Positions 1-64,000 of a stretch of DNA of 64,000 nucleotides are shown in pieces. The notes below the pieces were generated by a model. The model was not told the DNA's origin. It ran no database searches and was given only the letters and a program-made list of their open reading frames with translations. Both the position numbers and the translations under genes were made by a program. The DNA is from a virus: IMG/VR virus record IMGVR_UViG_3300049847_000198, positions 48,082 to 112,081 of that record. The stretch is one strand, 5' to 3'. Numbering within the stretch: position 1 is the stretch's first letter; each line of letters starts with the position of its first letter.

Positions 1-3000
1 GGAAGCATTCTTGCGAGCAAGCATCCCTGCTCGCTTTGTGTCTGATTCAACCTTCTTCTGTGAATCAGTTTTCGGTTCTGCATACAGCCGCCCCGTTGCG
101 TCTTGCGCCTTCTGGGACATGCCACGTCTCTGCATTTGCTTGAGATGCTCTTCTTTGGCCATCTCGCGAAAATCAGGACCAAGCGGCTGCGTGTATGTTG
201 CCGTAGATTTGCTTGACGAGGCATTTGCTCCCATGCCCTTTGTGCCCTGCGAGCGAGGACCGGGCATCGTGAACTCCATCTCGCTGGTTTCTCCACCAGT
301 TCGAGGTTCAAGCATCTTCTTGCGAAGAAACTTCAACGACGATTCATCTGCGCCAACGCCAGAGGCACGCTTCATTGAGTCTTGCGCTCGCTGAGACAAA
401 GCAGAATCCTGGTGCTGATCATAGAGTCGTTCCCCTGCCCCGTAATGGTTCTGGCTATTCCCGCCTGCTCTAAGCTGGCCGAGAGTTGGCAACGGTCCAA
501 CAAAAAGACTGCGACGAGAAATCTTCTCTCGTTCTGCGTTCTTTGCCGCCACCGCTTCCTGTTGTCGTTTTCGTGACGCCTTGAGTTGCTCGTTGCGTTG
601 CTGAAACGGCGTCAGCGACTTCTTGAAATAGGATCTGGATTGAGGAGCGGCTGACGGAATCGCCGGTCCAGCACCGAACGATTCGTGCTGTGGTTTATTC
701 ACCGTTGGGCGAGTTTCTTTTTTCTTTTCCTCAACAGGCTTCTTGTCGTAATCTGGAGCATCGAACCACAATTGGCCGCGACCAGAACCCGCACCCCATC
801 CAAAACCTCCGCCGCCCGCGAATCCCGGAACGCCAGCCTCGCCGAACATCTCCGCTGATCGCTTACCGTTGTTCTGCCCAAGCCGCTCCTGCTGCTGCGG
901 AGTCAGCACGACTTCACCGGGACGCAATCGTGCCGGGATCGTGTCGCGTGCGTCGCCTCGTCCGCCTTCCGCATATCCACGAATCATGCCACCCATCGCG
1001 CTGCCGGGAAACTTAGCCCCTCTGGCAAGGTCGTCTCGCAGAGCCTTGATCTCGTCACGAATCTGTTTTTCAACTTCCAGTGACGGATCGTTATTCAAAA
1101 GAGATGTCTGGATTGTGTTATACAATCCCTCAACGCCCATTACCTGCGCCGTACCCTTCGGGCGTGCGGCGTTATCCAGTTGCTTCAGGATCGTTTGCTG
1201 ATCGCCAGCAGAAGAATCATTAAACGACTCTTTGAGTGCTCCACGACTCTGCTTGATGTCGTCGAGACGGAACAAGCCTTCATTCACGACACCGGGAAGC
1301 ATCTGACTGAAGTTACGCAGTCCTGCTCCGGCGATTCCGAGAGCACGTTTGAACTTTGCTCGCTCTGCGTCGGCTACAAGCTGCAACGCCTCTGGTTCAG
1401 CGTTCAGCTTCTCGTAAGCCTTACGTCGAATCTCTAACTCGACTACCAGCTTTTGACTCTCTTGCTCGATATCTCGCTGAGCGTTGAATTCCGCAAGAAT
1501 TCGAGACTGACCTTTCGTCGTCATGTATTCTTGAGTTCGACGTTCTTTCTCTGGCTTGCTGGTCAGATTGTTATAGGCCGCTTGCGTGACATCGAGTTTC
1601 TCTTTGAGTTCAGGTCCGAGTCGTCTTACTCGCTCTTTCGCCTCCTTGATTGCCGCTTCATTCCCTTGAAGTCTTTCGCTTGCTCGACTGACGGCTTCCC
1701 CGAAAACAGGACGACCAGTTCTTGCTTGCTGGTTCCTTGCCTGCATCAACTCGTCTGATGTTGAGTTCGGATTCTCAGTCGCCTGACGAACGAGTTCCGC
1801 TCGTCCCTTGATGCTGTCGTCTAGTTCCTTCAGGAGAGCTTCAAGCTCCTTGTAAACACCAGCTTCTTTTTCTTTATCGAACTTTGCCTGTAGTTCGTTG
1901 ATATGTTTGCGAGCGCGAACGCGATCAAGTTCCGACATCTCAGTGAAATTCCACAGCTTTGGATTTTCTTTCGCAGCCTGAGAAAAATTCTTCGGAGCGT
2001 TGAATCTCCCTTTTGGTTCATATTTTTCCTCCTCAAGCCCCAGTCGAGCGAAAGTGTCACCGAAAGCTGGACCAATAGACTCAAAGAATCCAGAGAACGC
2101 ATCTTTGAAGTAATTGCCAACCGCTGGAAGTGGAGCACGATTCGGGTCTCGCTTGTCTGGAATGGACTCCTTCTCCATTCGGTTCATCTGTGCCTTGAGC
2201 TTGTTGATCTCCGCGTTGACCGCCATTGGGTCGCCAGAAATCTTCAGGATGTCTTCCGAGATCGAACCTGACGAAGATCGACCACGAATCTTCTCAACCT
2301 TGCCCATCGAGTCAGCAAGACGGTCGATCGAGTCCTTCCATCCCTCTGTTGATTTCTTCGCCTTCTTCGAGGCGATGTCATACAGCGCAGTCACAGCCAA
2401 CAACGAAGCGATGCCAACGCTTGCCGCTGTGCCGCCTACGCCTACCAATGCCAACGCGGGTCCAATGTTGTTCGCTGCACCAAGAAACGCCCTGACAGGT
2501 GATTGCCCTGCCGCGAGAACTTGGAAGAAGTCCTCAACGCCATACGCCGCCTGCTGTGCGGCGAACGTCAGGTTTTGGCCTCCAAACCCCTTTGATGCGG
2601 CATTCGGGTTGCGGACACGCTCGTTCTCTCTGTGTGCCTGAGCGAGTTTTGTTTGCGCAGCCTGAATCTTGTATTTGCTGGCACCGCTTGCTTCTAGGTC
2701 CGCCAAGACATTCTGTGCTTTATCGAGCGCGGCTTGAGCAGGTATAGCCTTCGCGGCGTTTACCGCGTTCATTTTCCGGCGTGTCTTTAGAGTTCGTTTA
2801 TCTTCGGCAGCAATATCTTCCAGTAGCTTAGCTGATTCCGCAGCCGCTGTGTCGCCTCTCGCAGCCGCCGCCGCTCCTGCCTTCCTCTGTTTTATTTCTT
2901 CTTTTTTGGCTGCCTTGAAGTCTCCTACGATAAGTTTATCAGCGTCGCCGTAAGCCGATTCGAGATGCTTAGCAGTCAGACTTCGGTCAACTCCGAAAAG

Positions 3001-4332
3001 ACCGCGTCCTTTGCGTATCTTCTCGGTAGCGTCGTCGTAGGCTTCTTGGCGATCCCCAAAGCGACTTGACGGCTTCGGGGCGTTTGCGGCATTCATCTTC
3101 GCCCACTGTGCTGCATTCGGTGCCGCAGGTCCGAACTGCGGACCTGGTGGCGGCGGTGAGTTTGCCGCTGCATTGGCAGCGTTCATCTTCGCCTGCTGAG
3201 CAGGAGTAGGTGCCGCAGGTCCGAACTGCGGCATTGACTGAGCGGCATTCATTGCCGCTTGTTGCTGCGGAGTCGGAACAGGCGGTCCAGCCGCCTGATG
3301 TGGTCCATAGGTTCCTGTCGGCTGACGGAACTGGTCTCGCTCCTGTTTCTTCTGGTTCTCTTTCTGTTCTCTAATCCAGTCGTCGGCAAACTTCTTATCC
3401 GCAGCCGCTTTTGCCGCCGCAGCCTTAGCGGAAACGTCCGCCGCTTTCTTTGCGTCAGCTTCTTGCTTCTGCCTATTCGCGTTCGCTGACTTAATCCAGT
3501 CGGCGGAAAACTTAGCCGCTGCGTCAGCTTTCTTCTTCTCGGCGTCAGCAGCTTTCTTTTGTGATTTTGCGTAATCAGCTTCTTGCTTCTTTGCGTCAGA
3601 CCGAGAAGAAGCGATCCACTGCTTCGCGAACTCTTCGTCCGCCTTGGCTTTGGCGATGCGAGCGGCTTCCGCCTGCTTCTCGGCAGTAGGCAATTCGTCT
3701 CCGCCAAGAGAGCGTTTAACGCCACCCATCGAGTTTCCTCCGGGAAGAAAACCGCCACCACCAACGGGCGGGTTCTCTCCGGCAGGCAATTCGTAATGGA
3801 CGCGAAACTTCTCTTGCTCTTTCAGGCGATACTTCTGGCGAGCACTTAAAATGCTCCCCGAAGGAAGAGGCTGATTTGGTCCCCCCAAGTCTGGACCGCC
3901 AAAATTAGCCGGTAATGGCCTTTGAGAAGGCGCTGTCGGTGTTTGCTCAATCGGCGGATTCGACGATCCAGAACGCGATTTTCGAGTCTTGGGAGCGTTC
4001 CGTGCGGCATTGGCTGAAGAAACAGCAGTCTTCGCTTCCTTCGCGGCCGCCGCCACGGCGTTCAGGTCCGTGACCATCGCGCTGGATTGCTCGGAAACGA
4101 CGTTCCTGAGACCTGTCTTTGCCTTTTCGCCAGCATCAAGAAAAGCCTCTCCGAGAACTGCGGCAGCGACTACCACACGTCCAAGGCTGTTTTCCATGCT
4201 CTTAGATGCGGATTCCACGGTCTTTGCCAGACCATCAACCTTCGTTTCAGTCTTTTTTGTCGCCGCAGAGAGTTCTTCCTCTGAAAAAAGAACGCCCTGA
4301 ACGAACCGCACGTTTTTCTTTGAATCCGCCAT
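1..4332 (-). CDS. Tail tape-measure protein, C-terminus beyond the window
   Basis: The minus frame is open for 1,444 codons from ATG at 4332 to the left edge, so the stop lies outside the window. CGGAGG sits about 7 nt upstream of the ATG. The N-terminal half is Ala/Lys/Gln-rich and coiled-coil-like with repeated Gln-Phe-Gly-Pro-Ala-Ala-Pro units. A hydrophobic stretch lies near residues 610-660. Near residue 1,130 is the segment RGDARDTIPARLRPGEVVL, which matches the 'GDTVPAxLxPGEFV' box common in phage tape-measure proteins. In tailed phages this protein sets tail length and helps DNA ejection. Great length, Ala/Lys bias, a hydrophobic patch and this box make the call fairly secure. Plus-strand open frames here are shadows. 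Confidence 0.85.
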   Translation of the reverse strand, partial: MADSKKNVRFVQGVLFSEEELSAATKKTETKVDGLAKTVESASKSMENSLGRVVVAAAVLGEAFLDAGEKAKTGLRNVVSEQSSAMVTDLNAVAAAAKEAKTAVSSANAARNAPKTRKSRSGSSNPPIEQTPTAPSQRPLPANFGGPDLGGPNQPLPSGSILSARQKYRLKEQEKFRVHYELPAGENPPVGGGGFLPGGNSMGGVKRSLGGDELPTAEKQAEAARIAKAKADEEFAKQWIASSRSDAKKQEADYAKSQKKAADAEKKKADAAAKFSADWIKSANANRQKQEADAKKAADVSAKAAAAKAAADKKFADDWIREQKENQKKQERDQFRQPTGTYGPHQAAGPPVPTPQQQAAMNAAQSMPQFGPAAPTPAQQAKMNAANAAANSPPPPGPQFGPAAPNAAQWAKMNAANAPKPSSRFGDRQEAYDDATEKIRKGRGLFGVDRSLTAKHLESAYGDADKLIVGDFKAAKKEEIKQRKAGAAAAARGDTAAAESAKLLEDIAAEDKRTLKTRRKMNAVNAAKAIPAQAALDKAQNVLADLEASGASKYKIQAAQTKLAQAHRENERVRNPNAASKGFGGQNLTFAAQQAAYGVEDFFQVLAAGQSPVRAFLGAANNIGPALALVGVGGTAASVGIASLLAVTALYDIASKKAKKSTEGWKDSIDRLADSMGKVEKIRGRSSSGSISEDILKISGDPMAVNAEINKLKAQMNRMEKESIPDKRDPNRAPLPAVGNYFKDAFSGFFESIGPAFGDTFARLGLEEEKYEPKGRFNAPKNFSQAAKENPKLWNFTEMSELDRVRARKHINELQAKFDKEKEAGVYKELEALLKELDDSIKGRAELVRQATENPNSTSDELMQARNQQARTGRPVFGEAVSRASERLQGNEAAIKEAKERVRRLGPELKEKLDVTQAAYNNLTSKPEKERRTQEYMTTKGQSRILAEFNAQRDIEQESQKLVVELEIRRKAYEKLNAEPEALQLVADAERAKFKRALGIAGAGLRNFSQMLPGVVNEGLFRLDDIKQSRGALKESFNDSSAGDQQTILKQLDNAARPKGTAQVMGVEGLYNTIQTSLLNNDPSLEVEKQIRDEIKALRDDLARGAKFPGSAMGGMIRGYAEGGRGDARDTIPARLRPGEVVLTPQQQERLGQNNGKRSAEMFGEAGVPGFAGGGGFGWGAGSGRGQLWFDAPDYDKKPVEEKKKETRPTVNKPQHESFGAGPAIPSAAPQSRSYFKKSLTPFQQRNEQLKASRKRQQEAVAAKNAEREKISRRSLFVGPLPTLGQLRAGGNSQNHYGAGERLYDQHQDSALSQRAQDSMKRASGVGADESSLKFLRKKMLEPRTGGETSEMEFTMPGPRSQGTKGMGANASSSKSTATYTQPLGPDFREMAKEEHLKQMQRRGMSQKAQDATGRLYAEPKTDSQKKVESDTKRAGMLARKNAS

Positions 4333-4401
4333 CGCCGCCTCCGTTGAGAATGAGGCGGCAGGTTAGCCGAAAAACGACGGGCGTGTCATCGTTGCGTATT
4401 T

Positions 4402-4424
4402 GGAGTGCCGCGCGGCACCTGAGT
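4402..4424 (+). repeat. Dispersed palindrome 'VPRGT', copy 1
   Basis: Core GTGCCGCGCGGCAC at 4405-4418 followed by CTGAG, 11 nt beyond the stop codon of the polymerase-like gene (stop 4430-4432, minus strand). It sits between that gene and the tape-measure gene. It belongs to a family of eight copies in the window with consensus TTTCGAGTGCCRCGYGGCAC then CTGA. It could act as a bidirectional terminator hairpin or as a REP-like mobile palindrome. Confidence 0.85.
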
Positions 4425-4429
4425 TTCGG

Positions 4430-5971
4430 CTACGCCGGAACGACTGCGACTGTCGGCGATAGGCGGGACTGCCGAAAGCAGTCAACGAGACACTGCTCAG
4501 CGAACTTTGCGTCCGACTCCGTCACCAACAGGCTATCGTGGATCGTGCCAAGAAAACGCTTCGGTCTCGCCTTGAGGAACGCGGCAGCAGCTTTGTGGAT
4601 CACGTACTGGCTTTCGATGTTCTGGAGTAGCTTCGGTAAGACCGAGTGATGTGACCGCTTCAAGGTGCAGATGATCTTCCAGACGTGAGGAAATTCCCTG
4701 ACAAACAAATCTCGGAACAGGCGACCCGGAACGTCTTCTTTTTCGCAGAAGATGCACTCTCTGAAGAATGTCTGTTTGAACTCATGCCGAGCCATTGATG
4801 CGTAGCTGGTGCCAGCAGGCACTAGCTTTTGGAAGTGATCGTAGAGTTGGCCTTCACAGCAGAGCGTGATGTACCGCTCGCACTCTTTCCAGTGATGCTT
4901 TACCAGCCTGATCGCCGACAGAACATCGCTTTCGATGCTCTTGCTCAGAGGAACTGCCGAAGTCGGTTCTTGGTACAATTCCTGTGTGTTTTTGCAGTCA
5001 AAATCACCGTAAGTCGTTTCTTTAGTTGATTTTTCGTTAGATTGTTGCATCATAAGGGTGTGGGAGGGAGAGGGGCTTTCCTGCGGTTGTGTGGCGTTGT
5101 CTTGTGCGTTTGTTACATTTCGCGTCAGACGTTCAGTTGTGACTTTAGCTACACTGTAGTCGTTTTGTAATGAGTACCGTTCGATCTTGTGTATCAACTC
5201 ACGTACCTTGTCAGACTCCACGGTGTCGCTGAGGTTGAAAAGAAACATCAACAGACATCCGAAGATGAACGGCTGGCTGTTTCGGACATCGGTGTTCCAG
5301 AGTGATTCTCCGTGCCATCGCAGGTATTGCCGCAGGTCCGAGGACAGGTTCGTTAGGTTACTATGAACTCGCCCGTACTTGTCTTCCATCAAAAAGAATT
5401 GATGCGTTGAGATCATGGTGATGCTTGACTCGTCCATCCATTGAGCGAACTTCGGGTTCTTGGTTGCCGAATAGTCCTTGGCGAATCGCACATGCCGCAG
5501 AGCCGCTGGCGTGTCGATTTCCAGCCCTCTAAGCAGTTGGTACAGGGATTTGATCGTCGGACTTGAGAACCTGTCCTGCTGATCGTTTCGGAACTTGTCG
5601 ATCTTGCGGTTCAAGCGGCGGTTCTTGACCGGACGGATTACTCCGTAGGCGTATCGGAATGTGCCTGTCATGCGGTAGCTCCTTGAATAAAAACCAGCCC
5701 TATAGCTCAGATCGACCTCGATGACACCATTTTCTCTAAGCCAGTCGATCCACTTCGAGAGTCTCTTCCACGAAACGACCTCCCGTAGCTTGTCGATCTT
5801 CAAGTAAACCCAATCGTCCGGGTCGTATCGCCGCGAGTCGTGCATGAATCGCCCGTAGACGCAGTGAACGATGTAGGCGGCTTCCTCCCAGTGCTTCGAG
5901 AGTTCTGGCGGCGCACGACTGGCGATATCCAGCGTTTCAGGCAGCGTCAGATATCTCTGCGTCCAAGCCAC
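4430..5971 (-). CDS. Polymerase-like palm-domain protein A (divergent family A or single-subunit RNA polymerase fold)
   Basis: 513 aa. It is clearly homologous to the plus-strand protein at 57497-59164. Family-A-like motifs appear in order: motif A TDVRNSQPFIFGC with Asp228; an O-helix-like FKQTFFRECIF around Lys399; a following helix SHHSVLPKLLQNIESQYVI; and motif C GTIHDSLLV with His478-Asp479. A low-complexity Gln/Ser/Thr linker at about residues 283-345 separates A from B. No exonuclease domain is visible. The family A relationship is inferred from motif order; whether it makes DNA or RNA cannot be told. It is followed by palindrome copy 1. The start is ATG at 5971; a promoter-like motif lies at 6171-6190. 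Confidence 0.65.
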   Translation of the reverse strand: MAWTQRYLTLPETLDIASRAPPELSKHWEEAAYIVHCVYGRFMHDSRRYDPDDWVYLKIDKLREVVSWKRLSKWIDWLRENGVIEVDLSYRAGFYSRSYRMTGTFRYAYGVIRPVKNRRLNRKIDKFRNDQQDRFSSPTIKSLYQLLRGLEIDTPAALRHVRFAKDYSATKNPKFAQWMDESSITMISTHQFFLMEDKYGRVHSNLTNLSSDLRQYLRWHGESLWNTDVRNSQPFIFGCLLMFLFNLSDTVESDKVRELIHKIERYSLQNDYSVAKVTTERLTRNVTNAQDNATQPQESPSPSHTLMMQQSNEKSTKETTYGDFDCKNTQELYQEPTSAVPLSKSIESDVLSAIRLVKHHWKECERYITLCCEGQLYDHFQKLVPAGTSYASMARHEFKQTFFRECIFCEKEDVPGRLFRDLFVREFPHVWKIICTLKRSHHSVLPKLLQNIESQYVIHKAAAAFLKARPKRFLGTIHDSLLVTESDAKFAEQCLVDCFRQSRLSPTVAVVPA

Positions 5972-6170
5972 GGATCATCCCGAATCGTTCGAGGATGCCG
6001 ATTTCTCGTGGCCAACAAAGAACGATAGCCACACGTCTCCGACAACGTATGGCTACGCCCTGAAATAAAGCCCGTAGGCTGTTGTTCCCTGTCCATACCG
6101 AGTCGGAGTTCGGCATCCAGATTATGCCGCTGCCGTCCGCTCGGATCAAGTCAAACCTATCATTCTCTGG

Positions 6171-6190
6171 TTTTCAGTAAAACGAACATC
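6171..6190 (-). promoter_or_regulatory. Promoter-like motif P1, with the intergenic stretch 5972-6211
   Basis: On minus the sequence is TGTTCGTTTTACTGAAAA, matching the recurrent motif TGTTCGTTTTGGTAAAAT. It lies about 200 nt before the polymerase-like protein A. The stretch between has only short frames (for example a TTG-started 70-codon frame ending at 5937) with no recognisable family, so I read it as leader. Confidence 0.45.
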
Positions 6191-6211
6191 GAGTTACGGG
6201 AGATTCCCGAT

Positions 6212-6478
6212 TTACTGGCCAGCCGTTGAAGAAATCGCTGCACTCTGAAAGAACGGATTGTTCGGATTGGCGAACGCAGGCGGGTCGTCCATGCGCACCT
6301 TGTACCGGAACTTCATCTTTTCGGGATCGACCATGACGACTTGGTCTTTCCATTCGCCGCTGATGAAGAAGAACGGCTTCTGACCGCATTCGTCTCGCTT
6401 GAAGTTGCCGGCATTGACTGCCAAGAAATTCTTGTCGCCGTTCATGGCATAGACGGTTCGCAATCGCACTCTACTCAT
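6212..6478 (-). CDS. Hypothetical protein
   Basis: 88 aa from ATG at 6478, overlapping the HU stop codon; an ATG at 6484 would add two residues. No family recognised. It contains a KPFFFISGEWKDQVVMVDPE segment and reads like a small soluble alpha/beta protein. It is translationally coupled to the HU gene upstream. Confidence 0.6.
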   Translation of the reverse strand: MSRVRLRTVYAMNGDKNFLAVNAGNFKRDECGQKPFFFISGEWKDQVVMVDPEKMKFRYKVRMDDPPAFANPNNPFFQSAAISSTAGQ

Positions 6479-6773
6479 CGGCATATTCCTTTTTTGCCAG
6501 TGCCGTGAACTTCCTCGCCAGCGTCGCTGAGGTGTTGAACTTAACGATCAGATTGTCAGGCACTTGAACGCTCTCCCCGGATCGTGGGTTCCTCGCCTTG
6601 TGTCCGGCACGCAGACGAACCTCAAAGACTCCGAGTCCTCTGACATCCACTCGGCGTTCCTCCTCCAGAGAAGCGACGATCGCCTTGAATGTTTTCTCGA
6701 CGAGTTCCCTGGTCTTCTTCTCGGTCAGACCAGTCATGTCCGAGATGGTTGCAATCAGTTTTTTGTTGAGCAA
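6471..6773 (-). CDS. HU/IHF-family DNA-bending protein
   Basis: 100 aa, normal length for the family. The helical N-terminus NKKLIATISDMTGLTEKKTR is followed by the strand signature VDVRGLGVFEVRLRAGHKAR and the DNA-embracing arm with NPRSGESVQVP. HU proteins bend DNA as dimers. The start is TTG at 6773, supported by AAGGAG 8 nt upstream. Directly before that is a copy of the 19-nt element also found before the next gene upstream. Confidence 0.9.
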   Translation of the reverse strand: MLNKKLIATISDMTGLTEKKTRELVEKTFKAIVASLEEERRVDVRGLGVFEVRLRAGHKARNPRSGESVQVPDNLIVKFNTSATLARKFTALAKKEYADE

Positions 6774-6786
6774 GACAGACTCCTTG

Positions 6787-6805
6787 AACTCTCGACCCGC
6801 GAACT
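6787..6805 (-). repeat. 19-nt direct leader repeat, copy a
   Basis: On minus AGTTCGCGGGTCGAGAGTT, immediately 5' of the CAAGGAG ribosome site of the HU gene. An identical copy lies at 6949-6967 in front of the 38-aa membrane peptide gene. Its position just ahead of two ribosome sites suggests a shared RNA-level control or processing site. Confidence 0.7.
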
Positions 6806-6811
6806 ACTTTG

Positions 6812-6928
6812 TCAAAAATTGTATGCAGGCTTACCGATCAGCGTCTCGGCAGCGGGCTTGCTGGCAAGCTTAGCAATGAGGCAAGCAGCAACAACGAAAA
6901 AGAGCGTAATGATGCAGAATTCTTTCAT
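6812..6928 (-). CDS. 38-aa single-pass membrane peptide
   Basis: ATG at 6928 with an excellent AAGGAG 9 nt upstream; stop at 6812. It begins MKEFCIITLFFVVAACLIAK, one hydrophobic segment (about residues 4-20) followed by a short polar tail ending AYNF. It may be an inner-membrane micropeptide or an uncleaved signal anchor; VAAC resembles a weak lipobox. It lies between two copies of the 19-nt leader element, between the tRNA and HU. Function unknown; the ribosome site makes translation likely. Confidence 0.65.
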   Translation of the reverse strand: MKEFCIITLFFVVAACLIAKLASKPAAETLIGKPAYNF

Positions 6929-6948
6929 TCCACGACTCCTTCTTTAAT

Positions 6949-6967
6949 AACTCTCGACCCGCGAACT
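6949..6967 (-). repeat. 19-nt direct leader repeat, copy b
   Basis: Identical to 6787-6805. On minus it is followed by ATTAAAGAAGGAG, the ribosome site of the 38-aa membrane peptide. Confidence 0.7.
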
Positions 6968-7030
6968 CACTAGCCAGACGGGATTGGTTCTGCCCACGAG
7001 TGCTCTTTCTGGCCTTGAGACACATTAAAA

Positions 7031-7102
7031 TGCGACGTGACGGAATCGAACCGCCTTTCAGGGAGTTGAAAATCCCTTGCATGACCAATCTGCCAACGCC
7101 GC
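7031..7102 (-). tRNA. tRNA with an 8-nt anticodon loop (Glu-UUC, UCA or CAA reading)
   Basis: 72 nt. The acceptor stem GCGGCGT pairs with ACGTCGC (one G-U pair) and the discriminator is A. The D arm is GCA/TGC around a loop with TTGG. The anticodon stem AGGGA/TCCCT is perfect but closes over eight bases, TTTTCAAC. The T arm GGCGG-TTCGATT-CCGTC is good. CCA is not encoded. The extra loop base leaves the anticodon open: TTC gives Glu, TCA a UGA reader, CAA Leu. Eight-base loops are known from +1 frameshift suppressor tRNAs. Confidence 0.8.
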
Positions 7103-7108
7103 ACGAAC

Positions 7109-7606
7109 CTACCCGATCACCCAATACTTCTCGCCCGTCAGCCAGTTATGAAAGTCTGGCGAACCTGGTCGATAGTGAAGAAACTTGTCGATCTTCTTTT
7201 CGAGTCGTGCCGCATCAACCGGACGACTGCCTTTGTTCTCGACTTCCGAATACTTCCTGCCGCGAATGAACGCCAACGCGAGTCCCGCGTACCGAGACTC
7301 TTCTCGAAGTTCTCGAATGCGATGAGAGCGAAGCAGTTCGACGTAGATCAGTCCGCATCGCTTTTCTTCCTGACGGATCAGTCGCGACTCCGCAGCAAGC
7401 GATTTTGCGTTGATCCTGAGCCTATGGATCGCGAAGACTCTTTGGTTGTCCCATTCGCCGGGATGCGCGGCGGCGTAAACCAGTCGCCGTTCCTGACGCT
7501 TGGTTCGCTGCTTGATCTTCTTGCGTGCTCCGAACTGCGGATGACAGATGATGGCAGACGGAGCGAGTTGATTGTGGTTCTGGTTTTCGATGGTTGCTGT
7601 GGTCAT
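7109..7606 (-). CDS. Hypothetical basic, helical protein
   Basis: 165 aa from ATG at 7606, chosen because AAGGAA lies about 7 nt upstream; longer frames up to 7675 lack such a site. It is rich in Arg/Lys/Glu helices, with a C-terminal stretch ending NWLTGEKYWVIG. No family recognised. It ends 7 nt before the tRNA, so both may be cut from one transcript. Confidence 0.6.
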   Translation of the reverse strand: MTTATIENQNHNQLAPSAIICHPQFGARKKIKQRTKRQERRLVYAAAHPGEWDNQRVFAIHRLRINAKSLAAESRLIRQEEKRCGLIYVELLRSHRIRELREESRYAGLALAFIRGRKYSEVENKGSRPVDAARLEKKIDKFLHYRPGSPDFHNWLTGEKYWVIG

Positions 7607-7693
7607 ATCGTTTTCCTTGGAATTGAAACCTGAGATGGAAGAAAGAAACGTACCGTCGAACACTTCAGGAATCACGGCGGACCTCTCGCGTAT

Positions 7694-8485
7694 TCAGGAT
7701 TCTCCGTCAGGCTTCCATCCGTTACGGATCAAAACAGCGGCGAAGTCAGGCTTCAAATGATCTGGATGTTTTTTGAACTTGCCGTGCTCGTCAACGCTCC
7801 CGTTCTTGATCTTCAGAAGATTGTTTTCGTCTACGACGCTCTGCGCCTCGGCGAGTGGGAATCCGTGCGCGACGGAGGTTCCGACAGCAACGACACTGAT
7901 ATCGGCTACTGCGTCAAGCATTGCGACCAAATCAGGCTTCGCTGATTCCGCTAACCGCATCGCTGGATGAAAGAACAAGTCGTCGAAATCGACTCTTCCG
8001 GTATCGTGTCCAGTCGAAATAAACACCTGAACTGCCGCCGCGTCTGCGTACTCAAGCACTTCTTCTAAAAGAAGTCGCACACGAAGCTCTCGCGTCTTGT
8101 AGTCGGAGACTGTCGGCGACGGCGGGCATTCCTGCCCGAAGCCCTTCATCATCTGCCGCACGCGATCTTCGTGAGACGGCTTATGTGTCGGCCAGCAACC
8201 GATGAGTTTGTCTGCTGGATACGACTGCAAAGAAAACGGTTCGCTCGGTACTCCACAAACGGGAACCAAGTTGCGTCCGGCTGACCCAGAAACTTCACGA
8301 GCAATACCCTCAAGCAAAGACATGCGTCCTTCTCGCGTATAGGCCGTTCCGCTGGCAGACGTTTCGATGTCAAGTTGATCGCACCGCTCATGGTAACTAG
8401 CCACGTCTTCGGCGATCAGCGTTTGCAACGCAACTCCGCTTTCGATCTCTTCTTCCGTAAACGGTTCGGTTGGTTTTTCAATCAT
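7694..8485 (-). CDS. MazG/HisE-like nucleotide pyrophosphohydrolase
   Basis: 263 aa. The C-terminal half has the all-alpha NTP-pyrophosphatase pattern: a first helix with MMKGFGQECP, then RVRLLLEEVLEYADAA (the EExxE-type metal site), then MLDAVADISVVAVGTSVAHG and ENNLLKIKNGSVDEHGK. This family hydrolyses (d)NTPs to monophosphates; in phages it is thought to adjust nucleotide or alarmone pools. The N-terminal ~90 residues are unassigned. The start overlaps the stop of the clamp gene. Confidence 0.75.
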   Translation of the reverse strand: MIEKPTEPFTEEEIESGVALQTLIAEDVASYHERCDQLDIETSASGTAYTREGRMSLLEGIAREVSGSAGRNLVPVCGVPSEPFSLQSYPADKLIGCWPTHKPSHEDRVRQMMKGFGQECPPSPTVSDYKTRELRVRLLLEEVLEYADAAAVQVFISTGHDTGRVDFDDLFFHPAMRLAESAKPDLVAMLDAVADISVVAVGTSVAHGFPLAEAQSVVDENNLLKIKNGSVDEHGKFKKHPDHLKPDFAAVLIRNGWKPDGES

Positions 8486-9606
8486 TACCTTGCCTCAATT
8501 AGAGCCATAAGAAAGAAAACGCTGAAGTCCGCGTTACGCATCAGGAACGCACGCGGTTCCGACTGTGGACCACCAGCACACACATGCACAACCAGCGGTT
8601 CTTTGGACGGAAAGCACTTACTCGCCGAAGCCACGATCTCCACGTTCAAGCAAATCGTCACGTCAGGTTCGCCTTCACAACTACACGGCACCGTGGCTTC
8701 CGACTCACCATGCTGTGACTGCATCGACAGGCTGATCGTCTCTTTTTGGATGTGGGTGTCAATCCCCACGATCTCTGGCAGCTTCACCACGGCCATCTGT
8801 TGTGCTGCCAAGAAGAAATCACCAGCCTCTGCGATCGCCACTGGAGACGACTGCCTCAGTTTTCGATAGTTGGCCAGCGTGAATTTGCTGCCGATGTTCT
8901 GATGGCAGCCGACCTCAACAGCCATCTCTTCGCTCTTCGACTGCAATCGGATCGTCTTGTCGCTGGCGTAAACGTCCGCCTTCGTTCCAACACAGGCGTC
9001 GGCCAGCAGAGCGAGCGACTCGCGAGCACAGTTGATCTGCGGGAACTCTTCGCAGTCAGCGTTCAACGAGATACACACGAAGCGAGTCAGTTCGCTGCGT
9101 TCGCTCATGTCGTTACCGAAGACCATCGCCTTGCCAGCATCGCAGAATATGCCGCCTGAACCGATGCCGCCATCCCGCGTCGCTGACGACGAATACCGGA
9201 ACGCGGCACGCAGAACTTCAGGATCAGTCGAGAAGACAAACTTGTCGCTGAACTCCGGCATTGAGCGATTATCTTCTTCGTGCATCGTGTTGATGGTCGT
9301 CTTGCCGCCATCGAATGCGACGCCGATCTTCTCTTTGCCGACGCCGAGTTCTATAACTTCTCCGCGAGCACTCATTACGGCACCGAGAAGTTTTTCTGAC
9401 AGAACGTAGACGCAGAACTCGTCGTCGAACTTCTCTTCAAATGAGACCTCGCAGAACGCCGCCTGTGCATTCATCGCAAACAGAGACAGGACACGGTCTT
9501 TGCACGTCAGTTTGATCGCCTGATAGCACGGGTTCGGACTGCGAACAGCCGTGAACCGCGAGACCAGAGAGACAGCTTTCTTCAATAACTCAGATTTGAT
9601 TTTCAC
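8485..9606 (-). CDS. dnaN: DNA polymerase III beta sliding clamp
   Basis: 373 aa, close to the usual ~370. N-terminus MKIKSELLKKAVSLVSRFTA and C-terminus FLMRNADFSVFFLMALIEAR align with the three-fold clamp fold. Clamps encircle DNA and tether polymerases. GTG start at 9606 directly after the upstream gene's stop codon, with AAAGG in the leader. A phage-coded clamp argues for replication at least partly independent of host factors, together with the helicase and polymerase-like proteins here. Confidence 0.85.
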   Translation of the reverse strand: MKIKSELLKKAVSLVSRFTAVRSPNPCYQAIKLTCKDRVLSLFAMNAQAAFCEVSFEEKFDDEFCVYVLSEKLLGAVMSARGEVIELGVGKEKIGVAFDGGKTTINTMHEEDNRSMPEFSDKFVFSTDPEVLRAAFRYSSSATRDGGIGSGGIFCDAGKAMVFGNDMSERSELTRFVCISLNADCEEFPQINCARESLALLADACVGTKADVYASDKTIRLQSKSEEMAVEVGCHQNIGSKFTLANYRKLRQSSPVAIAEAGDFFLAAQQMAVVKLPEIVGIDTHIQKETISLSMQSQHGESEATVPCSCEGEPDVTICLNVEIVASASKCFPSKEPLVVHVCAGGPQSEPRAFLMRNADFSVFFLMALIEAR

Positions 9607-9828
9607 TTACTTGCCTTTCTTTGCGTTATCGGAGAACAGTTTTCGGCACTTCTCAAGGATGTCTTCGCTGTCGAAACAAGCCCATGCTCGTTGCTCGAAG
9701 TCTGTCTGGATGATCTCTTCAATCATCGACGCGGCGTCTTCAGGACTATGGCACATCAGCAACTCTTTGTCTGGAATTGTCGTGCTCTGCTTGGAGTTTT
9801 CTGTGCTGATTTCCCAATCAGTTTTCAT
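9607..9828 (-). CDS. Small acidic hypothetical protein
   Basis: 73 aa from ATG at 9828, chosen because the genome's recurrent leader GAAAGGCAA precedes it. Its second half has a Ser-Pro-Glu-Asp / Phe-Asp-Ser-Glu-Asp pattern typical of small helical proteins. No family recognised. Its stop abuts the clamp gene start. Confidence 0.6.
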   Translation of the reverse strand: MKTDWEISTENSKQSTTIPDKELLMCHSPEDAASMIEEIIQTDFEQRAWACFDSEDILEKCRKLFSDNAKKGK

Positions 9829-10075
9829 TGCTTGCCTTTCGGTTAGATTCGTCACGTTTCGGTCGCGGAGACACAAAAACAACCTCTTCACGACAGGAAG
9901 CCTCGCCATGCCTCACCGCCTTTGAAATCGCAGCGTCGATGGCTGAGATTTCCGTCTCGCCATAAGCACGAGACATCTCGCCGTAGTCCAAGGATTCATG
10001 AAACAACCAGGCAACGTAGGTTCCGTATTTGTCGGGGCCACTCACCACTGAAGTCACGAACATATCGCATTCCAA
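9818..10075 (-). CDS. Small hypothetical protein
   Basis: 85 aa from TTG at 10075, or 81 aa from ATG at 10063; no ribosome site clearly decides. Overlaps the next gene by 11 nt. No family recognised. Confidence 0.5.
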   Translation of the reverse strand: MECDMFVTSVVSGPDKYGTYVAWLFHESLDYGEMSRAYGETEISAIDAAISKAVRHGEASCREEVVFVSPRPKRDESNRKASNEN

Positions 10076-10128
10076 TCGAACCTGGTTGACGTTTTACGCA
10101 ATCGTTTTTTGTTTAACGACTTGCGGCT

Positions 10129-10153
10129 TGAGTGCCACCTGACACTCGAAAGT
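10129..10153 (-). repeat. Degenerate copy of the 'VPRGT' palindrome
   Basis: Plus reading TTGAGTGCCACCTGACACTCGAAAG keeps the outer arms GAGTG/CACTC and the CGAAAG flank, but the inner arm is broken. It lies just downstream of the stop of the zinc-ribbon gene at 10157. Confidence 0.5.
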
Positions 10154-10156
10154 TAG

Positions 10157-10345
10157 CTAAGCAATCGAGCATAGATGTCTCTGGTTTTCAGGAAGTCCGT
10201 GGGTCTCAACCCACAGCGAAATCAATTGATCTTCCCAGCAATCCGAGCACAGACCATAAGGCGAACCGACAGGTTCATCGTAGCGGAACAGTTGTCCGCA
10301 ATCGCAGCGTTGATCTACGTCGAATTGCTCTCGTTCTTCTGGCAT
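10157..10345 (-). CDS. Small zinc-ribbon protein
   Basis: 62 aa. CDCGQLFRYDEP followed by CSDCWEDQ gives two CxC/CxxC knuckles spaced about 20 residues, enough for one zinc site. Overlaps the CsrA-like gene by 31 nt. Role unknown; such ribbons are often protein- or DNA-binding adaptors in phages. Confidence 0.6.
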   Translation of the reverse strand: MPEEREQFDVDQRCDCGQLFRYDEPVGSPYGLCSDCWEDQLISLWVETHGLPENQRHLCSIA

Positions 10346-10560
10346 GGAATCACCTCGTTCGCTCGCTTCTTGTCGTAGATCTCTTCTCGATCAATCTCCA
10401 CGTTTGAGTCCGCCTCAAAAGATAGCCTGCAAGCACTCGCTTTTCCGTGATCTCCAGTGATTAGCCGAGAAACCTGAATTTCGATCTTCGTTGGCAACAA
10501 AGACGGAGGCACGACAATCAACACCTTCTCGTTCTGTTTTCTCGTAAGAACCAAAGCCAT
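10315..10560 (-). CDS. CsrA-like post-transcriptional regulator
   Basis: 81 aa (host CsrA is about 61). It starts MALVLTRKQNEKVLIV, matching the CsrA N-terminus, and later has RLSFEADSNVEIDREEIYDK, matching the 'xxxVxRxEIYxxI' end, with a ~10-residue insertion between strands. CsrA dimers bind GGA motifs in mRNA leaders and control translation. The phage leaders here are rich in GGA at ribosome sites, so it could act on phage or host messages; that is inference. Confidence 0.75.
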   Translation of the reverse strand: MALVLTRKQNEKVLIVVPPSLLPTKIEIQVSRLITGDHGKASACRLSFEADSNVEIDREEIYDKKRANEVIPCQKNESNST

Positions 10561-10590
10561 GCCAGCAGTCCTTTGCGTTTGAGATGGCGG

Positions 10591-10598
10591 ATTTTAGC
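10591..10598 (-). promoter_or_regulatory. Possible -10 element before csrA-like gene
   Basis: Minus strand reads GCTAAAAT about 30 nt before the CsrA-like ATG, with AACGAACAC before it. It resembles only the 3' half of the recurrent motif, so confidence is low. Confidence 0.25.
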
Positions 10599-10634
10599 GT
10601 GTTCGTTATAGGAAACGCAAGTCTATTGCGTGGT

Positions 10635-10922
10635 TTATTCCTCTGGATGAAACGCCGACCACAGGTTATCGACCTGCTTCAAGATGTTTCTTGCAATTGG
10701 AAGCTGGAAGCATCTTGACCCATTTCCGGGATCTCCGTCGTAGTGCATTTGAACGTAGCCAGGCTGAACTCCGTCAGACCTGAGATCGGACAAGTAAACC
10801 TCGATGCCTACACGATCATCGCCACGATACAGCACCATACTTCCGAACGTGTGGCATCTCTCAACAATCTTGAAACCATTCTTTATTAGACAGGACTCAA
10901 GAAAAGACAACTCGCGAGACAT
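10635..10922 (-). CDS. Hypothetical protein
   Basis: 95 aa alpha/beta protein with a central GIEVYLSDLRSDGVQPGYV segment. No family recognised. It follows the next gene (stop at 10926) by 3 nt, so it is co-transcribed with it. Confidence 0.55.
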   Translation of the reverse strand: MSRELSFLESCLIKNGFKIVERCHTFGSMVLYRGDDRVGIEVYLSDLRSDGVQPGYVQMHYDGDPGNGSRCFQLPIARNILKQVDNLWSAFHPEE

Positions 10923-10925
10923 GAT

Positions 10926-11924
10926 TTAATCCTCATCCGGTTCTTCCGGTCTATTACGGGCGTTCCAATAGTCAACGGCTTCTTTCGGCTTCGTGTGTTT
11001 ACGACCCGGATCGTATCCGCAAACTTGGCACGTCATCGTCATGCGAGTGACCAATCCTTGAGGCGGCGCAAGCGCCACCTGAAACTTCCTGAGCCTGACA
11101 TGCTTGCTGTCCTTGCCTGCCTGAAGGCACTTGCGGCATTCCAAAACAAGATGCTTCGTGCCATCAACGTCGATCTCAATCAGCGGCCACTTCGTCTTGT
11201 CGTCCTTGTCTGACCAATCGTTGATGCGCCTGCCTTCAAGAAAAGCCTCTGCCGCTCTGCGATAGATTCGTCTCTGCTGTTCTTTCAGCATTGCTAGTTC
11301 TGGAATCTTCTCGGCAATCAGTTCTTTGTCGATGCCATCATCCAACTCGGACGCACTTGACCGCACCTGCCGCAGCGTGGTCATGGTCATGTCGAGGATG
11401 TCGTCGAGCTTCCAGCTTCGCTCTGAGATGAGCCATGCGATTGCTCCGTCGAGGCTGATCTTTTCTCCCGCTGACGGAGTTCTTTTTCGTAAATCCGAGA
11501 AAGCGGACGCCTCGTCCTGTCCAGAAGCGACCGCCAAGGCTTTGGAAAGAGACTGATAGACCACGACAAGATCATCTGTGTTTTCCAAGGCGAATAACAC
11601 GTCTTCATAGCCGACTCCGTTATCTCGCACTGCCTGCCACAACGAAAAGACTTTACCTTCTGGCGAACCAAGAAACCTCGCCTTGAGTTCTTCTTCACGT
11701 CCCAACCACAGGAATCGGCACTGCTTGATCCACTCGGCAACGAACGTCTTCTTGCGTAAGCACTCGCTTTTTTCTTGAAGCCTGCGAAGTTCATCAATCG
11801 GGTTATACAGCAGAGAGTTCAGGTACGATTCGATCTCGAAGATGTGCCGCAACGTGCGGCCTGAGACGGCAAGTTTCTTGCCACCCAGTTCTATGAATCC
11901 TCCAAACTGAGAGACGCCACGCAT
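10926..11924 (-). CDS. Hypothetical protein with C-terminal Lar-like zinc ribbon
   Basis: 332 aa. A long helical, charged body is followed by two CxxC knuckles (ECRKC and TCQVCGYD) and AVDYWNARN, the Trp-Asn-x-Arg ending typical of Lar-type zinc ribbons. Lar-family proteins modulate type I restriction, but here the ribbon is only a tail on a larger unknown body. It is coupled by an ATGA overlap to the small gene upstream. A tail-assembly chaperone role, suggested by the nearby tube gene, is possible but unsupported by motif. Confidence 0.5.
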   Translation of the reverse strand: MRGVSQFGGFIELGGKKLAVSGRTLRHIFEIESYLNSLLYNPIDELRRLQEKSECLRKKTFVAEWIKQCRFLWLGREEELKARFLGSPEGKVFSLWQAVRDNGVGYEDVLFALENTDDLVVVYQSLSKALAVASGQDEASAFSDLRKRTPSAGEKISLDGAIAWLISERSWKLDDILDMTMTTLRQVRSSASELDDGIDKELIAEKIPELAMLKEQQRRIYRRAAEAFLEGRRINDWSDKDDKTKWPLIEIDVDGTKHLVLECRKCLQAGKDSKHVRLRKFQVALAPPQGLVTRMTMTCQVCGYDPGRKHTKPKEAVDYWNARNRPEEPDED

Positions 11925-12196
11925 TAAAGTTCCAAGAACTGTCTTTCGAGACAGGCAATCTCGTGGTCAACCGCCTTCAAGATCGCCTGACGCAAAAGTC
12001 CGCCAAGTTCGTCTTTGGCGTTGTCTAAATTAAACGTCCACCCAAGGTCGAATTGAATATCGCTGGCAACCTCGACGTGAGCATAGACGCTGCTCTCTGC
12101 TCGGTTCCTGAACTTAGCAAGCTGCTGTATTCTGGATTCGAGTGTCGTCGCCGATTCGACTCTCTGCTTGGCCACAACAAGTTCTTCGGACGTCAT
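11924..12196 (-). CDS. Hypothetical protein
   Basis: 90 aa. Helical N-terminus, then a WTFNLDNAKDELGGLL segment and a C-terminal helix. First gene after the promoter-like motif at 12426-12445. No family recognised. Confidence 0.55.
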   Translation of the reverse strand: MTSEELVVAKQRVESATTLESRIQQLAKFRNRAESSVYAHVEVASDIQFDLGWTFNLDNAKDELGGLLRQAILKAVDHEIACLERQFLEL

Positions 12197-12571
12197 CGTT
12201 TGGCTTTCTTTTCATAAAACACAAAACCAATCATTCTGTGAAACGAATTCTGGTCTCACGGTCTCGAAGACGCGAGAGATCATCCATTCCACATCCAGAC
12301 ATCCTCGCAGTCGCACAGAACTACCAACTACCGCCAAGGACGCAGTCAGCCACGCCGTAGTTCTCCATGTACCGCTCATTAAATCGCATTGAGTCAGCAT
12401 TGCAGCGTCTTTCTTTTGAGTCGGTATTTTACCAAAACGAACAAGGAACGCAAGGGCCAGATACTGCGATTGACTCGCATGGCATGGATTTGGGACACAA
12501 CACCCGAATTTGACGCCGAACGGGACCATTAAGCCCGATCAACTAAAACTCTTTTAGTGGAGATTCGTACA
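12197..12571. promoter_or_regulatory. Divergent intergenic region with promoter-like motif P2
   Basis: 375 nt between divergent genes. At 12426-12445 the minus strand reads TGTTCGTTTTGGTAAAAT, a perfect member of the recurrent motif, pointing at the 12196 gene. The 230 nt downstream carry only very short frames (about 18-22 codons), so a long leader is likely. Near 12545-12556 the plus strand has ACTAAAACTCTTTTAG, a short hairpin before the tube gene. Confidence 0.55.
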
Positions 12572-13108
12572 GTGGGAAATTGCGCGTATTCGAGCGGCTC
12601 GATGGCCAGGGTGTGGTGTACGCAAGTAACCAGCGGGAATTGCAGTAATGCGCCGTTCTCGTCAGGCACTACGTTTTCGCCGTCCTACGCTGGTCTCGAC
12701 ACGACTTCAGCCGACTTTGTCGGTGCATTGGAGTCTTTCAACATCAACTACGGCCGAGAAATCCAGACCGTCAACACGGCCGAGCTTCTCGGAGCAACGG
12801 GCACGGTACGTGGTGTTGCTGGCGGAACCGGAGAAATGGTCGTCGTGACGGATGTTGACAATCCGATCGGAGACATCATCCAGTCTGGCGCTCTGTACGA
12901 CTTTGTCGTCACGGTCGGCAAGCTGGTTTCTGGCGTCGTTGTGCCCGTCAATGCGACAGACGCTGATGCTGAAAAAATCACTGGTCGCGTGCGATTCGGT
13001 CCCTGTCAGTTGACGCTCAACGAGAACGGAGAGGTTATGCGAGGCACGTTCCCGTACACCTGCCACGGACTTGCGTATGGCTTGGTCTTGGGTGCGTCTG
13101 ATTCGTAA
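12572..13108 (+). CDS. Probable tail tube or other tail structural protein
   Basis: 178 aa from GTG at 12572, with GGAG 9 nt upstream; a GTG at 12557 overlaps that site and is less likely. All-beta composition rich in Gly/Thr/Val, and a central segment on 'NINYGREIQTVNTAELLG', resemble siphophage tube proteins. Followed by a strong terminator, as expected for an abundant structural gene. Assignment is by composition and context. Confidence 0.5.
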   Translation: MGNCAYSSGSMARVWCTQVTSGNCSNAPFSSGTTFSPSYAGLDTTSADFVGALESFNINYGREIQTVNTAELLGATGTVRGVAGGTGEMVVVTDVDNPIGDIIQSGALYDFVVTVGKLVSGVVVPVNATDADAEKITGRVRFGPCQLTLNENGEVMRGTFPYTCHGLAYGLVLGASDS

Positions 13109-13146
13109 AATGATGACCACTTGACTGTTTAATCTCCAGTGAATAC

Positions 13147-13184
13147 AAGGCTGCCATGAATCATCATGGCAGCCTTTTTCTTTT
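13147..13184 (+). terminator. Rho-independent terminator after tail gene
   Basis: Stem AAGGCTGCCATGA / TCATGGCAGCCTT with a 4-nt loop (ATCA) and a following T-rich tract ending TTTTCTTTT. It would end the 12572-13108 transcript, and the HNH gene begins 10 nt later. Confidence 0.9.
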
Positions 13185-13193
13185 GGAGAACTA

Positions 13194-14678
13194 ATGAACA
13201 TTTCGCGAGAAGATTTACAAAAGCTGATTATTGTCAAGGACTCTGGATGCTGGCACTGGAACGGAACAATTCATCTTCCTCACTACTGCCATGTGATTGT
13301 CGATGGCGAGAAATGCAACGCTCGTCGAGTGGTTAGGCAAGTTTTTGGACCACCATTCAACGAAAATCTTGCCCTGCTAAAGACCTGTAAAAACAACTAC
13401 TGCGTTGCGCCTGCGCATCACCTGACCGGCGATGAACGGTTTCTGAAAAACTACGCCGTCTCGGAAACTGGCTGCCATGAATGGAAGGGCGGGATTACGG
13501 TTAATGGATACGGAGTGACAGGGAACGGAGGTGGTTGCAAAAGAGCGCACAGGAGAATGTGGGAATTGAAGGTTGGTCAAATCCCGCAAGGGATGGTCAT
13601 CAGGCACCTATGCCATAATCGAAAATGTGTTAATATCGACCACTTAGCAGTTGGCACACACCAAGACAATATGGACGACATGGTTAAGGCTGGCAGAGCC
13701 TGTAACGGATGGAAGAACGGCAATTACAAGAAGTCTTACCTAGATGAAAAAGACATCCTCGAAATCAGGCAACTTGCCTCCGAAGACGAGTTTACTCTAT
13801 GGGAAATCGCCGAGGCTTACGGAGCCGATGTAAGCTATATCTCAGACATCGCAAAAGGTGATTGCTGGCCACAGGTTGGCGGACCAAGAACGAAAAGAGA
13901 AGACGATCCGGTTTTCAAATACATCACCAAGGGCAGCGAAAAGTTCAACGCCAAGATCACCGAGTCCGACGCAGTTCGTATCAGAGAACTATGCGACGAA
14001 GGAGTTCTCACACAGGGACAGATTGGAGATCAGTTCGGCATCGACCAAACAGAAGTCTCTGACATCGCTCACGGAATCATCTGGAAACACGTTGGAGGGC
14101 CGATTGTTGAAGGCCACTACCTGCCGACAAACCGAGAATACGACGTTGGCGAAGACCATCACGCAGCCAAGATCACTGAGATCGACGTCAAAGAGATTCG
14201 CAGGCTGTATGCCACAAAAGAAATGAATCAACAGCAGCTTGCCGAGCGATACGGACTAAAGCAGTGCCATGTATCCGACATCGTACTGAGTGTCTCGTGG
14301 AGTCACGTTCCGGCAGAGCATGAGATCAAAAAGAAAACCACTGGCGTAAACTCGCAAGGCAAAGCCTGCAAACTGACAGAAAATGATGTTATTCAAATGC
14401 GAGACTGCTACCGCAACGGAGCATCGTTCTCTGAAATTGCCAAAATGTTCAAAATCTCTCCAGATGCCGCCAGAAGCACGATCATTGGACTACGATGGAG
14501 TCATGTTCCCGGAGCGATTCCCGACGCCGGAAGAAACATCACAGAGAAGGATGCGATCAAGATAAAGGCGATGCTACGAGATGGAGAGAAGCCTAGATCA
14601 ATCGCAAAAGAACTAGGAGTCAAGCCGGGCGTTGTCTACAAAATATCAAGCGGTCAGTCATGGTCTCATGTGTCTTAG
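13194..14678 (+). CDS. HNH homing endonuclease with repeated helix-turn-helix units
   Basis: 494 aa; GGAG sits 7 nt before the ATG. Residues ~85-165 carry the HNH nuclease: CHEWKGG, RAHRRMWELK, then IRHLCHNRKCVNIDHLAVG. After it come about five units of 50-75 residues, each a helix-turn-helix followed by a short loop ending 'WxHVxG/P' (positions near 230, 305, 375, 450, 490), a NUMOD-like DNA-reading array. Free-standing HNH genes like this spread by cutting intron-less or gene-less alleles. It sits behind a terminator and converges with the gene at 14675. Confidence 0.85.
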   Translation: MNISREDLQKLIIVKDSGCWHWNGTIHLPHYCHVIVDGEKCNARRVVRQVFGPPFNENLALLKTCKNNYCVAPAHHLTGDERFLKNYAVSETGCHEWKGGITVNGYGVTGNGGGCKRAHRRMWELKVGQIPQGMVIRHLCHNRKCVNIDHLAVGTHQDNMDDMVKAGRACNGWKNGNYKKSYLDEKDILEIRQLASEDEFTLWEIAEAYGADVSYISDIAKGDCWPQVGGPRTKREDDPVFKYITKGSEKFNAKITESDAVRIRELCDEGVLTQGQIGDQFGIDQTEVSDIAHGIIWKHVGGPIVEGHYLPTNREYDVGEDHHAAKITEIDVKEIRRLYATKEMNQQQLAERYGLKQCHVSDIVLSVSWSHVPAEHEIKKKTTGVNSQGKACKLTENDVIQMRDCYRNGASFSEIAKMFKISPDAARSTIIGLRWSHVPGAIPDAGRNITEKDAIKIKAMLRDGEKPRSIAKELGVKPGVVYKISSGQSWSHVS

Positions 14679-15058
14679 GTTGAGACGATTTCGGTGGCCG
14701 TTTTCATTTTCGCAACCTCATCCGGATTCTCGTCACGCCACTGCTGCCAGCTTTCGTCTGTCAGCTTGTGCATGATCCAAGAAGGATGATCGGCAGTTGG
14801 CAAGAACTGTTCTTCCTCATGGAAACATCGCTCGCACAGTTGCAGATGTGAAAGGTGATGTGGCGATGAATGAAACCGCAGATGCTTGGCACAGAAATAC
14901 AATCCGCAGCCATGCTCGCCGCCATACGGTTCACTGCCGCAGACATAGCTGAGTCCACGATCAATCTCGGCCATGCAGCCGGGATGATCGCAGTACGCTG
15001 GTACGGCATATCCGATGTCGCGTAACCACTGACTGTCGTATCCGAGACCCCAAGACAT
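14675..15058 (-). CDS. Cys/His-rich zinc-binding protein
   Basis: 127 aa. Cys and His pairs in AYCDHPGC, YVCGSEPYGGEHGCGLYFC, AKHLRFH and LCERC suggest two zinc sites. The C-terminus is acidic and helical. Similar Cys/His-rich proteins are frequent in phages without known role. Overlaps the HNH gene by 4 nt in convergent orientation. Confidence 0.65.
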   Translation of the reverse strand: MSWGLGYDSQWLRDIGYAVPAYCDHPGCMAEIDRGLSYVCGSEPYGGEHGCGLYFCAKHLRFHSSPHHLSHLQLCERCFHEEEQFLPTADHPSWIMHKLTDESWQQWRDENPDEVAKMKTATEIVST

Positions 15059-15062
15059 CGTT

Positions 15063-15266
15063 TCATCCTTCCTTCACTTCATCGACAACAGCGATTGAAA
15101 AATATCCCATCCTGCCGTTCTTCTCAGCGTGAAATTCCATACGACCGACGTTCGGACTTCCTCCGACCAACTGCGCCGATATCGACTGGATGATCTTCAT
15201 CGCTTCGTGTGACGAGACGAGCACCATGATGCCGCTGTCGCCGTGCTCCCATGCTTCGATCTTCAT
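15063..15266 (-). CDS. Small hypothetical protein
   Basis: 67 aa from ATG at 15266, chosen for the ATGA overlap with the upstream stop. Alpha/beta, no family recognised. Confidence 0.6.
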   Translation of the reverse strand: MKIEAWEHGDSGIMVLVSSHEAMKIIQSISAQLVGGSPNVGRMEFHAEKNGRMGYFSIAVVDEVKEG

Positions 15267-15649
15267 CGTTGACTCCAGATCGCAACAAAAAGAATCACTG
15301 CTGCCGCCAACGCCGCGACACGCAACCACTTGTTCTTCGGCTTCTCGGCTTCGTAAGCAACGAACGTCGCATCGACATTACCAACATCGCAGCCAAACAG
15401 AACCTGCCTCGGAACTCCAGACATCTTGTAACTCATGTCTGTGAACACGCGAAACTTCATGGCGTTGTAGTCGTCAGGCTTTGGCATCTGCGGTTCAAGC
15501 CACTTGAATTCCATCGGTTCGATTGGCGTGAACACAGATGGCAGCTTCGTCAAGAACTCATCCTCGCACTTGCGGCGCAGCTTCTCTTGCAGTGCAACCA
15601 GTTCTTCGAGGTTCACCTGCGTTGTGGTCGTTGACCAGTTGGTTTGCAT
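15263..15649 (-). CDS. Tail-anchored membrane protein
   Basis: 128 aa; GGAGGAGAA precedes the ATG. A soluble N-terminal ~100 residues is followed by one hydrophobic C-terminal helix, WLRVAALAAAVILFVAIW, ending SQR. Tail-anchored topology is inferred. Function unknown. Confidence 0.65.
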   Translation of the reverse strand: MQTNWSTTTTQVNLEELVALQEKLRRKCEDEFLTKLPSVFTPIEPMEFKWLEPQMPKPDDYNAMKFRVFTDMSYKMSGVPRQVLFGCDVGNVDATFVAYEAEKPKNKWLRVAALAAAVILFVAIWSQR

Positions 15650-15651
15650 TC

Positions 15652-15918
15652 TTATTCTCCTCCGACGTACTTATCGAATCGCTTCTTCGCTCGCTTGACG
15701 ATCCCTTCAAGAACGGCGATGTCATTCTTTGACAACAAATCTTCTTGTGCGGCAAACATGATCGGACACCAGAACCCGAAGTTTTGCTCAAGTTCCGTTG
15801 TCGCAACCAGAAGACCTCTCGCTTCATTAGCGTCCAGTGCTTTCAAAGAAAGCGAACCAACGCCTTTCGATAGACAAACTGACTTTCCACGACCAAACGC
15901 CGTCTTCGTGAGTCTCAT
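15652..15918 (-). CDS. Small hypothetical protein
   Basis: 88 aa; the recurrent leader GAAAGGCAAA precedes the ATG. Mixed alpha/beta with a basic C-terminal helix. No family recognised. It lies between the helicase and the tail-anchored protein, co-directional with both. Confidence 0.6.
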   Translation of the reverse strand: MRLTKTAFGRGKSVCLSKGVGSLSLKALDANEARGLLVATTELEQNFGFWCPIMFAAQEDLLSKNDIAVLEGIVKRAKKRFDKYVGGE

Positions 15919-15930
15919 TTTATTTGCCTT

Positions 15931-18885
15931 TCACTTCGAGTTGATAATCCCCAGAACCTCGCTCGGAGCGAGCGGCTTCCACTTGTTGTTCGCCAGCTTG
16001 TCGATCAACGCCGATGCGTGCGTGAAAGAAATCCGGTCAGGGTCGATGCCAGCCTTCGCAATCACCTTCGCCTGCTTGTAAGTGCAGAGCTTTTCTTTTC
16101 TTCGCTGCCCAATCCGATCCAGTGTTGCCGCCGCCATCGTGAACGACATCTTCGACATCTCTTCTGGCTTCACTCCATAGTGACCGAGAGCGTCGATCAT
16201 CTTCTGTGACGGCTTACGATTGCGATGCCACTCTGGTTCACGAATCGCATGGACGTGCAGCACATGAAAAACATCCACCTTCTGTCGCGTGTACGCAACC
16301 TTCGCTTCGATCATCTTCCGCTTATCGGCATCCAACGCAAGACGTGCCATCTCTCGCTTCTGGCGTTCCGCTTCCAGTTCTTCTTCGGCCTTCTCCAAGG
16401 CTTCGACGGCGTTCTTTGGTCCGTTGCCGTCTTTCGCGTTCTCGTTCGCACGAGCAACCACTTCGTCAGGCATGTTGCCACCGAGAATGTCGATAGCAGA
16501 GACGAGCGAGTGTCGTGTGTTTCCCACAAAATCTATGGCAGTCATCGTTTTTTTACCAGACTGCTCAATAGCCGATCTGCGTTCTTCTGGAGTGCCTAGT
16601 CGCCACCAATCTCCGTTCTCGTTTTTTCCTTCGATGACATTCGGAAGAACTCGCGTTCCACGTCCAATCTGCTGAGCAACCACAGAGCGAGACTTAGTTG
16701 GTCTTCCGAGTGCGATATACTGCGTAATTGGTGCATCAAAGCCTTCGACGCAGTTTCCCATCACAGTCACTGTTCCACGCCTTCTTGTGATGATGTTTTT
16801 GCTCTGCGTACTGACGCACCAAACTTTTTCAGATTTCCAGTTATCTTCGACTTGTAGAGAGTGCCCTTTTGTTGTTTTGTGTATCTTGGTTTTCTTTAAG
16901 CAAATCTGATTCAGTCGCCTGCTGTTTTCTCCATTAAAAGAATCGTGAACAGAAGCCCTGTACCCACGACAGCAAGCTATCGCTTGGATTAGATCAAACA
17001 ACTGCTTGTTAGCACCGCACACATAGAAGGAGTCGCCCTCAGGCCGTATGCTGTTTTTGTGGTCCGTTCCATTTGCCATCCACCAACCGTAGAGAAAACA
17101 GTCGAACTGCTCGTTACTGAACCCCCAGTAAAGTTCGCTGCCAGACTTTTTTAGATATGGCTCAAGGCGATAAACGCCACGCCTAGCCTGTGGTCCAGAA
17201 CCAGTTCCGCGAGGCAAAGACCAACTATGTCCATCTGCCTTGAATGTCCCGGATTTCTTGTTCCTCTCAATCTTGTCTATGCCGCACTTATCGAGAAGGT
17301 GATTGACTCGATCTATGATCGCTGGATTCTTGTTTGGTTGGAAAAGTTTGTACTCGATCCCGCCAGTCTTGAGTCGGGATGAAGTTCCGTCGCCAACCCA
17401 AAACCCAATTAACTCACATTCTTCAAGAGTTAATTCCGGTGGATTTGAATACTTAAAACTGGCAAGATATTCGACTCGCCTAATAGCCTCGGCCTTGGCC
17501 TCAGTCTTTCCTAGGCCCCTCTTTCTTAGTTCATAAGAGAGAGAACGTATCTTTGAAGGAGTAACTTTCCTGGTCTCTTGAACTGGTTTCACATTAAATG
17601 GAACGGCAACGCCAGACACAGGCAACTCTACGGACAATCCAGACAACTGCTTGGCTGTTTTTTTCTTGAAATCACCATCCCTGAATGTGCGATATAAGAG
17701 ATCGTGGTCTTCTGTGACTCGAATTGACCTTCTTCCGGTGTCCAGTGACACCATTTTTTCTTCTGGAAGACGATCTCGCTTGATAAGTGAAATAGGCTTC
17801 TCGAACCACGCTTCTCCCTGATCCCAGTTAGCGATGAGGTGCTGGTCGGTGATTGAATCCATTCCAATAAAACCAGAGGATGTCAGGATTTCGGTTTCTG
17901 AATCAAGACATACTCCAACATTCACAAGCTGAGAGAACTCTCCCTTACGGAACGAATTGAATAGCCTTCTACGTCTATCCTTGTCTGAAGAAAGGACGCA
18001 CCACGGATACTCTTTACCGTCGTCAGGGACGCGAGACACGATGGCGTAGCTGGACCCGGATTGCTTGCGGCAGAATATCTCGCTTGTGCGCACCGCCTGC
18101 TCAACTCCAGCAGTGAACACGATCGTTGACTTACCGCCAGAAATGTCCCATGTGGCTTCAGTAACTCTGTGTAGCGGCTTTTCTTTAAGCATCTCCTGCT
18201 CAAGCTGTGAATCAATGAAATCTCCACAAGAGACGCCAACCGCGTCTAACTGAAGGTCTTCGACAAATACAGTTTCCTGTTCAATCGGAACAAGCCATCC
18301 GTCATTGATCGCAGACGGACCTCCGTTTGGACTGTAAAGCTGGTACTCGAAAGCGACCGCTTCAAAACTCTGGCCCAACGCCTGTTCGTCGCTCCTGTCT
18401 GGCGTCGCAGTAACAGACGCGACCCGACAAGCCGGATTGCCTTCAAGAAAGTAGTTCACTATATTTGAGTAAGTTTTGTTCGCCTGAACAAAATGATGGC
18501 CCTCATCAATGATTATCAAACAAATCTCTCGTGGGTCCGGGAATTCCGAACGAAGCCTTTCTAGCCTAAACAAAGTTTGAACGCTGGCAAAAGTGATTCG
18601 AGATTTGAACTTGTTGCCTACTCGCGTCTGTTTCTGTTGTACGATGTCGCCAAAGTCGTCGTACAGATCACGCCACATTGCGTGCGGCTGAGTGACGAGT
18701 TCCTCTCGGTGAGCGAGCCACAGAACTTTTCCACCATCACTGCCGGCCGCAACAGACAGAGAAATGACAGTTTTTCCGCATCCTGTCGGGAGTACGCTCA
18801 AGCATGATCGCTTATTCGTTAGCGTTCCAAGAATCGCGTCCCTGCACTCTATCTGATAGTCCCTCAAGAAGTCGTCACTAATCAT
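15931..18885 (-). CDS. SF2 (DEAD/DEAH-like) DNA helicase interrupted by an intein
   Basis: 984 aa precursor, about 598 aa after splicing. Walker A LPTGCGKT (residues 32-39), DEGH box (127-130), SVTATP (157-162) and motif VI QQIGRGTR (738-745) place it with RecQ/UvrB/type-III-restriction-like SF2 helicases that phages use in replication or recombination. The intein occupies residues 326-711, inserted just before CVEGFDAP, the conserved motif V region. GAAAGGCAAAGTAA precedes the ATG. The C-terminal ~120 residues are helical and unassigned. Confidence 0.9.
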   Translation of the reverse strand: MISDDFLRDYQIECRDAILGTLTNKRSCLSVLPTGCGKTVISLSVAAGSDGGKVLWLAHREELVTQPHAMWRDLYDDFGDIVQQKQTRVGNKFKSRITFASVQTLFRLERLRSEFPDPREICLIIIDEGHHFVQANKTYSNIVNYFLEGNPACRVASVTATPDRSDEQALGQSFEAVAFEYQLYSPNGGPSAINDGWLVPIEQETVFVEDLQLDAVGVSCGDFIDSQLEQEMLKEKPLHRVTEATWDISGGKSTIVFTAGVEQAVRTSEIFCRKQSGSSYAIVSRVPDDGKEYPWCVLSSDKDRRRRLFNSFRKGEFSQLVNVGVCLDSETEILTSSGFIGMDSITDQHLIANWDQGEAWFEKPISLIKRDRLPEEKMVSLDTGRRSIRVTEDHDLLYRTFRDGDFKKKTAKQLSGLSVELPVSGVAVPFNVKPVQETRKVTPSKIRSLSYELRKRGLGKTEAKAEAIRRVEYLASFKYSNPPELTLEECELIGFWVGDGTSSRLKTGGIEYKLFQPNKNPAIIDRVNHLLDKCGIDKIERNKKSGTFKADGHSWSLPRGTGSGPQARRGVYRLEPYLKKSGSELYWGFSNEQFDCFLYGWWMANGTDHKNSIRPEGDSFYVCGANKQLFDLIQAIACCRGYRASVHDSFNGENSRRLNQICLKKTKIHKTTKGHSLQVEDNWKSEKVWCVSTQSKNIITRRRGTVTVMGNCVEGFDAPITQYIALGRPTKSRSVVAQQIGRGTRVLPNVIEGKNENGDWWRLGTPEERRSAIEQSGKKTMTAIDFVGNTRHSLVSAIDILGGNMPDEVVARANENAKDGNGPKNAVEALEKAEEELEAERQKREMARLALDADKRKMIEAKVAYTRQKVDVFHVLHVHAIREPEWHRNRKPSQKMIDALGHYGVKPEEMSKMSFTMAAATLDRIGQRRKEKLCTYKQAKVIAKAGIDPDRISFTHASALIDKLANNKWKPLAPSEVLGIINSK
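16753..17910 (-). mobile_element. Intein with LAGLIDADG homing endonuclease inside the helicase
   Basis: 386 residues. Block A is CLDSETEILTSSGF with Cys1; block B is VTEDHDLL with the T-x-x-H pair. LAGLIDADG helices are near LIGFWVGDGTS (492-502) and FLYGWWMANGTD (597-608). The C-terminus is VTVMGN followed by Cys+1. The penultimate residue is Gly instead of the usual His. Nucleophiles and endonuclease motifs are present, so splicing and homing are both plausible. Confidence 0.9.
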
Positions 18886-18900
18886 TTACTTTGCCTTTCA

Positions 18901-18978
18901 CTATTCGTTCTTTGCAAACAAGCCGACCAACGACTCAAGCGTTGGCACATACTTCGTCGGCTGCCACATCGCTGGCAC
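18901..18978 (-). pseudogene. Possible 3' remnant of a small phage gene
   Basis: The frame from GTG at 18978 gives 25 residues (VPAMWQPTKYVPTLESLVGL and a short tail) that read like the end of a larger protein, but an in-frame stop lies just upstream. An overlapping frame starting at an ATG near 18988 gives a 33-aa Cys/Arg-rich peptide ending on the helicase ATG. Neither is convincing; the rest of 18886-19038 shows nothing. Confidence 0.25.
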
Positions 18979-19038
18979 GTTTTCATCACGCCATTTGTTG
19001 TTTCAATCCGCTGCTCACTTATCTGTGAGCAGAAAAAC

Positions 19039-19362
19039 TTACGGTCGATCCAAGCCTTTTAGTTTGCTCTTGCCGACTTCCGCACCGCAGACCAAGCACT
19101 CGTTAAAAGAATCACTACCACCTGCTGGGTCCGCGTGATACTTCGTGAAATCGTGGTGGCACAGATTGCGTGCGTCTTGCAAGTCCTTCGCCAGAAGCTG
19201 CATCCTCGACTTGTGATCGTCTTCGGCTGTTGCAATCTGCCGTTTGATTCTAGCGACTTCAGACGCGACGTTCTCGCAGGCACCGAGTTTGTTGGTTCTC
19301 TCTTTGCCTGAGAGATGGTCCATGCCGCAGATTTTCTCCACGACTTCGTTGGAGAGTTTCAT
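19039..19362 (-). CDS. Small helical protein with a zinc knuckle
   Basis: 107 aa from ATG at 19362 (ATGA overlap with the upstream gene). Helical, with LCHHDF and CLVCG near the C-terminus, a likely Cys/His zinc site. No family recognised. Confidence 0.6.
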   Translation of the reverse strand: MKLSNEVVEKICGMDHLSGKERTNKLGACENVASEVARIKRQIATAEDDHKSRMQLLAKDLQDARNLCHHDFTKYHADPAGGSDSFNECLVCGAEVGKSKLKGLDRP

Positions 19363-19658
19363 GTCGTCTCCTTCGGCTGGTGGTAGCCTTGAATCAAAGA
19401 AAGCATCGTTCGATACGGAGTTTCGTTGACCGGAATGAAGACCGCCACGTCGCCACCGCACATCAGTAGTTTGTGATACTCAACGACTTCAAATGCCACG
19501 TTCTCGGCGTATTCTTTGTCCCACACAAGAACTGGTGCCGCTCTGCTCTTCGGGACAGCAACGCGATTCGTTTCCGTCTGAACAAACTTGCCATCAGCAG
19601 GTCCGCCAACCATCAGGTATGGCGGAAAGTTACTTCCGTCTGGTCGTTCCATTTTCAT
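19359..19658 (-). CDS. Conserved small phage protein
   Basis: 99 aa; TTGAAAGGCA precedes the ATG. Contains PYLMVGGPADGKFVQ, a pattern I associate with small phage proteins of unknown role. Coupled to the next gene. Confidence 0.55.
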   Translation of the reverse strand: MKMERPDGSNFPPYLMVGGPADGKFVQTETNRVAVPKSRAAPVLVWDKEYAENVAFEVVEYHKLLMCGGDVAVFIPVNETPYRTMLSLIQGYHQPKETT

Positions 19659-19692
19659 TGCCTTTCAAGAAACAGATCAGCGACCGGACTGT

Positions 19693-19812
19693 TTAAGACT
19701 CAGCTTCAGTCTTTCGACCTGAGACGACCCGTAGTTCGTCCCGGCGTGGCTTTTGGAATCCGCCTCCCGTTCCACTTCCGCTTTCGCGGAACACTGACCT
19801 GTCTTTGTTCAT
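19693..19812 (-). CDS. Possible 39-aa basic protein
   Basis: ATG at 19812, stop at 19693. Composition is Gly/Arg/Ser-rich (SVFRESGSGTGGGFQKPRR). GGTGG lies about 10 nt upstream, and GTTCGTTAAAAT, similar to part of the recurrent motif, overlaps the start, so this could be a leader instead. I see nothing in 19813-19941. Confidence 0.35.
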   Translation of the reverse strand: MNKDRSVFRESGSGTGGGFQKPRRDELRVVSGRKTEAES

Positions 19813-19941
19813 TTTAACGAACCACCAAAGAAATAAACAGACCGGGCGAGAAATTCTGCGGGCGTTCCCTCCCGCTGCGGCCCAATGCTGCTACCGATCC
19901 AAACTAGGACTCCCGCAGACATCTCGTCTCGCTGACACCAC

Positions 19942-20259
19942 TCACCTCCGAAGAGGCCGATCTGCTTGTTCGCTCGATTCAATCCAGGATGCAATTATCG
20001 ACATTGCGACTTCTTCGTTTTCAGCATCTGGTGTAACCATCTTATTCAGATTTTCGCGGCAACAGAGAACGAATCCTTCGTCAGAGAATCCGCTCACCAA
20101 TTCATCCTTTGAGAGCGAGTTCCAATCAACGTCAGATTCAGGAGGAACACCAATAACATCGAGAATCCAATCCTGAATTTTCCAATTAGGGTCTGCGTTG
20201 GAGACGATTCTGATTAGGCGAGACAAGTCTCTCGCAGAAACCGTGAACGATGTTTTCAT
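19942..20259 (-). CDS. Hypothetical protein
   Basis: 105 aa from ATG at 20259, chosen for the TAATG overlap with the ParB-like gene. Helical, acidic. The segment NWKIQDWILDVIGVPPES stands out but matches no family I know. Confidence 0.6.
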   Translation of the reverse strand: MKTSFTVSARDLSRLIRIVSNADPNWKIQDWILDVIGVPPESDVDWNSLSKDELVSGFSDEGFVLCCRENLNKMVTPDAENEEVAMSIIASWIESSEQADRPLRR

Positions 20260-21209
20260 TATCTTGCCTCCGGGTGAATCGCACGAAACTGCATATCGCT
20301 CAGCCAACCACTGCCGCCGCATCTCTGGCAGTCGCCGCCCACGCACTTCGGGCATTCCTTCGCTGGCTTCGACACTCGCAGGCACTCCTGCGCCGACTTG
20401 ATGTGTGCCTTCAGTTCATTCGTCTTGATCCGCTGTCCGCCATGCTCTTCCGTCAGGTCTTCGGCATCCCTCAAAAGATCGCCAAGCCGGTTTATCAACG
20501 CCTGAATCTTCCCAGCCGTCTCTTTTGCCACCTGCCACTTCGTCTGCGTGCCCGCAGGAGCGTTCGCGACAGCTTCCGTGAGCGTTTTAGCCTTCCCGGA
20601 CTTCACGGCTGCTACAGCCTCGATTTGGGCCTCTGGCGGCATATCCGCAATCTTCGAGGCATCGTTCACGCTGACGACGCCGTCGTCGACAGCCTTGACG
20701 ACAGATTCGTCAGCTTCGTTCAAAACTTTCGCCGCACGAAAAGCGGACCTACGTGACGCTCCAGTCTCTGTAGCTGCTTGCTCCACAACATCTTCCGTCG
20801 CTCGCTTTTTTCGAGTGCCACGTGGCACCTGAGTTTCTTCGGCTGCTTTGTCGGGTAATCCCTGCGTTCCGTTGCGATACGCAGCAATGCGTGCTGCCGC
20901 CATCGCTCGGTCCTTCGGCGTCAGGTGCCTGCGATTGATATTCTTCGACTTCACGAACTCCAAAAGAGCGGCATCGAGTTCAGCGTCCGACGTGATGCCG
21001 TCTGGAGGTTCCCACTCACGGTACTGCGGAGCGATTCCAGCGTCACGACAGGCGAGTTGGCGGTTCTTACCATCAAGAACTTGCCCTTCGTAAGTCACGA
21101 TCCAGTCTTCAAGCCCGTTGTCTTTGATCGACTCGACAAGATCGTCGTATTCATCGCCCAAAACATGACCGAAAATTTCGCAGTATGGGTGGTGCGGAAG
21201 CAATTGCAT
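20259..21209 (-). CDS. ParB-like nuclease/partition-domain protein with a palindrome insertion
   Basis: 316 aa from ATG at 21209 with AAGGGA upstream. N-terminus: LVESIKDNGLEDWIVTYEGQ then VLDGKNRQLACRDAG, the ParB/sulfiredoxin box. A helical region (LTPKDRAMAAARIAAYRN) follows, then HTH-like repeats with SVNDASKIADMPPEAQ, and a C-terminal zinc ribbon CPKCVGGDCQRCGGSGW. Palindrome copy 3 lies in frame and encodes QVPRGTRKK (about residues 127-135), a linker insertion tolerated by the protein. Such proteins act in partition or phage gene control; role here unknown. Confidence 0.7.
   Translation of the reverse strand: MQLLPHHPYCEIFGHVLGDEYDDLVESIKDNGLEDWIVTYEGQVLDGKNRQLACRDAGIAPQYREWEPPDGITSDAELDAALLEFVKSKNINRRHLTPKDRAMAAARIAAYRNGTQGLPDKAAEETQVPRGTRKKRATEDVVEQAATETGASRRSAFRAAKVLNEADESVVKAVDDGVVSVNDASKIADMPPEAQIEAVAAVKSGKAKTLTEAVANAPAGTQTKWQVAKETAGKIQALINRLGDLLRDAEDLTEEHGGQRIKTNELKAHIKSAQECLRVSKPAKECPKCVGGDCQRCGGSGWLSDMQFRAIHPEAR
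20811..20834 (+). repeat. Dispersed palindrome 'VPRGT', copy 3, inside a gene
   Basis: TCGAGTGCCACGTGGCACCT then GAGT; core 20815-20828. It lies within the ParB-like coding sequence in frame, so the element has entered coding DNA without breaking it. Confidence 0.85.
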
Positions 21210-21309
21210 CAATGAGTCCCTTGTCGGATTGTTTTTGTGTTCAAATTCGAGGTCCTGGAATCGAACCAGTCGTTCGCTTGTGTTCCTATGCCACGAACCC
21301 AGCGTAATT

Positions 21310-21573
21310 CTACGCCTGCCCGACCAACGGGCGTCGCCTCGGTTTTCGCTTCTTTGCCTTCTTGATCCAGACTTCGACTTTCTTGCCACACGCAATCAGT
21401 TCACGGCCTTGATGGCCCATCTCTCCGAAGCCGCTGTAGAACTCCATGTGGCGACCAACAAAATCCAGTATCTCAGCGATCTGAACCAGATGCGGTCCAA
21501 CAGTTCTGTAAGGATCACGGAACTTGATCGCCTTCTTTTTAATCGTCGCCCAGTTCGCCTTCTTCGTAGTCAT
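21310..21573 (-). CDS. Small basic hypothetical protein
   Basis: 87 aa from ATG at 21573 with GAGG about 9 nt upstream. Contains EFYSGFGEMGHQGRELIACG and a very basic C-terminus. No family recognised. Followed by a T-arm-like hairpin that is not a full tRNA. Confidence 0.55.
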   Translation of the reverse strand: MTTKKANWATIKKKAIKFRDPYRTVGPHLVQIAEILDFVGRHMEFYSGFGEMGHQGRELIACGKKVEVWIKKAKKRKPRRRPLVGQA

Positions 21574-21607
21574 GTTCGCGTGCCTCAAAAACCGTTCTCA
21601 TTCACAC

Positions 21608-22066
21608 TCAGTGGTGACAAAGAATCCGATCCGCCCAGCAGCAGTGCGTCTGCACAATCGTCAAATTCCAGACTGGCTGAACCTCTTCGATCCCGACATC
21701 AACCACGGGCTGCCATGACGCCGACAGGTAATCACTCGCTGCCACCAAAACCTTATCGTCGATCTGCATACTGCCTGCCGGCTTCCAGACTGCCGAACCA
21801 TCTTCGTGCTTCACAAGAACTGGCAACTCCAACGTGCAGACAACTCGCGACGTCAGCGTTGCGAAAGAAACACACATCCGATTCTTGAGTCGCTTGTAGC
21901 GCTCTATCTTACGATAGCACTTCATGCCGTCCCAGATCGTCGCGATTGACTCTGGATGCAAATGCGAAAGTTCATCGACACGCATCGCTCCGATGTCCGT
22001 TTGAATCAGCGTGCAACCAGCGAAACCTTCGTTTCCGAGATGCGGAATGTATAGGTCTGGCGTCAC
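21608..22066 (-). CDS. Free-standing Hint (intein/hedgehog-type) domain protein
   Basis: 152 aa, GTG start at 22066 on the upstream stop. After 17 residues, Cys18 opens block A: GFAGCTLIQTDIGAMRVDEL. A block-B-like VVCTLELPVLV has Thr but Leu in place of the usual His. Block F reads VWNLTIVQTHCCWADRILC and the protein ends His-His, where inteins end His-Asn plus a nucleophile. There is no C-extein. It may cleave its N-terminal segment, act in trans, or be a decayed intein. Confidence 0.7.
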   Translation of the reverse strand: MTPDLYIPHLGNEGFAGCTLIQTDIGAMRVDELSHLHPESIATIWDGMKCYRKIERYKRLKNRMCVSFATLTSRVVCTLELPVLVKHEDGSAVWKPAGSMQIDDKVLVAASDYLSASWQPVVDVGIEEVQPVWNLTIVQTHCCWADRILCHH

Positions 22067-22432
22067 TCAGTTTTTCTCCGTGTCTGATCTCAGGTATTCA
22101 TCGGTCATGTCGCAAACCAACTGGTTTACATCAAGCAGCCCGACGATTTCATCTTTTTCTGGAAGTTCGCATTCTTGCAGATCGTTTGGGTCGATCCCAA
22201 AAACATCCCTCTCGTGCGTCGCGATGAAGTTGTATTTCGCGCTGACGCGAACCGTAACAGTGCCATCCTCGTTAAAAGACCTGACTGTGACTCGCTGCTT
22301 AGTGCTTGTCATTCGATAGAGACGATCAACAGGAAGTCGCTCGCAAACAACGCGAACGCAATCAGGACGACTGGCAACCCAATCGCTCCAATTCCGTTTT
22401 TGAACTTCGTCCCACTCAACTACCTTGGCCAT
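22067..22432 (-). CDS. Hypothetical protein
   Basis: 121 aa, alpha/beta, acidic C-terminus. TAATG overlap with the upstream gene. Includes a strand-rich segment RVTVRSFNEDGTVTVRVSAK that could be a small OB or SH3-like barrel. No family recognised. Confidence 0.55.
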   Translation of the reverse strand: MAKVVEWDEVQKRNWSDWVASRPDCVRVVCERLPVDRLYRMTSTKQRVTVRSFNEDGTVTVRVSAKYNFIATHERDVFGIDPNDLQECELPEKDEIVGLLDVNQLVCDMTDEYLRSDTEKN

Positions 22433-22884
22433 TATTCGTCATCCACTGTTCTCAGCTTATAGAACTCGTTCACGGTCACTGCCCTGCAGCGCGGCAATCG
22501 ACGTTCGATCTCGCGTGCCACGCGAATGTCTTCGTGGCAGCATTGGATTGCCGTCCAACCCCAGCGGTTCATGCCGCCAAGAAAACGGTCCACATCGAAC
22601 GGCTTGTTGAACGTGACGCCTTCTTCTTTCGTCTCAGGATCACCAAGCTGGATGCGAAACCGATCCTTGTAGGTGTTGTATTCGACTTCCACTGCAACCG
22701 CTTTCAGCGGCTTGATGTAGAAGCCGGCATCACCCGCCACAGGCCAGTTCGGAACCCTCACGCTCTGCTTGAACGCGACAACGAGACCGTCAGAAAAACT
22801 CGCATTCGCAAAGACGGTAGCATTTGTCATTACGAGGTCCGAGACGATTGCACGGACCTCGGCGGCATCTTCTTCGGTGAGCAT
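22432..22884 (-). CDS. Hypothetical protein
   Basis: 150 aa, mostly beta, with RFRIQLGDPETKEEGVTFNK and a C-terminal RVAREIERRLPRCRAV helix. No family recognised. Coupled to the next gene. Confidence 0.55.
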   Translation of the reverse strand: MLTEEDAAEVRAIVSDLVMTNATVFANASFSDGLVVAFKQSVRVPNWPVAGDAGFYIKPLKAVAVEVEYNTYKDRFRIQLGDPETKEEGVTFNKPFDVDRFLGGMNRWGWTAIQCCHEDIRVAREIERRLPRCRAVTVNEFYKLRTVDDE

Positions 22885-22896
22885 CTTTGTCTTTCT

Positions 22897-23277
22897 TTAG
22901 AAACGTAAACCGGAACTTGTCTTCGGAAGATTCAAAACAACTGCGTCAACTTCTTCTTGTGTGATCCGATTCGGAGCACGTAGTTCAGGATCGCGTATTC
23001 TAAGCCATGCTTGTAAGTCGTAACTCGAAAAATCCCGATCTCGCTTAACGGCCAACTGAACGACGTGGTCGAGAGTATCAAAAACTCCTGAGTGGCACTT
23101 CTCGCATAACTTCAAAAGATTCATCGGGCAATCGCGAAAAGCCGAACTCGAAGCCGAACGCCTTTCGATGTGGTGAACTTGCAGCCCAAGCCATCCACCC
23201 GTCGAACCGCACCACATGCAGCACGCAGGGACCGAATCAACCCAATCGGAAATCTTGCACTCAGAACGGCGTCGCAT
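22897..23277 (-). CDS. HNH nuclease
   Basis: 126 aa. CCMWCGSTGG, LQVHHIERRS and NLLKLCEKCHSG form a compact zinc-finger HNH fold. It overlaps the small-terminase-like gene by 17 nt. HNH proteins next to terminase genes commonly assist packaging in phages; a homing role is the alternative. Confidence 0.75.
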   Translation of the reverse strand: MRRRSECKISDWVDSVPACCMWCGSTGGWLGLQVHHIERRSASSSAFRDCPMNLLKLCEKCHSGVFDTLDHVVQLAVKRDRDFSSYDLQAWLRIRDPELRAPNRITQEEVDAVVLNLPKTSSGLRF

Positions 23278-23911
23278 CGTGCTTCGCTTCTTCTTTCTTT
23301 TCGATCACCGTCGCCTCGACAGGCTTCGGAACATTCTTGTCCATGATCCGAAGCACGCCCTGCTGTTGCAACATCTCCAGCGAGGCGATCTGCTTCAGTT
23401 CTTCTCGCGATAGATTTTTGAGCGAAACCTGGACATCATGTAAATGGTGCTGGCTGACGTTCAACTGCTTCGGAACCTTCCAGCCATTAGCGTCCAAGAT
23501 CGTTTCCGTTGCCGCCAAAGCCGTGTTCGCCCATCGCGGGTCAGCCCGGTTCTGCTCGATTACAGTTCGCGTCTTCGTTCCAACCACTTCGTCGTACTCG
23601 TCGCCATCGTCTGTCTTCTTTTTTCGGGTGATCGTGTCCACGAACTTCTTGCGTGTCGGCTTCTTGCTCTCGTCGAATTCTCGCCTCGCCATCAGATAGA
23701 TTTCATTCATTCGCTCTGTGTGAAAATCTCTCTGATAGTCCGCTCGCGTCGTGAACCGATCCTCGTTTTCTTTACTGACCTCTTCGCAGATCGCTTTGAC
23801 TTCAACTGGAGACGAAACGTGAAAGAACTTGGCAGCCTGATTGAACGTCAAGCCGTCGATATTGACCGCTCGATGAATCGCGAACTTCTTTTCAGGGCTG
23901 ATTGCTGCCAT
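23261..23911 (-). CDS. Possible small terminase subunit (DNA-binding)
   Basis: 216 aa. N-terminal helix-turn-helix-like segment (GLTFNQAAKFFHVSSPVEVK), long central charged helices with TRADYQRDFHTERMNEIYL, and RADPRWANTALAATETILDA before a basic/acidic tail. Small terminases have an HTH then an oligomerisation helix. The adjacent HNH gene fits, but the large terminase is 3.5 kb away, so the call is tentative. Confidence 0.4.
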   Translation of the reverse strand: MAAISPEKKFAIHRAVNIDGLTFNQAAKFFHVSSPVEVKAICEEVSKENEDRFTTRADYQRDFHTERMNEIYLMARREFDESKKPTRKKFVDTITRKKKTDDGDEYDEVVGTKTRTVIEQNRADPRWANTALAATETILDANGWKVPKQLNVSQHHLHDVQVSLKNLSREELKQIASLEMLQQQGVLRIMDKNVPKPVEATVIEKKEEAKHDATPF

Positions 23912-23923
23912 TGTTCAACGCGC

Positions 23924-24841
23924 TCAGAATGGAACGAAAGTCGAATCCTTCGGGATATTCGTGCCCTCATGGTATCCGTTCTCTGGAACTTGTGAAGACT
24001 GTTGCGGAGCCGGTTGCTGATACTGAGGCTGTTGTTGAGGTGCCGCCTGTTGCGGCGGGAAGTATTGCTGCTGCGGTTGCTGAGGCGGCGGTTGTTGCTG
24101 CTGACTCGTTCCTCGCTGTAGTTCCTCGAATTGACCTGGAGTAAACTGCGCCTTGCATCCGCCGCTTTTGGGATAACAGTATCCACCAAAAAGACCGCTG
24201 TTTTTGGGAGTGTCGTAGGACGACTTTCCGACAGCCTCGACTCCGCAGTACGGACAAACGAGATTCACGAACTTGCCACCGCCTCCCTGTGGTTGCTGCT
24301 GTGGTGCCTGTTGTTGCGGAGCGTTCTGCGGAGGCGGCTGATATTGAGACTGTTGCGGCTGACTCTGTGGTCGCTGAGACGGTGGCGGAGTCTGAAATCG
24401 TGGTTCGCGATTCGATTGCAGTTCGTGCGTCTCGTAGTCTGGATCGACGGCGACAGTCGGAATACAGAGCATCTGAAAAAGCGCGTATTTGTAACCGGAA
24501 CTGAGACTTTTGTTGGAACTTTTGTCCCCACTGTCCATCCCTTCACCAACAACCTGAGTCGAGACACTTGACCCGTCTTCAGCCCAGAACGTGTATTCGA
24601 GGGTCAGCAGCGTGTACGCCATCGTGCCGCCAGCCTTGGTCTGCTTCTCTTCGCGGTGCTGGCCAAGAACCTTGCATGTCGGGAACACGCGATACTTCGC
24701 AAGCAGCGGATGGATCGCCGCGTAGACTTGGTCGATGCCGCGAAACCAAAAGTTCTGGGACTCGTTCTTGCGGTCTTTGCCAATCGCGTCAATCTCGTTG
24801 AGAATGTTCGAGATCGCACCGTAGATTTTGCCTTCACTCAT
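23924..24841 (-). CDS. ERF-family single-strand annealing recombinase
   Basis: 305 aa. Residues 1-135 match the ERF core: IYGAISNILNEIDAIGKDRK, then HPLLAKYRVFPTC, TLLTLEYTFWAEDGS and GEGMDSGDKSSNKSLSSGYK. A Gln/Pro-rich linker, a zinc ribbon (CPYCG...GGYC...GGCKAQF) and a second Gln-rich tail follow. ERF proteins anneal single strands during phage recombination and genome circularisation, typically with a 5'-3' exonuclease, which lies nearby. Confidence 0.85.
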   Translation of the reverse strand: MSEGKIYGAISNILNEIDAIGKDRKNESQNFWFRGIDQVYAAIHPLLAKYRVFPTCKVLGQHREEKQTKAGGTMAYTLLTLEYTFWAEDGSSVSTQVVGEGMDSGDKSSNKSLSSGYKYALFQMLCIPTVAVDPDYETHELQSNREPRFQTPPPSQRPQSQPQQSQYQPPPQNAPQQQAPQQQPQGGGGKFVNLVCPYCGVEAVGKSSYDTPKNSGLFGGYCYPKSGGCKAQFTPGQFEELQRGTSQQQQPPPQQPQQQYFPPQQAAPQQQPQYQQPAPQQSSQVPENGYHEGTNIPKDSTFVPF

Positions 24842-24851
24842 TTTTTCGCTC

Positions 24852-25139
24852 CTAATACTTTGGTTTGCGTTTCATTGCTTCGGCGACATCAACGATGTTC
24901 GCATCTTTCAAGAACTTCTCAGCGTCTTCTTGGACCTTGTAAAACTGATCGAACGAACCACCAGTGCAGCACAGTCCGCTCGCCGCGTGAGCGATTGCGT
25001 ATACGTCTCCGACAATCTTCCTTAGCGATTTCAGCAAAGAATAACTATCAACGTCGTTCATGTCCGTCGCCAGTCCTTCGATGACCAACAACGCTCGACG
25101 CATTCGATCTTCAGCGGACATTTCTTTGATTGGAGTCAT
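24852..25139 (-). CDS. Hypothetical helical protein
   Basis: 95 aa from ATG at 25139 (ATGA overlap). Helical, with two adjacent Cys in SGLCCTGG. No family recognised. Between the ERF and exonuclease genes. Confidence 0.6.
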   Translation of the reverse strand: MTPIKEMSAEDRMRRALLVIEGLATDMNDVDSYSLLKSLRKIVGDVYAIAHAASGLCCTGGSFDQFYKVQEDAEKFLKDANIVDVAEAMKRKPKY

Positions 25140-25450
25140 GGCTTCTTCTTCGTGAATCGGAACACCGCAGGTCCGGTTTCGTTGTATCCAGGCTTTTCGT
25201 AAAGGACTCCCCATCCAGCCTCTCGGTAAATGTCCTCAACGTCCAAGTAATGCTTGGAGAAAATCTCTTCTCTTGTAGCCGCTAAAGCCGAATCGTGGCC
25301 GACAATCAAAGCGATCACGTCATCTTGCTTGAATGAAGAGTCGCGACCGTCCCATCGCTCAGCGATCAGTTTGTTGAATGCGTCGATTACGAAGTCTGGC
25401 AGCGACTCACGTTTCTTTTCGACAACTTCTTCAGGAGTAATTGGTTTCAT
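25136..25450 (-). CDS. Conserved phage protein of unknown function
   Basis: 104 aa. Pattern: a helix with DAFNKLIAERWDGR, then the basic/acidic FKQDDVIALI, then YLDVEDIYREAGWGVLYEKP and a C-terminal strand AVFRFTKK. I associate this with small proteins in T4-like and siphophage replication modules. TAATG overlap with the exonuclease gene. Confidence 0.6.
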   Translation of the reverse strand: MKPITPEEVVEKKRESLPDFVIDAFNKLIAERWDGRDSSFKQDDVIALIVGHDSALAATREEIFSKHYLDVEDIYREAGWGVLYEKPGYNETGPAVFRFTKKKP

Positions 25451-26358
25451 TACAGGATCACCACCGCTTGCGTCATCGGGTTAAACAACATCAGGTCGTC
25501 ACGCAGCCTGACCAAAGAACGATCAATCGGTTCTCGCTTCTTCAAGAACTCAAACAGATCGTCATCCACCTTGCGGTTCACAATCGGGAACCCTTCCATC
25601 GTCTTCATCTTCTCGACGGAACCATACGCCTCAAGAAGTGTTGACGCCGTCTGAAGTCCGACGCCGTGGCATCCCTTTACCCTATCCGTCGCATCTCCCG
25701 CCAGCACCTGCATGTCCAAAAACTGAGTCCATTCGCAGTTCCAGTCCGTCGCTGCGTCATCAGCCCGATAAAACTGCCACGACGGAACCCCATACTCATT
25801 CCGAACGCGACGCTGCATGTTCACTTTTCCTGGAACCATACACTGCCGCATATCTTTATCAACACACATCATCACACACTTCTTCTCACGTCGTACTGCC
25901 GCCTTAGCGATCGTCGCCATGCAGTCGTCAGCTTCCCACGCTTGAGCGACGCAGAGTTGGAGTTTATCCTCGAAGTTCTGGTCGATCTCGTTCAACAGGC
26001 ATTGATACATGCCCCAATACTCGGCGGGAACAGCCGAACGCATCCGCTTGTAGTTTGGGTCGATGATCTTTCGTTCCGAGTCGCCTGAATCAAGACAGAT
26101 AAACGCACGCTCTGGTTCAAGCCTCTCAAGCGACCAAGTGATCTCGTTCATCACCGTGTCGATTGTTTTCTCGACCGCATCGGTCGTCAGTTTTTCGTCA
26201 CGCGGATATCCGAGACACTCGTGAATCTTCTGTGCGACTCCGTAGTCCGCCGCATACCACGAATCGTCCGTGTAATACTTGGAGGAGTACGAAGCCCAAC
26301 ACATTCGGGACAACCACGGAAGGTCACAGGCCCACCACAAAGAACTTCCTTCAGCCAT
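25450..26358 (-). CDS. 5'-3' exonuclease (FEN/Pol I N-domain type)
   Basis: 302 aa. Acidic metal-site motifs typical of flap endonucleases: ICLDSGDSERK, AWEADDCMATIA, CVDKDMRQCM and DMQVLAGDATDRVKGCHGVG with the H3TH helix QTASTLLEAYGS. It degrades 5' ends or flaps in replication and recombination, a natural partner for the ERF recombinase 600 bp downstream. No polymerase domain is fused. Confidence 0.85.
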   Translation of the reverse strand: MAEGSSLWWACDLPWLSRMCWASYSSKYYTDDSWYAADYGVAQKIHECLGYPRDEKLTTDAVEKTIDTVMNEITWSLERLEPERAFICLDSGDSERKIIDPNYKRMRSAVPAEYWGMYQCLLNEIDQNFEDKLQLCVAQAWEADDCMATIAKAAVRREKKCVMMCVDKDMRQCMVPGKVNMQRRVRNEYGVPSWQFYRADDAATDWNCEWTQFLDMQVLAGDATDRVKGCHGVGLQTASTLLEAYGSVEKMKTMEGFPIVNRKVDDDLFEFLKKREPIDRSLVRLRDDLMLFNPMTQAVVIL

Positions 26359-26364
26359 GAACTG

Positions 26365-26742
26365 CTACTCCTTGCCAAGTTCTTTTTCGATCTTCTCGTC
26401 AACCGCCAAGAGCATCTCGCAACACTGACGCTCAACAAGATTTCGTAGAGCACGCAAAGCCTTCAGCTTCGACGAAAACAAATCCAATCCGCCTTGCGTC
26501 GTCGTCTTATTCGGGAACCCTTCGTTCTCGAAGTTTGTCCCGTGATAATGCGACTTTGTAAGCGACGGAAGAACCTTTCGCGTGTATTCGTTGATCGTGT
26601 AGCCGCACAAGAAATCCGAAGAGTTTTTCGGTCGAGGAACGTCTGGTGGTTCAGCCTTGGCCGTCAAATGAAACGCGGACAGAAGACGCAGTTCTTGCGT
26701 GATGTCATCGAACCGCTTCTGTTCCTTCTTGCTGATTGCCAT
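26365..26742 (-). CDS. Hypothetical protein
   Basis: 125 aa from ATG at 26742, preceded by GAAAGGCAAAGAAG. Helical ends around a Tyr/Lys-rich centre (CGYTINEYTRKVLPSLTKSH). No family recognised. Overlaps the upstream gene by 38 nt. Confidence 0.55.
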   Translation of the reverse strand: MAISKKEQKRFDDITQELRLLSAFHLTAKAEPPDVPRPKNSSDFLCGYTINEYTRKVLPSLTKSHYHGTNFENEGFPNKTTTQGGLDLFSSKLKALRALRNLVERQCCEMLLAVDEKIEKELGKE

Positions 26743-27028
26743 CTTCTTTGCCTTTCGTTTCGCCAATCACGTCTTCGATCTTCACCGGCACTCCAACGGA
26801 CCATCCGTTCGGCGGCGCAACCACTTGTCCGAACGTCTGTCGATCCAAGCCTTGCTTCGGTCCCGTGAACTCAGTCACGCCTTGGCGTATCTGGTCGCCA
26901 TATCGAATCTCTGGCGGCAAGCACTGCTTGATTGCGTTGCCGAGCGTCATCAAGTCCGCGAGCGAGAGTTCGTGCTCCGTTTCGCCGATCTTGACTTTGT
27001 AGTTGCCGGGACTGATTTCGATGTTCAT
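26705..27028 (-). CDS. Hypothetical protein
   Basis: 107 aa from ATG at 27028 (ATGA overlap). N-terminal beta segment NYKVKIGETEHELSLADLMT, then a helical PEIRYGDQIRQG. No family recognised. Confidence 0.55.
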   Translation of the reverse strand: MNIEISPGNYKVKIGETEHELSLADLMTLGNAIKQCLPPEIRYGDQIRQGVTEFTGPKQGLDRQTFGQVVAPPNGWSVGVPVKIEDVIGETKGKEDGNQQEGTEAVR

Positions 27029-27276
27029 TCGCAAATCATTTCGTATCTGGTGTTGAAAACATTCGCCTTGCACGGATAAGCCAGCAATTCGCATCCGGGT
27101 TCGATAATCACCCAGTCCCCATCCGCGAGATACACTTTCTGTCCGTGAATCGTTTCGACGTAGAACATATAGCCGTCACACTTCACGACAGGTCCGCGAC
27201 TCAAGAAGGGGAGCGGCTTTCCATAGAAGAACTGCTCTGCCGCAACAGTGACTGGCTTGTTCCTGTATATCGCCAT
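27025..27276 (-). CDS. Conserved small phage protein
   Basis: 83 aa; TTTGAAAGGCAAGCA precedes the ATG. It begins MAIYRNKPVTVAAEQF, the 'KPVxVxAxQ' opening of a widespread small phage protein family, and has VYLADGDWVIIEPGCEL in a compact beta fold. Function unknown. Confidence 0.7.
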   Translation of the reverse strand: MAIYRNKPVTVAAEQFFYGKPLPFLSRGPVVKCDGYMFYVETIHGQKVYLADGDWVIIEPGCELLAYPCKANVFNTRYEMICE

Positions 27277-27390
27277 TGCTTGCCTTTCAAAGCCTCTGCG
27301 TAGTTTTGCGGCTATTTACTACCACGAAGGCGTCAGCCATCGGCGGCTTGCCAAAACCGCAACTCAGAGCACGCCTGAATTTCGTATCGG

Positions 27391-27417
27391 CATTTTAATC
27401 GCGTTCTCCAAAAGAAA
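27391..27417 (-). promoter_or_regulatory. Possible promoter before the 27276 gene
   Basis: Minus strand reads TTTCTTTTGG, then AGAACGCGATTAAAAT; the TTAAAAT box sits about 115 nt before the ATG. It resembles the recurrent motif only loosely. Confidence 0.25.
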
Positions 27418-27422
27418 CAAGC

Positions 27423-29366
27423 CTACCGTCCAGCGATCACGGATTTCCTCAGTTCCTCCGCCCAGTTCACGGAGCCGAGCGACTGAAAATCCTTGCCGAA
27501 CTTTGCCTCGTACAGTTCTTCGCTGATCGTTTCTTCTTTGCCGCTCCAATACAGAACCTGAACCAGCTTGGACTGCTTGTCGCGGTACACGTCCTTCACC
27601 TCCATCGCTGGATCGAACTGTCGCACGAGGTTGTCGCCGAACTCAGGGAGTTCACGCACGGCTTGAAAAAGCAGCCATGCCGCGTCAGCACGGTCAGACG
27701 AACGTCCGATCTTTTCTTCAACGCTCTGCCGATTATCCAAAGCGACCGTAGACTTCTGTGTCGGCTTCTTGCGTTTGTCGTTCAAGCGATACTGTCCTGG
27801 CTTGCCTGTGAATACCTTCTCGTGAGCGAACAGTTCTTCCCACAACGGAGCGGCATACGAATCGTTCGGAATCAGCCACGGCGTCAGATTCATCTCAGGG
27901 TCAATCGCGTCTGCAAACTCGCCGCAAATCTCCGCACGGCGATTCATGTATTGCATCTTGTCACGCTCGGCGGCAGCGCCGAACTCCACCTTGATGACCC
28001 ATGCTCCGTCCTTCTCAAGATTGTCTGCCAAGCCCTTGCCGACCCCGGTGTAGTCGATGCCAATCGGAACCATGCCTTCGTAGATTCTGAGTCCACGCCC
28101 AAGGCATATCTCAGCGAACGCTCCCTGCAACTCTGCCTGATTCTGAATCTTCTCAAGAACGATCTCTTTGATACCGACGTTGTCGCCAAAAACAAAACAG
28201 CTTGGGTCGCCACGCTTCGATGCGCCAACGTCCACTCCAACCGCTCGTGCCGTAATCAGCGACTCTTTTTCGATCCACTTGTCGCCAAGAATTCGCGGCC
28301 ACGCCGAACCGTAGATTTCAAACTCACTGCCTGTCTTCGGGAACCGACCATACGCTCGCCACTCCCTGTCTTTTGTTTCTTCGACGCTCTGGAAGATGTC
28401 CAGCGTCCCCTGTCCGGGAATCAACGGCTTGATGTCTTTTGTGAACTCGTCAGGAATGAACTCGCCGGGAGCGAACTTCCTGCCACGGACATGAATCCCT
28501 TTCGGCGGCGATATTCGATTCGATAGTCTGTTCGCCTTCACGTTGACGCAGTGCATCAACCCGATCGACTGAAGCCGTCTCGGACCCGTTGAAGAGTTCT
28601 GTGTGATGATTCCTGACTCAAACGTCTTGGCAGCGGCATATGCTCTGTAGAACCAGCCTGACGGAGCACGCGGATTCGAAATGGCGATAAAGAACCGCAC
28701 CTGAGACAAGGCGTCGTTGTAGTAATTTTCTGGACAACCCGATGCCTCGTCCACGCAAATAAGCGTACAGGGGGCGTTAGTATACGAATCATAGCTGTGG
28801 TAGCCAGAAAGTCCTTCGCCAGACTCCGTGTTGACGATCTTGATGAAGTGGCTGTCCTTGCCGATCTCTTCGATACGTTCCTTCTGCACGTCTACCTGAG
28901 AGATGCCCATCTTGTACGACGACATTCGCAGTCTCCACGTCTTCGCTTCTCCAAAAAGATTGTCGCGGACGTGCCCGTTGTTCGGTCCAATCAGGATGAT
29001 CTTGCAGTTCGTGAACCTCTCGAACCAGATATTGACTATCAAGCCTCCGACCGTGAAACCTTTTCCCAACTTCGTTGCACCGCTAACGAAAAGCTGTGTG
29101 TGCCGGTTGTCAAACACCGAGCGGATTGCATCGACCTGAAAGTCATCGAGTCTGAGATCGAGGTTGTCTTTTCTTTCGAGGTGCTTGGCGAACTCAGCAC
29201 GTTCTTCCATGTCCGTGATGATGAGTTCTGGCCACTCGAATCGAATCAGCGGGAACGGGTCTCCTTCTTCAAGGAGATCGAGCATCGCTAATTCGCGAGT
29301 CGCTAGTTTGCTGCGTAGAAGGTCTGCGTCGAAAAGCTGGTACGACGGCTGTTGGTCTTGATCCAT
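27423..29366 (-). CDS. Large terminase subunit
   Basis: 647 aa. ATPase: SGATKLGKGF near residue 95 (Walker A), TLICVDEASG with Asp206-Glu207 (Walker B). RuvC-like nuclease: ARAVGVDVGASKRGD with Asp379, then PIGIDYTGVGKG and a C-terminal SDRADAAWLLF acidic site. This motor cuts and packages phage DNA. Preceded directly by virion genes in the same direction. Confidence 0.9.
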   Translation of the reverse strand: MDQDQQPSYQLFDADLLRSKLATRELAMLDLLEEGDPFPLIRFEWPELIITDMEERAEFAKHLERKDNLDLRLDDFQVDAIRSVFDNRHTQLFVSGATKLGKGFTVGGLIVNIWFERFTNCKIILIGPNNGHVRDNLFGEAKTWRLRMSSYKMGISQVDVQKERIEEIGKDSHFIKIVNTESGEGLSGYHSYDSYTNAPCTLICVDEASGCPENYYNDALSQVRFFIAISNPRAPSGWFYRAYAAAKTFESGIITQNSSTGPRRLQSIGLMHCVNVKANRLSNRISPPKGIHVRGRKFAPGEFIPDEFTKDIKPLIPGQGTLDIFQSVEETKDREWRAYGRFPKTGSEFEIYGSAWPRILGDKWIEKESLITARAVGVDVGASKRGDPSCFVFGDNVGIKEIVLEKIQNQAELQGAFAEICLGRGLRIYEGMVPIGIDYTGVGKGLADNLEKDGAWVIKVEFGAAAERDKMQYMNRRAEICGEFADAIDPEMNLTPWLIPNDSYAAPLWEELFAHEKVFTGKPGQYRLNDKRKKPTQKSTVALDNRQSVEEKIGRSSDRADAAWLLFQAVRELPEFGDNLVRQFDPAMEVKDVYRDKQSKLVQVLYWSGKEETISEELYEAKFGKDFQSLGSVNWAEELRKSVIAGR

Positions 29367-29375
29367 TGCGCAAGA

Positions 29376-29789
29376 CTACGTTGGTTCCACTAGATTCTCA
29401 ATCCGAAACGTCAGTGGACCACACTTGCCAGTGCGTGTTTCGACAGAGTCAGACCAAGTCCAGCGAAAAAGTAGGCAGTGAGTTTCTGAACTTCCATATG
29501 CCAGATTGCCGATCAAAACCGTGTCGTCAGGACCAAGACGCAACGTCAGCGTTCCGTTGCTTGCCACTGCGCCGTTATTGGCGTCCAAGACGTTCTGGTT
29601 CTCGCGACCATTGATGACAGTTCTTGTGTCTCTGTCGTACTGCGTGCAGACCAAAGAAATCAACGCCGCCTTAGCGATTGCATTGCCGTCCATGTCCTTA
29701 AAAACGACGACGAGATTTCCGCTCTCTCCCTCTTGGAAGACTGCGTCCTCGCCATCGCCATCTTGAAGCACCGTCGCCATCGGCTTCAC
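29376..29789 (-). CDS. Virion-module protein of unknown function
   Basis: 137 aa, beta-rich, with a DGDGEDAVFQEGESGNLVVV opening and C-terminal LLFRWTWSDS. Co-directional with the fibre genes, 10 nt before the terminase start. A structural role is inferred from context only. Confidence 0.5.
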   Translation of the reverse strand: MKPMATVLQDGDGEDAVFQEGESGNLVVVFKDMDGNAIAKAALISLVCTQYDRDTRTVINGRENQNVLDANNGAVASNGTLTLRLGPDDTVLIGNLAYGSSETHCLLFRWTWSDSVETRTGKCGPLTFRIENLVEPT

Positions 29790-29811
29790 CTATGTTGATT
29801 GAAGCCAATAA

Positions 29812-30231
29812 CTACGCCAACGTGAATACGCCGTTTGTGCCCAGAAGATTCAGAGCATTTCCATCGGTCACGGTAACATCCGCTGGCGTGGCGTCCAAAA
29901 GTGCGTAAGCAAGAACGCGCCCACCGACCTCATAAATGACAGCGAACCTCGCCACGATGGAACCACCGGAAGCGGTCCATGTGTTGTTCGTCAGGCTGAC
30001 GGTAACGGTCGTTGTGCCAGACAGTCCAAGCGTCACACTCTTGCCACCTGTTGTGTAGCCATTGGCGTTCGCGTGCTCGTTCGTCAGACCGGCATACGTC
30101 GTTGATGCCGCACCAATGTTTGACGTTGAAAGAAACAGCGCACACTTCCATGTATCGCTGTCGATGTCGAAAGTTCCGTCAAGCAGTTTTGTTCTGCCTT
30201 CACTCGTGAGTGTCCACGCGCCAGCGGCCAC
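29812..30231 (-). CDS. Virion structural protein
   Basis: 139 aa, almost all beta, Gly/Thr/Ala-rich. It begins MAAGAWTLTSEGRTKLLDGT and ends with a TPADVTVTDGNALNLLG strand. The pattern is common in small tail or baseplate proteins. Exact role unknown. Confidence 0.55.
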   Translation of the reverse strand: MAAGAWTLTSEGRTKLLDGTFDIDSDTWKCALFLSTSNIGAASTTYAGLTNEHANANGYTTGGKSVTLGLSGTTTVTVSLTNNTWTASGGSIVARFAVIYEVGGRVLAYALLDATPADVTVTDGNALNLLGTNGVFTLA

Positions 30232-30242
30232 GGCATGTCTCC

Positions 30243-32432
30243 TTAAAACTTAGTAACCACCGCAGTTGCAGTGGGACGTTTCGTTGTTGCTGATGCTTTC
30301 GCTACTTTAGCGACCACTGAAGCCACGGAACCACCAACGGCGGTTGCGACTGCCTTCGGGCGGGATACTACACAATTCGCCTTGGGCGTGAATACCACAG
30401 CCGAAGCAATAGTGACGCCTTCCTCAACCAAGGCGGCAATTGCGTTCTGCATCGAGACCGTGAGCGACGTGTGACTGAAAACGCAATCCACGGGAGTCAA
30501 CGCGATTGCTAATTGACCAGTCAGAGTCATCGAACTTGAGATTGGCGTGACGTTCGTTTCCGTTGTTACGGTCAAGCCGGAACCAGACACGGCCAACGAT
30601 GACGATCCGGGGCTTGCGTTTGTCTCCAAAAACACGACCGGATATGCCGCTGTTGCAATCAGTGATGCCGGGGACGGAATCGCGTCAATTGGCGTCTTTA
30701 CGTCCGCAGGCTGACCAGACACGACAAGACTTGCCGCGTCTGGATGAATGACGATTGCTTCGTTCGCAATCAGCGACTGACCAGAAAGAACCAGAAAAGA
30801 TGCCGATGGAGTTAAGTTGGATTCGGCAGTGACCAGTAGATTTCCGCCACTCGCAGACAACGAGACGGAACTGGGACTGATGTTCGATTCTGTCGTGACA
30901 ATTAGCGACTGGCCTGAAAGAATCAGACTGCCCGCTGTTGGCGAGAGATTCTCTCCAAACGTCACCAATAGCGATTGCCCTGACGTAGCGAGGCTTTGGT
31001 TGACTGGAGTTACGTTCGTTGCAGTCGAGACAACCAGTGCTTGCGAAGAAAGAGTCAGCGAAGAAGCAGAGAAAGAGACGTTCGTGTCCGTTGTTGCCAG
31101 CAGCGATTGACCTGTGAGCGTCAGGCTTGCAGCACTTGGTGATGCGTTTTCTTCCAGAAACACCGTTGGCGACTGCCCAGAAAGCACTAGAGACACGGCG
31201 TCTGGAGTGAGCGTCAAGCCGATAGTGATTTCAAGATTCTGCCCGTTCAGCACCAAACTGCTGGATGATGGAGCAAGATTCGTTTCTGTTGTTACCAATA
31301 AATCTTGCAGAGACGCAGTCAGCGATGCCGACGCAGGGGATACATTTGATTCGGTAGTGACTAACAGTAACCGACCTGACGCAACGAGACTTACGCTAGA
31401 TGGAGTTACGTTAGATTCCGTGGTAACTAAAAGAGACTGACCGGAAGTCGCCAGGGTCGCATTGCTCGGCGATATGTTCGAGTCAGTCGTGATCAGAAGC
31501 GACTGAGGCGTCGTCGCGAGAGACGCCGCAAGAGGCGTTGCGTTTGTCTCTTTTGTGACGACCAGTGATTGACCAGAAGCTGTGAGGCTTGCCAATGAAG
31601 GCGTGACGTTCGTGTCTTTTGTGACAAGCAGCGACTGTCCGCTAGTAATCAGAGACCCAGATGTTGGTGTCACGTCAGTCGGTACAGAAGACGGAACAGG
31701 CCGCAACGCAACCGCCGCGATGGCCCAGACCATGCCCATATCGAGTCCGGTCCAACTCATCGTCACGGCACCAGCCGGAGTTTTCTGGCCCTCGGTTGAT
31801 GAGCACGCTGAACCTGACACACCCGTGATATTACTACGCTCAGTCTGCCCGGCACCGACAGCGACAATCATGTCTGTCGTGGATAGGCAATCGACAACGA
31901 AATCGCCATCAACCGTCGTCGTGACATCGACCGTCGCGTCATCCGAACCCATCCCACCGCCACCGCTGTTTGAACTGAACGCCTCGGACGAGGTCGATTG
32001 ATCGACGTTCGTAAAACTGTTGGCAGTTGCCGCCGAGTCGATGCTCCCAGACAGCGTGACCGTGCAAGATTTCGTGCCACTGTTCGGGGCGACGAGTCCC
32101 CACAATTCCGAACGGCAGATTCCGTTCGTGACTGTTCCAAGTGATGTAAAAGACTGCCCATCTCGCGTGATGCTGCTCACGCTCCCTCCGACACTCATGA
32201 TTCCGACAGAGATGACGAGGTATCTGTTGCTGCCAGAACAGGTCACGTTCCAGGAATAGCTCGACTGGAAAATCTGAGCACCGGAGTTTGATGTCTGGTC
32301 CCAGACGACCGTTGTCGGTGCCGCCGCTGGCATGAGTACCGCAACGCCAGGGGGCTTAGCGACACGATCCCAGCGTTGCCAAAGTCTCTGCCTTGGAAAT
32401 ACTCGCGTCAGCCTGTGGAACAAACCCGGCAT
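30243..32432 (-). CDS. Repeat-built tail fibre or appendage protein
   Basis: 729 aa, possibly starting at Met34 (32333). Residues ~34-245 form a beta-sandwich-like head domain. From about residue 254 to 670 come about 19 repeats of exactly 22 residues, consensus VTPSxxSLxxSGQSLLVTTESN, then a Thr/Ala-rich tail. Such short beta repeats form elongated shafts. Repeats differ at DNA level by many synonymous changes. Virion location is inferred from neighbours. Confidence 0.65.
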   Translation of the reverse strand: MPGLFHRLTRVFPRQRLWQRWDRVAKPPGVAVLMPAAAPTTVVWDQTSNSGAQIFQSSYSWNVTCSGSNRYLVISVGIMSVGGSVSSITRDGQSFTSLGTVTNGICRSELWGLVAPNSGTKSCTVTLSGSIDSAATANSFTNVDQSTSSEAFSSNSGGGGMGSDDATVDVTTTVDGDFVVDCLSTTDMIVAVGAGQTERSNITGVSGSACSSTEGQKTPAGAVTMSWTGLDMGMVWAIAAVALRPVPSSVPTDVTPTSGSLITSGQSLLVTKDTNVTPSLASLTASGQSLVVTKETNATPLAASLATTPQSLLITTDSNISPSNATLATSGQSLLVTTESNVTPSSVSLVASGRLLLVTTESNVSPASASLTASLQDLLVTTETNLAPSSSSLVLNGQNLEITIGLTLTPDAVSLVLSGQSPTVFLEENASPSAASLTLTGQSLLATTDTNVSFSASSLTLSSQALVVSTATNVTPVNQSLATSGQSLLVTFGENLSPTAGSLILSGQSLIVTTESNISPSSVSLSASGGNLLVTAESNLTPSASFLVLSGQSLIANEAIVIHPDAASLVVSGQPADVKTPIDAIPSPASLIATAAYPVVFLETNASPGSSSLAVSGSGLTVTTETNVTPISSSMTLTGQLAIALTPVDCVFSHTSLTVSMQNAIAALVEEGVTIASAVVFTPKANCVVSRPKAVATAVGGSVASVVAKVAKASATTKRPTATAVVTKF

Positions 32433-32435
32433 TGA

Positions 32436-32915
32436 TTATCCACGTTCCTGGAAGTTGAGTTGAACACAGAGGTCGGCAGACGTGATCGTGTTGACTAATC
32501 TCAATCCCCATGTGTCACCCGGAGCAATCGTTTGTCTCTCTTCTGGCGTCGGCTGGTACGCCCATCCTGACAATGACGGGAAACCCTGTAGTCCGTCAGC
32601 GTCAACAATCGCCCCGCCCTGAGCGATAGCCCCGTATGTCGGCTCAGAGGCTGTGACATTCGCTTTGACTGTTGATGCCGCAGCTTGATCGCCTTTCTCA
32701 GCTTTAGTCGGTGTGATCGTCGTTGCGGTCGGCGTTCCCAGAGTAGTGACACGCTGCAAGCAACAAAGAAGCTGCTCGTTCGTTTCGTTAGATTCATTTG
32801 TGACATAGCACGAAAGAATGTCAACGACGATCGTTGATGGAACAGTGATGTAGAGCAGGGTTTTTCCAGTCGTCACGCCTGCAATTCGATAATTCGCGCC
32901 GTAAACGCCACGCAT
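32436..32915 (-). CDS. Virion-module protein
   Basis: 159 aa. Beta-rich with CLQRVTTLGTPTATTITPTK and a C-terminal IAPGDTWGLRLVNTITSADL, resembling small proteins found with fibres. It begins 5 nt after the large beta-helix gene ends. Confidence 0.55.
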   Translation of the reverse strand: MRGVYGANYRIAGVTTGKTLLYITVPSTIVVDILSCYVTNESNETNEQLLCCLQRVTTLGTPTATTITPTKAEKGDQAAASTVKANVTASEPTYGAIAQGGAIVDADGLQGFPSLSGWAYQPTPEERQTIAPGDTWGLRLVNTITSADLCVQLNFQERG

Positions 32916-32919
32916 GATA

Positions 32920-35900
32920 TCACCTTTGGTAAATTGGTTGTCGTTGTCTTCGCATCATCGGAACGATGCTGCTTTGTGGAGGTGCTGAGAAAATCCACCC
33001 CGTGTTGCCGCTTACGTTAGTTGAATTCGCTCCGGCGTAGAACGTCGCTCCGCCTGTCGCGGCTGAGTCCTGGATGCTCATGTAATCGACGGAGATTGTG
33101 CCGCTTGCACACGAGATGGTTGCTGGTGACGCTCCGACTGTTGAGACCAGCTTCGCGAGGTTTCCGGCGGAACCATTCGTCGCAAACCCGGAAACGGTAT
33201 GAGTTACTCCGGCCAGCATTAGCAACCCATTAGTCATCCCAGCAACATTCGCTGTCAACAGGTTATAAGTTCCGGCACTCTGAAGAGTCACTTTATCTGT
33301 GTTGATTGTGACGTTGTTTAGTGTATTTGAATTTGCATCAAAAGTATGTGCTATCGTTGTCGAACCAGGATTTACGATTATCGTTGATGTGCCACTGTTG
33401 ACCGTGCCGTTTGGAAAACTTAATACACTTTGCCGAGTGTCTTCGGCGGTTATTGTGATAACTCCGCTTCTAAAAAATGTCGTAGTTCCAGTTGCAGAAG
33501 CGATACCCCTTGTCGTTGTTAGATTAAACCCATTCAAATCAAACGTCCCGCTTTGCGTATCTACGTTTGTGTTTTGTCGAGTCTCCGACAAATTGTCTCC
33601 AAGTAACACAGTTCCATTTATTGTGTCGCACATAACTGCTTGAGGTAGAGTTACACCGTTGCTTGTGAGTGTCGAATTAACGCCGCGACCTCGGAAATAG
33701 ATTGAGGTTGTTCCTGTTACCGTGACTGCCATCCCTGTCGCGAACGTCAATGAACCGTAAACGTAAGGCCGTGTCGCTGATGTTGAAAACGTCAGTCCTG
33801 TAGAACCAGTGAAATTTACATTTCTGCCAATATCTCCAGAATCTTGTGTAATCGTCTGAGCCGAAAACGCCTGATTGATGACCACGTCATCCTGCGGCAG
33901 TGGGACTCGTGAAGTCCAAGCGTTCGCCGACCAGTTACCTCCACTCGTCCCGCTCCAAGTCTGCGTTGCGGAAGTCGTGAACGTGATACCGGAATTCCCA
34001 CCGCAGTCACCAACAATGCTACCCGACAAGTTCCAGTTTGCCGAACCCGCTCCAGTGATGTCCTCAAATAGAACTTGGGAAGCTGTCACTGTTCCGTTGC
34101 AGGTGATGGTTCGGGTTGTGCCTCGTGTGTTGCTTCCGAAATACATCCTAGAGTTTGTTGAATTAAACCCGGTCAAAACAAGAGCATGGCTGATTGTGTG
34201 GTTTGTTGAGATTAAAACGGTTAGTGCTGCTGTTGGAATGATTGAGAAGTCGTACAACGTGAGTGATGTCGTCGAAATGAAGCCTGTGCAGGTAATTTTT
34301 GAAGTTCCGGCGGTGATCGTTGAACCGCTTGCCGTGAACGTCGTACCTGATATCTGAGATGCTCCGAGGGACTGAGTTCCGCCTGTCATTCCGATTGTTG
34401 AAGAGGCCGTGATGGTCAGGTTAGTCGCAGAGAGCGAACCACTCGAATTGCTGAACGTCGTGCAATTCAGCGACCCTGTCCCCCATACCACCGTGGCTCC
34501 GCTAATTGTAAACGCCGTGCAAGTAACTGCTGAAGAACCCCAGTCAACCGAATTACCGGCGAACAACGTCATCGTACTGGAAGCCGTGACGGTTAAATTC
34601 GTAGCAATGAAAGTCGCCGTCGTGCTCTTAGAGAACGTCGTGCAATTAAGTGAACCAGTTCCCCAAGAAACCGTCGCACCGTTCGCTGTGAATCCCGTGC
34701 ATGTAACGGCTGACGAACCCCACGAAACCGTCCCACCAGACAGACCAATTGTGCTGCTTCCCGTCCACGTCAGATTCGTTGCAGTCAATGAACCGCTACT
34801 CACAGCAAACGTCGTACATCCAACCGTTGCCGTTCCCCACGTCACCGTCGCGTTACTAATGGTGATTGCCCCGCTCGTGAACCCCGACGAACCAAACGCA
34901 ACCGTTCCGCTCGTGCTGATAGTGACCGCTCCGGCTCCCGTAATCGTCAGACTGTCGAATGTGCAAGCCCCGGTCCCTGTAATCGAGACGCTGCCAGCCG
35001 TGATGGCTGACGTTCCAAGCGTTGTCGTACCTGCCGACAGCGAGAACGCTCCCGTCACCGTCACCGCTTTGCTGTTCGTGTTGAGCGTGCCGTTTGATTG
35101 AGTTAAGGAAGTCCCGCTCATGGCGTCGTTGAACAGCCATGAACCGCCAGAACCACTGAATGTGATTGCTGCAATCGTCTTACCACCAAAGTCCAGAGTC
35201 TCTTGAGCAGCTTGCGTCTTGCTGATTGTGATTGCTCCGGCACCAGAATAGGTCATGCCGGACACTAGCTTTAGAAGCACTCCATTGCTGTTTGCTACTC
35301 CACCCGAAAGTGATAATCCATTAGTAGCGGTAAGCGTCCCAGTGTAACCAGAACAGTCTAGGCTATTAGCGATGCAGGAAGTGTCTAATGTAACATTACC
35401 GGAAGTTGAATCAATCAATACCTCGTATGTATTTGTAGGAACGACACCATTGAGCCACGTTCCAGTTGCTGACCAGTTACCACCAGCAGGGACTGGAGTT
35501 GTAGTGAAATATATTCCAGAAACATTTGAAGTTATCAACTTTCCATTTTTTGCTAACCACTTTGCACCACCAGTGCAATTCAAGTCCTTTGTGTTTATGT
35601 AATCAAGTGTCACCGTCCCTGTTGACTTAGATAGGTTTGCCTTGGTTGCCGACACCGTTGTGATAATTCTGCAAAAATTCCCAACAGACCCGTTCGTTGT
35701 CATAGACGTTGTTATCGTCTGGGTAGTAGAGGCTGTTAAAACAGTACCAACAGAACCTCCTGCGTTATTCAAGTTCAGGACGTTAAAAGTGTTAGAACCA
35801 CTGACAGTCACGTTATCGTTTGAAAAAGTAACTACGTTAAAGGTTTTGCCTCCGCCTGCAAAAGTAGTTGAAGACCCGCTTACAATAATCGTTGAAGTGT

Positions 35901-36537
35901 CAGCATTAAACGTCGGAGCGGATGTAGCGAAATCCCAGACTGTGCCAGTACCCGTACAAGTCCACGTCGTTGCTCCGAGAGTCAGAGTTTTGGTGCCGGA
36001 AGACGTGACGTACTTTCCGCAACTGACAGCGAATCCATTAGCGTTAAAGGTGCCTGCCGTGTGTGTGAACGTACCAGTCACCGCGTTCGTGATTGCTGAA
36101 TTTAGTAGATAACTCGATCCGGCCCCGTTGACTGTCAAATTCCCGCACGTCTTGCCACCAAAATCAATCGTCTGCTGTGTCCCGTTTGTGCTGACTAATG
36201 AGAATGCAGAAGTCGTCGTACTTCCAAGCGTGTACGTCATCCCGGAGACTAGCTTAAGAGCGACGTTGCTCGCTCCAGCGGTTCCATCACCTATAGAAAT
36301 CGTAGTGCTGGCGTTGTGCGTAAACGTGCCTGTGAATCCTGTGAAGTTCAGAGAGCGGCAAACGTTCGTTGAGTTTGTCTTCGTGACAGTCACAGCACCA
36401 GAAGATGCGTCGAAGAACACGTCGTCAGCGGCCGCAGGAACAGCCTGACCTCCAGCACCACCTGACGTGAGTGCCCACTTTGTGCCTGCTGTGGAGTCCC
36501 ACGACGCAGTTCCACCAACCCAATATCTGGAAGCTAT
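32920..36537 (-). CDS. Giant beta-helix-like tail fibre/appendage protein
   Basis: 1,166 aa from GTG at 36420, or ~1,205 aa if started at ATA 36537. Composed of Thr/Ser/Gly/Asn strands with repeated units such as GATVSWGTGSLNCTTF and SSAVTCTGF, typical of right-handed beta-helices. Upstream codons in frame give RYWVGGTASWDSTAGTKWAL, the opening I expect of this family, but no ATG/GTG/TTG precedes it, only ATA after AAGGAAGG. I list the longer form. It probably binds host surface; no catalytic site seen. Confidence 0.6.
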   Translation of the reverse strand: MASRYWVGGTASWDSTAGTKWALTSGGAGGQAVPAAADDVFFDASSGAVTVTKTNSTNVCRSLNFTGFTGTFTHNASTTISIGDGTAGASNVALKLVSGMTYTLGSTTTSAFSLVSTNGTQQTIDFGGKTCGNLTVNGAGSSYLLNSAITNAVTGTFTHTAGTFNANGFAVSCGKYVTSSGTKTLTLGATTWTCTGTGTVWDFATSAPTFNADTSTIIVSGSSTTFAGGGKTFNVVTFSNDNVTVSGSNTFNVLNLNNAGGSVGTVLTASTTQTITTSMTTNGSVGNFCRIITTVSATKANLSKSTGTVTLDYINTKDLNCTGGAKWLAKNGKLITSNVSGIYFTTTPVPAGGNWSATGTWLNGVVPTNTYEVLIDSTSGNVTLDTSCIANSLDCSGYTGTLTATNGLSLSGGVANSNGVLLKLVSGMTYSGAGAITISKTQAAQETLDFGGKTIAAITFSGSGGSWLFNDAMSGTSLTQSNGTLNTNSKAVTVTGAFSLSAGTTTLGTSAITAGSVSITGTGACTFDSLTITGAGAVTISTSGTVAFGSSGFTSGAITISNATVTWGTATVGCTTFAVSSGSLTATNLTWTGSSTIGLSGGTVSWGSSAVTCTGFTANGATVSWGTGSLNCTTFSKSTTATFIATNLTVTASSTMTLFAGNSVDWGSSAVTCTAFTISGATVVWGTGSLNCTTFSNSSGSLSATNLTITASSTIGMTGGTQSLGASQISGTTFTASGSTITAGTSKITCTGFISTTSLTLYDFSIIPTAALTVLISTNHTISHALVLTGFNSTNSRMYFGSNTRGTTRTITCNGTVTASQVLFEDITGAGSANWNLSGSIVGDCGGNSGITFTTSATQTWSGTSGGNWSANAWTSRVPLPQDDVVINQAFSAQTITQDSGDIGRNVNFTGSTGLTFSTSATRPYVYGSLTFATGMAVTVTGTTSIYFRGRGVNSTLTSNGVTLPQAVMCDTINGTVLLGDNLSETRQNTNVDTQSGTFDLNGFNLTTTRGIASATGTTTFFRSGVITITAEDTRQSVLSFPNGTVNSGTSTIIVNPGSTTIAHTFDANSNTLNNVTINTDKVTLQSAGTYNLLTANVAGMTNGLLMLAGVTHTVSGFATNGSAGNLAKLVSTVGASPATISCASGTISVDYMSIQDSAATGGATFYAGANSTNVSGNTGWIFSAPPQSSIVPMMRRQRQPIYQR

Positions 36538-36619
36538 GGTTACTGCCCGTCCTTCCTTAAATCAGATTAAAAATCAACGTCGCGCTGATCCGCGTGAATC
36601 GGTCGCGGAGTCGCTCTTT

Positions 36620-36838
36620 TTAGTTCACAACAACCGTGTGCTTGGTATCAGAAATCCGAGTGCATCTATGTGACACACCGCCAACCGTCACGTCAAAAAA
36701 TACGCCCTCTCCGCCGTCGCCAGTCAGTGCCGTCTGTGAATCCAGAAACGGCCACATGAGATGCGTAAGACAGGTAACAGTGGTTCCGTCGTTGGTGGAA
36801 CCATCAAGCGCAGCGAGATCGTTTTGGAGTTGCGACAT
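36620..36838 (-). CDS. Small virion-module protein
   Basis: 72 aa with SQLQNDLAALDGSTNDGTTV opening and a beta C-terminus. No ribosome site stands out. Between connector and fibre genes; function unknown. Confidence 0.45.
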   Translation of the reverse strand: MSQLQNDLAALDGSTNDGTTVTCLTHLMWPFLDSQTALTGDGGEGVFFDVTVGGVSHRCTRISDTKHTVVVN

Positions 36839-36944
36839 AGTGTCGGGATCGTATCAAAGAGAACGCCAACACAGAAAGAGCGGAAGCGGGGGGATCGGGC
36901 TGGATGCCAGCGACATCGACCGGAATCGCTCCCCGCTCGCAGTG

Positions 36945-37715
36945 TCAAACGCCGATATACATCATGTAGCCATTGGACGCGAGGAAGTCGATCATCCCCT
37001 GAGACAGCCCTCCAGTGAACGGAGCGTAATCTGAGTCAAACGTGTTTAGAGTGTACGAATATTCCCCAAGTTTCTCGGATTTTATGCCCGTCGTCGGATT
37101 TGCGATCCTCTGGCGAGCCTGCCAGCGTGCAGCCACTTCGTTGAGTATCTGCGCCTTCAGATCGTAGAAGTCGCCATTGAGATCCGTAGCCGAAAAACCG
37201 CTCACGAACTCGACGCGAATCGTTCCTGCCGTTGAGGGCCAATCCCGTCCTGAGCGAATCAATCCGCCACTCTCACCCCACGCCGTGCCGCCGCTGACGC
37301 CGCGACTGGACTCCAAGTAGTAGTCGGTTTCCGGGTTGAGCAACGAACCAGCCGGAAAGTCATCAGGTCCATTTCCTGCCAATGCGCCTGCATCGACATA
37401 GACGGAAACGATTTCTTTGACCCAGTACGTCGGTAGCTGGATGCGGTTCCTCATGCGCGACTGATAGTACCTGCCGCTAGAAGGCGAATAGACCGCAGAG
37501 ATGTTTGCCGTGCTAACGGTCGTGCCTGTCGGCTTGTTGTATTCTGGCAAAAACGTGACGATCTGTTGCTCTGTGATCTGCCACTTCGCCTGGTTCCTGA
37601 CTGCCGCTTCCACGCCTTTACGCAGCAATTCAACGGTATTCCGAACCAAGTCCGTGGGTTCGGCAATGCCTAGCAAAAGAAAAACGTCGTCGTTTGAAAC
37701 AATGTCCGTGGCCAT
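36945..37715 (-). CDS. Possible head-tail connector/adaptor
   Basis: 256 aa. N-terminal helices (SNDDVFLLLGIAEPTDL), a beta middle with AGTIRVEFVSGFSATDL, then a helix FYDLKAQILNEVAARWQAR. This order resembles gp6-type adaptors that sit under the portal. Called by pattern and place only; the portal is not in the window. Confidence 0.45.
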   Translation of the reverse strand: MATDIVSNDDVFLLLGIAEPTDLVRNTVELLRKGVEAAVRNQAKWQITEQQIVTFLPEYNKPTGTTVSTANISAVYSPSSGRYYQSRMRNRIQLPTYWVKEIVSVYVDAGALAGNGPDDFPAGSLLNPETDYYLESSRGVSGGTAWGESGGLIRSGRDWPSTAGTIRVEFVSGFSATDLNGDFYDLKAQILNEVAARWQARQRIANPTTGIKSEKLGEYSYTLNTFDSDYAPFTGGLSQGMIDFLASNGYMMYIGV

Positions 37716-37741
37716 AAAGAGTCTCCGATTTTCGCGGCAGT

Positions 37742-38035
37742 CTACAGATTGCCCGTTCGCTCAGCCAACTCGGAATACGCTCGCATTCGGTCCTGAAGGC
37801 TGTCTTTCAACATCTCGATTTCTTTGTCGCGCAGTGAGAGTTGTTCAAGAAAAGCCTTCCGCTCTCCGCGAGACAGTTCCATTTCAGACAAGAACATCAC
37901 GATGTGCTTCCCTGCCATCAGGTGTCCGTGGCTTCGATGCAGCATCTCTCCAGACGGAGAAACCACACGGAGTTCTTCCTTGTAAAGACTGACGGTCCAC
38001 TTTCCAGTCACGCACTCAACTTCTACTTTTTCCAT
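37742..38035 (-). CDS. Hypothetical protein with C-terminal coiled coil
   Basis: 97 aa; AAGGAAGAACGAA precedes the ATG. Beta N-terminus and a charged helix RDKEIEMLKDSLQDRMRAYS. No family recognised. Divergent from the plus-strand genes that start at 38107. Confidence 0.55.
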   Translation of the reverse strand: MEKVEVECVTGKWTVSLYKEELRVVSPSGEMLHRSHGHLMAGKHIVMFLSEMELSRGERKAFLEQLSLRDKEIEMLKDSLQDRMRAYSELAERTGNL

Positions 38036-38080
38036 TTCGTTCTTCCTTAAAAAGAGACCTCTTACGCATTGCGATTGTAT

Positions 38081-38098
38081 GTTTGTTTTGGTAGAAAC
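38081..38098 (+). promoter_or_regulatory. Promoter-like motif P5
   Basis: TGTTTGTTTTGGTAGAAA, 8 nt before the ATG at 38107. If TAGAAA is the -10, the message would be nearly leaderless. It heads the only plus-strand run between 15 and 57 kb. Confidence 0.5.
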
Positions 38099-38106
38099 TC
38101 AACGCC

Positions 38107-38271
38107 ATGGGAGAACTAACGGTGTATCGTCACGTTTCCGTTTTTGATCGTCGTGTCGCCGTCTGCGTCAAGCAGAAAGCAGCCGTTTCGGAATGGCGAT
38201 ACATGCGTGATTCAGCCAAGAAAACCTTGCGTGAACTCTACGTTGGTTCGATTTTCAGGAAGACGAAATGA
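38107..38271 (+). CDS. Small basic hypothetical protein
   Basis: 54 aa from ATG at 38107, ATGA overlap with the next gene. Begins MGELTVYRHVSVFDRRVAVC; basic. No family recognised. First gene of a five-gene plus-strand run. Confidence 0.6.
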   Translation: MGELTVYRHVSVFDRRVAVCVKQKAAVSEWRYMRDSAKKTLRELYVGSIFRKTK

Positions 38272-38471
38272 GCGACCGTTACGACGAATCAATCTTTGAC
38301 GAATGGTTTCTGTCTGAAGTGCGAGACGTATGCTCGTTTCCGGGTTGGTGCGTAATGGGGGCTTCGCCACACCTACCCCACGAATGCCTGCATGTTGACG
38401 ATGCCGCACGCTACTACGAAATGATCGAGCAAGAATTCTCGTCCACAGAAGAAGTCAGCGACGAGCCTTAA
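38268..38471 (+). CDS. Small acidic hypothetical protein
   Basis: 67 aa, acidic, with two Cys and PHLPHECLHVDDAARYYEM. Charge is opposite to that of the coupled basic 54-aa protein upstream, so a complex is conceivable (inference). Confidence 0.6.
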   Translation: MSDRYDESIFDEWFLSEVRDVCSFPGWCVMGASPHLPHECLHVDDAARYYEMIEQEFSSTEEVSDEP

Positions 38472-38492
38472 CCACAAGAACGGAGTCCTAAG

Positions 38493-39167
38493 TTGCAATT
38501 TTCATTCACGATGCCGAACGGTGCCACCAAGGAATGCCGTATCGGGTACTCAATCGCCATCGAAGCGAACAAGAAAATCCGCGAACAGCGTGCTGCGGAA
38601 TGGCAATCACGCAACGACATGATCGCCAAGAACTTCCCGGAAGGCGACGCGAAGAAAGAGGCGTTGCTGAACGAACTCAAAGGTTTCTTTGAGACGCAGA
38701 TTCCAAGCGAAGAAGAGGTTCGCGTTTGGTGCATGGAACCTGAAGGGCAACTCTTCTGCTTCGCCACTGGTTCAGGTCTCTCCGTCGAAGACGCCAAGGC
38801 GGCATACGACTCCCTCAACGAAGAACAGCTTCTTGAGATGTGGCACTCGCTGTGGGTCGTGTTCCGTGGAAAATCGCAGGCTGATGCGATCCGCAAAGAA
38901 AGGCAGCTTGCCGCCAAGGCGGACGCCGACAAACAGGAAGTCGAGTACGTTGCGCGTCAGGAGATCATCACGCTGTCGTTCAACGTCCACGCCCAGCTTG
39001 GAACTGAGAAGTACCGAGAACTGATGGATGCGGTCATGTCTGTGCATGGCGTTCTTGGCCACGAAGAAATGATCAAGTCGCTCGGCGATGTTCTCGACAA
39101 GGCAGAGAAGGCTGAAAAAGCGAAGACAACCAAGGAACCGCTTCCTGGTCAGAAAGAGCTTTTCTAA
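38493..39167 (+). CDS. Hypothetical protein
   Basis: 224 aa from TTG at 38493, with GGAG 8 nt upstream. Helical, charged, with QIPSEEEVRVWCMEPEGQLF in the middle and a Lys-rich tail ending PLPGQKELF. TAATG overlap with the following gene. No family recognised. Confidence 0.6.
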   Translation: MQFSFTMPNGATKECRIGYSIAIEANKKIREQRAAEWQSRNDMIAKNFPEGDAKKEALLNELKGFFETQIPSEEEVRVWCMEPEGQLFCFATGSGLSVEDAKAAYDSLNEEQLLEMWHSLWVVFRGKSQADAIRKERQLAAKADADKQEVEYVARQEIITLSFNVHAQLGTEKYRELMDAVMSVHGVLGHEEMIKSLGDVLDKAEKAEKAKTTKEPLPGQKELF

Positions 39168-39379
39168 TGTCCGATCGCGTCGTCAAGGAAGGAGGCTGCA
39201 ACTGCCGCAAGCGCAGGAAGCGTGACGAAGAAGTCTCGCTGGAGATCGCCAACGCTCGACTGACAATCTGTGCTGGCTGTGTTCAGTTTGAGAAGAACTG
39301 CAAACTGCTGCCGACGAAAGAGCTGATGGTCGAGGTCAAGAAACTCGTTTCGCCGTGTCCTCTGGGACTGCACCAATGA
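39167..39379 (+). CDS. Small Cys-rich basic protein
   Basis: 70 aa. CNCRKRRKRD, CAGC and C-terminal CPLG suggest a zinc site. ATGA overlap with the next gene. DNA-binding is possible, unproven. Confidence 0.55.
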   Translation: MSDRVVKEGGCNCRKRRKRDEEVSLEIANARLTICAGCVQFEKNCKLLPTKELMVEVKKLVSPCPLGLHQ

Positions 39380-39558
39380 GAAACCACGATTACGCCAAAC
39401 TGGAATGCACAGAATGCGGAGAGATGGTCAGTAAGTACGAATGGGACGCCGGGATATGCTACGAATGCCGCTACTCTCTACTCTCCGTCGAAATGACTGA
39501 CGAAGGTGTTGATTATCCAGACGCCGCCACTGGCGAACATCCCGTCGAGAAACCATGA
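39376..39558 (+). CDS. Small zinc-ribbon protein
   Basis: 60 aa from ATG at 39376. LECTECGEMVSKYEWDAGIC then YECRY gives two CxxC knuckles. Acidic C-terminus. Its 3' end overlaps the convergent membrane gene by 81 nt. Confidence 0.6.
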   Translation: MRNHDYAKLECTECGEMVSKYEWDAGICYECRYSLLSVEMTDEGVDYPDAATGEHPVEKP

Positions 39559-39777
39559 GATACTTTCAGGTGCCACGTGGCACTCGAAAGTTGGACTCCA
39601 GCAAGTCAACGAAAGTGCAAAACCTACCCAAGTCCCCGTACACATCATGCACGAGAACAGTTCGCTCAGCCACTTGCTGCGTGGCTCCAGCCAGTTGCGG
39701 AACGGCTCAAGCTGCTTCGAGTAGACCAAAATCTGGCTCAAGCCGAACGCGGTTATTAGCCAAACGAAGAAGTTCAT
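39478..39777 (-). CDS. Membrane protein with in-frame palindrome
   Basis: 99 aa with two or three hydrophobic segments: FFVWLITAFGLSQILV, FSCMMCTGTWVGFALSL and a C-terminal FASGGVWIINTFV. The CxxC plus WVG pattern is that of small phage/sporulation-type membrane proteins. Palindrome copy 4 lies inside in frame, encoding the FECHVAPES loop between two segments. Confidence 0.6.
   Translation of the reverse strand: MNFFVWLITAFGLSQILVYSKQLEPFRNWLEPRSKWLSELFSCMMCTGTWVGFALSLTCWSPTFECHVAPESISWFLDGMFASGGVWIINTFVSHFDGE
39565..39590 (-). repeat. Dispersed palindrome 'VPRGT', copy 4, inside a gene
   Basis: Minus strand CTTTCGAGTGCCACGTGGCA followed by CCTGAAA; core 39570-39583. Lies in the membrane-protein frame and also at the start of a weak plus-strand frame reading FQVPRGTRK. 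Confidence 0.85.
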
Positions 39778-39794
39778 TGGTTAAATCCACTGGT

Positions 39795-40616
39795 CTACCG
39801 AAAGTAATTCATCGCTTTGATTCCGACGTAAGCAAGGATGTCGCTCTCTCCGCGTTCTTTTGCGTCAAGAAAACGGTGCTTGCCTTCGATCACGAGAGGC
39901 CCGTCAATCGACATCGGATATCCAGAATCCACCATGATTGGACCAACGGAATTCGAGCGTCGGCAATACCTGTCCCCGATAATCGAGACATCGCTCATGT
40001 CGATCCGCTTCAGAAAGAAAACTTCTGAAGAAACAACGTCCACCGGGAAAACGTCTTGCATTAAACGGACTTGCCCTCCACTGATCGTTTCCGGGAGTTG
40101 AATTATTCCACAATTCAAGCACCTATCGAAACGAGTTCTCGCATTCTCAATTGCTTCGCACGGCTCATATCGCACGCACGGTTCTCCGCGAACAGCGGAA
40201 GAACTGACGCATCGCAAATACTTCGGAGGTATCAGGAAAATCTGCTTGAGATTTTCGATTGGCGGTGACTCGTATTTAGCCTGAGAGAGACCAGCCTCGT
40301 ACTCGAAGTCTTTTTTGTCTCGAATACCACGAATCAAAGTCACATCAGAATTATGGAATTCGTCTCTTATTGATTTCAGGAACTCGGATATTTCACAAGC
40401 CTTAATGCTTAATCCGATCGGCATCATGCGAAGCAACATTTCGTATCGCTCAGCCTCGCTGTGCCGATGTCTTTTCGTTGGATGCTTTCCGATGATAACG
40501 AAAAACTTGTCGTAATCATGGATCGACTGACAAACGATCCATTTGTGGCCAGCCGTAGGCGGATCAAAGCTGCCTGTAAAAACCCCGATGGTCACTTTTC
40601 TCTGACTCGTTACCAC
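39795..40616 (-). CDS. CoaD-like nucleotidyltransferase fused to a ParB-like tail
   Basis: 273 aa. Residues 1-150: VTIGVFTGSFDPPTAGHKWI (the TxGH nucleotide site), RYEMLLRMM, LIRGIRDKKDFEYEAGLSQA and PPKYLRCVSSSAVR (the S-S-S/T motif), all as in phosphopantetheine adenylyltransferase. A middle Cys pair CLNCG follows. The C-terminus PLVIEGKHRFLDAKERG resembles a ParB/Srx box. It probably transfers an adenylyl or cytidylyl group to a sugar- or pantetheine-phosphate; the neighbours favour a sugar. Confidence 0.65.
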   Translation of the reverse strand: MVTSQRKVTIGVFTGSFDPPTAGHKWIVCQSIHDYDKFFVIIGKHPTKRHRHSEAERYEMLLRMMPIGLSIKACEISEFLKSIRDEFHNSDVTLIRGIRDKKDFEYEAGLSQAKYESPPIENLKQIFLIPPKYLRCVSSSAVRGEPCVRYEPCEAIENARTRFDRCLNCGIIQLPETISGGQVRLMQDVFPVDVVSSEVFFLKRIDMSDVSIIGDRYCRRSNSVGPIMVDSGYPMSIDGPLVIEGKHRFLDAKERGESDILAYVGIKAMNYFR

Positions 40617-41491
40617 ATCGTTCCGATCTGATAAGCGTGGATTTCCTCATACGTCACAGGCTTCGTGCCGTAGCGTCCGCTTTTGATCGCTGCCGCAATC
40701 GACGCGACGTGGCAGGCTTCTTTCCAGCTTTCTCCAAGAAGACGCTCAACGACCAACGCGGAAATGAATTGGTCCCCAGCGCCAACGGTGTCCACGGGAC
40801 GCTTGCAATACGCCTCGATCAAGAACTCCATCTGATCTGACATTGCGGGATAGAAGGCGACGCCTCCTGCGCCCATCTTGAAAACCATGTCGTGCATCGT
40901 TCGATAGTTTTGGTCCGTGCAGATTTCTGAGTCACCGCCAACAATCACATGGCTGTTCATGGTTGGGTGCGTCGTCCTACACGGATCAATGAAAGTCGCC
41001 CATTGTTCTTGAGTAACCAGCTTCACGAGATCGCGATTCACGACGCCTTTGCCGTGGTCTTGGATAATGACTGCGTCAGGCTTGAACTCTTGGATTCGCT
41101 TAACGAACACTCGTGCGTCGTTTGCGTCACATTGATACCCGCAGTCCCGGTCGAACCGAGCAACGAGATGACGCTGCCCATCACGGATGTCGAAGTAGCG
41201 TTTCTTGACTGTTGTTGCATGTTCTCCATTTGCGATCAGCTTTGTCTCGATGTCTCGTTGAATGCACTCGTCTGAAATTCTGCCGCCTTGACCGTCTTTT
41301 CCAACGACTCCGCACAGAACAACTTCTGCTCCGAGAGCCTTGCACATCGCGGCGACGTTGCCGGCACCGCCAAGCGAGTATTCTTCGGACTGTTCCTCAA
41401 AAGCGATGACCGGGCCTTCTGAAGCAACCTTCTTCGCTTTGACGAAGATGTTGTGATCCAAAAGAACGTCTCCAAGAACGGCTATTCGCAT
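40610..41491 (-). CDS. PfkB-family sugar kinase, HldE/RfaE N-domain-like
   Basis: 293 aa from ATG at 41491. MRIAVLGDVLLDHN opening, SLGGAGNVAAMCKALGA (PfkB signature 1), VIIQDHGKGVVN and VDTVGAGDQFISALV (signature 2 with catalytic Asp in GAGD). Closest to D-glycero-D-manno-heptose-7-phosphate kinase. The adenylyltransferase half that is fused to it in bacterial HldE is a separate gene at 47071. Confidence 0.75.
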   Translation of the reverse strand: MRIAVLGDVLLDHNIFVKAKKVASEGPVIAFEEQSEEYSLGGAGNVAAMCKALGAEVVLCGVVGKDGQGGRISDECIQRDIETKLIANGEHATTVKKRYFDIRDGQRHLVARFDRDCGYQCDANDARVFVKRIQEFKPDAVIIQDHGKGVVNRDLVKLVTQEQWATFIDPCRTTHPTMNSHVIVGGDSEICTDQNYRTMHDMVFKMGAGGVAFYPAMSDQMEFLIEAYCKRPVDTVGAGDQFISALVVERLLGESWKEACHVASIAAAIKSGRYGTKPVTYEEIHAYQIGTMW

Positions 41492-41739
41492 CTCGCACAT
41501 CCTCCGCAATGCTTGCGAAAAACGCGATCAAGACCACCAGACACAAAGTCTCGACGCAACGTAGCAATCGCAATCGCCATTAACTCCATGATCTCTTGGT
41601 GGTTCACCTCAAACTGCCGAACCTCTTTACCGAGTCGCGCAATCCGTTCTTGGACTTTCCAGTCAAGCGGATCATACCCACCACAAGCATCTGCCAGTTT
41701 CTTAGACGCCTTGCAGAACTTCACTCCGTCAGAGTTCAT
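41482..41739 (-). CDS. Small helical hypothetical protein
   Basis: 85 aa from ATG at 41739 (ATGA overlap). Helical with HCGGCARCE at the C-terminus, a possible metal site. Between the methyltransferase and kinase genes; role unknown. Confidence 0.55.
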   Translation of the reverse strand: MNSDGVKFCKASKKLADACGGYDPLDWKVQERIARLGKEVRQFEVNHQEIMELMAIAIATLRRDFVSGGLDRVFRKHCGGCARCE

Positions 41740-42392
41740 GGCACGCCTCCATTCCAAAGAACCCCTAGTCCATGCGGAACGAGGTGATGCGGTATCTCAA
41801 GTCCATGCCAATACGGATGATCTTCTTGCCACTTCGTGAAACCCACACCAACGTCGCCGCCTTCAAGCTGGATGTCGTGAATGAGAATGCAAGAGTTCGG
41901 GAGATTCGACAACCACCAGACAGCGTTCGATATATCCTTGTAGACCGCCTCTGCGTCATGTTGTCCATCAATAAAGATGCAGTCGAACTGCATGACCGAG
42001 TTAGCGCCGATGCGACCTTGGAGAATGTTCTGGCTGTTCGTTCTGTGGTAATGAAACTGGCCGTCAAACCCGCTGTGTCTTGTCCCGCAAATGTTCGAGT
42101 AAAGGAAAGCACCGCTGTCTCGATCTGGATTGTATTCCGCACAGTCCAAGTCGATGATCGAAATCTTTTCCGGTTTCCAGCCGCAGCACTGCATGGCGTA
42201 TGACTCAGTCGTGCCGAATAGCCCGCCAATCGCCAAGTATCGCTTCGGATTCAGCCTGCCGATGATCTCTCCAAGAGAACATACATACGTCTTTTCCATG
42301 ACAGGATCGACATACGGAGACCCGATCGGCGTAGACGCCTTGAGTGAAGAACGCTTGTCTTCGACGTGATTCAAGAAATCAAAGTCGATCAT
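41736..42392 (-). CDS. Class I SAM methyltransferase-like protein
   Basis: 218 aa. YLAIGGLFGTTESYAMQ (motif I), ISIIDLDCAEYN (motif II acidic residue), FDCIFIDGQHDAEAVYKDI and CILIHDIQLEGGDVGV as in sugar/lipid-type methyltransferases (Methyltransf_24). Probably methylates a sugar or small molecule; substrate unknown. Confidence 0.6.
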   Translation of the reverse strand: MIDFDFLNHVEDKRSSLKASTPIGSPYVDPVMEKTYVCSLGEIIGRLNPKRYLAIGGLFGTTESYAMQCCGWKPEKISIIDLDCAEYNPDRDSGAFLYSNICGTRHSGFDGQFHYHRTNSQNILQGRIGANSVMQFDCIFIDGQHDAEAVYKDISNAVWWLSNLPNSCILIHDIQLEGGDVGVGFTKWQEDHPYWHGLEIPHHLVPHGLGVLWNGGVP

Positions 42393-42402
42393 TGCGATAC
42401 CT

Positions 42403-43314
42403 TCAAACCGTTAAGACATCAGGAAGAGAGAACGAGACCATGCAATGACTGTTGAGAGTAACGTATGACTTCTTGAGCTTTCCGTGGCCGCAATAAAGAG
42501 CAGACATAACCGCCTTAGCAGTTTTTTTAGGGATGTATTTCCATCCCAGCACTGCCGCGATTTTCTCGATTTTCGATTCATCGTAAAGATTGACGCTTCC
42601 GCCATTCGATACGAGAAACCTAAAAACTCCATGCCAAGCAATCACGTCCCGCCTGTTTACCGGCGACACTCTGTTTTCTTGCGGAGAAGGAATTATCGCT
42701 AACGCCTTAGATGCCTCCCATCCAGCCTTCAGACGATTGAATATCGTAGTCTTGTCAATGCCCGTCTCTTTTGCCCAATCCTCAAGGCACTGCGTCCTGC
42801 CTCCGAATGTAATCCACCTGTTTGTGGATTTATTGAGAGATTGCTCTCGACTGGTAGCCCATCGACAGTTGACGGGTTCGTAGTTTCCGTCGTTCTCAAT
42901 CCTTTCGATGCTGTGCTTTCTTGATGGAGGATGACCCATGTCTTCTAGGAACGCCTCAAACGAATTGAGCCAGCGCTGACACACGCCTATGCCTCTACCT
43001 CCGTAGTCTGGAAACCCTCGACGATTACTGTTTGTGCATCTCTGGATCATTCCATTCCAGATTCCATACGTTCTTGAATTAGACAGACCGTGAGTCGTCG
43101 CTATTTCGCGAATCCTCTGGCTTCTGTAGCAACCACATGAACTTGATTTACCGTTTAACACATTTCTGAGCAGTACGTCTTTTCTTTTTCCGCATTCACA
43201 AACGCAAGACACCTTTGAAATAGAGCGATTTTTGTACCCGTCGCAGATAGATTCTACAACAAAACGACCGAATTTTTTGCCGATATACATTTCGGGACCA
43301 GAAGAATCGTTCAT
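42403..43314 (-). CDS. HNH/AP2-type homing endonuclease
   Basis: 303 aa. N-terminal zinc finger (VSCVCECGKRK... SSSCGCYR), then GMIQRCTNSNRRGFPDYGGR, VCQRWLNSFEAFLEDMG, SIERIENDGNYEPVNCRWAT, the standard phage HNH-homing block, then a modular helical C-terminus (AKETGIDKTTIFNRLKAGWE). It sits between two methyltransferase genes and starts on the stop of the upstream one. A mobile invader of the sugar operon. Confidence 0.85.
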   Translation of the reverse strand: MNDSSGPEMYIGKKFGRFVVESICDGYKNRSISKVSCVCECGKRKDVLLRNVLNGKSSSCGCYRSQRIREIATTHGLSNSRTYGIWNGMIQRCTNSNRRGFPDYGGRGIGVCQRWLNSFEAFLEDMGHPPSRKHSIERIENDGNYEPVNCRWATSREQSLNKSTNRWITFGGRTQCLEDWAKETGIDKTTIFNRLKAGWEASKALAIIPSPQENRVSPVNRRDVIAWHGVFRFLVSNGGSVNLYDESKIEKIAAVLGWKYIPKKTAKAVMSALYCGHGKLKKSYVTLNSHCMVSFSLPDVLTV

Positions 43315-43889
43315 GTTTTCCTCAACACAATCGTCAGACTGTAGTTTCCTGGTGAATGCTGCCCTTTGGCTGGAGGATACCAGCCTTCGATGTCCAGTTC
43401 AAAAAACACCTCTTCCGCATCCGGGATCGCTCTTGCAATCGTCGCGCGCAACCCCTTCGTGCAAGGCGGTTCGTCATCGTTCTCTACATAGAAAAATGCG
43501 TGCTCTATATTCCAAACTGAAGGAAGCTCCTTCTTGCGTTCGTAGTGATCGCGTGATGGCACGGAAACACACATGAGGCCATTCGGCTTTAGAACTCGCC
43601 ACCAATTACGGACCGCCGTAATTGGGTCTTTTAGATGCTCCAATACGTGACTGGCGTATAGATGACTGATTGATCCATCTGGAACACCTTCAAGATAAGT
43701 CGCATCACCGTCACCGAATATCACATCCCACGGACGCCAATTTGGAGTCTCGTGGATTCGGTCATGCTGGCATCCGACATCAAGGCCAGATTCGGCGTTC
43801 TCTGGCATGTACTTATCGAACCAGCCTGTCGCCAAGCGGCGAGCACGAACCTTGGACGTCTCGCCGCGAATCACGATTTCTTCAGACAT
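43311..43889 (-). CDS. Class I SAM methyltransferase
   Basis: 192 aa from ATG at 43889, chosen for the TGATG overlap. AESGLDVGCQHDR (motif I), VIFGDGDATYLEGVPDGS, LYASHVLEHLKDP and WWRVLKPNGLMCVSVPSRD are Methyltransf_11 hallmarks. Sugar O-methylation or carboxyl methylation would fit the operon. Confidence 0.75.
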   Translation of the reverse strand: MSEEIVIRGETSKVRARRLATGWFDKYMPENAESGLDVGCQHDRIHETPNWRPWDVIFGDGDATYLEGVPDGSISHLYASHVLEHLKDPITAVRNWWRVLKPNGLMCVSVPSRDHYERKKELPSVWNIEHAFFYVENDDEPPCTKGLRATIARAIPDAEEVFFELDIEGWYPPAKGQHSPGNYSLTIVLRKT

Positions 43890-44785
43890 CACAGTGCTCC
43901 GTTGTAGAACTTCATCTCTTGGTAAGAAAGAACTGGCCGACCAGTGATCTTCGCAATCACTTCCGCCTGATGCTGGCACGACTCGGCAAACATCATCGCG
44001 TTCGGGCGGTCCATGTAGACCCTCGCCTTGCGTGTCGCACTGCCGCCGTTCAGGTCACGCTGCTCTGGCGTGTTGCACGGACACATATTCAACGATTTGT
44101 AGCGTATGCCGTGCTTGGCCAGCCACGCTTCCGTCTGTGGTCGGTACTTCTCAAGCCTGCCTGTCACGATCTCGCCGATCTCAAAAGAAGGTTTCATCAG
44201 CGGCTTCGTGGTCTCCAAGTGCCGCATGTATTCATCAGCCTTGTCGCCTGTCTCGTAAGTGAATGGCCAGTCTTCACACAGTACACCGTCCATGTCTACG
44301 AGCGTGTTCTCCAAGAACCAGTGGTGATGCCAGTTCCACTCAAAAACATGGTCGATGTCGCCGACGTTCAGGAAGTAATGATCGACAATATGTTTCGATT
44401 GCTCCATTGCGTAGACGACGGCGTACTGAATTGGGACGACATCGCCAGTCATTTCACGAGACTCTCTTCCAAGTCTCTGTCTCTCTGTCTGAATTTGACC
44501 ACCGCCGCATACCGTATCGTCAACGACAAGAATCCTTCCGCCGTCTTTTGCGAACTTTGCGTGACACGCACGCCTCTTGCTAGACAACCAAGGCTTCGAT
44601 CCAGACAACAACTCATCCGTGCTGAGCAAGTGAATGTTGCGTTCCGCCATCAACATCGACGCCACGATCATGCCTGAGCGTCCGCTGCCAGCAACAGCGA
44701 TGATGTCTTCAGGAAGACGCCGAGACCATTCTCGGATGTCCTGTGCGAGTTGAGCGTATGTGCGAAACATCAAAGGCTTACTCAT
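43889..44785 (-). CDS. Phosphoribosyltransferase-HAD phosphatase fusion
   Basis: 298 aa. N-domain: IIAVAGSGRSGMIVASMLMA and ILVVDDTVCGGGQI, the PRPP loop of type I PRTases. C-domain: NTLVDMDGVLCEDWPF, HAD motif I, with later IVTGRLEKYRPQTEAWLAKH and a conserved CPCNT loop. Could couple nucleotide or sugar-phosphate salvage to dephosphorylation. Fusion is unusual. Confidence 0.7.
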   Translation of the reverse strand: MSKPLMFRTYAQLAQDIREWSRRLPEDIIAVAGSGRSGMIVASMLMAERNIHLLSTDELLSGSKPWLSSKRRACHAKFAKDGGRILVVDDTVCGGGQIQTERQRLGRESREMTGDVVPIQYAVVYAMEQSKHIVDHYFLNVGDIDHVFEWNWHHHWFLENTLVDMDGVLCEDWPFTYETGDKADEYMRHLETTKPLMKPSFEIGEIVTGRLEKYRPQTEAWLAKHGIRYKSLNMCPCNTPEQRDLNGGSATRKARVYMDRPNAMMFAESCQHQAEVIAKITGRPVLSYQEMKFYNGAL

Positions 44786-45002
44786 TCACTCTGCCATTCA
44801 AAGTGAGGCGCTCGATTGCGTCGTCTTCTGCTCGTTTGCGATCGCCGTGCCAAGATCGACACCTCGGACGCACATGATTTGTGACTTTTGCAAGCTGCGA
44901 CATCCAGTCAGAACCTGAACCGTAGACGATCGACTCTCTGTCTGTCTCGTCACGAAACACAGTTACATAATAGCCGCGAAAAACTTCTTTCACTTCAGAC
45001 AT
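44778..45002 (-). CDS. Small hypothetical protein
   Basis: 74 aa, charged, with FRGYYVTVFRDETDRESIV. Overlaps both neighbours slightly. No family recognised. Confidence 0.5.
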   Translation of the reverse strand: MSEVKEVFRGYYVTVFRDETDRESIVYGSGSDWMSQLAKVTNHVRPRCRSWHGDRKRAEDDAIERLTLNGRVNE

Positions 45003-45784
45003 TTATCTACCTCTTCAAAAACCGATTCCGCACTAATCTTCGCGATCTGACCGCAACCATTGCGGTCGCACTTCTTATCGCGAAAAACATTACCATAAAC
45101 GCAACCAGTACACGGATCGTCCTCTGGCGGAGTAATACACGTCACGCAGTCGGCGGCATGGGAGTAAGCGTTCGGTCGAGTCGGACCAAGAACGACAATC
45201 GTTTTCTTGCCAAGCGTTGCCGCAACATGCGCGTACCCAGAATCAATCGCCACGACAACATCCGCCATGTCGATAATCGCCGCCACATTTCCCCACAACG
45301 CCCCACAATTCGCCTTCCTTAAGAACGAGGCCGAACCGAGCAGCTTCAACAGCTTCAAGAATCCATCGTCCCACCGTCTCGATTTGTCCTCGACTTCCAT
45401 GCACAGCAGAATCCTTTTGCCGAGATAGCCGCTCGATCCAGACCACCAGTCCTTCGCGTACTGACGCTCACCTTCCGTGATGTGAAGCTGTGGACGCCTT
45501 GGCTCTGCGTTGATCCTGAAGTGACGGCGGATCAAGTCGATTCGCGGAACCGAACCTCGGCATTCAACCTCGTGTCCGAAAATCGGAGACGGACTTCTGC
45601 CGACGACTCGTTCAATGTTCTCTTCGCCGAGCAGGCTCAAGACATCTTTCTTGTTGTCAGAACGGAGTCGCATTTCGCCTTCTGTGCCCTTCGTGTTGGC
45701 GATAGCGTGAGCTAGAAGAATGACATCGCCAACTCCACAAAAGTTCGGGCCGTGATCGACGTTGATGTAGTTTAGGTATCTCAC
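44990..45784 (-). CDS. GT9 heptosyltransferase-like protein
   Basis: 264 aa from GTG at 45784 (GTGA overlap). VVVAIDSGYAHVAATLGKKT and IVVLGPTRPNAYSHA are the GT9 nucleotide-sugar signature (D-x-G-x-x-H-x-A). N-terminus NVDHGPNFCGVGDVILLAHA fits the acceptor domain. C-terminal CTGCVYG...CDRNGCG adds Cys pairs. Predicted to use an ADP-heptose-like donor. Confidence 0.7.
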   Translation of the reverse strand: MRYLNYINVDHGPNFCGVGDVILLAHAIANTKGTEGEMRLRSDNKKDVLSLLGEENIERVVGRSPSPIFGHEVECRGSVPRIDLIRRHFRINAEPRRPQLHITEGERQYAKDWWSGSSGYLGKRILLCMEVEDKSRRWDDGFLKLLKLLGSASFLRKANCGALWGNVAAIIDMADVVVAIDSGYAHVAATLGKKTIVVLGPTRPNAYSHAADCVTCITPPEDDPCTGCVYGNVFRDKKCDRNGCGQIAKISAESVFEEVDKCLK

Positions 45785-46176
45785 TTCTGAATCATCTCCA
45801 TCACCATCGGTCCCACCACGTTCCAATCAACAAACGGTCTTCCGCCGCTTCTTGGGTTTGTCTTCAGCGGGCAACCAAACGCAGCATCGTCGATATAGAG
45901 ATGCGCGTAACACTTCGGGGACGAAGTCCAAGAAGACTGTTCTGGATTCGAGTTGTGCGACCAGAACTCAATGCCACGCTCTTTGCACCACTCGATCGCT
46001 TCTGTCAGCGGATTGAATCCATCTTCCCTGCCGTCGCTTCGCATTGTCCAAAGAACCAGCTTCGCTCCGGCTTCTTGGAACTCCTTGAGATACTTAAACG
46101 CTTCGGGAACCTCGTTTCCGATCTCAGGAAATCGGTGGTCGCAAAGCGTGCCGTCAAAGTCGATCGCAATAATCAT
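45781..46176 (-). CDS. HAD phosphatase-like protein
   Basis: 131 aa. MIIAIDFDGTLCDHRFP (motif I DxDGT), KLVLWTMRSDG (motif II), HLYIDDAAFG (motif IV acidic pair). Minimal HAD without cap. In an ADP-heptose pathway a HAD enzyme (GmhB) removes the C7 phosphate; this is a candidate. Confidence 0.75.
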   Translation of the reverse strand: MIIAIDFDGTLCDHRFPEIGNEVPEAFKYLKEFQEAGAKLVLWTMRSDGREDGFNPLTEAIEWCKERGIEFWSHNSNPEQSSWTSSPKCYAHLYIDDAAFGCPLKTNPRSGGRPFVDWNVVGPMVMEMIQK

Positions 46177-47078
46177 CGCGGAGTCTTTCCGTGATTGAAC
46201 GCCAATCTCTTCTGCGCCGCCTCAAAGATGTCCTCGGCGTCCGGTTCAGGTCCGTGATACTCAACGAAACTCCAGTCGTCTTTGTTCGCCTCCCAAGCGT
46301 CGTGGTGAATGTCGCTCACCAGATACCAAGCGTTCGGATTCGGGATACAGCAGTGGACTGGTTGAATCTGACGGAACACGCCGAGACACGGAACGTCGGT
46401 AAACGAAGCCAGATGAAACGGTCCTGAATCAACGCCGATCATCAAGTCGCTCATGTAATACAACGCACACAGCCAATCGAGACCGATGCGTCGCCAGTTC
46501 TTGTGCGTCTTCACTCGCTCATGCGGAAAAGACGGTTCCGACTTCACTGCGTTCAACTGCACGATGCTTCCGCCAGTTCGATCCAGCCACATCTCCATGA
46601 ACTGCTTTGTTGTTGAATGGTCGAGGTTTTTCTTGGTTGAAAACGAATCTCCGCAGGTATGCAGCGCCATGATTGGTCGTGGCAAATCCTTGACGAATTC
46701 ATCGACAGCGCAAGACGCCTCTTGTGAGATGCACCCATCAGAAACAATGCGAACATGACAAAGTTCTTTCCATGTCATTTCTGGATCGCCCAACGGAGGC
46801 ATCAGTTCGTCATCAAGACCTTGCATCGGCTTGTTTGTGACCCACACGGGCAGGTCCATATTGCCCCACGACTCGCGATAACGCCACTTGTGAAACGCCT
46901 CGGACGGATTCATCGGAACATGCCGCACTTCGGCGCAATCGAAAATGAAATCTCGATTTTGGTTCACGCTGACATGAATGTCGTATCCGCGTGCTTTGTA
47001 AAGCTGCAACAGGAACGCCATGTGGACCGCGTCGCCCATGCCCGCCTCGAAACGGAAACGAATTTGCTTGTCAGGCAT
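46173..47078 (-). CDS. GT9 heptosyltransferase-like protein
   Basis: 301 aa from ATG at 47078. RFEAGMGDAVHMAFLLQLYK (N-domain), MALHTCGDSFSTKKN, then LMIGVDSGPFHLASFTDVP, the GT9 donor site. Two GT9 proteins in one cluster suggests successive additions to a glycan. Confidence 0.7.
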   Translation of the reverse strand: MPDKQIRFRFEAGMGDAVHMAFLLQLYKARGYDIHVSVNQNRDFIFDCAEVRHVPMNPSEAFHKWRYRESWGNMDLPVWVTNKPMQGLDDELMPPLGDPEMTWKELCHVRIVSDGCISQEASCAVDEFVKDLPRPIMALHTCGDSFSTKKNLDHSTTKQFMEMWLDRTGGSIVQLNAVKSEPSFPHERVKTHKNWRRIGLDWLCALYYMSDLMIGVDSGPFHLASFTDVPCLGVFRQIQPVHCCIPNPNAWYLVSDIHHDAWEANKDDWSFVEYHGPEPDAEDIFEAAQKRLAFNHGKTPR

Positions 47079-47499
47079 TCTTGATTCTTTCAATCATTTG
47101 AGTCGTGCTCTCGTCTGGGCCTTCGAGAAAAACAAGAGGAATCTCAAGTTCTCGGCACAACGCAATCTCAGGCATATTTGATTCGTTCCACGTATCAGGC
47201 TTGCCCTTAGGGAAGCCCTTAAAGACAAGGTTCGGCATCAACCTCCGAATCCAGTCCGATGGTTCGCTATCTGGCATCGGCACAACCAAATCAACGCAAC
47301 GCAGCGACTCAATCATCTGCTTGCGAGTCGCAAACGGGACTATCGGACGAATCGATCCCTTTAATCGAGAAACCGATTCGTCCGTGTTTAGTCCAACAAT
47401 CAACACGTCGCATTGCTGCTTGCATCGCTCAAGAAATGAAACGTGATGCGCTCCAAGCAAGTCGAAACAGCCGTTCGTGAATGCGACAAGGCGAGACAT
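47071..47499 (-). CDS. HldE C-domain-like nucleotidyltransferase with altered HxGH
   Basis: 142 aa from ATG at 47499. FTNGCFDLLGAHHVSFLERC aligns with the D-glycero-beta-D-manno-heptose-1-phosphate adenylyltransferase domain, but the HxGH site reads GAHH; the DNA is unambiguous. VDLVVPMPDSEPSD and a late ESTTQMIERI match the rest. It would make ADP-heptose if active. Confidence 0.7.
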   Translation of the reverse strand: MSRLVAFTNGCFDLLGAHHVSFLERCKQQCDVLIVGLNTDESVSRLKGSIRPIVPFATRKQMIESLRCVDLVVPMPDSEPSDWIRRLMPNLVFKGFPKGKPDTWNESNMPEIALCRELEIPLVFLEGPDESTTQMIERIKNA

Positions 47500-47550
47500 G
47501 TACACTGGTCTCTCAGGTTCAAGCCAGACTCAAGGCGACGATCGCTCTCA

Positions 47551-48105
47551 TCACGGAATCAACGAACCAGCCCGACCACGCACATTCGACCTCAACATCA
47601 GCAGTGACGTGTAATCCAAGAAGCACTTGTCGTAGTGACTCTGCGCAGAATCGAACTTAGAAATCGCCAAACTGGAGTTTGCACAACAAGCAGCAAACTT
47701 GAGAACTGCCGTCGTATTGCCCGTTGAAGTTCCGACCAACATCCAACGCCAGCCATCGTTGAAGTTGTCGCGAGCAGCGTTGCGATTAACAACGGCTGCT
47801 GCGAAATAGGCATCTCCATTGGCTCGCTCCGTCAGGAAATCGACGCACAATGTCGCAACATCATTGATTTCCCATGAAGTCACGAGTGGGTCAGTCACAA
47901 TGTCCACTGCGACGCCTGACAGATTCGCCGTGCTGAGAAACAACTGGTACGCCTCAACCACGTTGTATGCTGGATCAACAGGAACGCTCGTATTCCAAGC
48001 GTCTATCGCCGCAATGCCAACCGCTGAGTTGGGATCAGGGAACCACTGTGCCGAGGCTACAGAGGGAACCAAAAACAACAAGAAACACATCATCGCACGT
48101 CGCAT
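47551..48105 (-). CDS. Secreted/periplasmic protein with signal peptide
   Basis: 184 aa from ATG at 48105, with AAGGAG 10 nt upstream. MRRAMMCFLLFLVPSVASAQ is a clear Sec signal with ASA cleavage. The mature part is beta/helical with two Cys pairs (FAACCANS). No family recognised. It has its own promoter-like box. A surface-exclusion or lysis-related role is possible but unsupported. Confidence 0.65.
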   Translation of the reverse strand: MRRAMMCFLLFLVPSVASAQWFPDPNSAVGIAAIDAWNTSVPVDPAYNVVEAYQLFLSTANLSGVAVDIVTDPLVTSWEINDVATLCVDFLTERANGDAYFAAAVVNRNAARDNFNDGWRWMLVGTSTGNTTAVLKFAACCANSSLAISKFDSAQSHYDKCFLDYTSLLMLRSNVRGRAGSLIP

Positions 48106-48223
48106 TTTAGAAACTCCTTCGGTGTAGGTGTCTAAGCCGATAGATCCACCGCGAACAATCAATCGACAGGCAAGCCATCTCAATAGGCTCGGCGTGAATG
48201 GCGTAATTGAACCTTAGTATTTG

Positions 48224-48245
48224 TCGTTCATTATAGCGAACCGAA
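48224..48245 (-). promoter_or_regulatory. Sigma70-like -10 before secreted-protein gene
   Basis: Minus strand GGTTCGCTATAATGAACGAC carries TATAAT in an otherwise gene-poor 150 bp, about 125 nt before the 48105 ATG. Confidence 0.35.
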
Positions 48246-48254
48246 ACCGAAACT

Positions 48255-48989
48255 TCAATCGGCTGCGTGAATCTCAAGAGATTGCCCAACCGGCTTCCAG
48301 GTGGCACTCACTGTCGCGTTGTCGAAGTAATAGCGATTTTCGTCATCCAGGTTGTTCCCGTCGAGATACCAAGGAATATGCCTCGCACAATACGGAGGTG
48401 AAGACCGGACTGTCGGCACGGCAATCTTTGTTGCTCTTTCATGCGGAGTGTAGCAATCATAAACAGCGAAAGTCGTGTCGATCCACGCAGAAAAGAAACC
48501 ATCCCGAACAGGCTTAGTCCACCACTGCGACTCCCATTCAAAAACAGATGACTGCCAAGAGGGGAGATCGTCGATCCTCAATGACAGCCCGCTCTTTACT
48601 ATCCCGTGGCCCCACGAAAAAGGTTCGGCAAGGACGCCAAGTGCGTCCACTGGGACATCACACAAATCAAGGTCACAGTCAGTGACGACGTACTTCGGTT
48701 GGCCCCAATTCTTAATGAACGATGCTGGTGATGGAATGTGCCTCCAGGGGGCGTGCTTGCCGACATTCTCTCCTAGTTTGAAAACTTCAAATGGGCAATT
48801 TGAAAGATAGTCAACAAGAGGAGGCCACGTAGAGTCATTGTCTACAATGATCGGCACAGCATCATCTAAGCAAGAGCACTGCTCAGACAGAATCCTTGTT
48901 GTCGTCAATCTGTTTCTGACGTTTATGTAAATCGGAATTGGCACTTTCGCCTCTAGCTGTCTTCCATTGATAAAAATCGGGAACAACAT
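48255..48989 (-). CDS. GT-A-like glycosyltransferase
   Basis: 244 aa from ATG at 48989 (or 48965-49013 alternatives). IPIYINVRNRLTTTRILSEQ, AVPIIVDNDSTWPPLVDYL, VVTDCDLDLCDVPVDALG hold the DxD-type metal site. Related to sugar-transfer proteins in phage and LPS clusters. Its start overlaps the upstream gene by 107 nt in another frame. Confidence 0.6.
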   Translation of the reverse strand: MLFPIFINGRQLEAKVPIPIYINVRNRLTTTRILSEQCSCLDDAVPIIVDNDSTWPPLVDYLSNCPFEVFKLGENVGKHAPWRHIPSPASFIKNWGQPKYVVTDCDLDLCDVPVDALGVLAEPFSWGHGIVKSGLSLRIDDLPSWQSSVFEWESQWWTKPVRDGFFSAWIDTTFAVYDCYTPHERATKIAVPTVRSSPPYCARHIPWYLDGNNLDDENRYYFDNATVSATWKPVGQSLEIHAAD

Positions 48990-50004
48990 GATTTCGCCAG
49001 TAATCAGGACCAAATGATCTCTGGCTTGCGAAATCGTGGCAAAGGCACGCGGCCTCAGATTCAGAACAGATCAACCCTGGCCACTCCTCGGAGTGCCATC
49101 TCTTATCTGATTCGTACCTCCAATCACGCGAAAAAACATCAGAATTCCTGAACCAATAAAAAGATCCCGCGTAAAACCACTTGTAACGCTGGCGCGCAAA
49201 CAGCGGTTCATGACACTTCATGGGACCGGCAAACGAGTGAGACTTTAATGCGTCTTCTACGCTTAACCAATCAAGGCAAGTATCCCACATCAAGCTGGCC
49301 CACTCTTGCTCAAACCCGCCTTCTTTGTGAGTCACCCCCTTACTGTGACCACGAAGAGTAACCGTATTCTGGTCTTCGTTTTTTATGGTCTCAAGAAGTT
49401 TGTTGAAAGTCAGCGTCTCGGCAAGATTATTGTTCTCCGTTACCACCCAATCGCTCACTGGAACTCCGTTAAACAATTCTTTCACATCATCAATAGACGA
49501 TGTGTATTGGCTAACAGTAACGCCAATCGCAATCTTGCCATTAAAAAGATCGCTTTTTTCTCGAATCTTCTGGATGTGCCAGTGCCAATTCCACTCAGCG
49601 CCAAGCATGGGGTACAGGTGGAAGATCAGATTTCTTTTTGGTTTCACTAGCGGTCTTCGATTCTCGTTATGCCTGAACCACATCCCCGCTGGGCACTGCT
49701 CCGACCTCCACGAAATCTTCCCGCTGTTCAATGCGTTCTTCTTGAGAGGGCATTCGCACAGAGAGCATGTATCATCGACATTGTGAGGGCACGAACGACA
49801 TCGTTCCTGACGAAAAACGACATCAGAAACTAAAGCACTAGCTGTATCGACTGCTAGATACCTCTTCATAGCATCAGCGTACAACTTTGACCGATCTATT
49901 GAACCAAACTTTCTGCCTTGGCCACTTGGTCTACCTCTTGAAGATCGACCTTGCGACTTCCTGAGAATTTCTTTCCTTGGACCACGAACAGTAGAATTAG
50001 ACAT
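48883..50004 (-). CDS. Glycosyltransferase-associated protein with zinc module
   Basis: 373 aa. Basic N-terminus, then CRSCPHNVDDTCSLCECPLK, a zinc-binding cluster, then HLYPMLGAEWNWHWHIQKIR and NGKIAIGVTVSQYTSSIDDV opening an alpha/beta body with WFYAGSFYWFRNSDVF. Context and fold suggest sugar transfer; the family is not certain. Start ATG at 50004. Confidence 0.5.
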   Translation of the reverse strand: MSNSTVRGPRKEILRKSQGRSSRGRPSGQGRKFGSIDRSKLYADAMKRYLAVDTASALVSDVVFRQERCRSCPHNVDDTCSLCECPLKKNALNSGKISWRSEQCPAGMWFRHNENRRPLVKPKRNLIFHLYPMLGAEWNWHWHIQKIREKSDLFNGKIAIGVTVSQYTSSIDDVKELFNGVPVSDWVVTENNNLAETLTFNKLLETIKNEDQNTVTLRGHSKGVTHKEGGFEQEWASLMWDTCLDWLSVEDALKSHSFAGPMKCHEPLFARQRYKWFYAGSFYWFRNSDVFSRDWRYESDKRWHSEEWPGLICSESEAACLCHDFASQRSFGPDYWRNHVVPDFYQWKTARGESANSDLHKRQKQIDDNKDSV

Positions 50005-50011
50005 TTGTCAC

Positions 50012-52771
50012 CTACTTATGAATCGCCAACGTCTGCGGTCGTTCTTGGCTACCATGACGAGAGTGTTGATACCAGCGGAACAGTTGCAACCACCAGTTGG
50101 CCGGCAACGCACCGAATTCAGCGGACGTGCGACGTAACGCCACCGGCAGGCTTAGTTGGTCGCGATGCGTGCCTGCTGAGACCTCGGACCACCAAGCACG
50201 ATTGAACTCATCGCACGCACCATGACCGCGACGGATCAGAATACCTCCCAACCAGAGTCCCCAATGTGCCGGGTGTCCCTCTTGGTTGTACCGTTGCAGT
50301 TGGTGTTGCACGTTGCTTGCCACGTCGTCGTGTCGTCGCACCAGTGCCGTCGCCTCGTCGTATATGCAATCGCGTTCTTGGTGTCGGAAGAAGTACATCG
50401 GCTTGTCACCTCCCCACGCCTCGCACTCGGCGAGTACATCCAGAGGATCTACTGCGAGTTGCAATTGTCCGTCGTGGTAGATCGTCCAGTCGGCTTCTGG
50501 GAACAGATCCGGCCCCAGAATCTTCGGCTGGCGTGATCGGTGCTTCGGTGACAGGTGCGTGACGTTTGGCCGCAAGATCTCCCACGGCGAGGGTACGTTA
50601 TTAGCGTCGGTAATCGCGACGTATCGGACGTTCGGATTGACGACGAGAGGCCGTCGAATCTGGTCGTAACCGTTGATGACGACCGTGTAGACAACGATCT
50701 GCTCAGTGACGGCTCGCAGCGGGTCGATCAACTTCGGCATCACCTGCCGATAGTGCTCGACATCATCACCCAGCCACCTCCGCAGCATCTTGAAGTCATG
50801 GTCTCGCACGTCATTGGCGGAACTGCCGCCGCCACTCGCTCGACCGGGCATCTGTTTCATGCCGACGTTCAGCGGTTGCTCAAGATCATGCCGGCGACCT
50901 TTAACAAGATCCCAGAAACGCAAATCAACCGAGCGATGATCGGACTTGCAAGCGGCGATGAACTGCGGAAGCACATCGCGACGAAATCCAGTGCGACAGA
51001 GGCTCGCGTGCTTGTGTGTCGTGTAGATGCGATAACGGCCCTCTCGCGGCCAGTAGTAGGTTGTCAGACCGCAGCCGACAAGAGCGTCATCGTCGAGCCA
51101 GCCGTTCATTCGCTCGATGTATTCCGGAGCGTACCACTCGTCGTCTTCGATGATCAAAACTCGATCGTGCTGGATGTGCGGAATCGCGATTCGCAGGTTT
51201 CGCGAAAGCGTGTGACCCTCGTTTCGTCCCGGCTGGCGGCGAATGTATTGCTGTCCGGCCGTGCATTTCGTCGGCACTCGGCCATCGTCAACCACGATCC
51301 ATTGAATCGGTCCCGTGAATGTCTGGCGAGCCATCCACCGCTCGCATAACGCGAAGGCTTCCGGTCGATCTCCCGTCGGAGTGATCAGCGTAACGCCCTT
51401 CTCGCCATCCACAAACGACTTCGCCCGATGTGCTCCGTTGTTTCCGAGAGTGCTCTGCTGCCCCGTGTGCTGAAGAAGGCTCGGCCAGTGAACGTACTCG
51501 GTGAAGCCCGCGTCCGTCATGCACTGCCAAATCATTCCGTCCACGTTCCGCCAAGCCGGTGAGCGGCCTCCAATCGAAGTGACCTTCTTTGTCAGATGCG
51601 GAGCCGTAAGTAGCGAGGCTATCGCCGCACGATCAAAAACGATGCCCTGCGATCCGAAACCTCGATCGAGTGCAGGCTGCCAACCGTCGTCGGTCAGTCG
51701 CTCGTTTCGTCGCGACGTGTAGAGGTTGAGGTACGCCTCTCCGGGCCACGCCATCGTCTCAAGTCGCGTTCGCAAGTCACGCACGGCTTCAACGTCGTCC
51801 TCAAACATGATGTATCGGTCAGCGTGCGGGAAACGGACGTAGAGTTGCCACAACGACGTGATGAACGACCCGACCGCTCGCAACGCTGGCGAGTAGTTCG
51901 TGACCTCCAATCCCATGCTGCGAATCACCGATACGTCATCAACGCCGTCCGCGAAGATCCAAGGCTTATCAAACCCCGCCGCCGCCAGCGAATCGAGAGT
52001 CGCTTTCAGTGTTCCATCGTCGATCCTCGCCTGCACGGTTCTCACACCGTAAACAAACTCCACTTTGCCGACGTTACTCGCTCGCCCGGAGTGCCGCTCA
52101 CAGGAGAAGCACGACCGCACGCCGTTGATTGCGTGTCGCGTCTGACATTCTCCGAACAACGAACAACCACGCACGTCGAACGTCTTTGTGCCGCCGCCGC
52201 AGCACGTCGGCAAATCAACCGTGCGAACAACGTCACCGAGGTATTGGCAATTGCCGACCACCGGAGGCGACCCTTTATGAATCACTCCTGAACGCAATGA
52301 TTGGACCGATTGCGGTTTCTTCTCTGGAGACCAGCTTGCGATGTACTCCGCCCGTTTCGTTTCGCTGATGTTGACGCCGCGACAAATCTGCACGTCGCGA
52401 GCTTTCATGTCGCGCTTATGACGTGAGCAGAATCCACGGACAGGACATTCGCAGCCACGACCGAAATCTGTCTTATCGGCTTCGGCAGCGTCGATCGCCT
52501 TCGTAACCAGCGTGGGGAATGGATCGAACCAATTCACCTCGAACGCGAGTCCCGTTTGAACAGCCTTCGCCGCCGCTCGAAAGCGAGCACTCCAACCGAA
52601 AGAATCGACGCCGTCACGGAGCCATTGCACGATCTCCGCGTGATGTTCACGACACCCGTTTACGCCCCATTCATCCATCTGCCGGACGTGCTCTGCACAC
52701 GGGCACTCGGCCGTAACGACGATCCCAAGGCTGTTGAGAATGGATTTGAGTTGTGAACCGGGTCCGCTCAT
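50012..52771 (-). CDS. Multi-domain glycosyltransferase (two GT-A-like domains plus DUF616-like)
   Basis: 919 aa. Residues ~1-240: Cys-rich, with ECPCAEHV, CECPVRGFCSRHK and CSLFGEC...CFSCERH. ~250-460: first GT-like domain with RYIMFEDDVEAVRDL. ~470-680: GT2-like, VTLITPTGDRPEAFALCERW then VLIIEDDEWYAPEYIERM. ~700-919: DUF616-like, VYTVVINGYDQIRR, DWTIYHDGQLQLAVDPLD, FFRHQERDCIYDEA. Likely builds a chain of two or three sugars. Confidence 0.7.
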   Translation of the reverse strand: MSGPGSQLKSILNSLGIVVTAECPCAEHVRQMDEWGVNGCREHHAEIVQWLRDGVDSFGWSARFRAAAKAVQTGLAFEVNWFDPFPTLVTKAIDAAEADKTDFGRGCECPVRGFCSRHKRDMKARDVQICRGVNISETKRAEYIASWSPEKKPQSVQSLRSGVIHKGSPPVVGNCQYLGDVVRTVDLPTCCGGGTKTFDVRGCSLFGECQTRHAINGVRSCFSCERHSGRASNVGKVEFVYGVRTVQARIDDGTLKATLDSLAAAGFDKPWIFADGVDDVSVIRSMGLEVTNYSPALRAVGSFITSLWQLYVRFPHADRYIMFEDDVEAVRDLRTRLETMAWPGEAYLNLYTSRRNERLTDDGWQPALDRGFGSQGIVFDRAAIASLLTAPHLTKKVTSIGGRSPAWRNVDGMIWQCMTDAGFTEYVHWPSLLQHTGQQSTLGNNGAHRAKSFVDGEKGVTLITPTGDRPEAFALCERWMARQTFTGPIQWIVVDDGRVPTKCTAGQQYIRRQPGRNEGHTLSRNLRIAIPHIQHDRVLIIEDDEWYAPEYIERMNGWLDDDALVGCGLTTYYWPREGRYRIYTTHKHASLCRTGFRRDVLPQFIAACKSDHRSVDLRFWDLVKGRRHDLEQPLNVGMKQMPGRASGGGSSANDVRDHDFKMLRRWLGDDVEHYRQVMPKLIDPLRAVTEQIVVYTVVINGYDQIRRPLVVNPNVRYVAITDANNVPSPWEILRPNVTHLSPKHRSRQPKILGPDLFPEADWTIYHDGQLQLAVDPLDVLAECEAWGGDKPMYFFRHQERDCIYDEATALVRRHDDVASNVQHQLQRYNQEGHPAHWGLWLGGILIRRGHGACDEFNRAWWSEVSAGTHRDQLSLPVALRRTSAEFGALPANWWLQLFRWYQHSRHGSQERPQTLAIHK

Positions 52772-54375
52772 AAAGTTATCCTGAACATGCAGTCGCCGGT
52801 CGGCCCTGACGGATCACAGCAATCGCAATTGCCAATCACGATTGAACCTGCCGACTGACGAATCAAGTCGCAATCAAACTTAAACTCCAAAACCGGCGGC
52901 GAGCACGTTGACGTTGGTTCTGGCAAGAGCGTTCCGGTCAGCAGATAAGAGTCGAGACCGCAGACCTCAATGAACTGGTAATAGAGACGATACTTCGACA
53001 TATCCACGACAGAACTCGCGTCACATCGCGGGTCGTACTCGTACCAGATGGCTAGACCAAGTTGAAAGCTGCCGCCAAAGCCATCAGCCTCACAGATCGG
53101 GTACATGCCGAGATTGTTCGTGATCGTCAGGCTGTCGGAGACGTAGACCTGGCATGACTCAAGCGGAGCATCGGGTGACGGAGTGAATCCTCCCCTCGAT
53201 TTGAGATTCAAAATCGTTCCGTCAACTGTACATCCTGGAGAGACTACCTCGCACGCCAGTATCTTCTCGTCGCAGCCGAGAGTCGGAATCTCAAACCCCG
53301 GACAAGCTCCGTTGCACGAATCTGGGTCAGTCGCCTCACATCCAGTGCCGCACCGAATCTCTTCGATCCGCAGTTCGCCTGCTCGTGGTCCAGTGTCACC
53401 CTCTTTGTAGACAACGATCTCGAACGCGATGCCGGTGTGATAGAGTTTTGTGTCCGCCTGAGGGTCAGGCTCGCAGATTTGAACGCCCTCGCCAGTCTTG
53501 AAATTTTGCGGGCCGACGCAGGTTTGACCGCCAAGGCACGGATGGCCTCCGTGCTCCAGGTTGTAGACGGTCGGATTGTCGGTGATGTTCAAGTCTCCAA
53601 CCATAACGTCATGCTGAGCGAACACACCGCCGTCGATCGTTGCTGTGATCGAGCACTTATTTTGAAAACGACCAGCGGCGTAGTCTGGGTCGCTCAAGAA
53701 AACACGAACGATATATTCTACACCATCGACGTTGAATTCCGTCGCGGGCAACCAAGTCCGGTCGCAATCGAACTCAAGAATTCGAGAACTAATGCGAGGG
53801 TCGCATTCTTCCAGTGGAATGTCACCCGGATAGAGTCGCAGTGTCGCACACAGCTTGCGAGGAATGATCGTCGCACATGTACACGCCGGGCACTGCTGAG
53901 TCGCCAGCGGGTTCTGAATGTACTCATCCATCCCGCTTCTGACGGTCACGACGTAATGAATTCCCGCTGCGTCGTCGCCCTCAAACGTAAAATCGAAGAA
54001 CCCGCAACCCGAACCATCCACGTCAATCACGATCGGATCGAAGCCACCGAACAACTCCGGGCACCAGACCTTCGTTACGCAGTGTCCATCGACGTTGACA
54101 GGTTTAACGTAGACGTTGAGTTGAAGCGACGGGTCTTGCTCGCAGTGCCCCTGTCCGATCCACGTTTTTTCAAGATACTCGGCTGGGATCGGGTCGCCCT
54201 GTGCATTGTAAACCTCGCACTTGTAGTCGATCGGAAAACGAAATGTTTCGCAGCACTCTGGCTCACTGCCGCTTCCTGGGTACGTCACGACCGCCGTGGC
54301 ACAGATGAACCTTGGCTGGTCGTGCAAACATCCGTTGCAATCACGATCTCGGACGTAGAGGTAGTTTCGATCCAT
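52768..54375 (-). CDS. Cys-rich structural or surface protein
   Basis: 535 aa from ATG at 54375 (TGATG overlap). About 45 Cys in mostly beta sequence such as CPACTCATIIPRKLCATLRL and NCDCCDPSGPTGDCMF. No signal peptide. Many disulfides or metal knuckles would stabilise an exposed fibre or decoration protein; that is inference. ATGA overlap with the glycosyltransferase gene downstream hints that it may be a substrate. Confidence 0.5.
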   Translation of the reverse strand: MDRNYLYVRDRDCNGCLHDQPRFICATAVVTYPGSGSEPECCETFRFPIDYKCEVYNAQGDPIPAEYLEKTWIGQGHCEQDPSLQLNVYVKPVNVDGHCVTKVWCPELFGGFDPIVIDVDGSGCGFFDFTFEGDDAAGIHYVVTVRSGMDEYIQNPLATQQCPACTCATIIPRKLCATLRLYPGDIPLEECDPRISSRILEFDCDRTWLPATEFNVDGVEYIVRVFLSDPDYAAGRFQNKCSITATIDGGVFAQHDVMVGDLNITDNPTVYNLEHGGHPCLGGQTCVGPQNFKTGEGVQICEPDPQADTKLYHTGIAFEIVVYKEGDTGPRAGELRIEEIRCGTGCEATDPDSCNGACPGFEIPTLGCDEKILACEVVSPGCTVDGTILNLKSRGGFTPSPDAPLESCQVYVSDSLTITNNLGMYPICEADGFGGSFQLGLAIWYEYDPRCDASSVVDMSKYRLYYQFIEVCGLDSYLLTGTLLPEPTSTCSPPVLEFKFDCDLIRQSAGSIVIGNCDCCDPSGPTGDCMFRITL

Positions 54376-55262
54376 CAGCAGTAGTTCGCCGTGTCCATCA
54401 GTGAAACCACGGTCCAAACACAGACTTCATCGGAGTCGCTTCCAGAACCGACCGGGCATAGATCCTCGCAGTCCGAACCGCTGCCGATACTGCCACCCTC
54501 GCCAGAGTGCCACCTCGTTTTAGCCGCCCAACCACGCACACCGTTCCATGCGGCTGGAAAGCTTGGAGAATGAGCACCGCCAAAGAAATAGCCCATCTGC
54601 GAATCGTCTCTCAGACAAATTGTGTCGCCCTCGCTGACACCGCTTCCGGAGCATAGCACGCGACGGACTGTGCCTGTCCCCGTCAGCGTGCAGCAATTCA
54701 CCTCGGACAAAGCGAACTCGATGAGTTCGCCTCCAGATGAACCTCCGCCGCCCATTGGACGCAACTCGCCATCCAACAGAATGCAGAAGACGTAATCGCC
54801 ATCAGATGCAGATAGATCCGTTCTTCGATTGACTATCTGGAATTCGTCGCCAATATCAGCGAAAGACAAAGCCTCTTGGTCTGTGTTTACTTTATGGTTC
54901 GTTGGCCTGAGTCGTCTCATCGTCACGACAACAGGATCATCAAGCGGGTCAGTCGATGCTGGCATGTCTTCAAGAAGGATGCCCTCAAAAAACAATCCCG
55001 GCATCTTGAATTCAGGGTTCCCTGAGAAAGCCGCGAAGTTCAGTCCAGGCATCGAACGCTGTAGCTGATTCGGACGCGAAGCCTGCTCGGAGATATCACG
55101 AAGCTGAGACGCCGTTACCGGGCTACCACCAACGAACTTAACGGGCGGAAGCTGTCCAACACCAACGGCGTTGCCTGCTGGAATGTCGCCATTAACGGCT
55201 TTCGGTAGCTTGGATGGTATTGGCACGTCTGGCGGCTTCCATAACTGACTCGATGTTCGCAA
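54375..55262 (-). CDS. Structural-type protein
   Basis: 295 aa. Pro-rich N-terminus, beta middle (IVNRRTDLSASDGDYVFCIL), Gly/Ser/Asp-rich end with GSGSDCEDLCPVGSGSDSDE. Possibly a minor tail or fibre-tip protein, by composition only. Overlaps the upstream gene by 71 nt. Confidence 0.5.
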   Translation of the reverse strand: MRTSSQLWKPPDVPIPSKLPKAVNGDIPAGNAVGVGQLPPVKFVGGSPVTASQLRDISEQASRPNQLQRSMPGLNFAAFSGNPEFKMPGLFFEGILLEDMPASTDPLDDPVVVTMRRLRPTNHKVNTDQEALSFADIGDEFQIVNRRTDLSASDGDYVFCILLDGELRPMGGGGSSGGELIEFALSEVNCCTLTGTGTVRRVLCSGSGVSEGDTICLRDDSQMGYFFGGAHSPSFPAAWNGVRGWAAKTRWHSGEGGSIGSGSDCEDLCPVGSGSDSDEVCVWTVVSLMDTANYC

Positions 55263-55539
55263 AAGAGAACGTGCGGGAGTCTATCGCGGCGGACAACTTG
55301 GTCAAAGTCTGTTCCAGTGCATCACACGGAACGAATTCCGCTTCCGAACCAGACGCATATAGCCATCCGATGTTCGGCATGTAGCAATTGCCGTACTGAT
55401 AAAGGTGCTCGACAAGCGACTGAAAAACATGCTCTATTACGGCGGTTGCGCAAATAGGCGGCGTTCCGAGCATGAGCGAGACGGAATACGCCAACTCACT
55501 GAGGCAACGATCCCTGTCGAGCGATAGGTGGTCCGTCAT
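55192..55539 (-). CDS. Hypothetical protein, faintly HU-like
   Basis: 115 aa. AVIEHVFQSLVEHLYQYGNC then YMPNIGWLYASG loosely resembles an HU N-domain and strand, but the DNA arm is missing. The last 71 nt overlap the next gene. Confidence 0.45.
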   Translation of the reverse strand: MTDHLSLDRDRCLSELAYSVSLMLGTPPICATAVIEHVFQSLVEHLYQYGNCYMPNIGWLYASGSEAEFVPCDALEQTLTKLSAAIDSRTFSFANIESVMEAARRANTIQATESR

Positions 55540-55805
55540 GCTTGCCGTACTCGGTACTCGAACCAGACGGATTTCATTTCAGTCTCAGCAGAGACTGAAA
55601 AATGGTTCTGGTTCTTTTCGCACTGTGTCTTCGCCTGATTCGCCTGTTCCTCAGTCGCATATCGAGTCGATGTGTGCCATTCACGGTCAAGAAAAACCAA
55701 TTCTTTTCGGAAGTCGGGATTCACACGACGCTCAAGAATCCACGGCTTCGTCTTGGCAGCACGCTTTCGGTATCTCGGCTTGTCTCCGTCTGGTTCAGCG
55801 TGCAT
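55536..55805 (-). CDS. Small basic hypothetical protein
   Basis: 89 aa from ATG at 55805, overlapping the upstream gene's stop. Basic N-terminus (KPRYRKRAAKTKPWILERRV). No family recognised. Confidence 0.5.
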   Translation of the reverse strand: MHAEPDGDKPRYRKRAAKTKPWILERRVNPDFRKELVFLDREWHTSTRYATEEQANQAKTQCEKNQNHFSVSAETEMKSVWFEYRVRQA

Positions 55806-56019
55806 GTTTACCTTCGTCGAAAAAGATCGGCTCACTCTTCAGCACTTCGTCGTTCCATGCTCTCAGCCAGTACGGGTCGCTGCTGATTTCAGAACACTCG
55901 CACGGCCAATCACTAACTCCACACGGGCACATCGCCTGTAACTTACTCAGTCGTCTCTGCTGGCAAATCTGAGCACAGCGACGCTGCGTTGAGACTGAAA
56001 AACTATCCTCTTCGCACAT
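55795..56019 (-). CDS. Small Cys-rich hypothetical protein
   Basis: 74 aa from ATG at 56019 (TAATG overlap). MCPCGVSDWPCECSEI suggests a metal site. No family recognised. Confidence 0.5.
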   Translation of the reverse strand: MCEEDSFSVSTQRRCAQICQQRRLSKLQAMCPCGVSDWPCECSEISSDPYWLRAWNDEVLKSEPIFFDEGKHAR

Positions 56020-56645
56020 TACCACGGTCTCTCACCGGACATCGCAGTCAGCCGCTCAAACGACGTCTTCTGCTGCACGAAATCTTCGGTCGGACGCCGC
56101 TTCAGTTCTTCGACGATCCGTGCCTTCATGCTGCCGCGCAGGTTCTTCATGTTACCGACCATCCACTCAAGATAATCGGCAGGCACCTTGGAAATCGCAA
56201 CTCCCGACCACTTCCCAAACGGCATCAGGAACTCAGGTGTCGGTCCAGCTTCCTTTAAGAGCTCCATGCACAGCTTCGTCGCCTCAGCGTTCTCGCTCGC
56301 CGGAATCCACTTGATCGCGACGTTGCGACCTTCCGCCAGCTTCTTGCACTCGGCGATCTTCTTTTTGATCCAAGACTTGTTCACCGCGAACTCGCCGGTC
56401 CATTGGTTTGCCAACATCAAGGCGTCTGAAAAGATCGTCACGTCTCGAATGTCGTCTTCGGCGACCAGCTTCATTGCGGCGAGCAGTCCCTCGTAGCCGC
56501 CATTGCAGTGACTCACGTTCTGGCCGAATCCTGCCGGTCCATTCTCGTCGGCGTAGAACTCGCCGTCTTTTTTCGCGACGAATGCGTAGCACGCAGTTCC
56601 TCCGGGATTCGGAGCACAGTAGCCCTTGACGTAGATTTGGAACAT
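56019..56645 (-). CDS. RNase HI-like domain fused to a DUF3820-like domain
   Basis: 208 aa from ATG at 56645; a GTG at 56648 adds one residue. N-domain: FQIYVKGYCAPNPGGTACYA, SHCNGGYEGLLAAMKLV and VTIFSDALMLANQWTGE, RNase H-like but with Lys8 where the first catalytic Asp usually stands. C-domain: LMPFGKWSGVAISKVPADYL, the DUF3820 pattern. RNase H removes RNA primers; the altered residue leaves activity uncertain. Confidence 0.7.
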   Translation of the reverse strand: MFQIYVKGYCAPNPGGTACYAFVAKKDGEFYADENGPAGFGQNVSHCNGGYEGLLAAMKLVAEDDIRDVTIFSDALMLANQWTGEFAVNKSWIKKKIAECKKLAEGRNVAIKWIPASENAEATKLCMELLKEAGPTPEFLMPFGKWSGVAISKVPADYLEWMVGNMKNLRGSMKARIVEELKRRPTEDFVQQKTSFERLTAMSGERPW

Positions 56646-57259
56646 CACTTCGCCTCCACTGCCGAATCACTGGCATCCTCTTTGTCTTTGAACGAAAACA
56701 GATCGCACTCAGGATGACGGTATTCAGGGCAGCAATCGGTTCCGTCGTTCGGGAAGTCATAGAGCGACTCGTCTCCCCACTCGGACCACAGATCGTACAT
56801 ATCCTCCAGGGCTTCCTCGACTTCTTCCTGAGTCTTCGTCCCGGAATAAAGAACAGGTCGATCAGTCTCAACAACCTTTCCGACATCTTCCATGAGTCGC
56901 TCGTAGGTCAGCCCGAAGTCGTCGGCGAAACGCTGTATGGTTGCGTTTCTTTTGACTTCCCTCGTCGGTGCCGCAAAAGCGATTTCAGGGTGATCCCAGT
57001 GATGCTGCACGTTCGGAATCTCCGTCTGCGCCATGAGCAACCAGAAGGACTTACCGGTCAGGATTGTTGACTTCAAAAACGGATCAGCGACTCCCGGACC
57101 TTTTTCGTCAGGCACCGCCTCGTTGAATTCGTTCAAGCCGACTCGCGATCCCGGAGCGATTGGCTTGCCAGCCCGCACCGCCACAATCGCGACGTGAATG
57201 GCGTCCTTGTCTCCAAGTTCAGCCGGACTCTTTCCGAGGACGTTCTTTTTGTTAATCAC
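56645..57259 (-). CDS. Hypothetical protein
   Basis: 204 aa from GTG at 57259, supported by GAAAGGCAAAGTA just upstream; frames starting further up lack this. VLGKSPAELGDKDAIHVAIV near the N-terminus, later helical and acidic with CCPEYRHPECDLF. First gene after promoter-like motif P3. No family recognised. Confidence 0.6.
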   Translation of the reverse strand: MINKKNVLGKSPAELGDKDAIHVAIVAVRAGKPIAPGSRVGLNEFNEAVPDEKGPGVADPFLKSTILTGKSFWLLMAQTEIPNVQHHWDHPEIAFAAPTREVKRNATIQRFADDFGLTYERLMEDVGKVVETDRPVLYSGTKTQEEVEEALEDMYDLWSEWGDESLYDFPNDGTDCCPEYRHPECDLFSFKDKEDASDSAVEAK

Positions 57260-57306
57260 TACTTTGCCTTTCTGTGAGTTGAAATAGAAGCGATAAGCGG
57301 ACGAGG

Positions 57307-57324
57307 ATTTTACCAAAACGAACA
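57307..57324 (-). promoter_or_regulatory. Promoter-like motif P3
   Basis: Minus strand TGTTCGTTTTGGTAAAAT, identical over 18 nt to P2 at 12426. 48 nt before the GTG at 57259. Probably heads the long minus operon down to about 48 kb. Confidence 0.6.
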
Positions 57325-57345
57325 GCGTTTCGCAACCAAAGACGT

Positions 57346-57375
57346 TTTCGAGTGCCGCGCGGCACCTGAAAACTA
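57346..57375 (+). repeat. Dispersed palindrome 'VPRGT', copy 7, longest form
   Basis: GTTTTCGAGTGCCGCGCGGC, then ACCTGAAAAC: 30 nt, palindromic almost throughout. Core 57352-57365. It lies between divergent genes, 132 nt before polymerase-like protein B. Confidence 0.85.
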
Positions 57376-57410
57376 AGGCTAGAAGTTTTTGATCGGCCCA
57401 TCTAAACTAG

Positions 57411-57446
57411 AAGCCGCGAGAGGAACGAGTCCAATCGCGGCTTTTT
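57411..57446 (+). terminator. Terminator-like hairpin ahead of polymerase-like gene B
   Basis: Stem AAGCCGCGA / TCGCGGCTT with a 15-nt loop and a TTTT tail, 51 nt before the ATG at 57497. No gene ends here on plus, so it would work as an attenuator of a leader transcript. Confidence 0.7.
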
Positions 57447-57496
57447 CGTTGTCTGAAGCGTTTCGCGGCGCGTCAGGCGGCAGCTACATCAGGGCA

Positions 57497-59164
57497 ATGA
57501 TGAGCATGACGGATTTTATTCCAGCCACGAAGAAACGTCAATCAGCCAGAAGACCGCATTCATTGACGGTCCCGAAGGAAATTCGGTTTGGCGATTTGCC
57601 GCCAGAATTGGCCAAGCATCCCGAAGAGGGACTCTGGATCGTCAGTTCGCTTTTTAGTCGCTCGCTTTACGATTCGCGGTACGAAAATGCCGATCAGTGG
57701 GTTCCGCTTAGCTCCAAGGTGATGGCGAAAATCGTCCGCAAAGAATGCGTCAAGAAGTGGCTTTCTTTTCTGGAACCAGAATTCATTAAGTGTCGGGGAA
57801 AGTCCTATCAGGCAGGCGTTAAGTCAAAGGAATACAGAATGAGCGACAAGTTCCGCCATCAGTCAGGGAAAACGATTCAAGTTCGAGACAAGATGGTCTC
57901 CGAGAAACTCGACGGCTGGCAGGCTGAACGAGAGGAATGGAAAGGCGACAAGACGCTGGAAATGCTTCTCAAACACCTCGACAAGATCACGATTCGGCGG
58001 CAGGCGGCCACGGACTACATCTACCATGAGAAGGACTACAGCGATCCGAGCATCAAGAACCCGGAGCACGCCAGAAACTGCGACGAGACATCAATCGAGG
58101 CGATGGCCTCAAAGCATCGCTTTTTCATCGTAGACAAGTACCGCAGAATCCACACGAACCTGACGAACATCTCGTCCGACCTGCGGCAGTTCTTGCGGCT
58201 ACGGAAAGGCGGAGACCTGAGCGTCGTAGACATCCGCAACAGCCAACCATTCATCTTCGGCTGCCTGCTTCACGAACTGCTCGGCATGAGCGACGACATT
58301 CGCGACATGGCGACGGCAGAGATCGCTAGGCGAGTTTACGAGTACGCCAACGACGCCATCGCAGAGGACGAAAACGAACGACGCCGAGACGTGAACAAGC
58401 GTAAACGTAGTGAACATCTGACGCCATCAAGTTCCGCTGCCGCCTCGTCCGCTCCCGTTCCCCCGCTCCATCCCACACCCTTATGTGTCGGGTTTTTGGC
58501 ACAAAATGACCACTTTGAGATTCGTAAGTCTGAACAGGAACTGGAGTTACGTCAATTTAATAGCGTGTGTCCACTGCCAGACACAAAAGGCGCAAGTAAA
58601 TACAAGGTAACGACTTACGAAAACACATCTCGCTCAATTCTGTCGATTTCGTCCGAATCCGTGGTCGCGGCGATCAGACTGGCAACGTGGCACAAATCCG
58701 AGATTCAGAGGTATTCAGACCTGTGCTCTCAGGGATTGCTCTACGAGTTTTTCGCGCAGCACTTGGCGACTGGGTCGGAACTCAAAGACCCGTTGAATCG
58801 TCGCCGCCTCAAGGAGTCGTTCTTCCAAGAGACCATCTACTGCAAGAGCGTGACGGCACCTGACAGGCAACTCAGGGATGTTTTTAAGAACGAGTTTCCG
58901 GGAGTCTGGAAGATCGCCTGTCAGCTAAAATCCTCTCACCATTCCGTGCTACCCAAGCTGATGCAGTTTTTAGAGAGCGGATACATCAGGAAGGCCGTCG
59001 AGATATTCGCTCAGAAGCATCAAAATCGCTTTGTAGCCACGATCCACGATTCCCTGATGGTTGAGCACTCTCTGGCTGAAGACGCTGAGGAAGCGATCAG
59101 GGACGCTTTCAGCGGCATTCCACTGATGGTGCATACCGAGCGGCTGTCGTGGCACGCTGGGTGA
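57497..59164 (+). CDS. Polymerase-like palm-domain protein B
   Basis: 555 aa from ATG at 57497; a longer frame to 57389 would read through the hairpin. Paralogue of 4430-5971: both share the N-terminal PPEL, NLTNxSSDLRQ, motif A VVDIRNSQPFIFGCLL (Asp245), KESFFQETIYC, SHHSVLPKLMQFLESGYI and motif C ATIHDSLMVE (His516-Asp517). A Ser/Pro/Ala linker separates motifs A and B. Family A-like fold inferred. Four palindrome copies lie within 1 kb of its ends. Confidence 0.65.
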   Translation: MMSMTDFIPATKKRQSARRPHSLTVPKEIRFGDLPPELAKHPEEGLWIVSSLFSRSLYDSRYENADQWVPLSSKVMAKIVRKECVKKWLSFLEPEFIKCRGKSYQAGVKSKEYRMSDKFRHQSGKTIQVRDKMVSEKLDGWQAEREEWKGDKTLEMLLKHLDKITIRRQAATDYIYHEKDYSDPSIKNPEHARNCDETSIEAMASKHRFFIVDKYRRIHTNLTNISSDLRQFLRLRKGGDLSVVDIRNSQPFIFGCLLHELLGMSDDIRDMATAEIARRVYEYANDAIAEDENERRRDVNKRKRSEHLTPSSSAAASSAPVPPLHPTPLCVGFLAQNDHFEIRKSEQELELRQFNSVCPLPDTKGASKYKVTTYENTSRSILSISSESVVAAIRLATWHKSEIQRYSDLCSQGLLYEFFAQHLATGSELKDPLNRRRLKESFFQETIYCKSVTAPDRQLRDVFKNEFPGVWKIACQLKSSHHSVLPKLMQFLESGYIRKAVEIFAQKHQNRFVATIHDSLMVEHSLAEDAEEAIRDAFSGIPLMVHTERLSWHAG

Positions 59165-59165
59165 T

Positions 59166-59348
59166 TCAGTTCGGCTTGAACTCTTTCCACCAGAACGCAT
59201 CGAACGTCAGCCAGTCTCCGTGTAGTGATCGGTGGAACTGAACCTCGCCAGTCAGGCGATGGCGGCGAGAATCCATCTCGCGGCAGCGACCGTATTGCCA
59301 CGGCCAAAGAACGATGGCTGACCAAAAACGACCGAGCAGGCTACGTTT
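59166..59348 (-). CDS. Possible small basic protein
   Basis: 60 aa from ATG at 59348, converging on the polymerase-like gene. Trp/Arg-rich (SAIVLWPWQYGRCREMDSRR), ending WKEFKPN. The frame opens further up through the palindrome (VPRGTRKTESP). Weak ribosome site. Confidence 0.35.
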   Translation of the reverse strand, partial: KRSLLGRFWSAIVLWPWQYGRCREMDSRRHRLTGEVQFHRSLHGDWLTFDAFWWKEFKPN

Positions 59349-59367
59349 CATTGGACTTTCCGTTTTT

Positions 59368-59388
59368 CGGGTGCCGCGCGGCACTCGA
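59368..59388 (-). repeat. Dispersed palindrome 'VPRGT', copy 8
   Basis: Minus TCGAGTGCCGCGCGGCACCC; core 59371-59384. Between the small basic gene and the lipoprotein gene. Confidence 0.8.
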
Positions 59389-59390
59389 AT

Positions 59391-59660
59391 TCAATCGGTC
59401 AACTTCTTCCAGACGATTTGCCTTGGTTCGCCACGGATCGGGCCTTTCTTGAGGGCCGCTAAGAAACGATCAACATCTTCGCTCGGAAACGGGATCAAAC
59501 AGCCTCTCGTTGGCGGATATCCGCTGCACTGGCAATCGACATGGCAGTCGTCGGACAGTCGGATTGCCTGCGGTTCGGCGACTTTACCCGTGTCGGGTAT
59601 GCACCCGGCAATCGCAGCAGCCAGAGTGGCTGACGATTTCAGTAGGTCTCTGCGATTCAT
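59391..59660 (-). CDS. Tat-type lipoprotein
   Basis: 89 aa from ATG at 59660 with AGGAGG upstream. MNRRDLLKSSATLAAAIAGC shows a twin-arginine (RRDLL) and a lipobox (IAGC). Mature part has CHVDCQCSGYPPTRGC. Coupled by ATGA to the gene upstream. Exported, membrane-anchored; role unknown. Confidence 0.7.
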   Translation of the reverse strand: MNRRDLLKSSATLAAAIAGCIPDTGKVAEPQAIRLSDDCHVDCQCSGYPPTRGCLIPFPSEDVDRFLAALKKGPIRGEPRQIVWKKLTD

Positions 59661-59890
59661 GCGACGGCCTCCTGTAAAAACGGGATATCGAGGAGAGACC
59701 GAACCTCGGTCTGTTTCATGCCGTTCTTCTTCAGCTTGTCCAAGATCGAACCGTACTCCACGTCCGAGAGTGACATTGCTGGTCCATTGAACCAGTTGAG
59801 CATGTCGGCGTGGGACATTGGCCAATGCGCCGACAACTCCGCGAGAGAACGATTTTGCATTGCGAAACGACTTTCTGTTTGAACTGTCAT
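59657..59890 (-). CDS. Small hypothetical protein
   Basis: 77 aa, helical, MSLSDVEYGSILDKLKKNGM centre. ATGA overlap with the lipoprotein gene. No family recognised. Confidence 0.55.
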   Translation of the reverse strand: MTVQTESRFAMQNRSLAELSAHWPMSHADMLNWFNGPAMSLSDVEYGSILDKLKKNGMKQTEVRSLLDIPFLQEAVA

Positions 59891-59924
59891 TTTCTTAAAC
59901 CAATGTGGATAAACGATTTAATTC

Positions 59925-59948
59925 TTAGGTGCCAGATGGCACTCGAAA
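59925..59948 (-). repeat. Dispersed palindrome, copy 9 (variant)
   Basis: Minus TTTTCGAGTGCCATCTGGCA then CCTA; core 59929-59942, with the centre changed to AGATGG on plus. 39 nt from copy 10, same orientation. Confidence 0.75.
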
Positions 59949-59977
59949 ATTCTTGTCAGGTATTCTCTGATAAAAAC

Positions 59978-60001
59978 TCAGGTGCCGCGCGGCACTCGAA
60001 A
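59978..60001 (-). repeat. Dispersed palindrome 'VPRGT', copy 10, forming a gene end
   Basis: Minus TTTTTCGAGTGCCGCGCGGC then ACCTGA; core 59982-59995. ACC TGA supplies the last codon and stop of the minus gene at 59978. Confidence 0.85.
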
Positions 60002-60451
60002 AAACAGCAGACTGCAACGCGGCGAAATCAACAGATCAACATTATCCGATTTATCCACGAACTCTTCTTTCGTGGAATCGTACACGAGGCACTCCCAACC
60101 ATCAAATTGTTGTTTCGTCCAGAACGCCGAAACGTCCGTCATTCGGTAATTCGTCAGTTCGTTGATCGAGCAAAAAACAAAGTCCTTCGTTGCCTCTTTT
60201 GCCGCCTCAATCCACTGAAGCGGGCAGTCCGTCAACTCCAGAGAAGTCAGGCACCAGTTCGTTTTTCCAACGGCGAAATTGTGCATGACCGCTGGCCCAG
60301 CACACATCGCGTTGTTTACTATACCGTAACGAGACCCGATTCGCCAGAGTTGCTGGGGACTGTAGACGTTGACGACGATTTCTTGGAACGCTTTTTGGTA
60401 TTCGTCAATCGCTTTGGGAGCAGCCTCTCCGATAATGAGTCCTGTCCCCAT
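59978..60451 (-). CDS. Hypothetical protein ending in palindrome copy 10
   Basis: 157 aa from ATG at 60451 (GGGAG close upstream). IDEYQKAFQEIVVNVYSPQQ and NNAMCAGPAVMHNFAVGKT look like real protein, and QFDGWECLVYDSTKEEFVDK follows. Its last residues FFRVPRGT and the TGA stop come from palindrome copy 10. The first 133 nt overlap the upstream gene in another frame. No family recognised. Confidence 0.45.
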   Translation of the reverse strand: MGTGLIIGEAAPKAIDEYQKAFQEIVVNVYSPQQLWRIGSRYGIVNNAMCAGPAVMHNFAVGKTNWCLTSLELTDCPLQWIEAAKEATKDFVFCSINELTNYRMTDVSAFWTKQQFDGWECLVYDSTKEEFVDKSDNVDLLISPRCSLLFFRVPRGT

Positions 60452-61266
60452 ATCTCCCGGCTCGTTCCTTCCAAAAACAGCCCTTCTAATAGCTCGGACG
60501 GCTGGCAGGAAACTTCCGCGTCCTCCCAACGTGGCTGAATTCCAGAAGGCGCATCTTCCTGCAAAAACGCCGGACGGGGCAGCGTGAACCTCGCGTGCTT
60601 CGATGAGCTTGAAAATTGGAGATGATACTCTTTTGCGCATGCCGCGTAGATTTTTCGCTTTTCCTGCCATAGTTCATCCGATTCTTCAAAGCGACAGACC
60701 AGAATCACGTTACCGGGCGTGATCTCATGCTTAAAACAGAGCAACGCAGAAGCGATCTCGTCCACCTTGCCGGCATAGCCCTTGTTGTTTGACCACACGA
60801 TATCCGTGGCTGGCCCCTGAAGAATGATTGCCGCTGGAGTGACGTGGACCGCGATCCCGGTATTCTGGTGAAAGCTGCTCCACGGACCTTTCAGCCAGTG
60901 CCAGTGCGGGAACGATTCACGAGCGTCTTTTTCCCAAGGCGTACCACGATCAGGGATCAGAGTAGGGTAGTAGCCTAGTAGTTCAGCAAGGTGCATAAAG
61001 CCCGTGTCTGTGGGATGTATTTCAAGAACTGATCGTGCTGCCGATGAACCTTCGTGAAAGAAAGTCCCTGTCGCGAGCGGACTGTCGAGGATAAGTTTTG
61101 GCAACGCCTCGATTGCGATTTGTATCGCACGGGCAAGGAACGAATCCCTGAAATCTATCATCGTCTCCAGAGAGTCGCTGGCTAGTTCAGCATAGCATGG
61201 AGATGCGAGAGCGCGGCCCAAGATGTCTGCGATAGTCGCATTAAGATCGCTGGCTTCGGCACCCAT
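60319..61266 (-). CDS. Hypothetical protein
   Basis: 315 aa. A helical N-domain is followed by ATGTFFHEGSSAARSVLEIH, FPHWHWLKGPWSSFHQNTGI and AAIILQGPATDIVWSNNKGY. The last 45 residues are Lys/Ser-rich where the next gene begins in another frame. Its first 44 nt overlap the divergent ParB-like gene. No family recognised. Confidence 0.55.
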   Translation of the reverse strand: MGAEASDLNATIADILGRALASPCYAELASDSLETMIDFRDSFLARAIQIAIEALPKLILDSPLATGTFFHEGSSAARSVLEIHPTDTGFMHLAELLGYYPTLIPDRGTPWEKDARESFPHWHWLKGPWSSFHQNTGIAVHVTPAAIILQGPATDIVWSNNKGYAGKVDEIASALLCFKHEITPGNVILVCRFEESDELWQEKRKIYAACAKEYHLQFSSSSKHARFTLPRPAFLQEDAPSGIQPRWEDAEVSCQPSELLEGLFLEGTSREIWGQDSLSERLLPKRLTNTKKRSKKSSSTSTVPSNSGESGLVTV

Positions 61267-61888
61267 TCAGTTGGTTCCCGTTGAGAGCATTAAACTGGTC
61301 GCGCCCGCAGTTTTTGAAAGAGTGAAAATCCCTTGCAGGAAGTTTCTTCGTCAGTGTCAGTTCGGAATCATACATCCTCTTGTCGTTGCGTCGAGTGGAG
61401 AGATCATTGATGGCAATCGTCGTTATATGGCGTGCCGCGTATGGTCGCACGAAGTTGTTCCAGTAAAGGTCGCGGAATCAAAGCTAAATAGAGACTCGAT
61501 CGTGCGCTTGGCGATATTCTTGAATTCACACAGGAAGCGGCAGTTATCGCTCGCGGTTGGTGACGGTGAGCAATACGACGATCCGGTGCCAGTTGAACCA
61601 GACGACCTGGAGTCGCGCCTCAAACATGCCAGAACCGTTCTGGACTGGAGGATCGAGGACGACATTTCGTTCTCTAAGATAGTTTCCAGAAGACGCGCTG
61701 AGTTCAGTGCCGACTACGAGTCGGTGGTTGAGTCAGCTTTGGAGACGGCGAGGTCTCTGAAATCGTTCTGTTCGCTGTGGGATGATGAACCGCCTCTGCC
61801 TCTAGCCGCTGCTGCCCGCTGTGCCAAGGACGCTTTATTTCAGCTATCCCTGCTTCAAAATTCTTCGAGACGAGAAGTGCTGAAGTGA
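61223..61888 (+). CDS. ParB-like protein
   Basis: 221 aa. QLVPVESIKLVAPAVFERVK, FGIIHPLVVASSGEIIDGNR and RYMACRVWSHEVVPVKVAES form the ParB/Srx box (DGNRR). Helical remainder. Start ATG 61223 overlaps a divergent gene; a later start near 61269 would avoid that. Partition or regulatory use unknown. Confidence 0.65.
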   Translation: MSAIVALRSLASAPIQLVPVESIKLVAPAVFERVKIPCRKFLRQCQFGIIHPLVVASSGEIIDGNRRYMACRVWSHEVVPVKVAESKLNRDSIVRLAIFLNSHRKRQLSLAVGDGEQYDDPVPVEPDDLESRLKHARTVLDWRIEDDISFSKIVSRRRAEFSADYESVVESALETARSLKSFCSLWDDEPPLPLAAAARCAKDALFQLSLLQNSSRREVLK

Positions 61889-61900
61889 CTGGATTTTTGT

Positions 61901-61918
61901 TGTTTGTTTTGGTAAACT
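61901..61918 (+). promoter_or_regulatory. Promoter-like motif P4
   Basis: TGTTTGTTTTGGTAAACT, only 6 nt before the ATG at 61925, suggesting a near-leaderless message, as with P5. Confidence 0.5.
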
Positions 61919-61924
61919 GGCTGA

Positions 61925-62260
61925 ATGAAGACCAAAAAGACATTCAAGAGCCTGACCAATCAGGGATTGCTTACCGTCGATCTGTCGCACGGTCCAAATC
62001 CAGACGTTGAGATGCCTGGATCGCCGATGGGTTATTGGTCTACGCCGATTGCTCGTGGATCGTTGATGCGGACTTGCTGCGTGTCTCTGGAGTTCGCGCA
62101 GAAGCGATGTCGCCAATACATCGAACGCAACGCTATTGGTGGCGGCAACTGGACTGGCGGATTGCTGTGCGTTGATGGCGAACCGATTGGTCGCGTCAGC
62201 TACAATGGTCGTGCGTGGGACTTGGAAGACAAAGAACTCACGGAGATTCCGAGACCATGA
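61925..62260 (+). CDS. Conserved small phage protein
   Basis: 111 aa. SLEFAQKRCRQYIERNAIGG then GNWTGGLLCVDGEPIGRVSY, ending WDLEDKELTEIPRP. A recurrent phage pattern of unknown function. ATGA overlap with the next gene. Confidence 0.6.
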   Translation: MKTKKTFKSLTNQGLLTVDLSHGPNPDVEMPGSPMGYWSTPIARGSLMRTCCVSLEFAQKRCRQYIERNAIGGGNWTGGLLCVDGEPIGRVSYNGRAWDLEDKELTEIPRP

Positions 62261-62412
62261 AAAAGAAGCCTTCAAACACGAACGATGTTCCGGGAATGGT
62301 TTCGACGGGACGAACAAAAGAGTCCAAGCATGGATTCGTTCTTTACGAAGTTCGACTCAGCGACGGTAGTTTGACTTGGATTTCCGTTCCACCAAACGAC
62401 ACGAATGAATAA
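62257..62412 (+). CDS. Small hypothetical protein
   Basis: 51 aa from ATG at 62257. Lys-rich start, then GFVLYEVRLSDGSLTWISVP. Overlaps the next gene by 8 nt. No family recognised. Confidence 0.55.
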   Translation: MKKKPSNTNDVPGMVSTGRTKESKHGFVLYEVRLSDGSLTWISVPPNDTNE

Positions 62413-63388
62413 TCGCATGGACGACGAACAAAGAGTCGAGCAGATGATCGCTGACGGCAAGCAGATCACTCAGCAAGCCATTGAGCACTTCAATCCAATC
62501 GCCGTGATGTCGGCGTATTCTGGCGGCGACGATTCCATCGTCAGCACGCACTTCGGATGCGAGAACTTTTCTTCAGGAGTCGTTCATTGCAGAACAGGAA
62601 TCGGAGTCCAGAAGACTTACGATCATGTTCACGCGGTCTGCGAAAAGAGAAGCTGGAGCCTGTCAGAGTATTTCGCGAAGCCTGAAGGCAAGCGTGCTTA
62701 TGCGAAGGTTCGCAACGCTTCTGGAAAGCTAACCAGAATCCCGTGTGACGGTTCAGTGTTTCCTGGAGGCAAGTGGACTGACGGCGCAACGTCCTATGAA
62801 GAATACGTTCTGAACTTCGGATTTCCGGGACCAGCGCAGCATGGGCGTATGTTTCAAAGACTGAAGCAACGCGGCTTGAACGCCATGCGTCGCGACCTTA
62901 AACGTGGCCACAAGAAAACTGATTGCATTCTGGTTATTAGCGGCATCAGAGGTGACGAGTCAGCGATTCGTGCTGGCTACAAACGGGCTGTTCAGAAAGA
63001 CGGATCACTTGTTTGGGTGAACCCTTTCTACTGGAAGACGGCGGCTGACTTTGAAGCGTATCGTCAAGAGTTCGGCCTGCCGAGAAACCCGGTCAGCAAG
63101 ATCATCGGCATCAGCGGAGAGTGTCTTTGTGGAGCATTTGCCAGTGAAGGCGAACTGAACCTTGTCGAGAAAGTTGATCCGCAGATTGCGGCGTACATTC
63201 GAGAACTTGAGACTCGCGTTGCCGCTCAAGGCTTCCCGTGGGGCTGGGGTTCTGGTGGCCCACCGAATTGGTGGTTGAAGGCGAAGCGTAACGCAAAGAT
63301 CGGACAGGCCGCTCTCTTTGAAGAATATGAACCATCGTTCATGCCGATGTGTGTCGGCTGTGTTCGCAAACGAATTGTGCGTGCGTGA
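62405..63388 (+). CDS. PAPS-reductase/DndC-like PP-loop protein
   Basis: 327 aa. SAYSGGDDSIVSTHFGCENF holds the PP-loop SGG-D-DS; ILVISGIRGDESAIRAGY is the second family motif. Cys pairs ECLCGAF and CVGCVRKR near the C-terminus could bind a cluster. Relatives reduce PAPS or take part in DNA sulfur modification (DndC). No other dnd gene is seen here. Role in the phage unknown. Confidence 0.7.
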   Translation: MNNRMDDEQRVEQMIADGKQITQQAIEHFNPIAVMSAYSGGDDSIVSTHFGCENFSSGVVHCRTGIGVQKTYDHVHAVCEKRSWSLSEYFAKPEGKRAYAKVRNASGKLTRIPCDGSVFPGGKWTDGATSYEEYVLNFGFPGPAQHGRMFQRLKQRGLNAMRRDLKRGHKKTDCILVISGIRGDESAIRAGYKRAVQKDGSLVWVNPFYWKTAADFEAYRQEFGLPRNPVSKIIGISGECLCGAFASEGELNLVEKVDPQIAAYIRELETRVAAQGFPWGWGSGGPPNWWLKAKRNAKIGQAALFEEYEPSFMPMCVGCVRKRIVRA

Positions 63389-63401
63389 CGCTTGAAATTC
63401 T

Positions 63402-63419
63402 TGTTCGTTTTGCTAAAAT
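63402..63419 (+). promoter_or_regulatory. Promoter-like motif P6
   Basis: TGTTCGTTTTGCTAAAAT, 46 nt before the ATG at 63465; GAAAGGAAA ribosome site follows. Confidence 0.55.
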
Positions 63420-63464
63420 ACTCGCCGCGATAAACGAAACCAACACATCGAAAGGAAATCTGAA

Positions 63465-63758
63465 ATGGTAATTGACGGAATCGAGTATCGGCCTGTTACG
63501 GACTCTTCGAGTCCGGTCAAGATTGTCGTGTGTGATCGAGGATTCGTCTTGGTTGGACGAGTCGAGATCAAAGACAGCTACGTCACCATTTCGGACTGCT
63601 CGTGCATTCGCAATTGGGGAACATCGAAAGGTCTTGGCGAGATTGCTTCAGGAGGGCCAACCTCTTCAACAAAGATGGACGCTCAGCCGACAACGCGAGT
63701 CCACGAACTTCAGGTCGTCCAGTTGATTGATTGCGAGGCCAGCAAATGGAAGCTGTGA
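63465..63758 (+). CDS. DUF6948-like protein
   Basis: 97 aa. VKIVVCDRGFVLVGRVEIKD, CSCIRNWGTSKGLGEIASGG and TRVHELQVVQLIDCEASKW match a family I know as DUF6948 (from memory). Usually followed by a Gly-rich repeat gene, as here. Function unknown. Confidence 0.65.
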   Translation: MVIDGIEYRPVTDSSSPVKIVVCDRGFVLVGRVEIKDSYVTISDCSCIRNWGTSKGLGEIASGGPTSSTKMDAQPTTRVHELQVVQLIDCEASKWKL

Positions 63759-63964
63759 TTTCTGTCGGCAACGGCAACGGCGACGGCAACGGCAACGGCA
63801 ACGGCAACGGCGACGGCGACGGCTACGGCAACGGCTACGGCTACGGCAACGGCAACGGCAACGGCTACGGCTACGGCTACGGCTACGGCTACGGCAACGG
63901 CTACGGCTACGGCTACGGCTACGGCTACGGCAACGGCTACGGCGACGGCTACGGCGACGGCTAA
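63746..63964 (+). CDS. Gly-X dipeptide-repeat protein
   Basis: 72 aa from ATG at 63746, overlapping the upstream gene by 13 nt. MEAVISV then about 33 Gly-Asn, Gly-Asp or Gly-Tyr pairs to the TAA at 63962. All Gly codons are GGC and all partners NAC, so only one base varies. A flexible, aromatic, low-complexity protein; could phase-separate or be a surface coat. Confidence 0.6.
   Translation: MEAVISVGNGNGDGNGNGNGNGDGDGYGNGYGYGNGNGNGYGYGYGYGYGNGYGYGYGYGYGNGYGDGYGDG
63767..63961 (+). repeat. GGC-NAC hexanucleotide tandem repeat
   Basis: 195 nt of the unit GGCNAC with N = A, G or T and never C. The reverse complement is also open and reads Arg/Ser/Cys, but lacks a promoter-like motif. Confidence 0.9.
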
Positions 63965-64000
63965 AACTGCCAGGCATCCAGATGTTTGCTGACGAAGAAG

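Follow-up and report, generated by a model that had tools for sequence, protein, structure and literature searches.

The closest described relatives of the proteins considered here are the family A DNA polymerases (E. coli Pol I, Taq, T7 gp5; PF00476), which carry a steric-gate Glu in motif A (E615 in Taq; PMC4215692), and the single-subunit RNA polymerases (T7 gp1, SP6 and mitochondrial enzymes; PF00940), which lack this Glu. The window, a stretch of 64,000 nucleotides from a 112-kb fragment record of a virus, contains two genes, A and B, whose products are predicted to belong to this superfamily:

4430-5971, minus strand: gene A, predicted compact polymerase of the family A/single-subunit RNA polymerase superfamily (513 aa, GTG start)
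57497-59164, plus strand: gene B, paralogue of A (555 aa from an ATG; reading frame uninterrupted back to a TTG at 57389)

BLASTP aligns A and B over 523 columns with 37% identity (E 1e-95), and the blocks DVRNSQP/DIRNSQP and TIHDS are found in both and mutually aligned. The initial annotation had placed the two genes here with DIRNSQP and TIHDS as common blocks; both open reading frames and the alignment agree with this. A single family gene is present in 26 of 27 records, the record of A and B being the sole one with two. In a tree of 26 sequences A and B are sister sequences with 100% bootstrap support. The pair arose by duplication within the lineage of the phage studied. Nearer kin of this phage, sought by terminase, numbered 0 among 50,697 phage records. 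The analysis gave no evidence for the earlier ideas that A and B are host-range variants or that the host is a planctomycete.

The family of A and B, from large uncultured phages, is unnamed in public family libraries, and no sequence match to it was obtained in Pfam, PHROG or PDB. One IMG/VR scan with a seven-protein alignment confirmed 167 family loci; scans with single-protein or two-protein queries found nothing. The typical size is about 390-420 aa. Phages that carry it include the largest published ones (634, 636, 642 and 735 kb). It was not found in any cultured phage of the collection, and two cellular-genome scans, each limited to a pair of short patterns taken from some family members, revealed no relative.

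The AlphaFold2 model from a single sequence was useless (pLDDT 34.5) and was replaced by a confident model based on an alignment of 43 homologues (pLDDT 78.5, pTM 0.78). Foldseek returned three PDB matches at E<=1e-3 (best 2.5e-4). The top 31 PDB entries are all family A DNA polymerases, with mitochondrial RNA polymerases ranking lower. The alignment with T7 DNA polymerase spans 165 columns (probability 1.00); global TM-scores against solved structures are low (0.2-0.3). Among predicted viral structures (BFVD), A0A516L5C2 (409 aa, 15% identity to B) and A0A8D9FR19, a 'Putative DNA polymerase I' of an uncultured marine phage (403 aa, 16% identity to B), reached TM-scores of 0.77 and 0.75, both by target. 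Profile-profile comparison gave a weak, indecisive similarity to known polymerases (P 0.003 to 0.07). A right-hand palm and fingers are seen in the model, in the PDB search and in BFVD, and A and B almost certainly have a polymerase fold. The palm with motifs A and C placed as in family A or T7 RNA polymerase, proposed from the letters of the DNA, is thus upheld by the structure search and by residue invariance in 48 family representatives. The main elements of gene B are the following:

57602-57841, plus strand: probable winged-helix domain at the N terminus, residues about 36-115 (model secondary structure only)
58133-58186, plus strand: motif 1 equivalent, D213-K-Y-R-R217 to R230; D213, R217, N221 and R230 in 48/48 (compare DxRGR of single-subunit RNA polymerases)
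58229-58249, plus strand: motif A, D245-I-R-N-S-Q250-P; D, N, S, Q and P in 48/48
58799-58843, plus strand: motif B, R435xxxK439xxxF443xxxxY448C449; K in 48/48, R/K at -4 in 48/48 (compare motif B of T7 DNA and RNA polymerases)
59039-59053, plus strand: motif C, T515-I-H517-D518-S519; H, D and S in 48/48

The N-terminal domain of B, with the order helix-strand-helix-helix-strand-strand in the model, is probably a winged helix; a sequence search of Pfam and PDB gave no match for it.

The invariant residues of the family are held by motifs 1, A, B and C of the superfamily, the catalytic Asp of motifs A and C and the Lys of motif B each being present in 48/48 representatives. As in family A DNA polymerases, which the family also resembles in predicted fold, the motifs follow this order, the catalytic Asp stand in A and C, and motif B has the spacing R/KxxxKxxx(F/Y)xxx(F/Y)G. 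The pattern [RK]xxxKxxx[FY]xxxFG occurs in 38/48 representatives, and R/KxxxK...(F/Y)G is shared with single-subunit RNA polymerases too. The curated PF00476 profile does not match the family. The PF00940 profile did not match either, coming no closer than E 0.059 for one member (L012), short of the cut-off; a genome search for T7-type RNA polymerases by profile lacked a ringing control. Motifs were compared with those of four DNA and four RNA polymerases. At motif A +5, the steric gate, the family has Gln (48/48) where the DNA polymerases have Glu and the RNA polymerases Gly. Its motif C reads HDS, as in RNA polymerases, and not HDE, as in DNA polymerases. Motif 1 is DxYGR, whereas DNA polymerases have TGR and RNA polymerases DxRGR; family and RNA polymerases thus share D-x-[RY]-G-R, with Tyr in place of the first Arg in the family. 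However, motif A is DIxNSQP and the DGSCSG form of single-subunit RNA polymerases was not found, the structural score against these enzymes is weaker, and the reference RNA polymerases are far longer (779-883 aa). Unlike family A DNA polymerases, the family has no exonuclease domain and has the probable winged helix. The RNA polymerase signature is read in a few residues, relative to this small reference set of four and four, and the active-site signature of the family, judged from sequence, falls between those of DNA-making and RNA-making enzymes.

Among 21 surveyed carriers, PolB is present in 16 and DnaE in 4. The family enzyme is very likely accessory to a main replicase. For A and B this role is taken over from the relatives, because their own record, a 112-kb fragment, yielded no further polymerase. 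In 10/21 carriers there are DnaG-type Toprim domains, several of them in open reading frames of ~335 aa, and other searches found few; the family enzyme is therefore not the sole primase there, and a role as main primase was rejected. No beta subunit of a multi-subunit RNA polymerase was found in the carriers.

With their catalytic motifs intact, A and B are very probably active polymerases. Acceptance of ribonucleotides has about an even chance, since an invariant Gln stands in place of the steric-gate Glu and both motif 1 and motif C resemble those of single-subunit RNA polymerases; against it, the best structural matches are DNA and not RNA polymerases. The probable winged helix would place the enzyme at particular DNA sites, where the palm would extend a chain as an accessory to the main replicase. 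Short RNA or mixed chains could be made in this way, and synthesis primed or restarted, or special sites transcribed. Taken as a whole, compact accessory right-hand polymerases, with ribonucleotide use in priming, restart or special-site transcription as the leading guess, are the proposal that we favour as reasonably probable.

A and B could instead be DNA polymerases that fill gaps, mature Okazaki fragments or bypass lesions, in the manner of a Pol I whose functions are divided among separate proteins. Besides the top structural matches, which are DNA polymerases, and the name DNA polymerase I of the closest annotated relative, two genes of the phage are in favour of this role:

25450-26358: separate 5'-3' exonuclease
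8485-9606: clamp-like protein

Moreover, a small DNA_pol_A gene directly follows the family gene in one clade (LR756511, L008, L009 and L010; cluster c21). Its product is, like the family, an exonuclease-less palm (about 430 aa), but it matches PF00476, carries the steric-gate Glu (DYHFHE) and has HDG. This neighbour also argues the other way, as a normal Glu-bearing family A palm adjoins and the gap-filling role may be taken there. Together with the lack of the Glu, HDS instead of HDE and the RNA polymerase-like DxYGR, this makes gap filling rather less probable, though far from negligible.

Returning to the accessory polymerase, A and B have in common a disordered extra segment with a C/G-rich DNA block:

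58280-58670, plus strand: insertion of gene B between motifs A and B (low model confidence; holds the conserved DNA block)
58461-58485, plus strand: conserved 25-nt block of gene B, C-rich on this strand and G-rich on the opposite one (G-quadruplex motif 58454-58480)
5051-5075, minus strand: 25-nt block of gene A, G-rich on the plus strand (G-quadruplex motif 5056-5075)

The insertion of B measures 141 aa (family median 12). The blocks are identical at 23/25 positions and lie in different reading frames. They coincide with the only two G-quadruplex motifs of the whole record, which suggests a cis-acting DNA element. This shared segment with its frame-independent DNA block is a new observation of the present analysis. 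A riboswitch or self-splicing intron within the insertion was rejected, as Rfam gave no relevant match. The lambda O gene contains the lambda origin, and the element inside the A and B coding sequences might be its analogue. In the boldest reading, the family would form a new class of site-specific mini RNA polymerases or primases of the largest phages, intermediate between family A and T7-type enzymes, with the internal G-quadruplex-forming element of each copy in this phage as loading or start site; we regard this as unlikely. It is highly improbable that A and B are the main replicative polymerase of the phage, as the lack of PolA, DnaE and PolB profile matches in the 112-kb record could suggest, because this record is a fragment and the other carriers possess another replicative polymerase (PolB or DnaE in 20/20 surveyed records); of the earlier proposal of a phage RNA polymerase or replicase, the main replicase is hence unlikely and the remainder partly stands.

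The palindrome CAGGTGCCRCGYGGCACTCGAAA has nine copies in the record, eight intergenic and one within a ParB-like gene. Its core GTGCCRYRYGGCAC was found nine times with <=2 mismatches versus 2.5 expected, a number reached by no shuffle. Eight copies are in the window, at 10128 (degenerate), 39566 and the positions below; the ninth full copy is at record position 30369, outside it.

4401-4423: copy flanked by gene A and the tape measure gene, in all probability no part of the polymerase
20811-20833: copy within the ParB-like gene
20259-21395, minus strand: ParB-like gene (PHROG ParB matches, E 8.7e-14 and 3.6e-10)
57348-57370: copy upstream of B, where the flanking genes diverge
59367-59389: copy downstream of B
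59925-59947: copy downstream of B, imperfect core
59978-60000: copy downstream of B

The palindromes near A and B are most likely a feature separate from the polymerases. They could be binding sites of the ParB-like protein, the copies together acting as a scattered parS-like centromere, or be bound by some other regulator of the phage. The largely intergenic distribution with one copy in the ParB-like gene itself, the CACGTG core of several copies, the PHROG matches and the precedent of parS sites dispersed on chromosomes (PMC5016525) are consistent with this. However, no ParA was found in the record fragment, the protein has no Pfam match and half of the copies have a GCGC core, so that we see here a serious possibility, if one short of probable. 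Another repeat, TTTACCAAAACGAACA, was rejected as a phage promoter of A and B: its opposite strand is TGTTCGTTTTGGTAAAAT, an extended -10-like host promoter. Its promoter matrix drifted when widened.

The dedicated protein of REP elements, the REP-associated tyrosine transposase, is an HUH/Y1 nuclease. The initial annotation had counted eight palindromes, five of them at most 1.2 kb from one of the two genes, and had likened them to such elements, as a possible mobile palindrome-polymerase pair. The counts agree (5/9 copies in the record), with a naive chance of 0.001 given intergenic placement; among the 10,751 pairs of genes in the record, 18 reach this palindrome count. Nevertheless, three of the five form a single local cluster, two being 53 bp apart, and are therefore not independent. 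The palindrome is absent from IMG/VR. In relatives, hairpins lie without regard to the polymerase gene (0.110 per kb near versus 0.116 per kb far), the outcome that the initial annotation had named as refuting the pair, and, unlike REP elements with their protein, palindromes do not accompany this gene. The copy in the ParB-like gene also speaks against the pair, and A and B have a polymerase fold with no nuclease motif or HUH/Y1 family match. A single mobile unit is very improbable and the pair is largely refuted.

A polymerase gene common to the largest known phages thus has no name in public family libraries. Its active site appears to combine features that set DNA-making apart from RNA-making enzymes, and therefore one purified member could test how the choice between DNA and RNA is set. 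Such a protein might also shed light on the relationship between single-subunit RNA polymerases and family A. Study of a family member would show the role of an extra polymerase where a replicase already exists, and the frame-independent DNA block of A and B makes a putative cis-acting element within a polymerase gene directly testable.

The two genes described in the initial annotation as encoding diverged polymerase-like palm proteins were found where it had placed them, and their products are clear paralogues (37% identity over 523 columns). They are listed here with other features of the window.

4430-5971, minus strand: gene A (513 aa), flanked by the genes for a small DNA-binding protein and the tape measure
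7030-7103, minus strand: tRNA gene (Rfam tRNA, 48 bits), its anticodon not assigned by ARAGORN and output as four bases (ttca)
13194-14678, plus strand: 494-aa protein with several tandem HNH endonuclease and HTH stretches (46 PHROG matches)
57497-59164, plus strand: gene B (555 aa)
63731-63964, plus strand: low-complexity ORF with repeated NG, DG and YG dipeptides

The window spans bases 48082-112081 of its IMG/VR record. The record is a fragment of 112,081 bases, and absences from it therefore prove little. Neither A nor B gave a convincing match among Pfam, PHROGs and PDB sequences. Among 50,697 phage records searched at the protein level, members of the family turned up in six uncultured genomes only, each above 590 kb. 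Four of these carriers, with 634,780, 636,363, 642,428 and 735,411 bases, have the lengths of the four largest genomes described by Al-Shayeb et al. 2020 (PMC7162821), and carrier LR756511 is 595 kb long. Searching IMG/VR with a seven-member alignment gave 167 confirmed loci, 80 of which were kept, and a second scan gave 131 that partially overlap with the first. The gene is single-copy in 26 of the 27 records checked, with two copies only in the window's record. Since A and B are sisters (ultrafast bootstrap 100%), the duplication belongs to the lineage of the window phage.

The predicted structure could have shown no palm; it instead bears out the polymerase palm initially proposed. The AlphaFold2 model of B, built with 43 sequences, has a mean pLDDT of 78.5 and a pTM of 0.78. 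The first 31 matches in a PDB structure search were family A DNA polymerases (best E 2.5e-4). The alignment to T7 DNA polymerase covered 165 columns at a probability of 1.00, and the mitochondrial RNA polymerases came at ranks 37 and 41. Global TM-scores were low (0.2-0.3), in part because domain arrangement and length differ. In a viral structure library the top matches were proteins of 403-409 aa (TM 0.75-0.77), one of them named 'Putative DNA polymerase I'. The modelled N-terminal domain begins with a helix (42-59) and a strand (69-72), continues with two helices (73-76, 82-92) and ends with two strands (97-100, 110-115), which is the order of elements in a winged helix; a family library search gave no confirmation of it.

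This polymerase family is real, unnamed and marked by an unusual active-site signature. Among 48 representatives, invariant residues (B numbering) are D213, R217, N221 and R230 in the motif 1 region, D245, N248, S249, Q250 and P251, then G413, Y416, K439, F463, P468, K478, Q490, E493, H517, D518 and S519; position 435 is always R or K. Reference motifs were taken from the DNA and RNA polymerases of T7, SP6, phiKMV and Syn5. Motif B, [RK]xxxKxxx[FY]xxxFG in 38 representatives and with a one-residue or similar change in the other 10, including A and B, has the spacing of both T7 DNA polymerase (R518-K522-Y526-Y530-G) and T7 RNA polymerase (R627-K631-M635-Y639-G). Motif C reads HDS, as in the T7, SP6 and phiKMV RNA polymerases, whereas three of the reference DNA polymerases have HDE, and the family's DxYGR resembles the DxRGR of RNA polymerases. 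At motif A +5 the family has Gln, in contrast to Gly in T7 RNA polymerase and to the steric-gate Glu of DNA polymerases (Taq E615; PMC4215692). Sequence-profile comparison agrees weakly with the motifs (P 0.003 against the neighbouring small PolA, 0.008 against DNA polymerases, 0.07 against RNA polymerases and 0.84 against a control), in a method by which the known DNAP-RNAP pair scores 0.58. The RNA-like signature may thus be taken as a lead rather than a demonstration.

The segment that separates motif A from motif B is 119 residues long in gene A and 141 in gene B, versus a family median of 12; residues 315-376 of this insertion in B have pLDDT below 50. It holds a 25-nt block, CCCCNCTCCNTCCCACACCCTTATG, that is identical at 23 of 25 positions between the two genes (at most 19 of 25 in shuffles) and lies in codon phase 2 in A and 1 in B. 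DNA letters kept across a changed frame are hard to explain by protein selection. The strand complementary to the block carries four G-tracts in both genes, and the sole two (G3+N1-7)x4 matches of the 112-kb record, versus 0-1 in ten Markov simulations of it, are G-quadruplex motifs at matching places, 5056-5075 (plus) in A and 58454-58480 (minus) in B; family genes elsewhere contain none. The two motifs are not independent, given common ancestry or conversion, and the simplest other explanation for the likeness of the blocks is that a short patch underwent gene conversion recently. The block itself may be a cis-acting DNA or RNA element, for which the lambda origin within the lambda O gene is a precedent inside coding sequence.

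The palindromes proposed to form a mobile pair with the polymerases are real, with oriented consensus CAGGTGCCRCGYGGCACTCGAAA and nine copies in the record. Eight are intergenic, in convergent, divergent and tandem gaps, and one (20811-20833) lies between the domains of a ParB-like gene (20259-21395, minus strand). Five are near A or B (nominal p 0.001, with three forming one cluster and the genes picked after the fact). The link to the polymerases is not supported: the search of IMG/VR did not find the exact element, and hairpins were not enriched near the relatives' family genes. A better guess is a putative binding site for ParB or a regulator; ParA was not found in this fragmentary record. 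Another repeat, TGTTCGTTTTGGTAAAAT, occurs intergenically on either strand at 12424, 38075, 57305, 61896 and 63397 and outside the window, and resembles a family of extended -10 promoters.

Neighbourhoods of the family gene vary by clade, most commonly with conserved unknown genes on both sides. At 14 relatives' loci (L054:5510-5710 and 13 others) a short ORF immediately upstream matches part of Gp23, the major capsid protein. At five loci (L003:2896-5342, L008, L009, L010 and L012) a small DNA_pol_A gene lacking an exonuclease comes after the family gene, so that two different palm proteins adjoin, separated by a single small ORF in L012. PolB is present in 16 of 21 carrier records and DnaE in four; the window's record, a fragment, is the sole carrier with neither. 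All four DnaE carriers also have a DNA_pol_A match, whose gene directly adjoins the family gene in the loci inspected. Given PolB or DnaE in the other carriers and Toprim primase domains in 10 of the 21, the family enzyme is most likely accessory.

What the first reader, a model, noticed from the sequence alone, without database searches (positions are those of the whole stretch)
39795..47499. Phage ADP-heptose-like synthesis and transfer island
Heptokinase-like (40610), nucleotidyltransferases (39795, 47071), HAD phosphatase (45781), two GT9 proteins and methyltransferases lie in one ATGA-coupled minus run. This matches most steps from heptose-7-phosphate to a transferred sugar; only an isomerase (GmhA) is not seen. 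Phage-directed surface or DNA glycosylation is likely.
Basis: partly seen in the sequence, partly recalled or inferred. Interest (0 to 1): 0.65.

Follow-up and report, generated by a model that had tools for sequence, protein, structure and literature searches.

The report
Phage sugar-nucleotide and glycosyltransferase operon
A virus of bacteria carries a run of genes that look able to activate a seven-carbon sugar and attach it to something, a kind of gene set already known from ocean cyanophages, but its activating enzyme has an unusual rearranged active-site motif that recurs in a few other phages and deserves a bench test.

Summary
The observation largely holds. The window is part of a 112-kb tailed-phage record. 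Its minus strand carries an almost gapless run (about 39.8-55.3 kb) with an HldE-type PfkB kinase (40610), an HldE/HldC-type nucleotidyltransferase (47071), a small HAD phosphatase (45781), two GT9 proteins and two methyltransferases. Corrections: 39795 is CoaD (PPAT)-like, not a heptose enzyme. The HAD protein is BT0820-type, not GmhB. GmhA and an NDP-sugar epimerase were not found in the record. The same three families (phrog_8133, 7878, 1238) form a cassette in cyanophage S-SSM7, and viral ADP-heptose enzymes and phage LPS clusters are published, so the system is a known kind. The new point: the nucleotidyltransferase reads GAHH where 38 of 38 viral relatives read HxGH. GxHH recurs in three other phage records, which form a clade even with the motif columns removed. 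In all four records a related GT9 gene lies within about 2.7 kb. It is probably a functional variant, not decay. The sugar and the acceptor are inferred, not shown. DNA glycosylation has no support.

The parts
39795..40616 (-). CoaD/PPAT-like nucleotidyltransferase (TAGH motif) with an unassigned ~125-aa C-terminal domain; by eye the C-terminus looks ParB-like, no Pfam hit
40610..41509 (-). PfkB sugar kinase of HldE N-domain / HldA type; GGAGNVA, KKR, RFDRD, DHGKG and GAGD motifs present
41482..41757 (-). small ORF, 91 aa, unknown
41736..42392 (-). class I methyltransferase (Methyltransf_24)
42403..43314 (-). HNH endonuclease, likely an inserted free-standing homing-type gene; atypical codon usage (z -2.3)
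43311..43979 (-). methyltransferase (Methyltransf_11); true start probably the ATG near 43889
43889..44785 (-). phosphoribosyltransferase-like N-domain (weak: PRK09177 7.7e-6) fused to HAD-like C-domain (weak: phrog_415 1.4e-4, phrog_1238 0.049)
44778..45002 (-). small ORF, 74 aa, unknown
44990..45826 (-). GT9-like glycosyltransferase (IDSGYAH motif)
45781..46176 (-). small HAD phosphatase, BT0820 type, phrog_1238; DFDGT and IDD motifs intact
46173..47093 (-). GT9-like glycosyltransferase of phrog_24975 (VDSGPFHLAS motif)
47071..47505 (-). HldE C-domain / HldC-type nucleotidyltransferase with GAHH (codons GGA GCG CAT CAC) in place of HxGH; TNG, NTD, LKG, KG and STT kept
48255..49013 (-). glycosyltransferase-like by eye only (TDCDLD); no family hit
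48883..50004 (-). unknown protein with Cys-rich N-terminus and HSKGVTH-like stretch, perhaps a glycosyltransferase; no family hit; atypical codon usage (z -3.1)
50012..52771 (-). 919-aa protein with GT2 and TOD1/MUCI70 glycosyltransferase domains

Best explanation
This is a phage glycan operon. The HldE-type kinase phosphorylates a heptose-7-phosphate (or a close sugar phosphate) drawn from the host. The small HAD removes one phosphate. The GxHH nucleotidyltransferase couples the sugar-1-phosphate to a nucleotide, most likely AMP. One or both GT9 enzymes transfer the sugar, and the methyltransferases may decorate it. The acceptor is a surface: the phage's own virion protein or the host envelope, most plausibly made late in infection. 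Shown here: family membership of each gene, intact kinase and HAD motifs, mostly intact substrate-binding motifs of the nucleotidyltransferase, the altered HxGH motif and its recurrence, and the recurrent kinase-nucleotidyltransferase-HAD grouping in other phages. Inferred: enzymatic activity, the identity of the sugar, order of steps, acceptor, and timing.
For: Kinase and nucleotidyltransferase score best against rfaE domain I and II among NCBIfam models. The kinase alignment keeps the HldE signatures. Cyanophage S-SSM7 carries a kinase of phrog_8133, a nucleotidyltransferase annotated as heptose 1-phosphate adenyltransferase and a HAD of phrog_1238 within 3 kb (window). About 22 marine viral contigs, mostly one nucleotidyltransferase clade, carry kinase-nucleotidyltransferase-HAD in direct succession. 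[quoted passage not shown] GT9 genes occur in 6 of 17 other viral records carrying HldE-like proteins. GxHH recurs in three other phage records, and the GT9 genes near two of them are the closest relatives of 46173 among the ORFs compared. Sugar genes have the codon usage of the rest of the phage (z +0.5 to +0.9), so they are not a fresh insertion. Viral heptose enzymes tested by others make ADP-heptose (PMC11573728, PMC11461863).
Against: The first His of HxGH is missing, and by established knowledge that residue is catalytic in most of this superfamily. All HldE-type scores lie below the curated equivalog cut-offs (142.5 of 345; 108.6 of 181.5 bits). GmhA, GmhB and an epimerase were not found, so the host must supply them or the sugar is different. 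The kinase and nucleotidyltransferase genes are separated by about 5.5 kb. No close relative of the phage exists in the collections, so conservation of the whole operon could not be tested. The acceptor and the host are unknown.
Confidence: 0.5

Rival explanations
1. The operon makes a different activated sugar (not heptose). The HldE scaffold was recruited for another phosphosugar, with the GxHH motif part of the new specificity.
For: No GmhA or epimerase; GxHH motif; in L078 and L081 the KGG heptose-1-P motif is also lost and the GT9 motif DSGPxH reads DSGPGK.
Against: The window's own protein keeps KG and its GT9 proteins keep the His; best profile matches are to heptose enzymes.
Confidence: 0.25
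2. Same chemistry, but the acceptor is specifically the host envelope (LPS or capsule), to block superinfection or change the receptor, as proposed for cyanophage clusters. This is a sub-reading of the best explanation, not exclusive with it.
For: Iyer et al. 2021 propose this for PfkB kinase + HIGH nucleotidyltransferase + GT clusters (PMC7824862); GT9 is the heptosyltransferase family of LPS core.
Against: The operon runs on from genes at 52768 and 54375 that look virion-related by eye, and no membrane transport component was recognised; host unknown.
Confidence: 0.35
3. The nucleotidyltransferase is catalytically dead (decayed or regulatory) and the operon no longer makes an activated sugar by itself.
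For: GAHH in place of HxGH; 38 of 38 relatives with a readable motif keep HxGH.
Against: GxHH recurs in three other phage records with the rest of the domain conserved; these three form a supported clade without the motif columns (95/91); other motifs intact; codon usage normal.
Confidence: 0.2
4. The sugar goes onto phage DNA.
For: Phage DNA glycosylation by GTs is known in other phages (cited in PMC12619734).
Against: No thymidylate synthase/hydroxymethylase-family gene in the record; GT9 is not a known DNA glycosyltransferase family (own knowledge).
Confidence: 0.04

Closest known systems
Cyanophage S-SSM7/S-SSM6a sugar cluster (GU071098, SSSM7_126-134) and P-SSM2-type 'LPS' clusters (Iyer et al. 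2021, PMC7824862)
   Same: Same PHROG families for kinase and small HAD, an HldC-like nucleotidyltransferase, a methyltransferase, beside structural genes
   Different: The window lacks the epimerase (not found by profile); no cupin or carbamoyltransferase was seen; it has two GT9 genes, a PRTase-HAD fusion, a PPAT-like protein and a GAHH motif
HldE / HldA + HldC (RfaE) of Gram-negative bacteria
   Same: Both domains are the best-matching curated families
   Different: Split and separated genes, short kinase, scores below equivalog cut-offs, GxHH for HxGH
Viral NDP-heptose biosynthetic enzymes (Tang et al. 2024, described in PMC11573728 and PMC11461863)
   Same: Virus-encoded heptose kinase and nucleotidyltransferase without GmhB
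   Different: A HAD of another type is present here; the residue before STT is Glu, so the STTR5 hallmark of NTP promiscuity is absent; GxHH
Phage records G001/L078, G002/L081 and G314/L136 of IMG/VR
   Same: GxHH nucleotidyltransferase with a GT9 relative of 46173 nearby
   Different: Kinase fused to nucleotidyltransferase; in L078 and L081 KGG is lost

Membership tests
HldE C-domain / HldC heptose-1-phosphate adenylyltransferase | Best match to rfaE_dom_II above its curated cut-off | tested here: not met
   Best match but 108.6 bits against cut-off 181.5
HldE C-domain / HldC heptose-1-phosphate adenylyltransferase | HxGH nucleotidyltransferase signature | tested here: not met
   GAHH; so filed as an HldC-like variant, not as HldC
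[quoted passage not shown]
   TNG, NTD, KG, STT present; SEPS and KGF in place of EXTP and KGG (motifs from PMC7993394)
HldE C-domain / HldC heptose-1-phosphate adenylyltransferase | Makes ADP-heptose | not testable with these tools
   Needs enzyme assay
HldA / HldE kinase domain | PfkB family with GAGD and HldE motifs | tested here: met
   PF00294 7.7e-24; TIGR02198 best NCBIfam hit; motifs aligned
HldA / HldE kinase domain | Equivalog score cut-off | tested here: not met
   142.5 of 345 bits
GmhB phosphatase | Match to GmhB-type HAD-IIIA family | tested here: not met
   BT0820-type HAD best at 6.1e-27, HAD-IIIA only 0.02; PDB hit 2obb
GmhA isomerase | SIS_2 protein in the genome | tested here: not met
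   No hit at E<=10 in the 112-kb record
GT9 glycosyltransferase | PF01075 over gathering score with D-x-G-x-x-H motif | tested here: met
   40.7 and 23.8 bits, cut-off 22; DSGYAH and DSGPFH
CoaD / PPAT (39795) | TIGR01510 equivalog cut-off | tested here: not met
   79 of 103.3 bits; still the best match by far
Cyanophage kinase-nucleotidyltransferase-HAD cassette | phrog_8133 kinase, phrog_7878-type nucleotidyltransferase and phrog_1238 HAD in one gene cluster | tested here: met

The most novel reading that the evidence does not exclude
Phages hold a distinct clade of heptose-type nucleotidyltransferases whose catalytic HxGH has been replaced by GxHH. The enzymes are active, with the displaced histidine taking over phosphate binding, and they work with a dedicated GT9-like transferase (phrog_24975 type) to build a phage-specific glycan.
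Probability: 0.3. Interest if true: 0.55.

Novelty: new variant of a known kind. Interest (0 to 1): 0.4.

Why it matters
Phages with ADP-heptose-type enzymes are known, but what they make and where it goes is open (PMC11573728 says so for viruses). A recurrent change in the most conserved catalytic motif of the nucleotidyltransferase, found near a GT9 gene in all four known cases, gives a compact, expressible test case: four natural GxHH enzymes against many HxGH relatives. The recurrent small HAD also offers a candidate for the phosphatase that the survey did not find in viruses (PMC11461863).

Tried and rejected
Searches for close relatives of the kinase, PRTase-HAD, terminase and GT9 46173 in IMG/VR, and of PRTase-HAD, GT9 46173, terminase, 48255 and 48883 in phage GenBank records: none. 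Portal in GTDB genomes: none. Host from the TnpB-like transposase: hits at 33-49% to archaea and cyanobacteria, uninformative. GxHH in 292 cyanobacterial genomes: none; other bacterial phyla could not be reached. Structure prediction of 48255 and 48883 from single sequences failed (pLDDT 33), so no fold search was run. Idea that GAHH is a sequencing error or decay: judged unlikely because GxHH recurs. Idea that the window's GAHH shares one origin with the other three: neither shown nor excluded; with motif columns it groups (87/87), without them it does not. Promoter and terminator scans were not above shuffles. A relaxed DNA pattern for GxHH gave 39 stretches, of which only L050 and L052 were nucleotidyltransferases.

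Full report
WHAT IS THERE. The window is bases 48082-112081 of a 112,081-base linear IMG/VR virus record. It is a tailed phage: major head protein, portal, terminase large subunit, head-tail adaptor, UvsX- and Erf-like recombination proteins and a clamp were found. It has no close relative in the collections searched with terminase or portal. The minus strand from 55262 down to 39795 is an almost gapless run of genes.

GENE BY GENE. 40610 is a PfkB kinase whose best NCBIfam hit is rfaE domain I (1.5e-41, below the equivalog cut-off) and which keeps the HldE motifs. 47071 is an rfaE domain II-like nucleotidyltransferase (2.3e-31, below cut-off). 45781 is a small HAD of the BT0820 type and phrog_1238; the 'phosphoheptose isomerase' label of that PHROG does not fit its HAD motifs. 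44990 and 46173 are GT9-like. 41736 and 43311 are methyltransferases. 39795 is CoaD-like with an extra C-terminal domain. 43889 joins a weak PRTase-like domain to a weak HAD-like domain. 42403 is an HNH endonuclease with atypical codon usage. Upstream, 50012 holds GT2 and TOD1/MUCI70 domains. SIS_2 (GmhA), epimerase and thymidylate synthase families were not found in the record, but the record is linear and may be incomplete.

PRECEDENT. In cyanophage S-SSM7 a nucleotidyltransferase, a kinase of phrog_8133 and a HAD of phrog_1238 lie within 3 kb, with a methyltransferase-like gene and an epimerase. About 22 marine viral contigs have kinase, nucleotidyltransferase and HAD in direct succession, often after a cupin; most are one clade, so they count as few independent cases. 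One contig (L010) has kinase, GmhA and nucleotidyltransferase together. Iyer et al. 2021 describe PfkB kinase + HIGH nucleotidyltransferase + glycosyltransferase clusters in phages and propose surface modification against rival phages. Tang et al. 2024, as reported in two commentaries, found viral heptose enzymes functional and no viral phosphatase. The system is therefore a known kind.

THE ODD MOTIF. 47071 reads NGCFDLLGAHH, encoded GGA GCG CAT CAC. Of the relatives found from it in IMG/VR, 38 of 38 with a readable motif have HxGH. A DNA-pattern scan for NGxFDxxGxHH found two more nucleotidyltransferases, both GPHH and both fused to a kinase: L050/L078 and L052/L081. The latter contig has tail and head genes. 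A search with an alignment of the three nearby GT9-like proteins then found a fourth, L136, reading NGCYDLLGAHH, also fused to a kinase. That search was aimed at the GT9, so L136 cannot count as independent evidence for the GT9 link, only for the recurrence of the motif.

GT9 LINK. Among ORFs of the compared records, the best matches of 46173 are the GT9-like genes near the L078 and L081 nucleotidyltransferases (4e-10 and 2e-5), and all three hit phrog_24975. These two records were found by motif alone, so here the link is not built in. The link is not exclusive: the same GT9 family also sits in records with HxGH nucleotidyltransferases and in records with none.

TREE CONTROL. With all columns the first three GxHH rows group (87/87). 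With the four motif columns removed the window no longer groups with the others, although L136, L078 and L081 remain a clade (95/91) and the window's highest identity is to L136 (44%). One origin for the window's GAHH is neither shown nor excluded. Either way, recurrence with an otherwise conserved domain argues against decay.

MECHANISM. Most likely: host heptose-7-phosphate, kinase, HAD, nucleotidyltransferase, GT9, acceptor. The residue before STT is Glu, not Arg, so by the rule reported for these enzymes ATP specificity is expected; this is inference. The acceptor is inferred from position only: the operon continues from genes at 52768 and 54375 that look virion-related by eye (no family hit). 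Host-envelope modification is about as likely. Sugar identity, activity and acceptor are untested.

LIMITS. Single metagenomic contig, unknown host, no close relatives, long branches in the tree, bacterial genomes sampled for GxHH only in cyanobacteria.

Noticed in passing
42403-43314 and L128:3219-3959: The HNH endonuclease inside the operon has a relative (9e-40) directly before the GT9 gene in another GxHH phage record, as if homing nucleases sit repeatedly in such glycan clusters.
   Followed up: partly
39795-40616: CoaD-like nucleotidyltransferase fused to a C-terminal domain that looks ParB-like by eye; no Pfam hit for that part.
   Followed up: partly
43889-44785: PRTase-like plus HAD-like fusion; PRTase and HAD pairs are linked to Ter-type systems in PMC7824862; no relative found here.
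   Followed up: partly
7030-7103: ARAGORN reports a tRNA with a four-base anticodon (ttca).
   Followed up: no
62405-63388: PAPS reductase-like protein (phrog_424, PF01507).
   Followed up: no
L042:12901-14106: TnpB-like transposase (phrog_506) in the rest of the record, relatives at 33-49% in archaea and cyanobacteria.
   Followed up: partly
L129, L152, L155: Other phage HldE-like nucleotidyltransferases near GT9 genes read NGCFR or NGVFR instead of NGCFD and lack STT: further active-site variants.
   Followed up: no
45781-46176: The PHROG annotation 'phosphoheptose isomerase' (phrog_1238) is attached to a HAD phosphatase family and is probably wrong.
   Followed up: partly
L078, L081: GT9-like proteins beside GPHH enzymes read DSGPGK where GT9 has DSGPxH.
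   Followed up: partly
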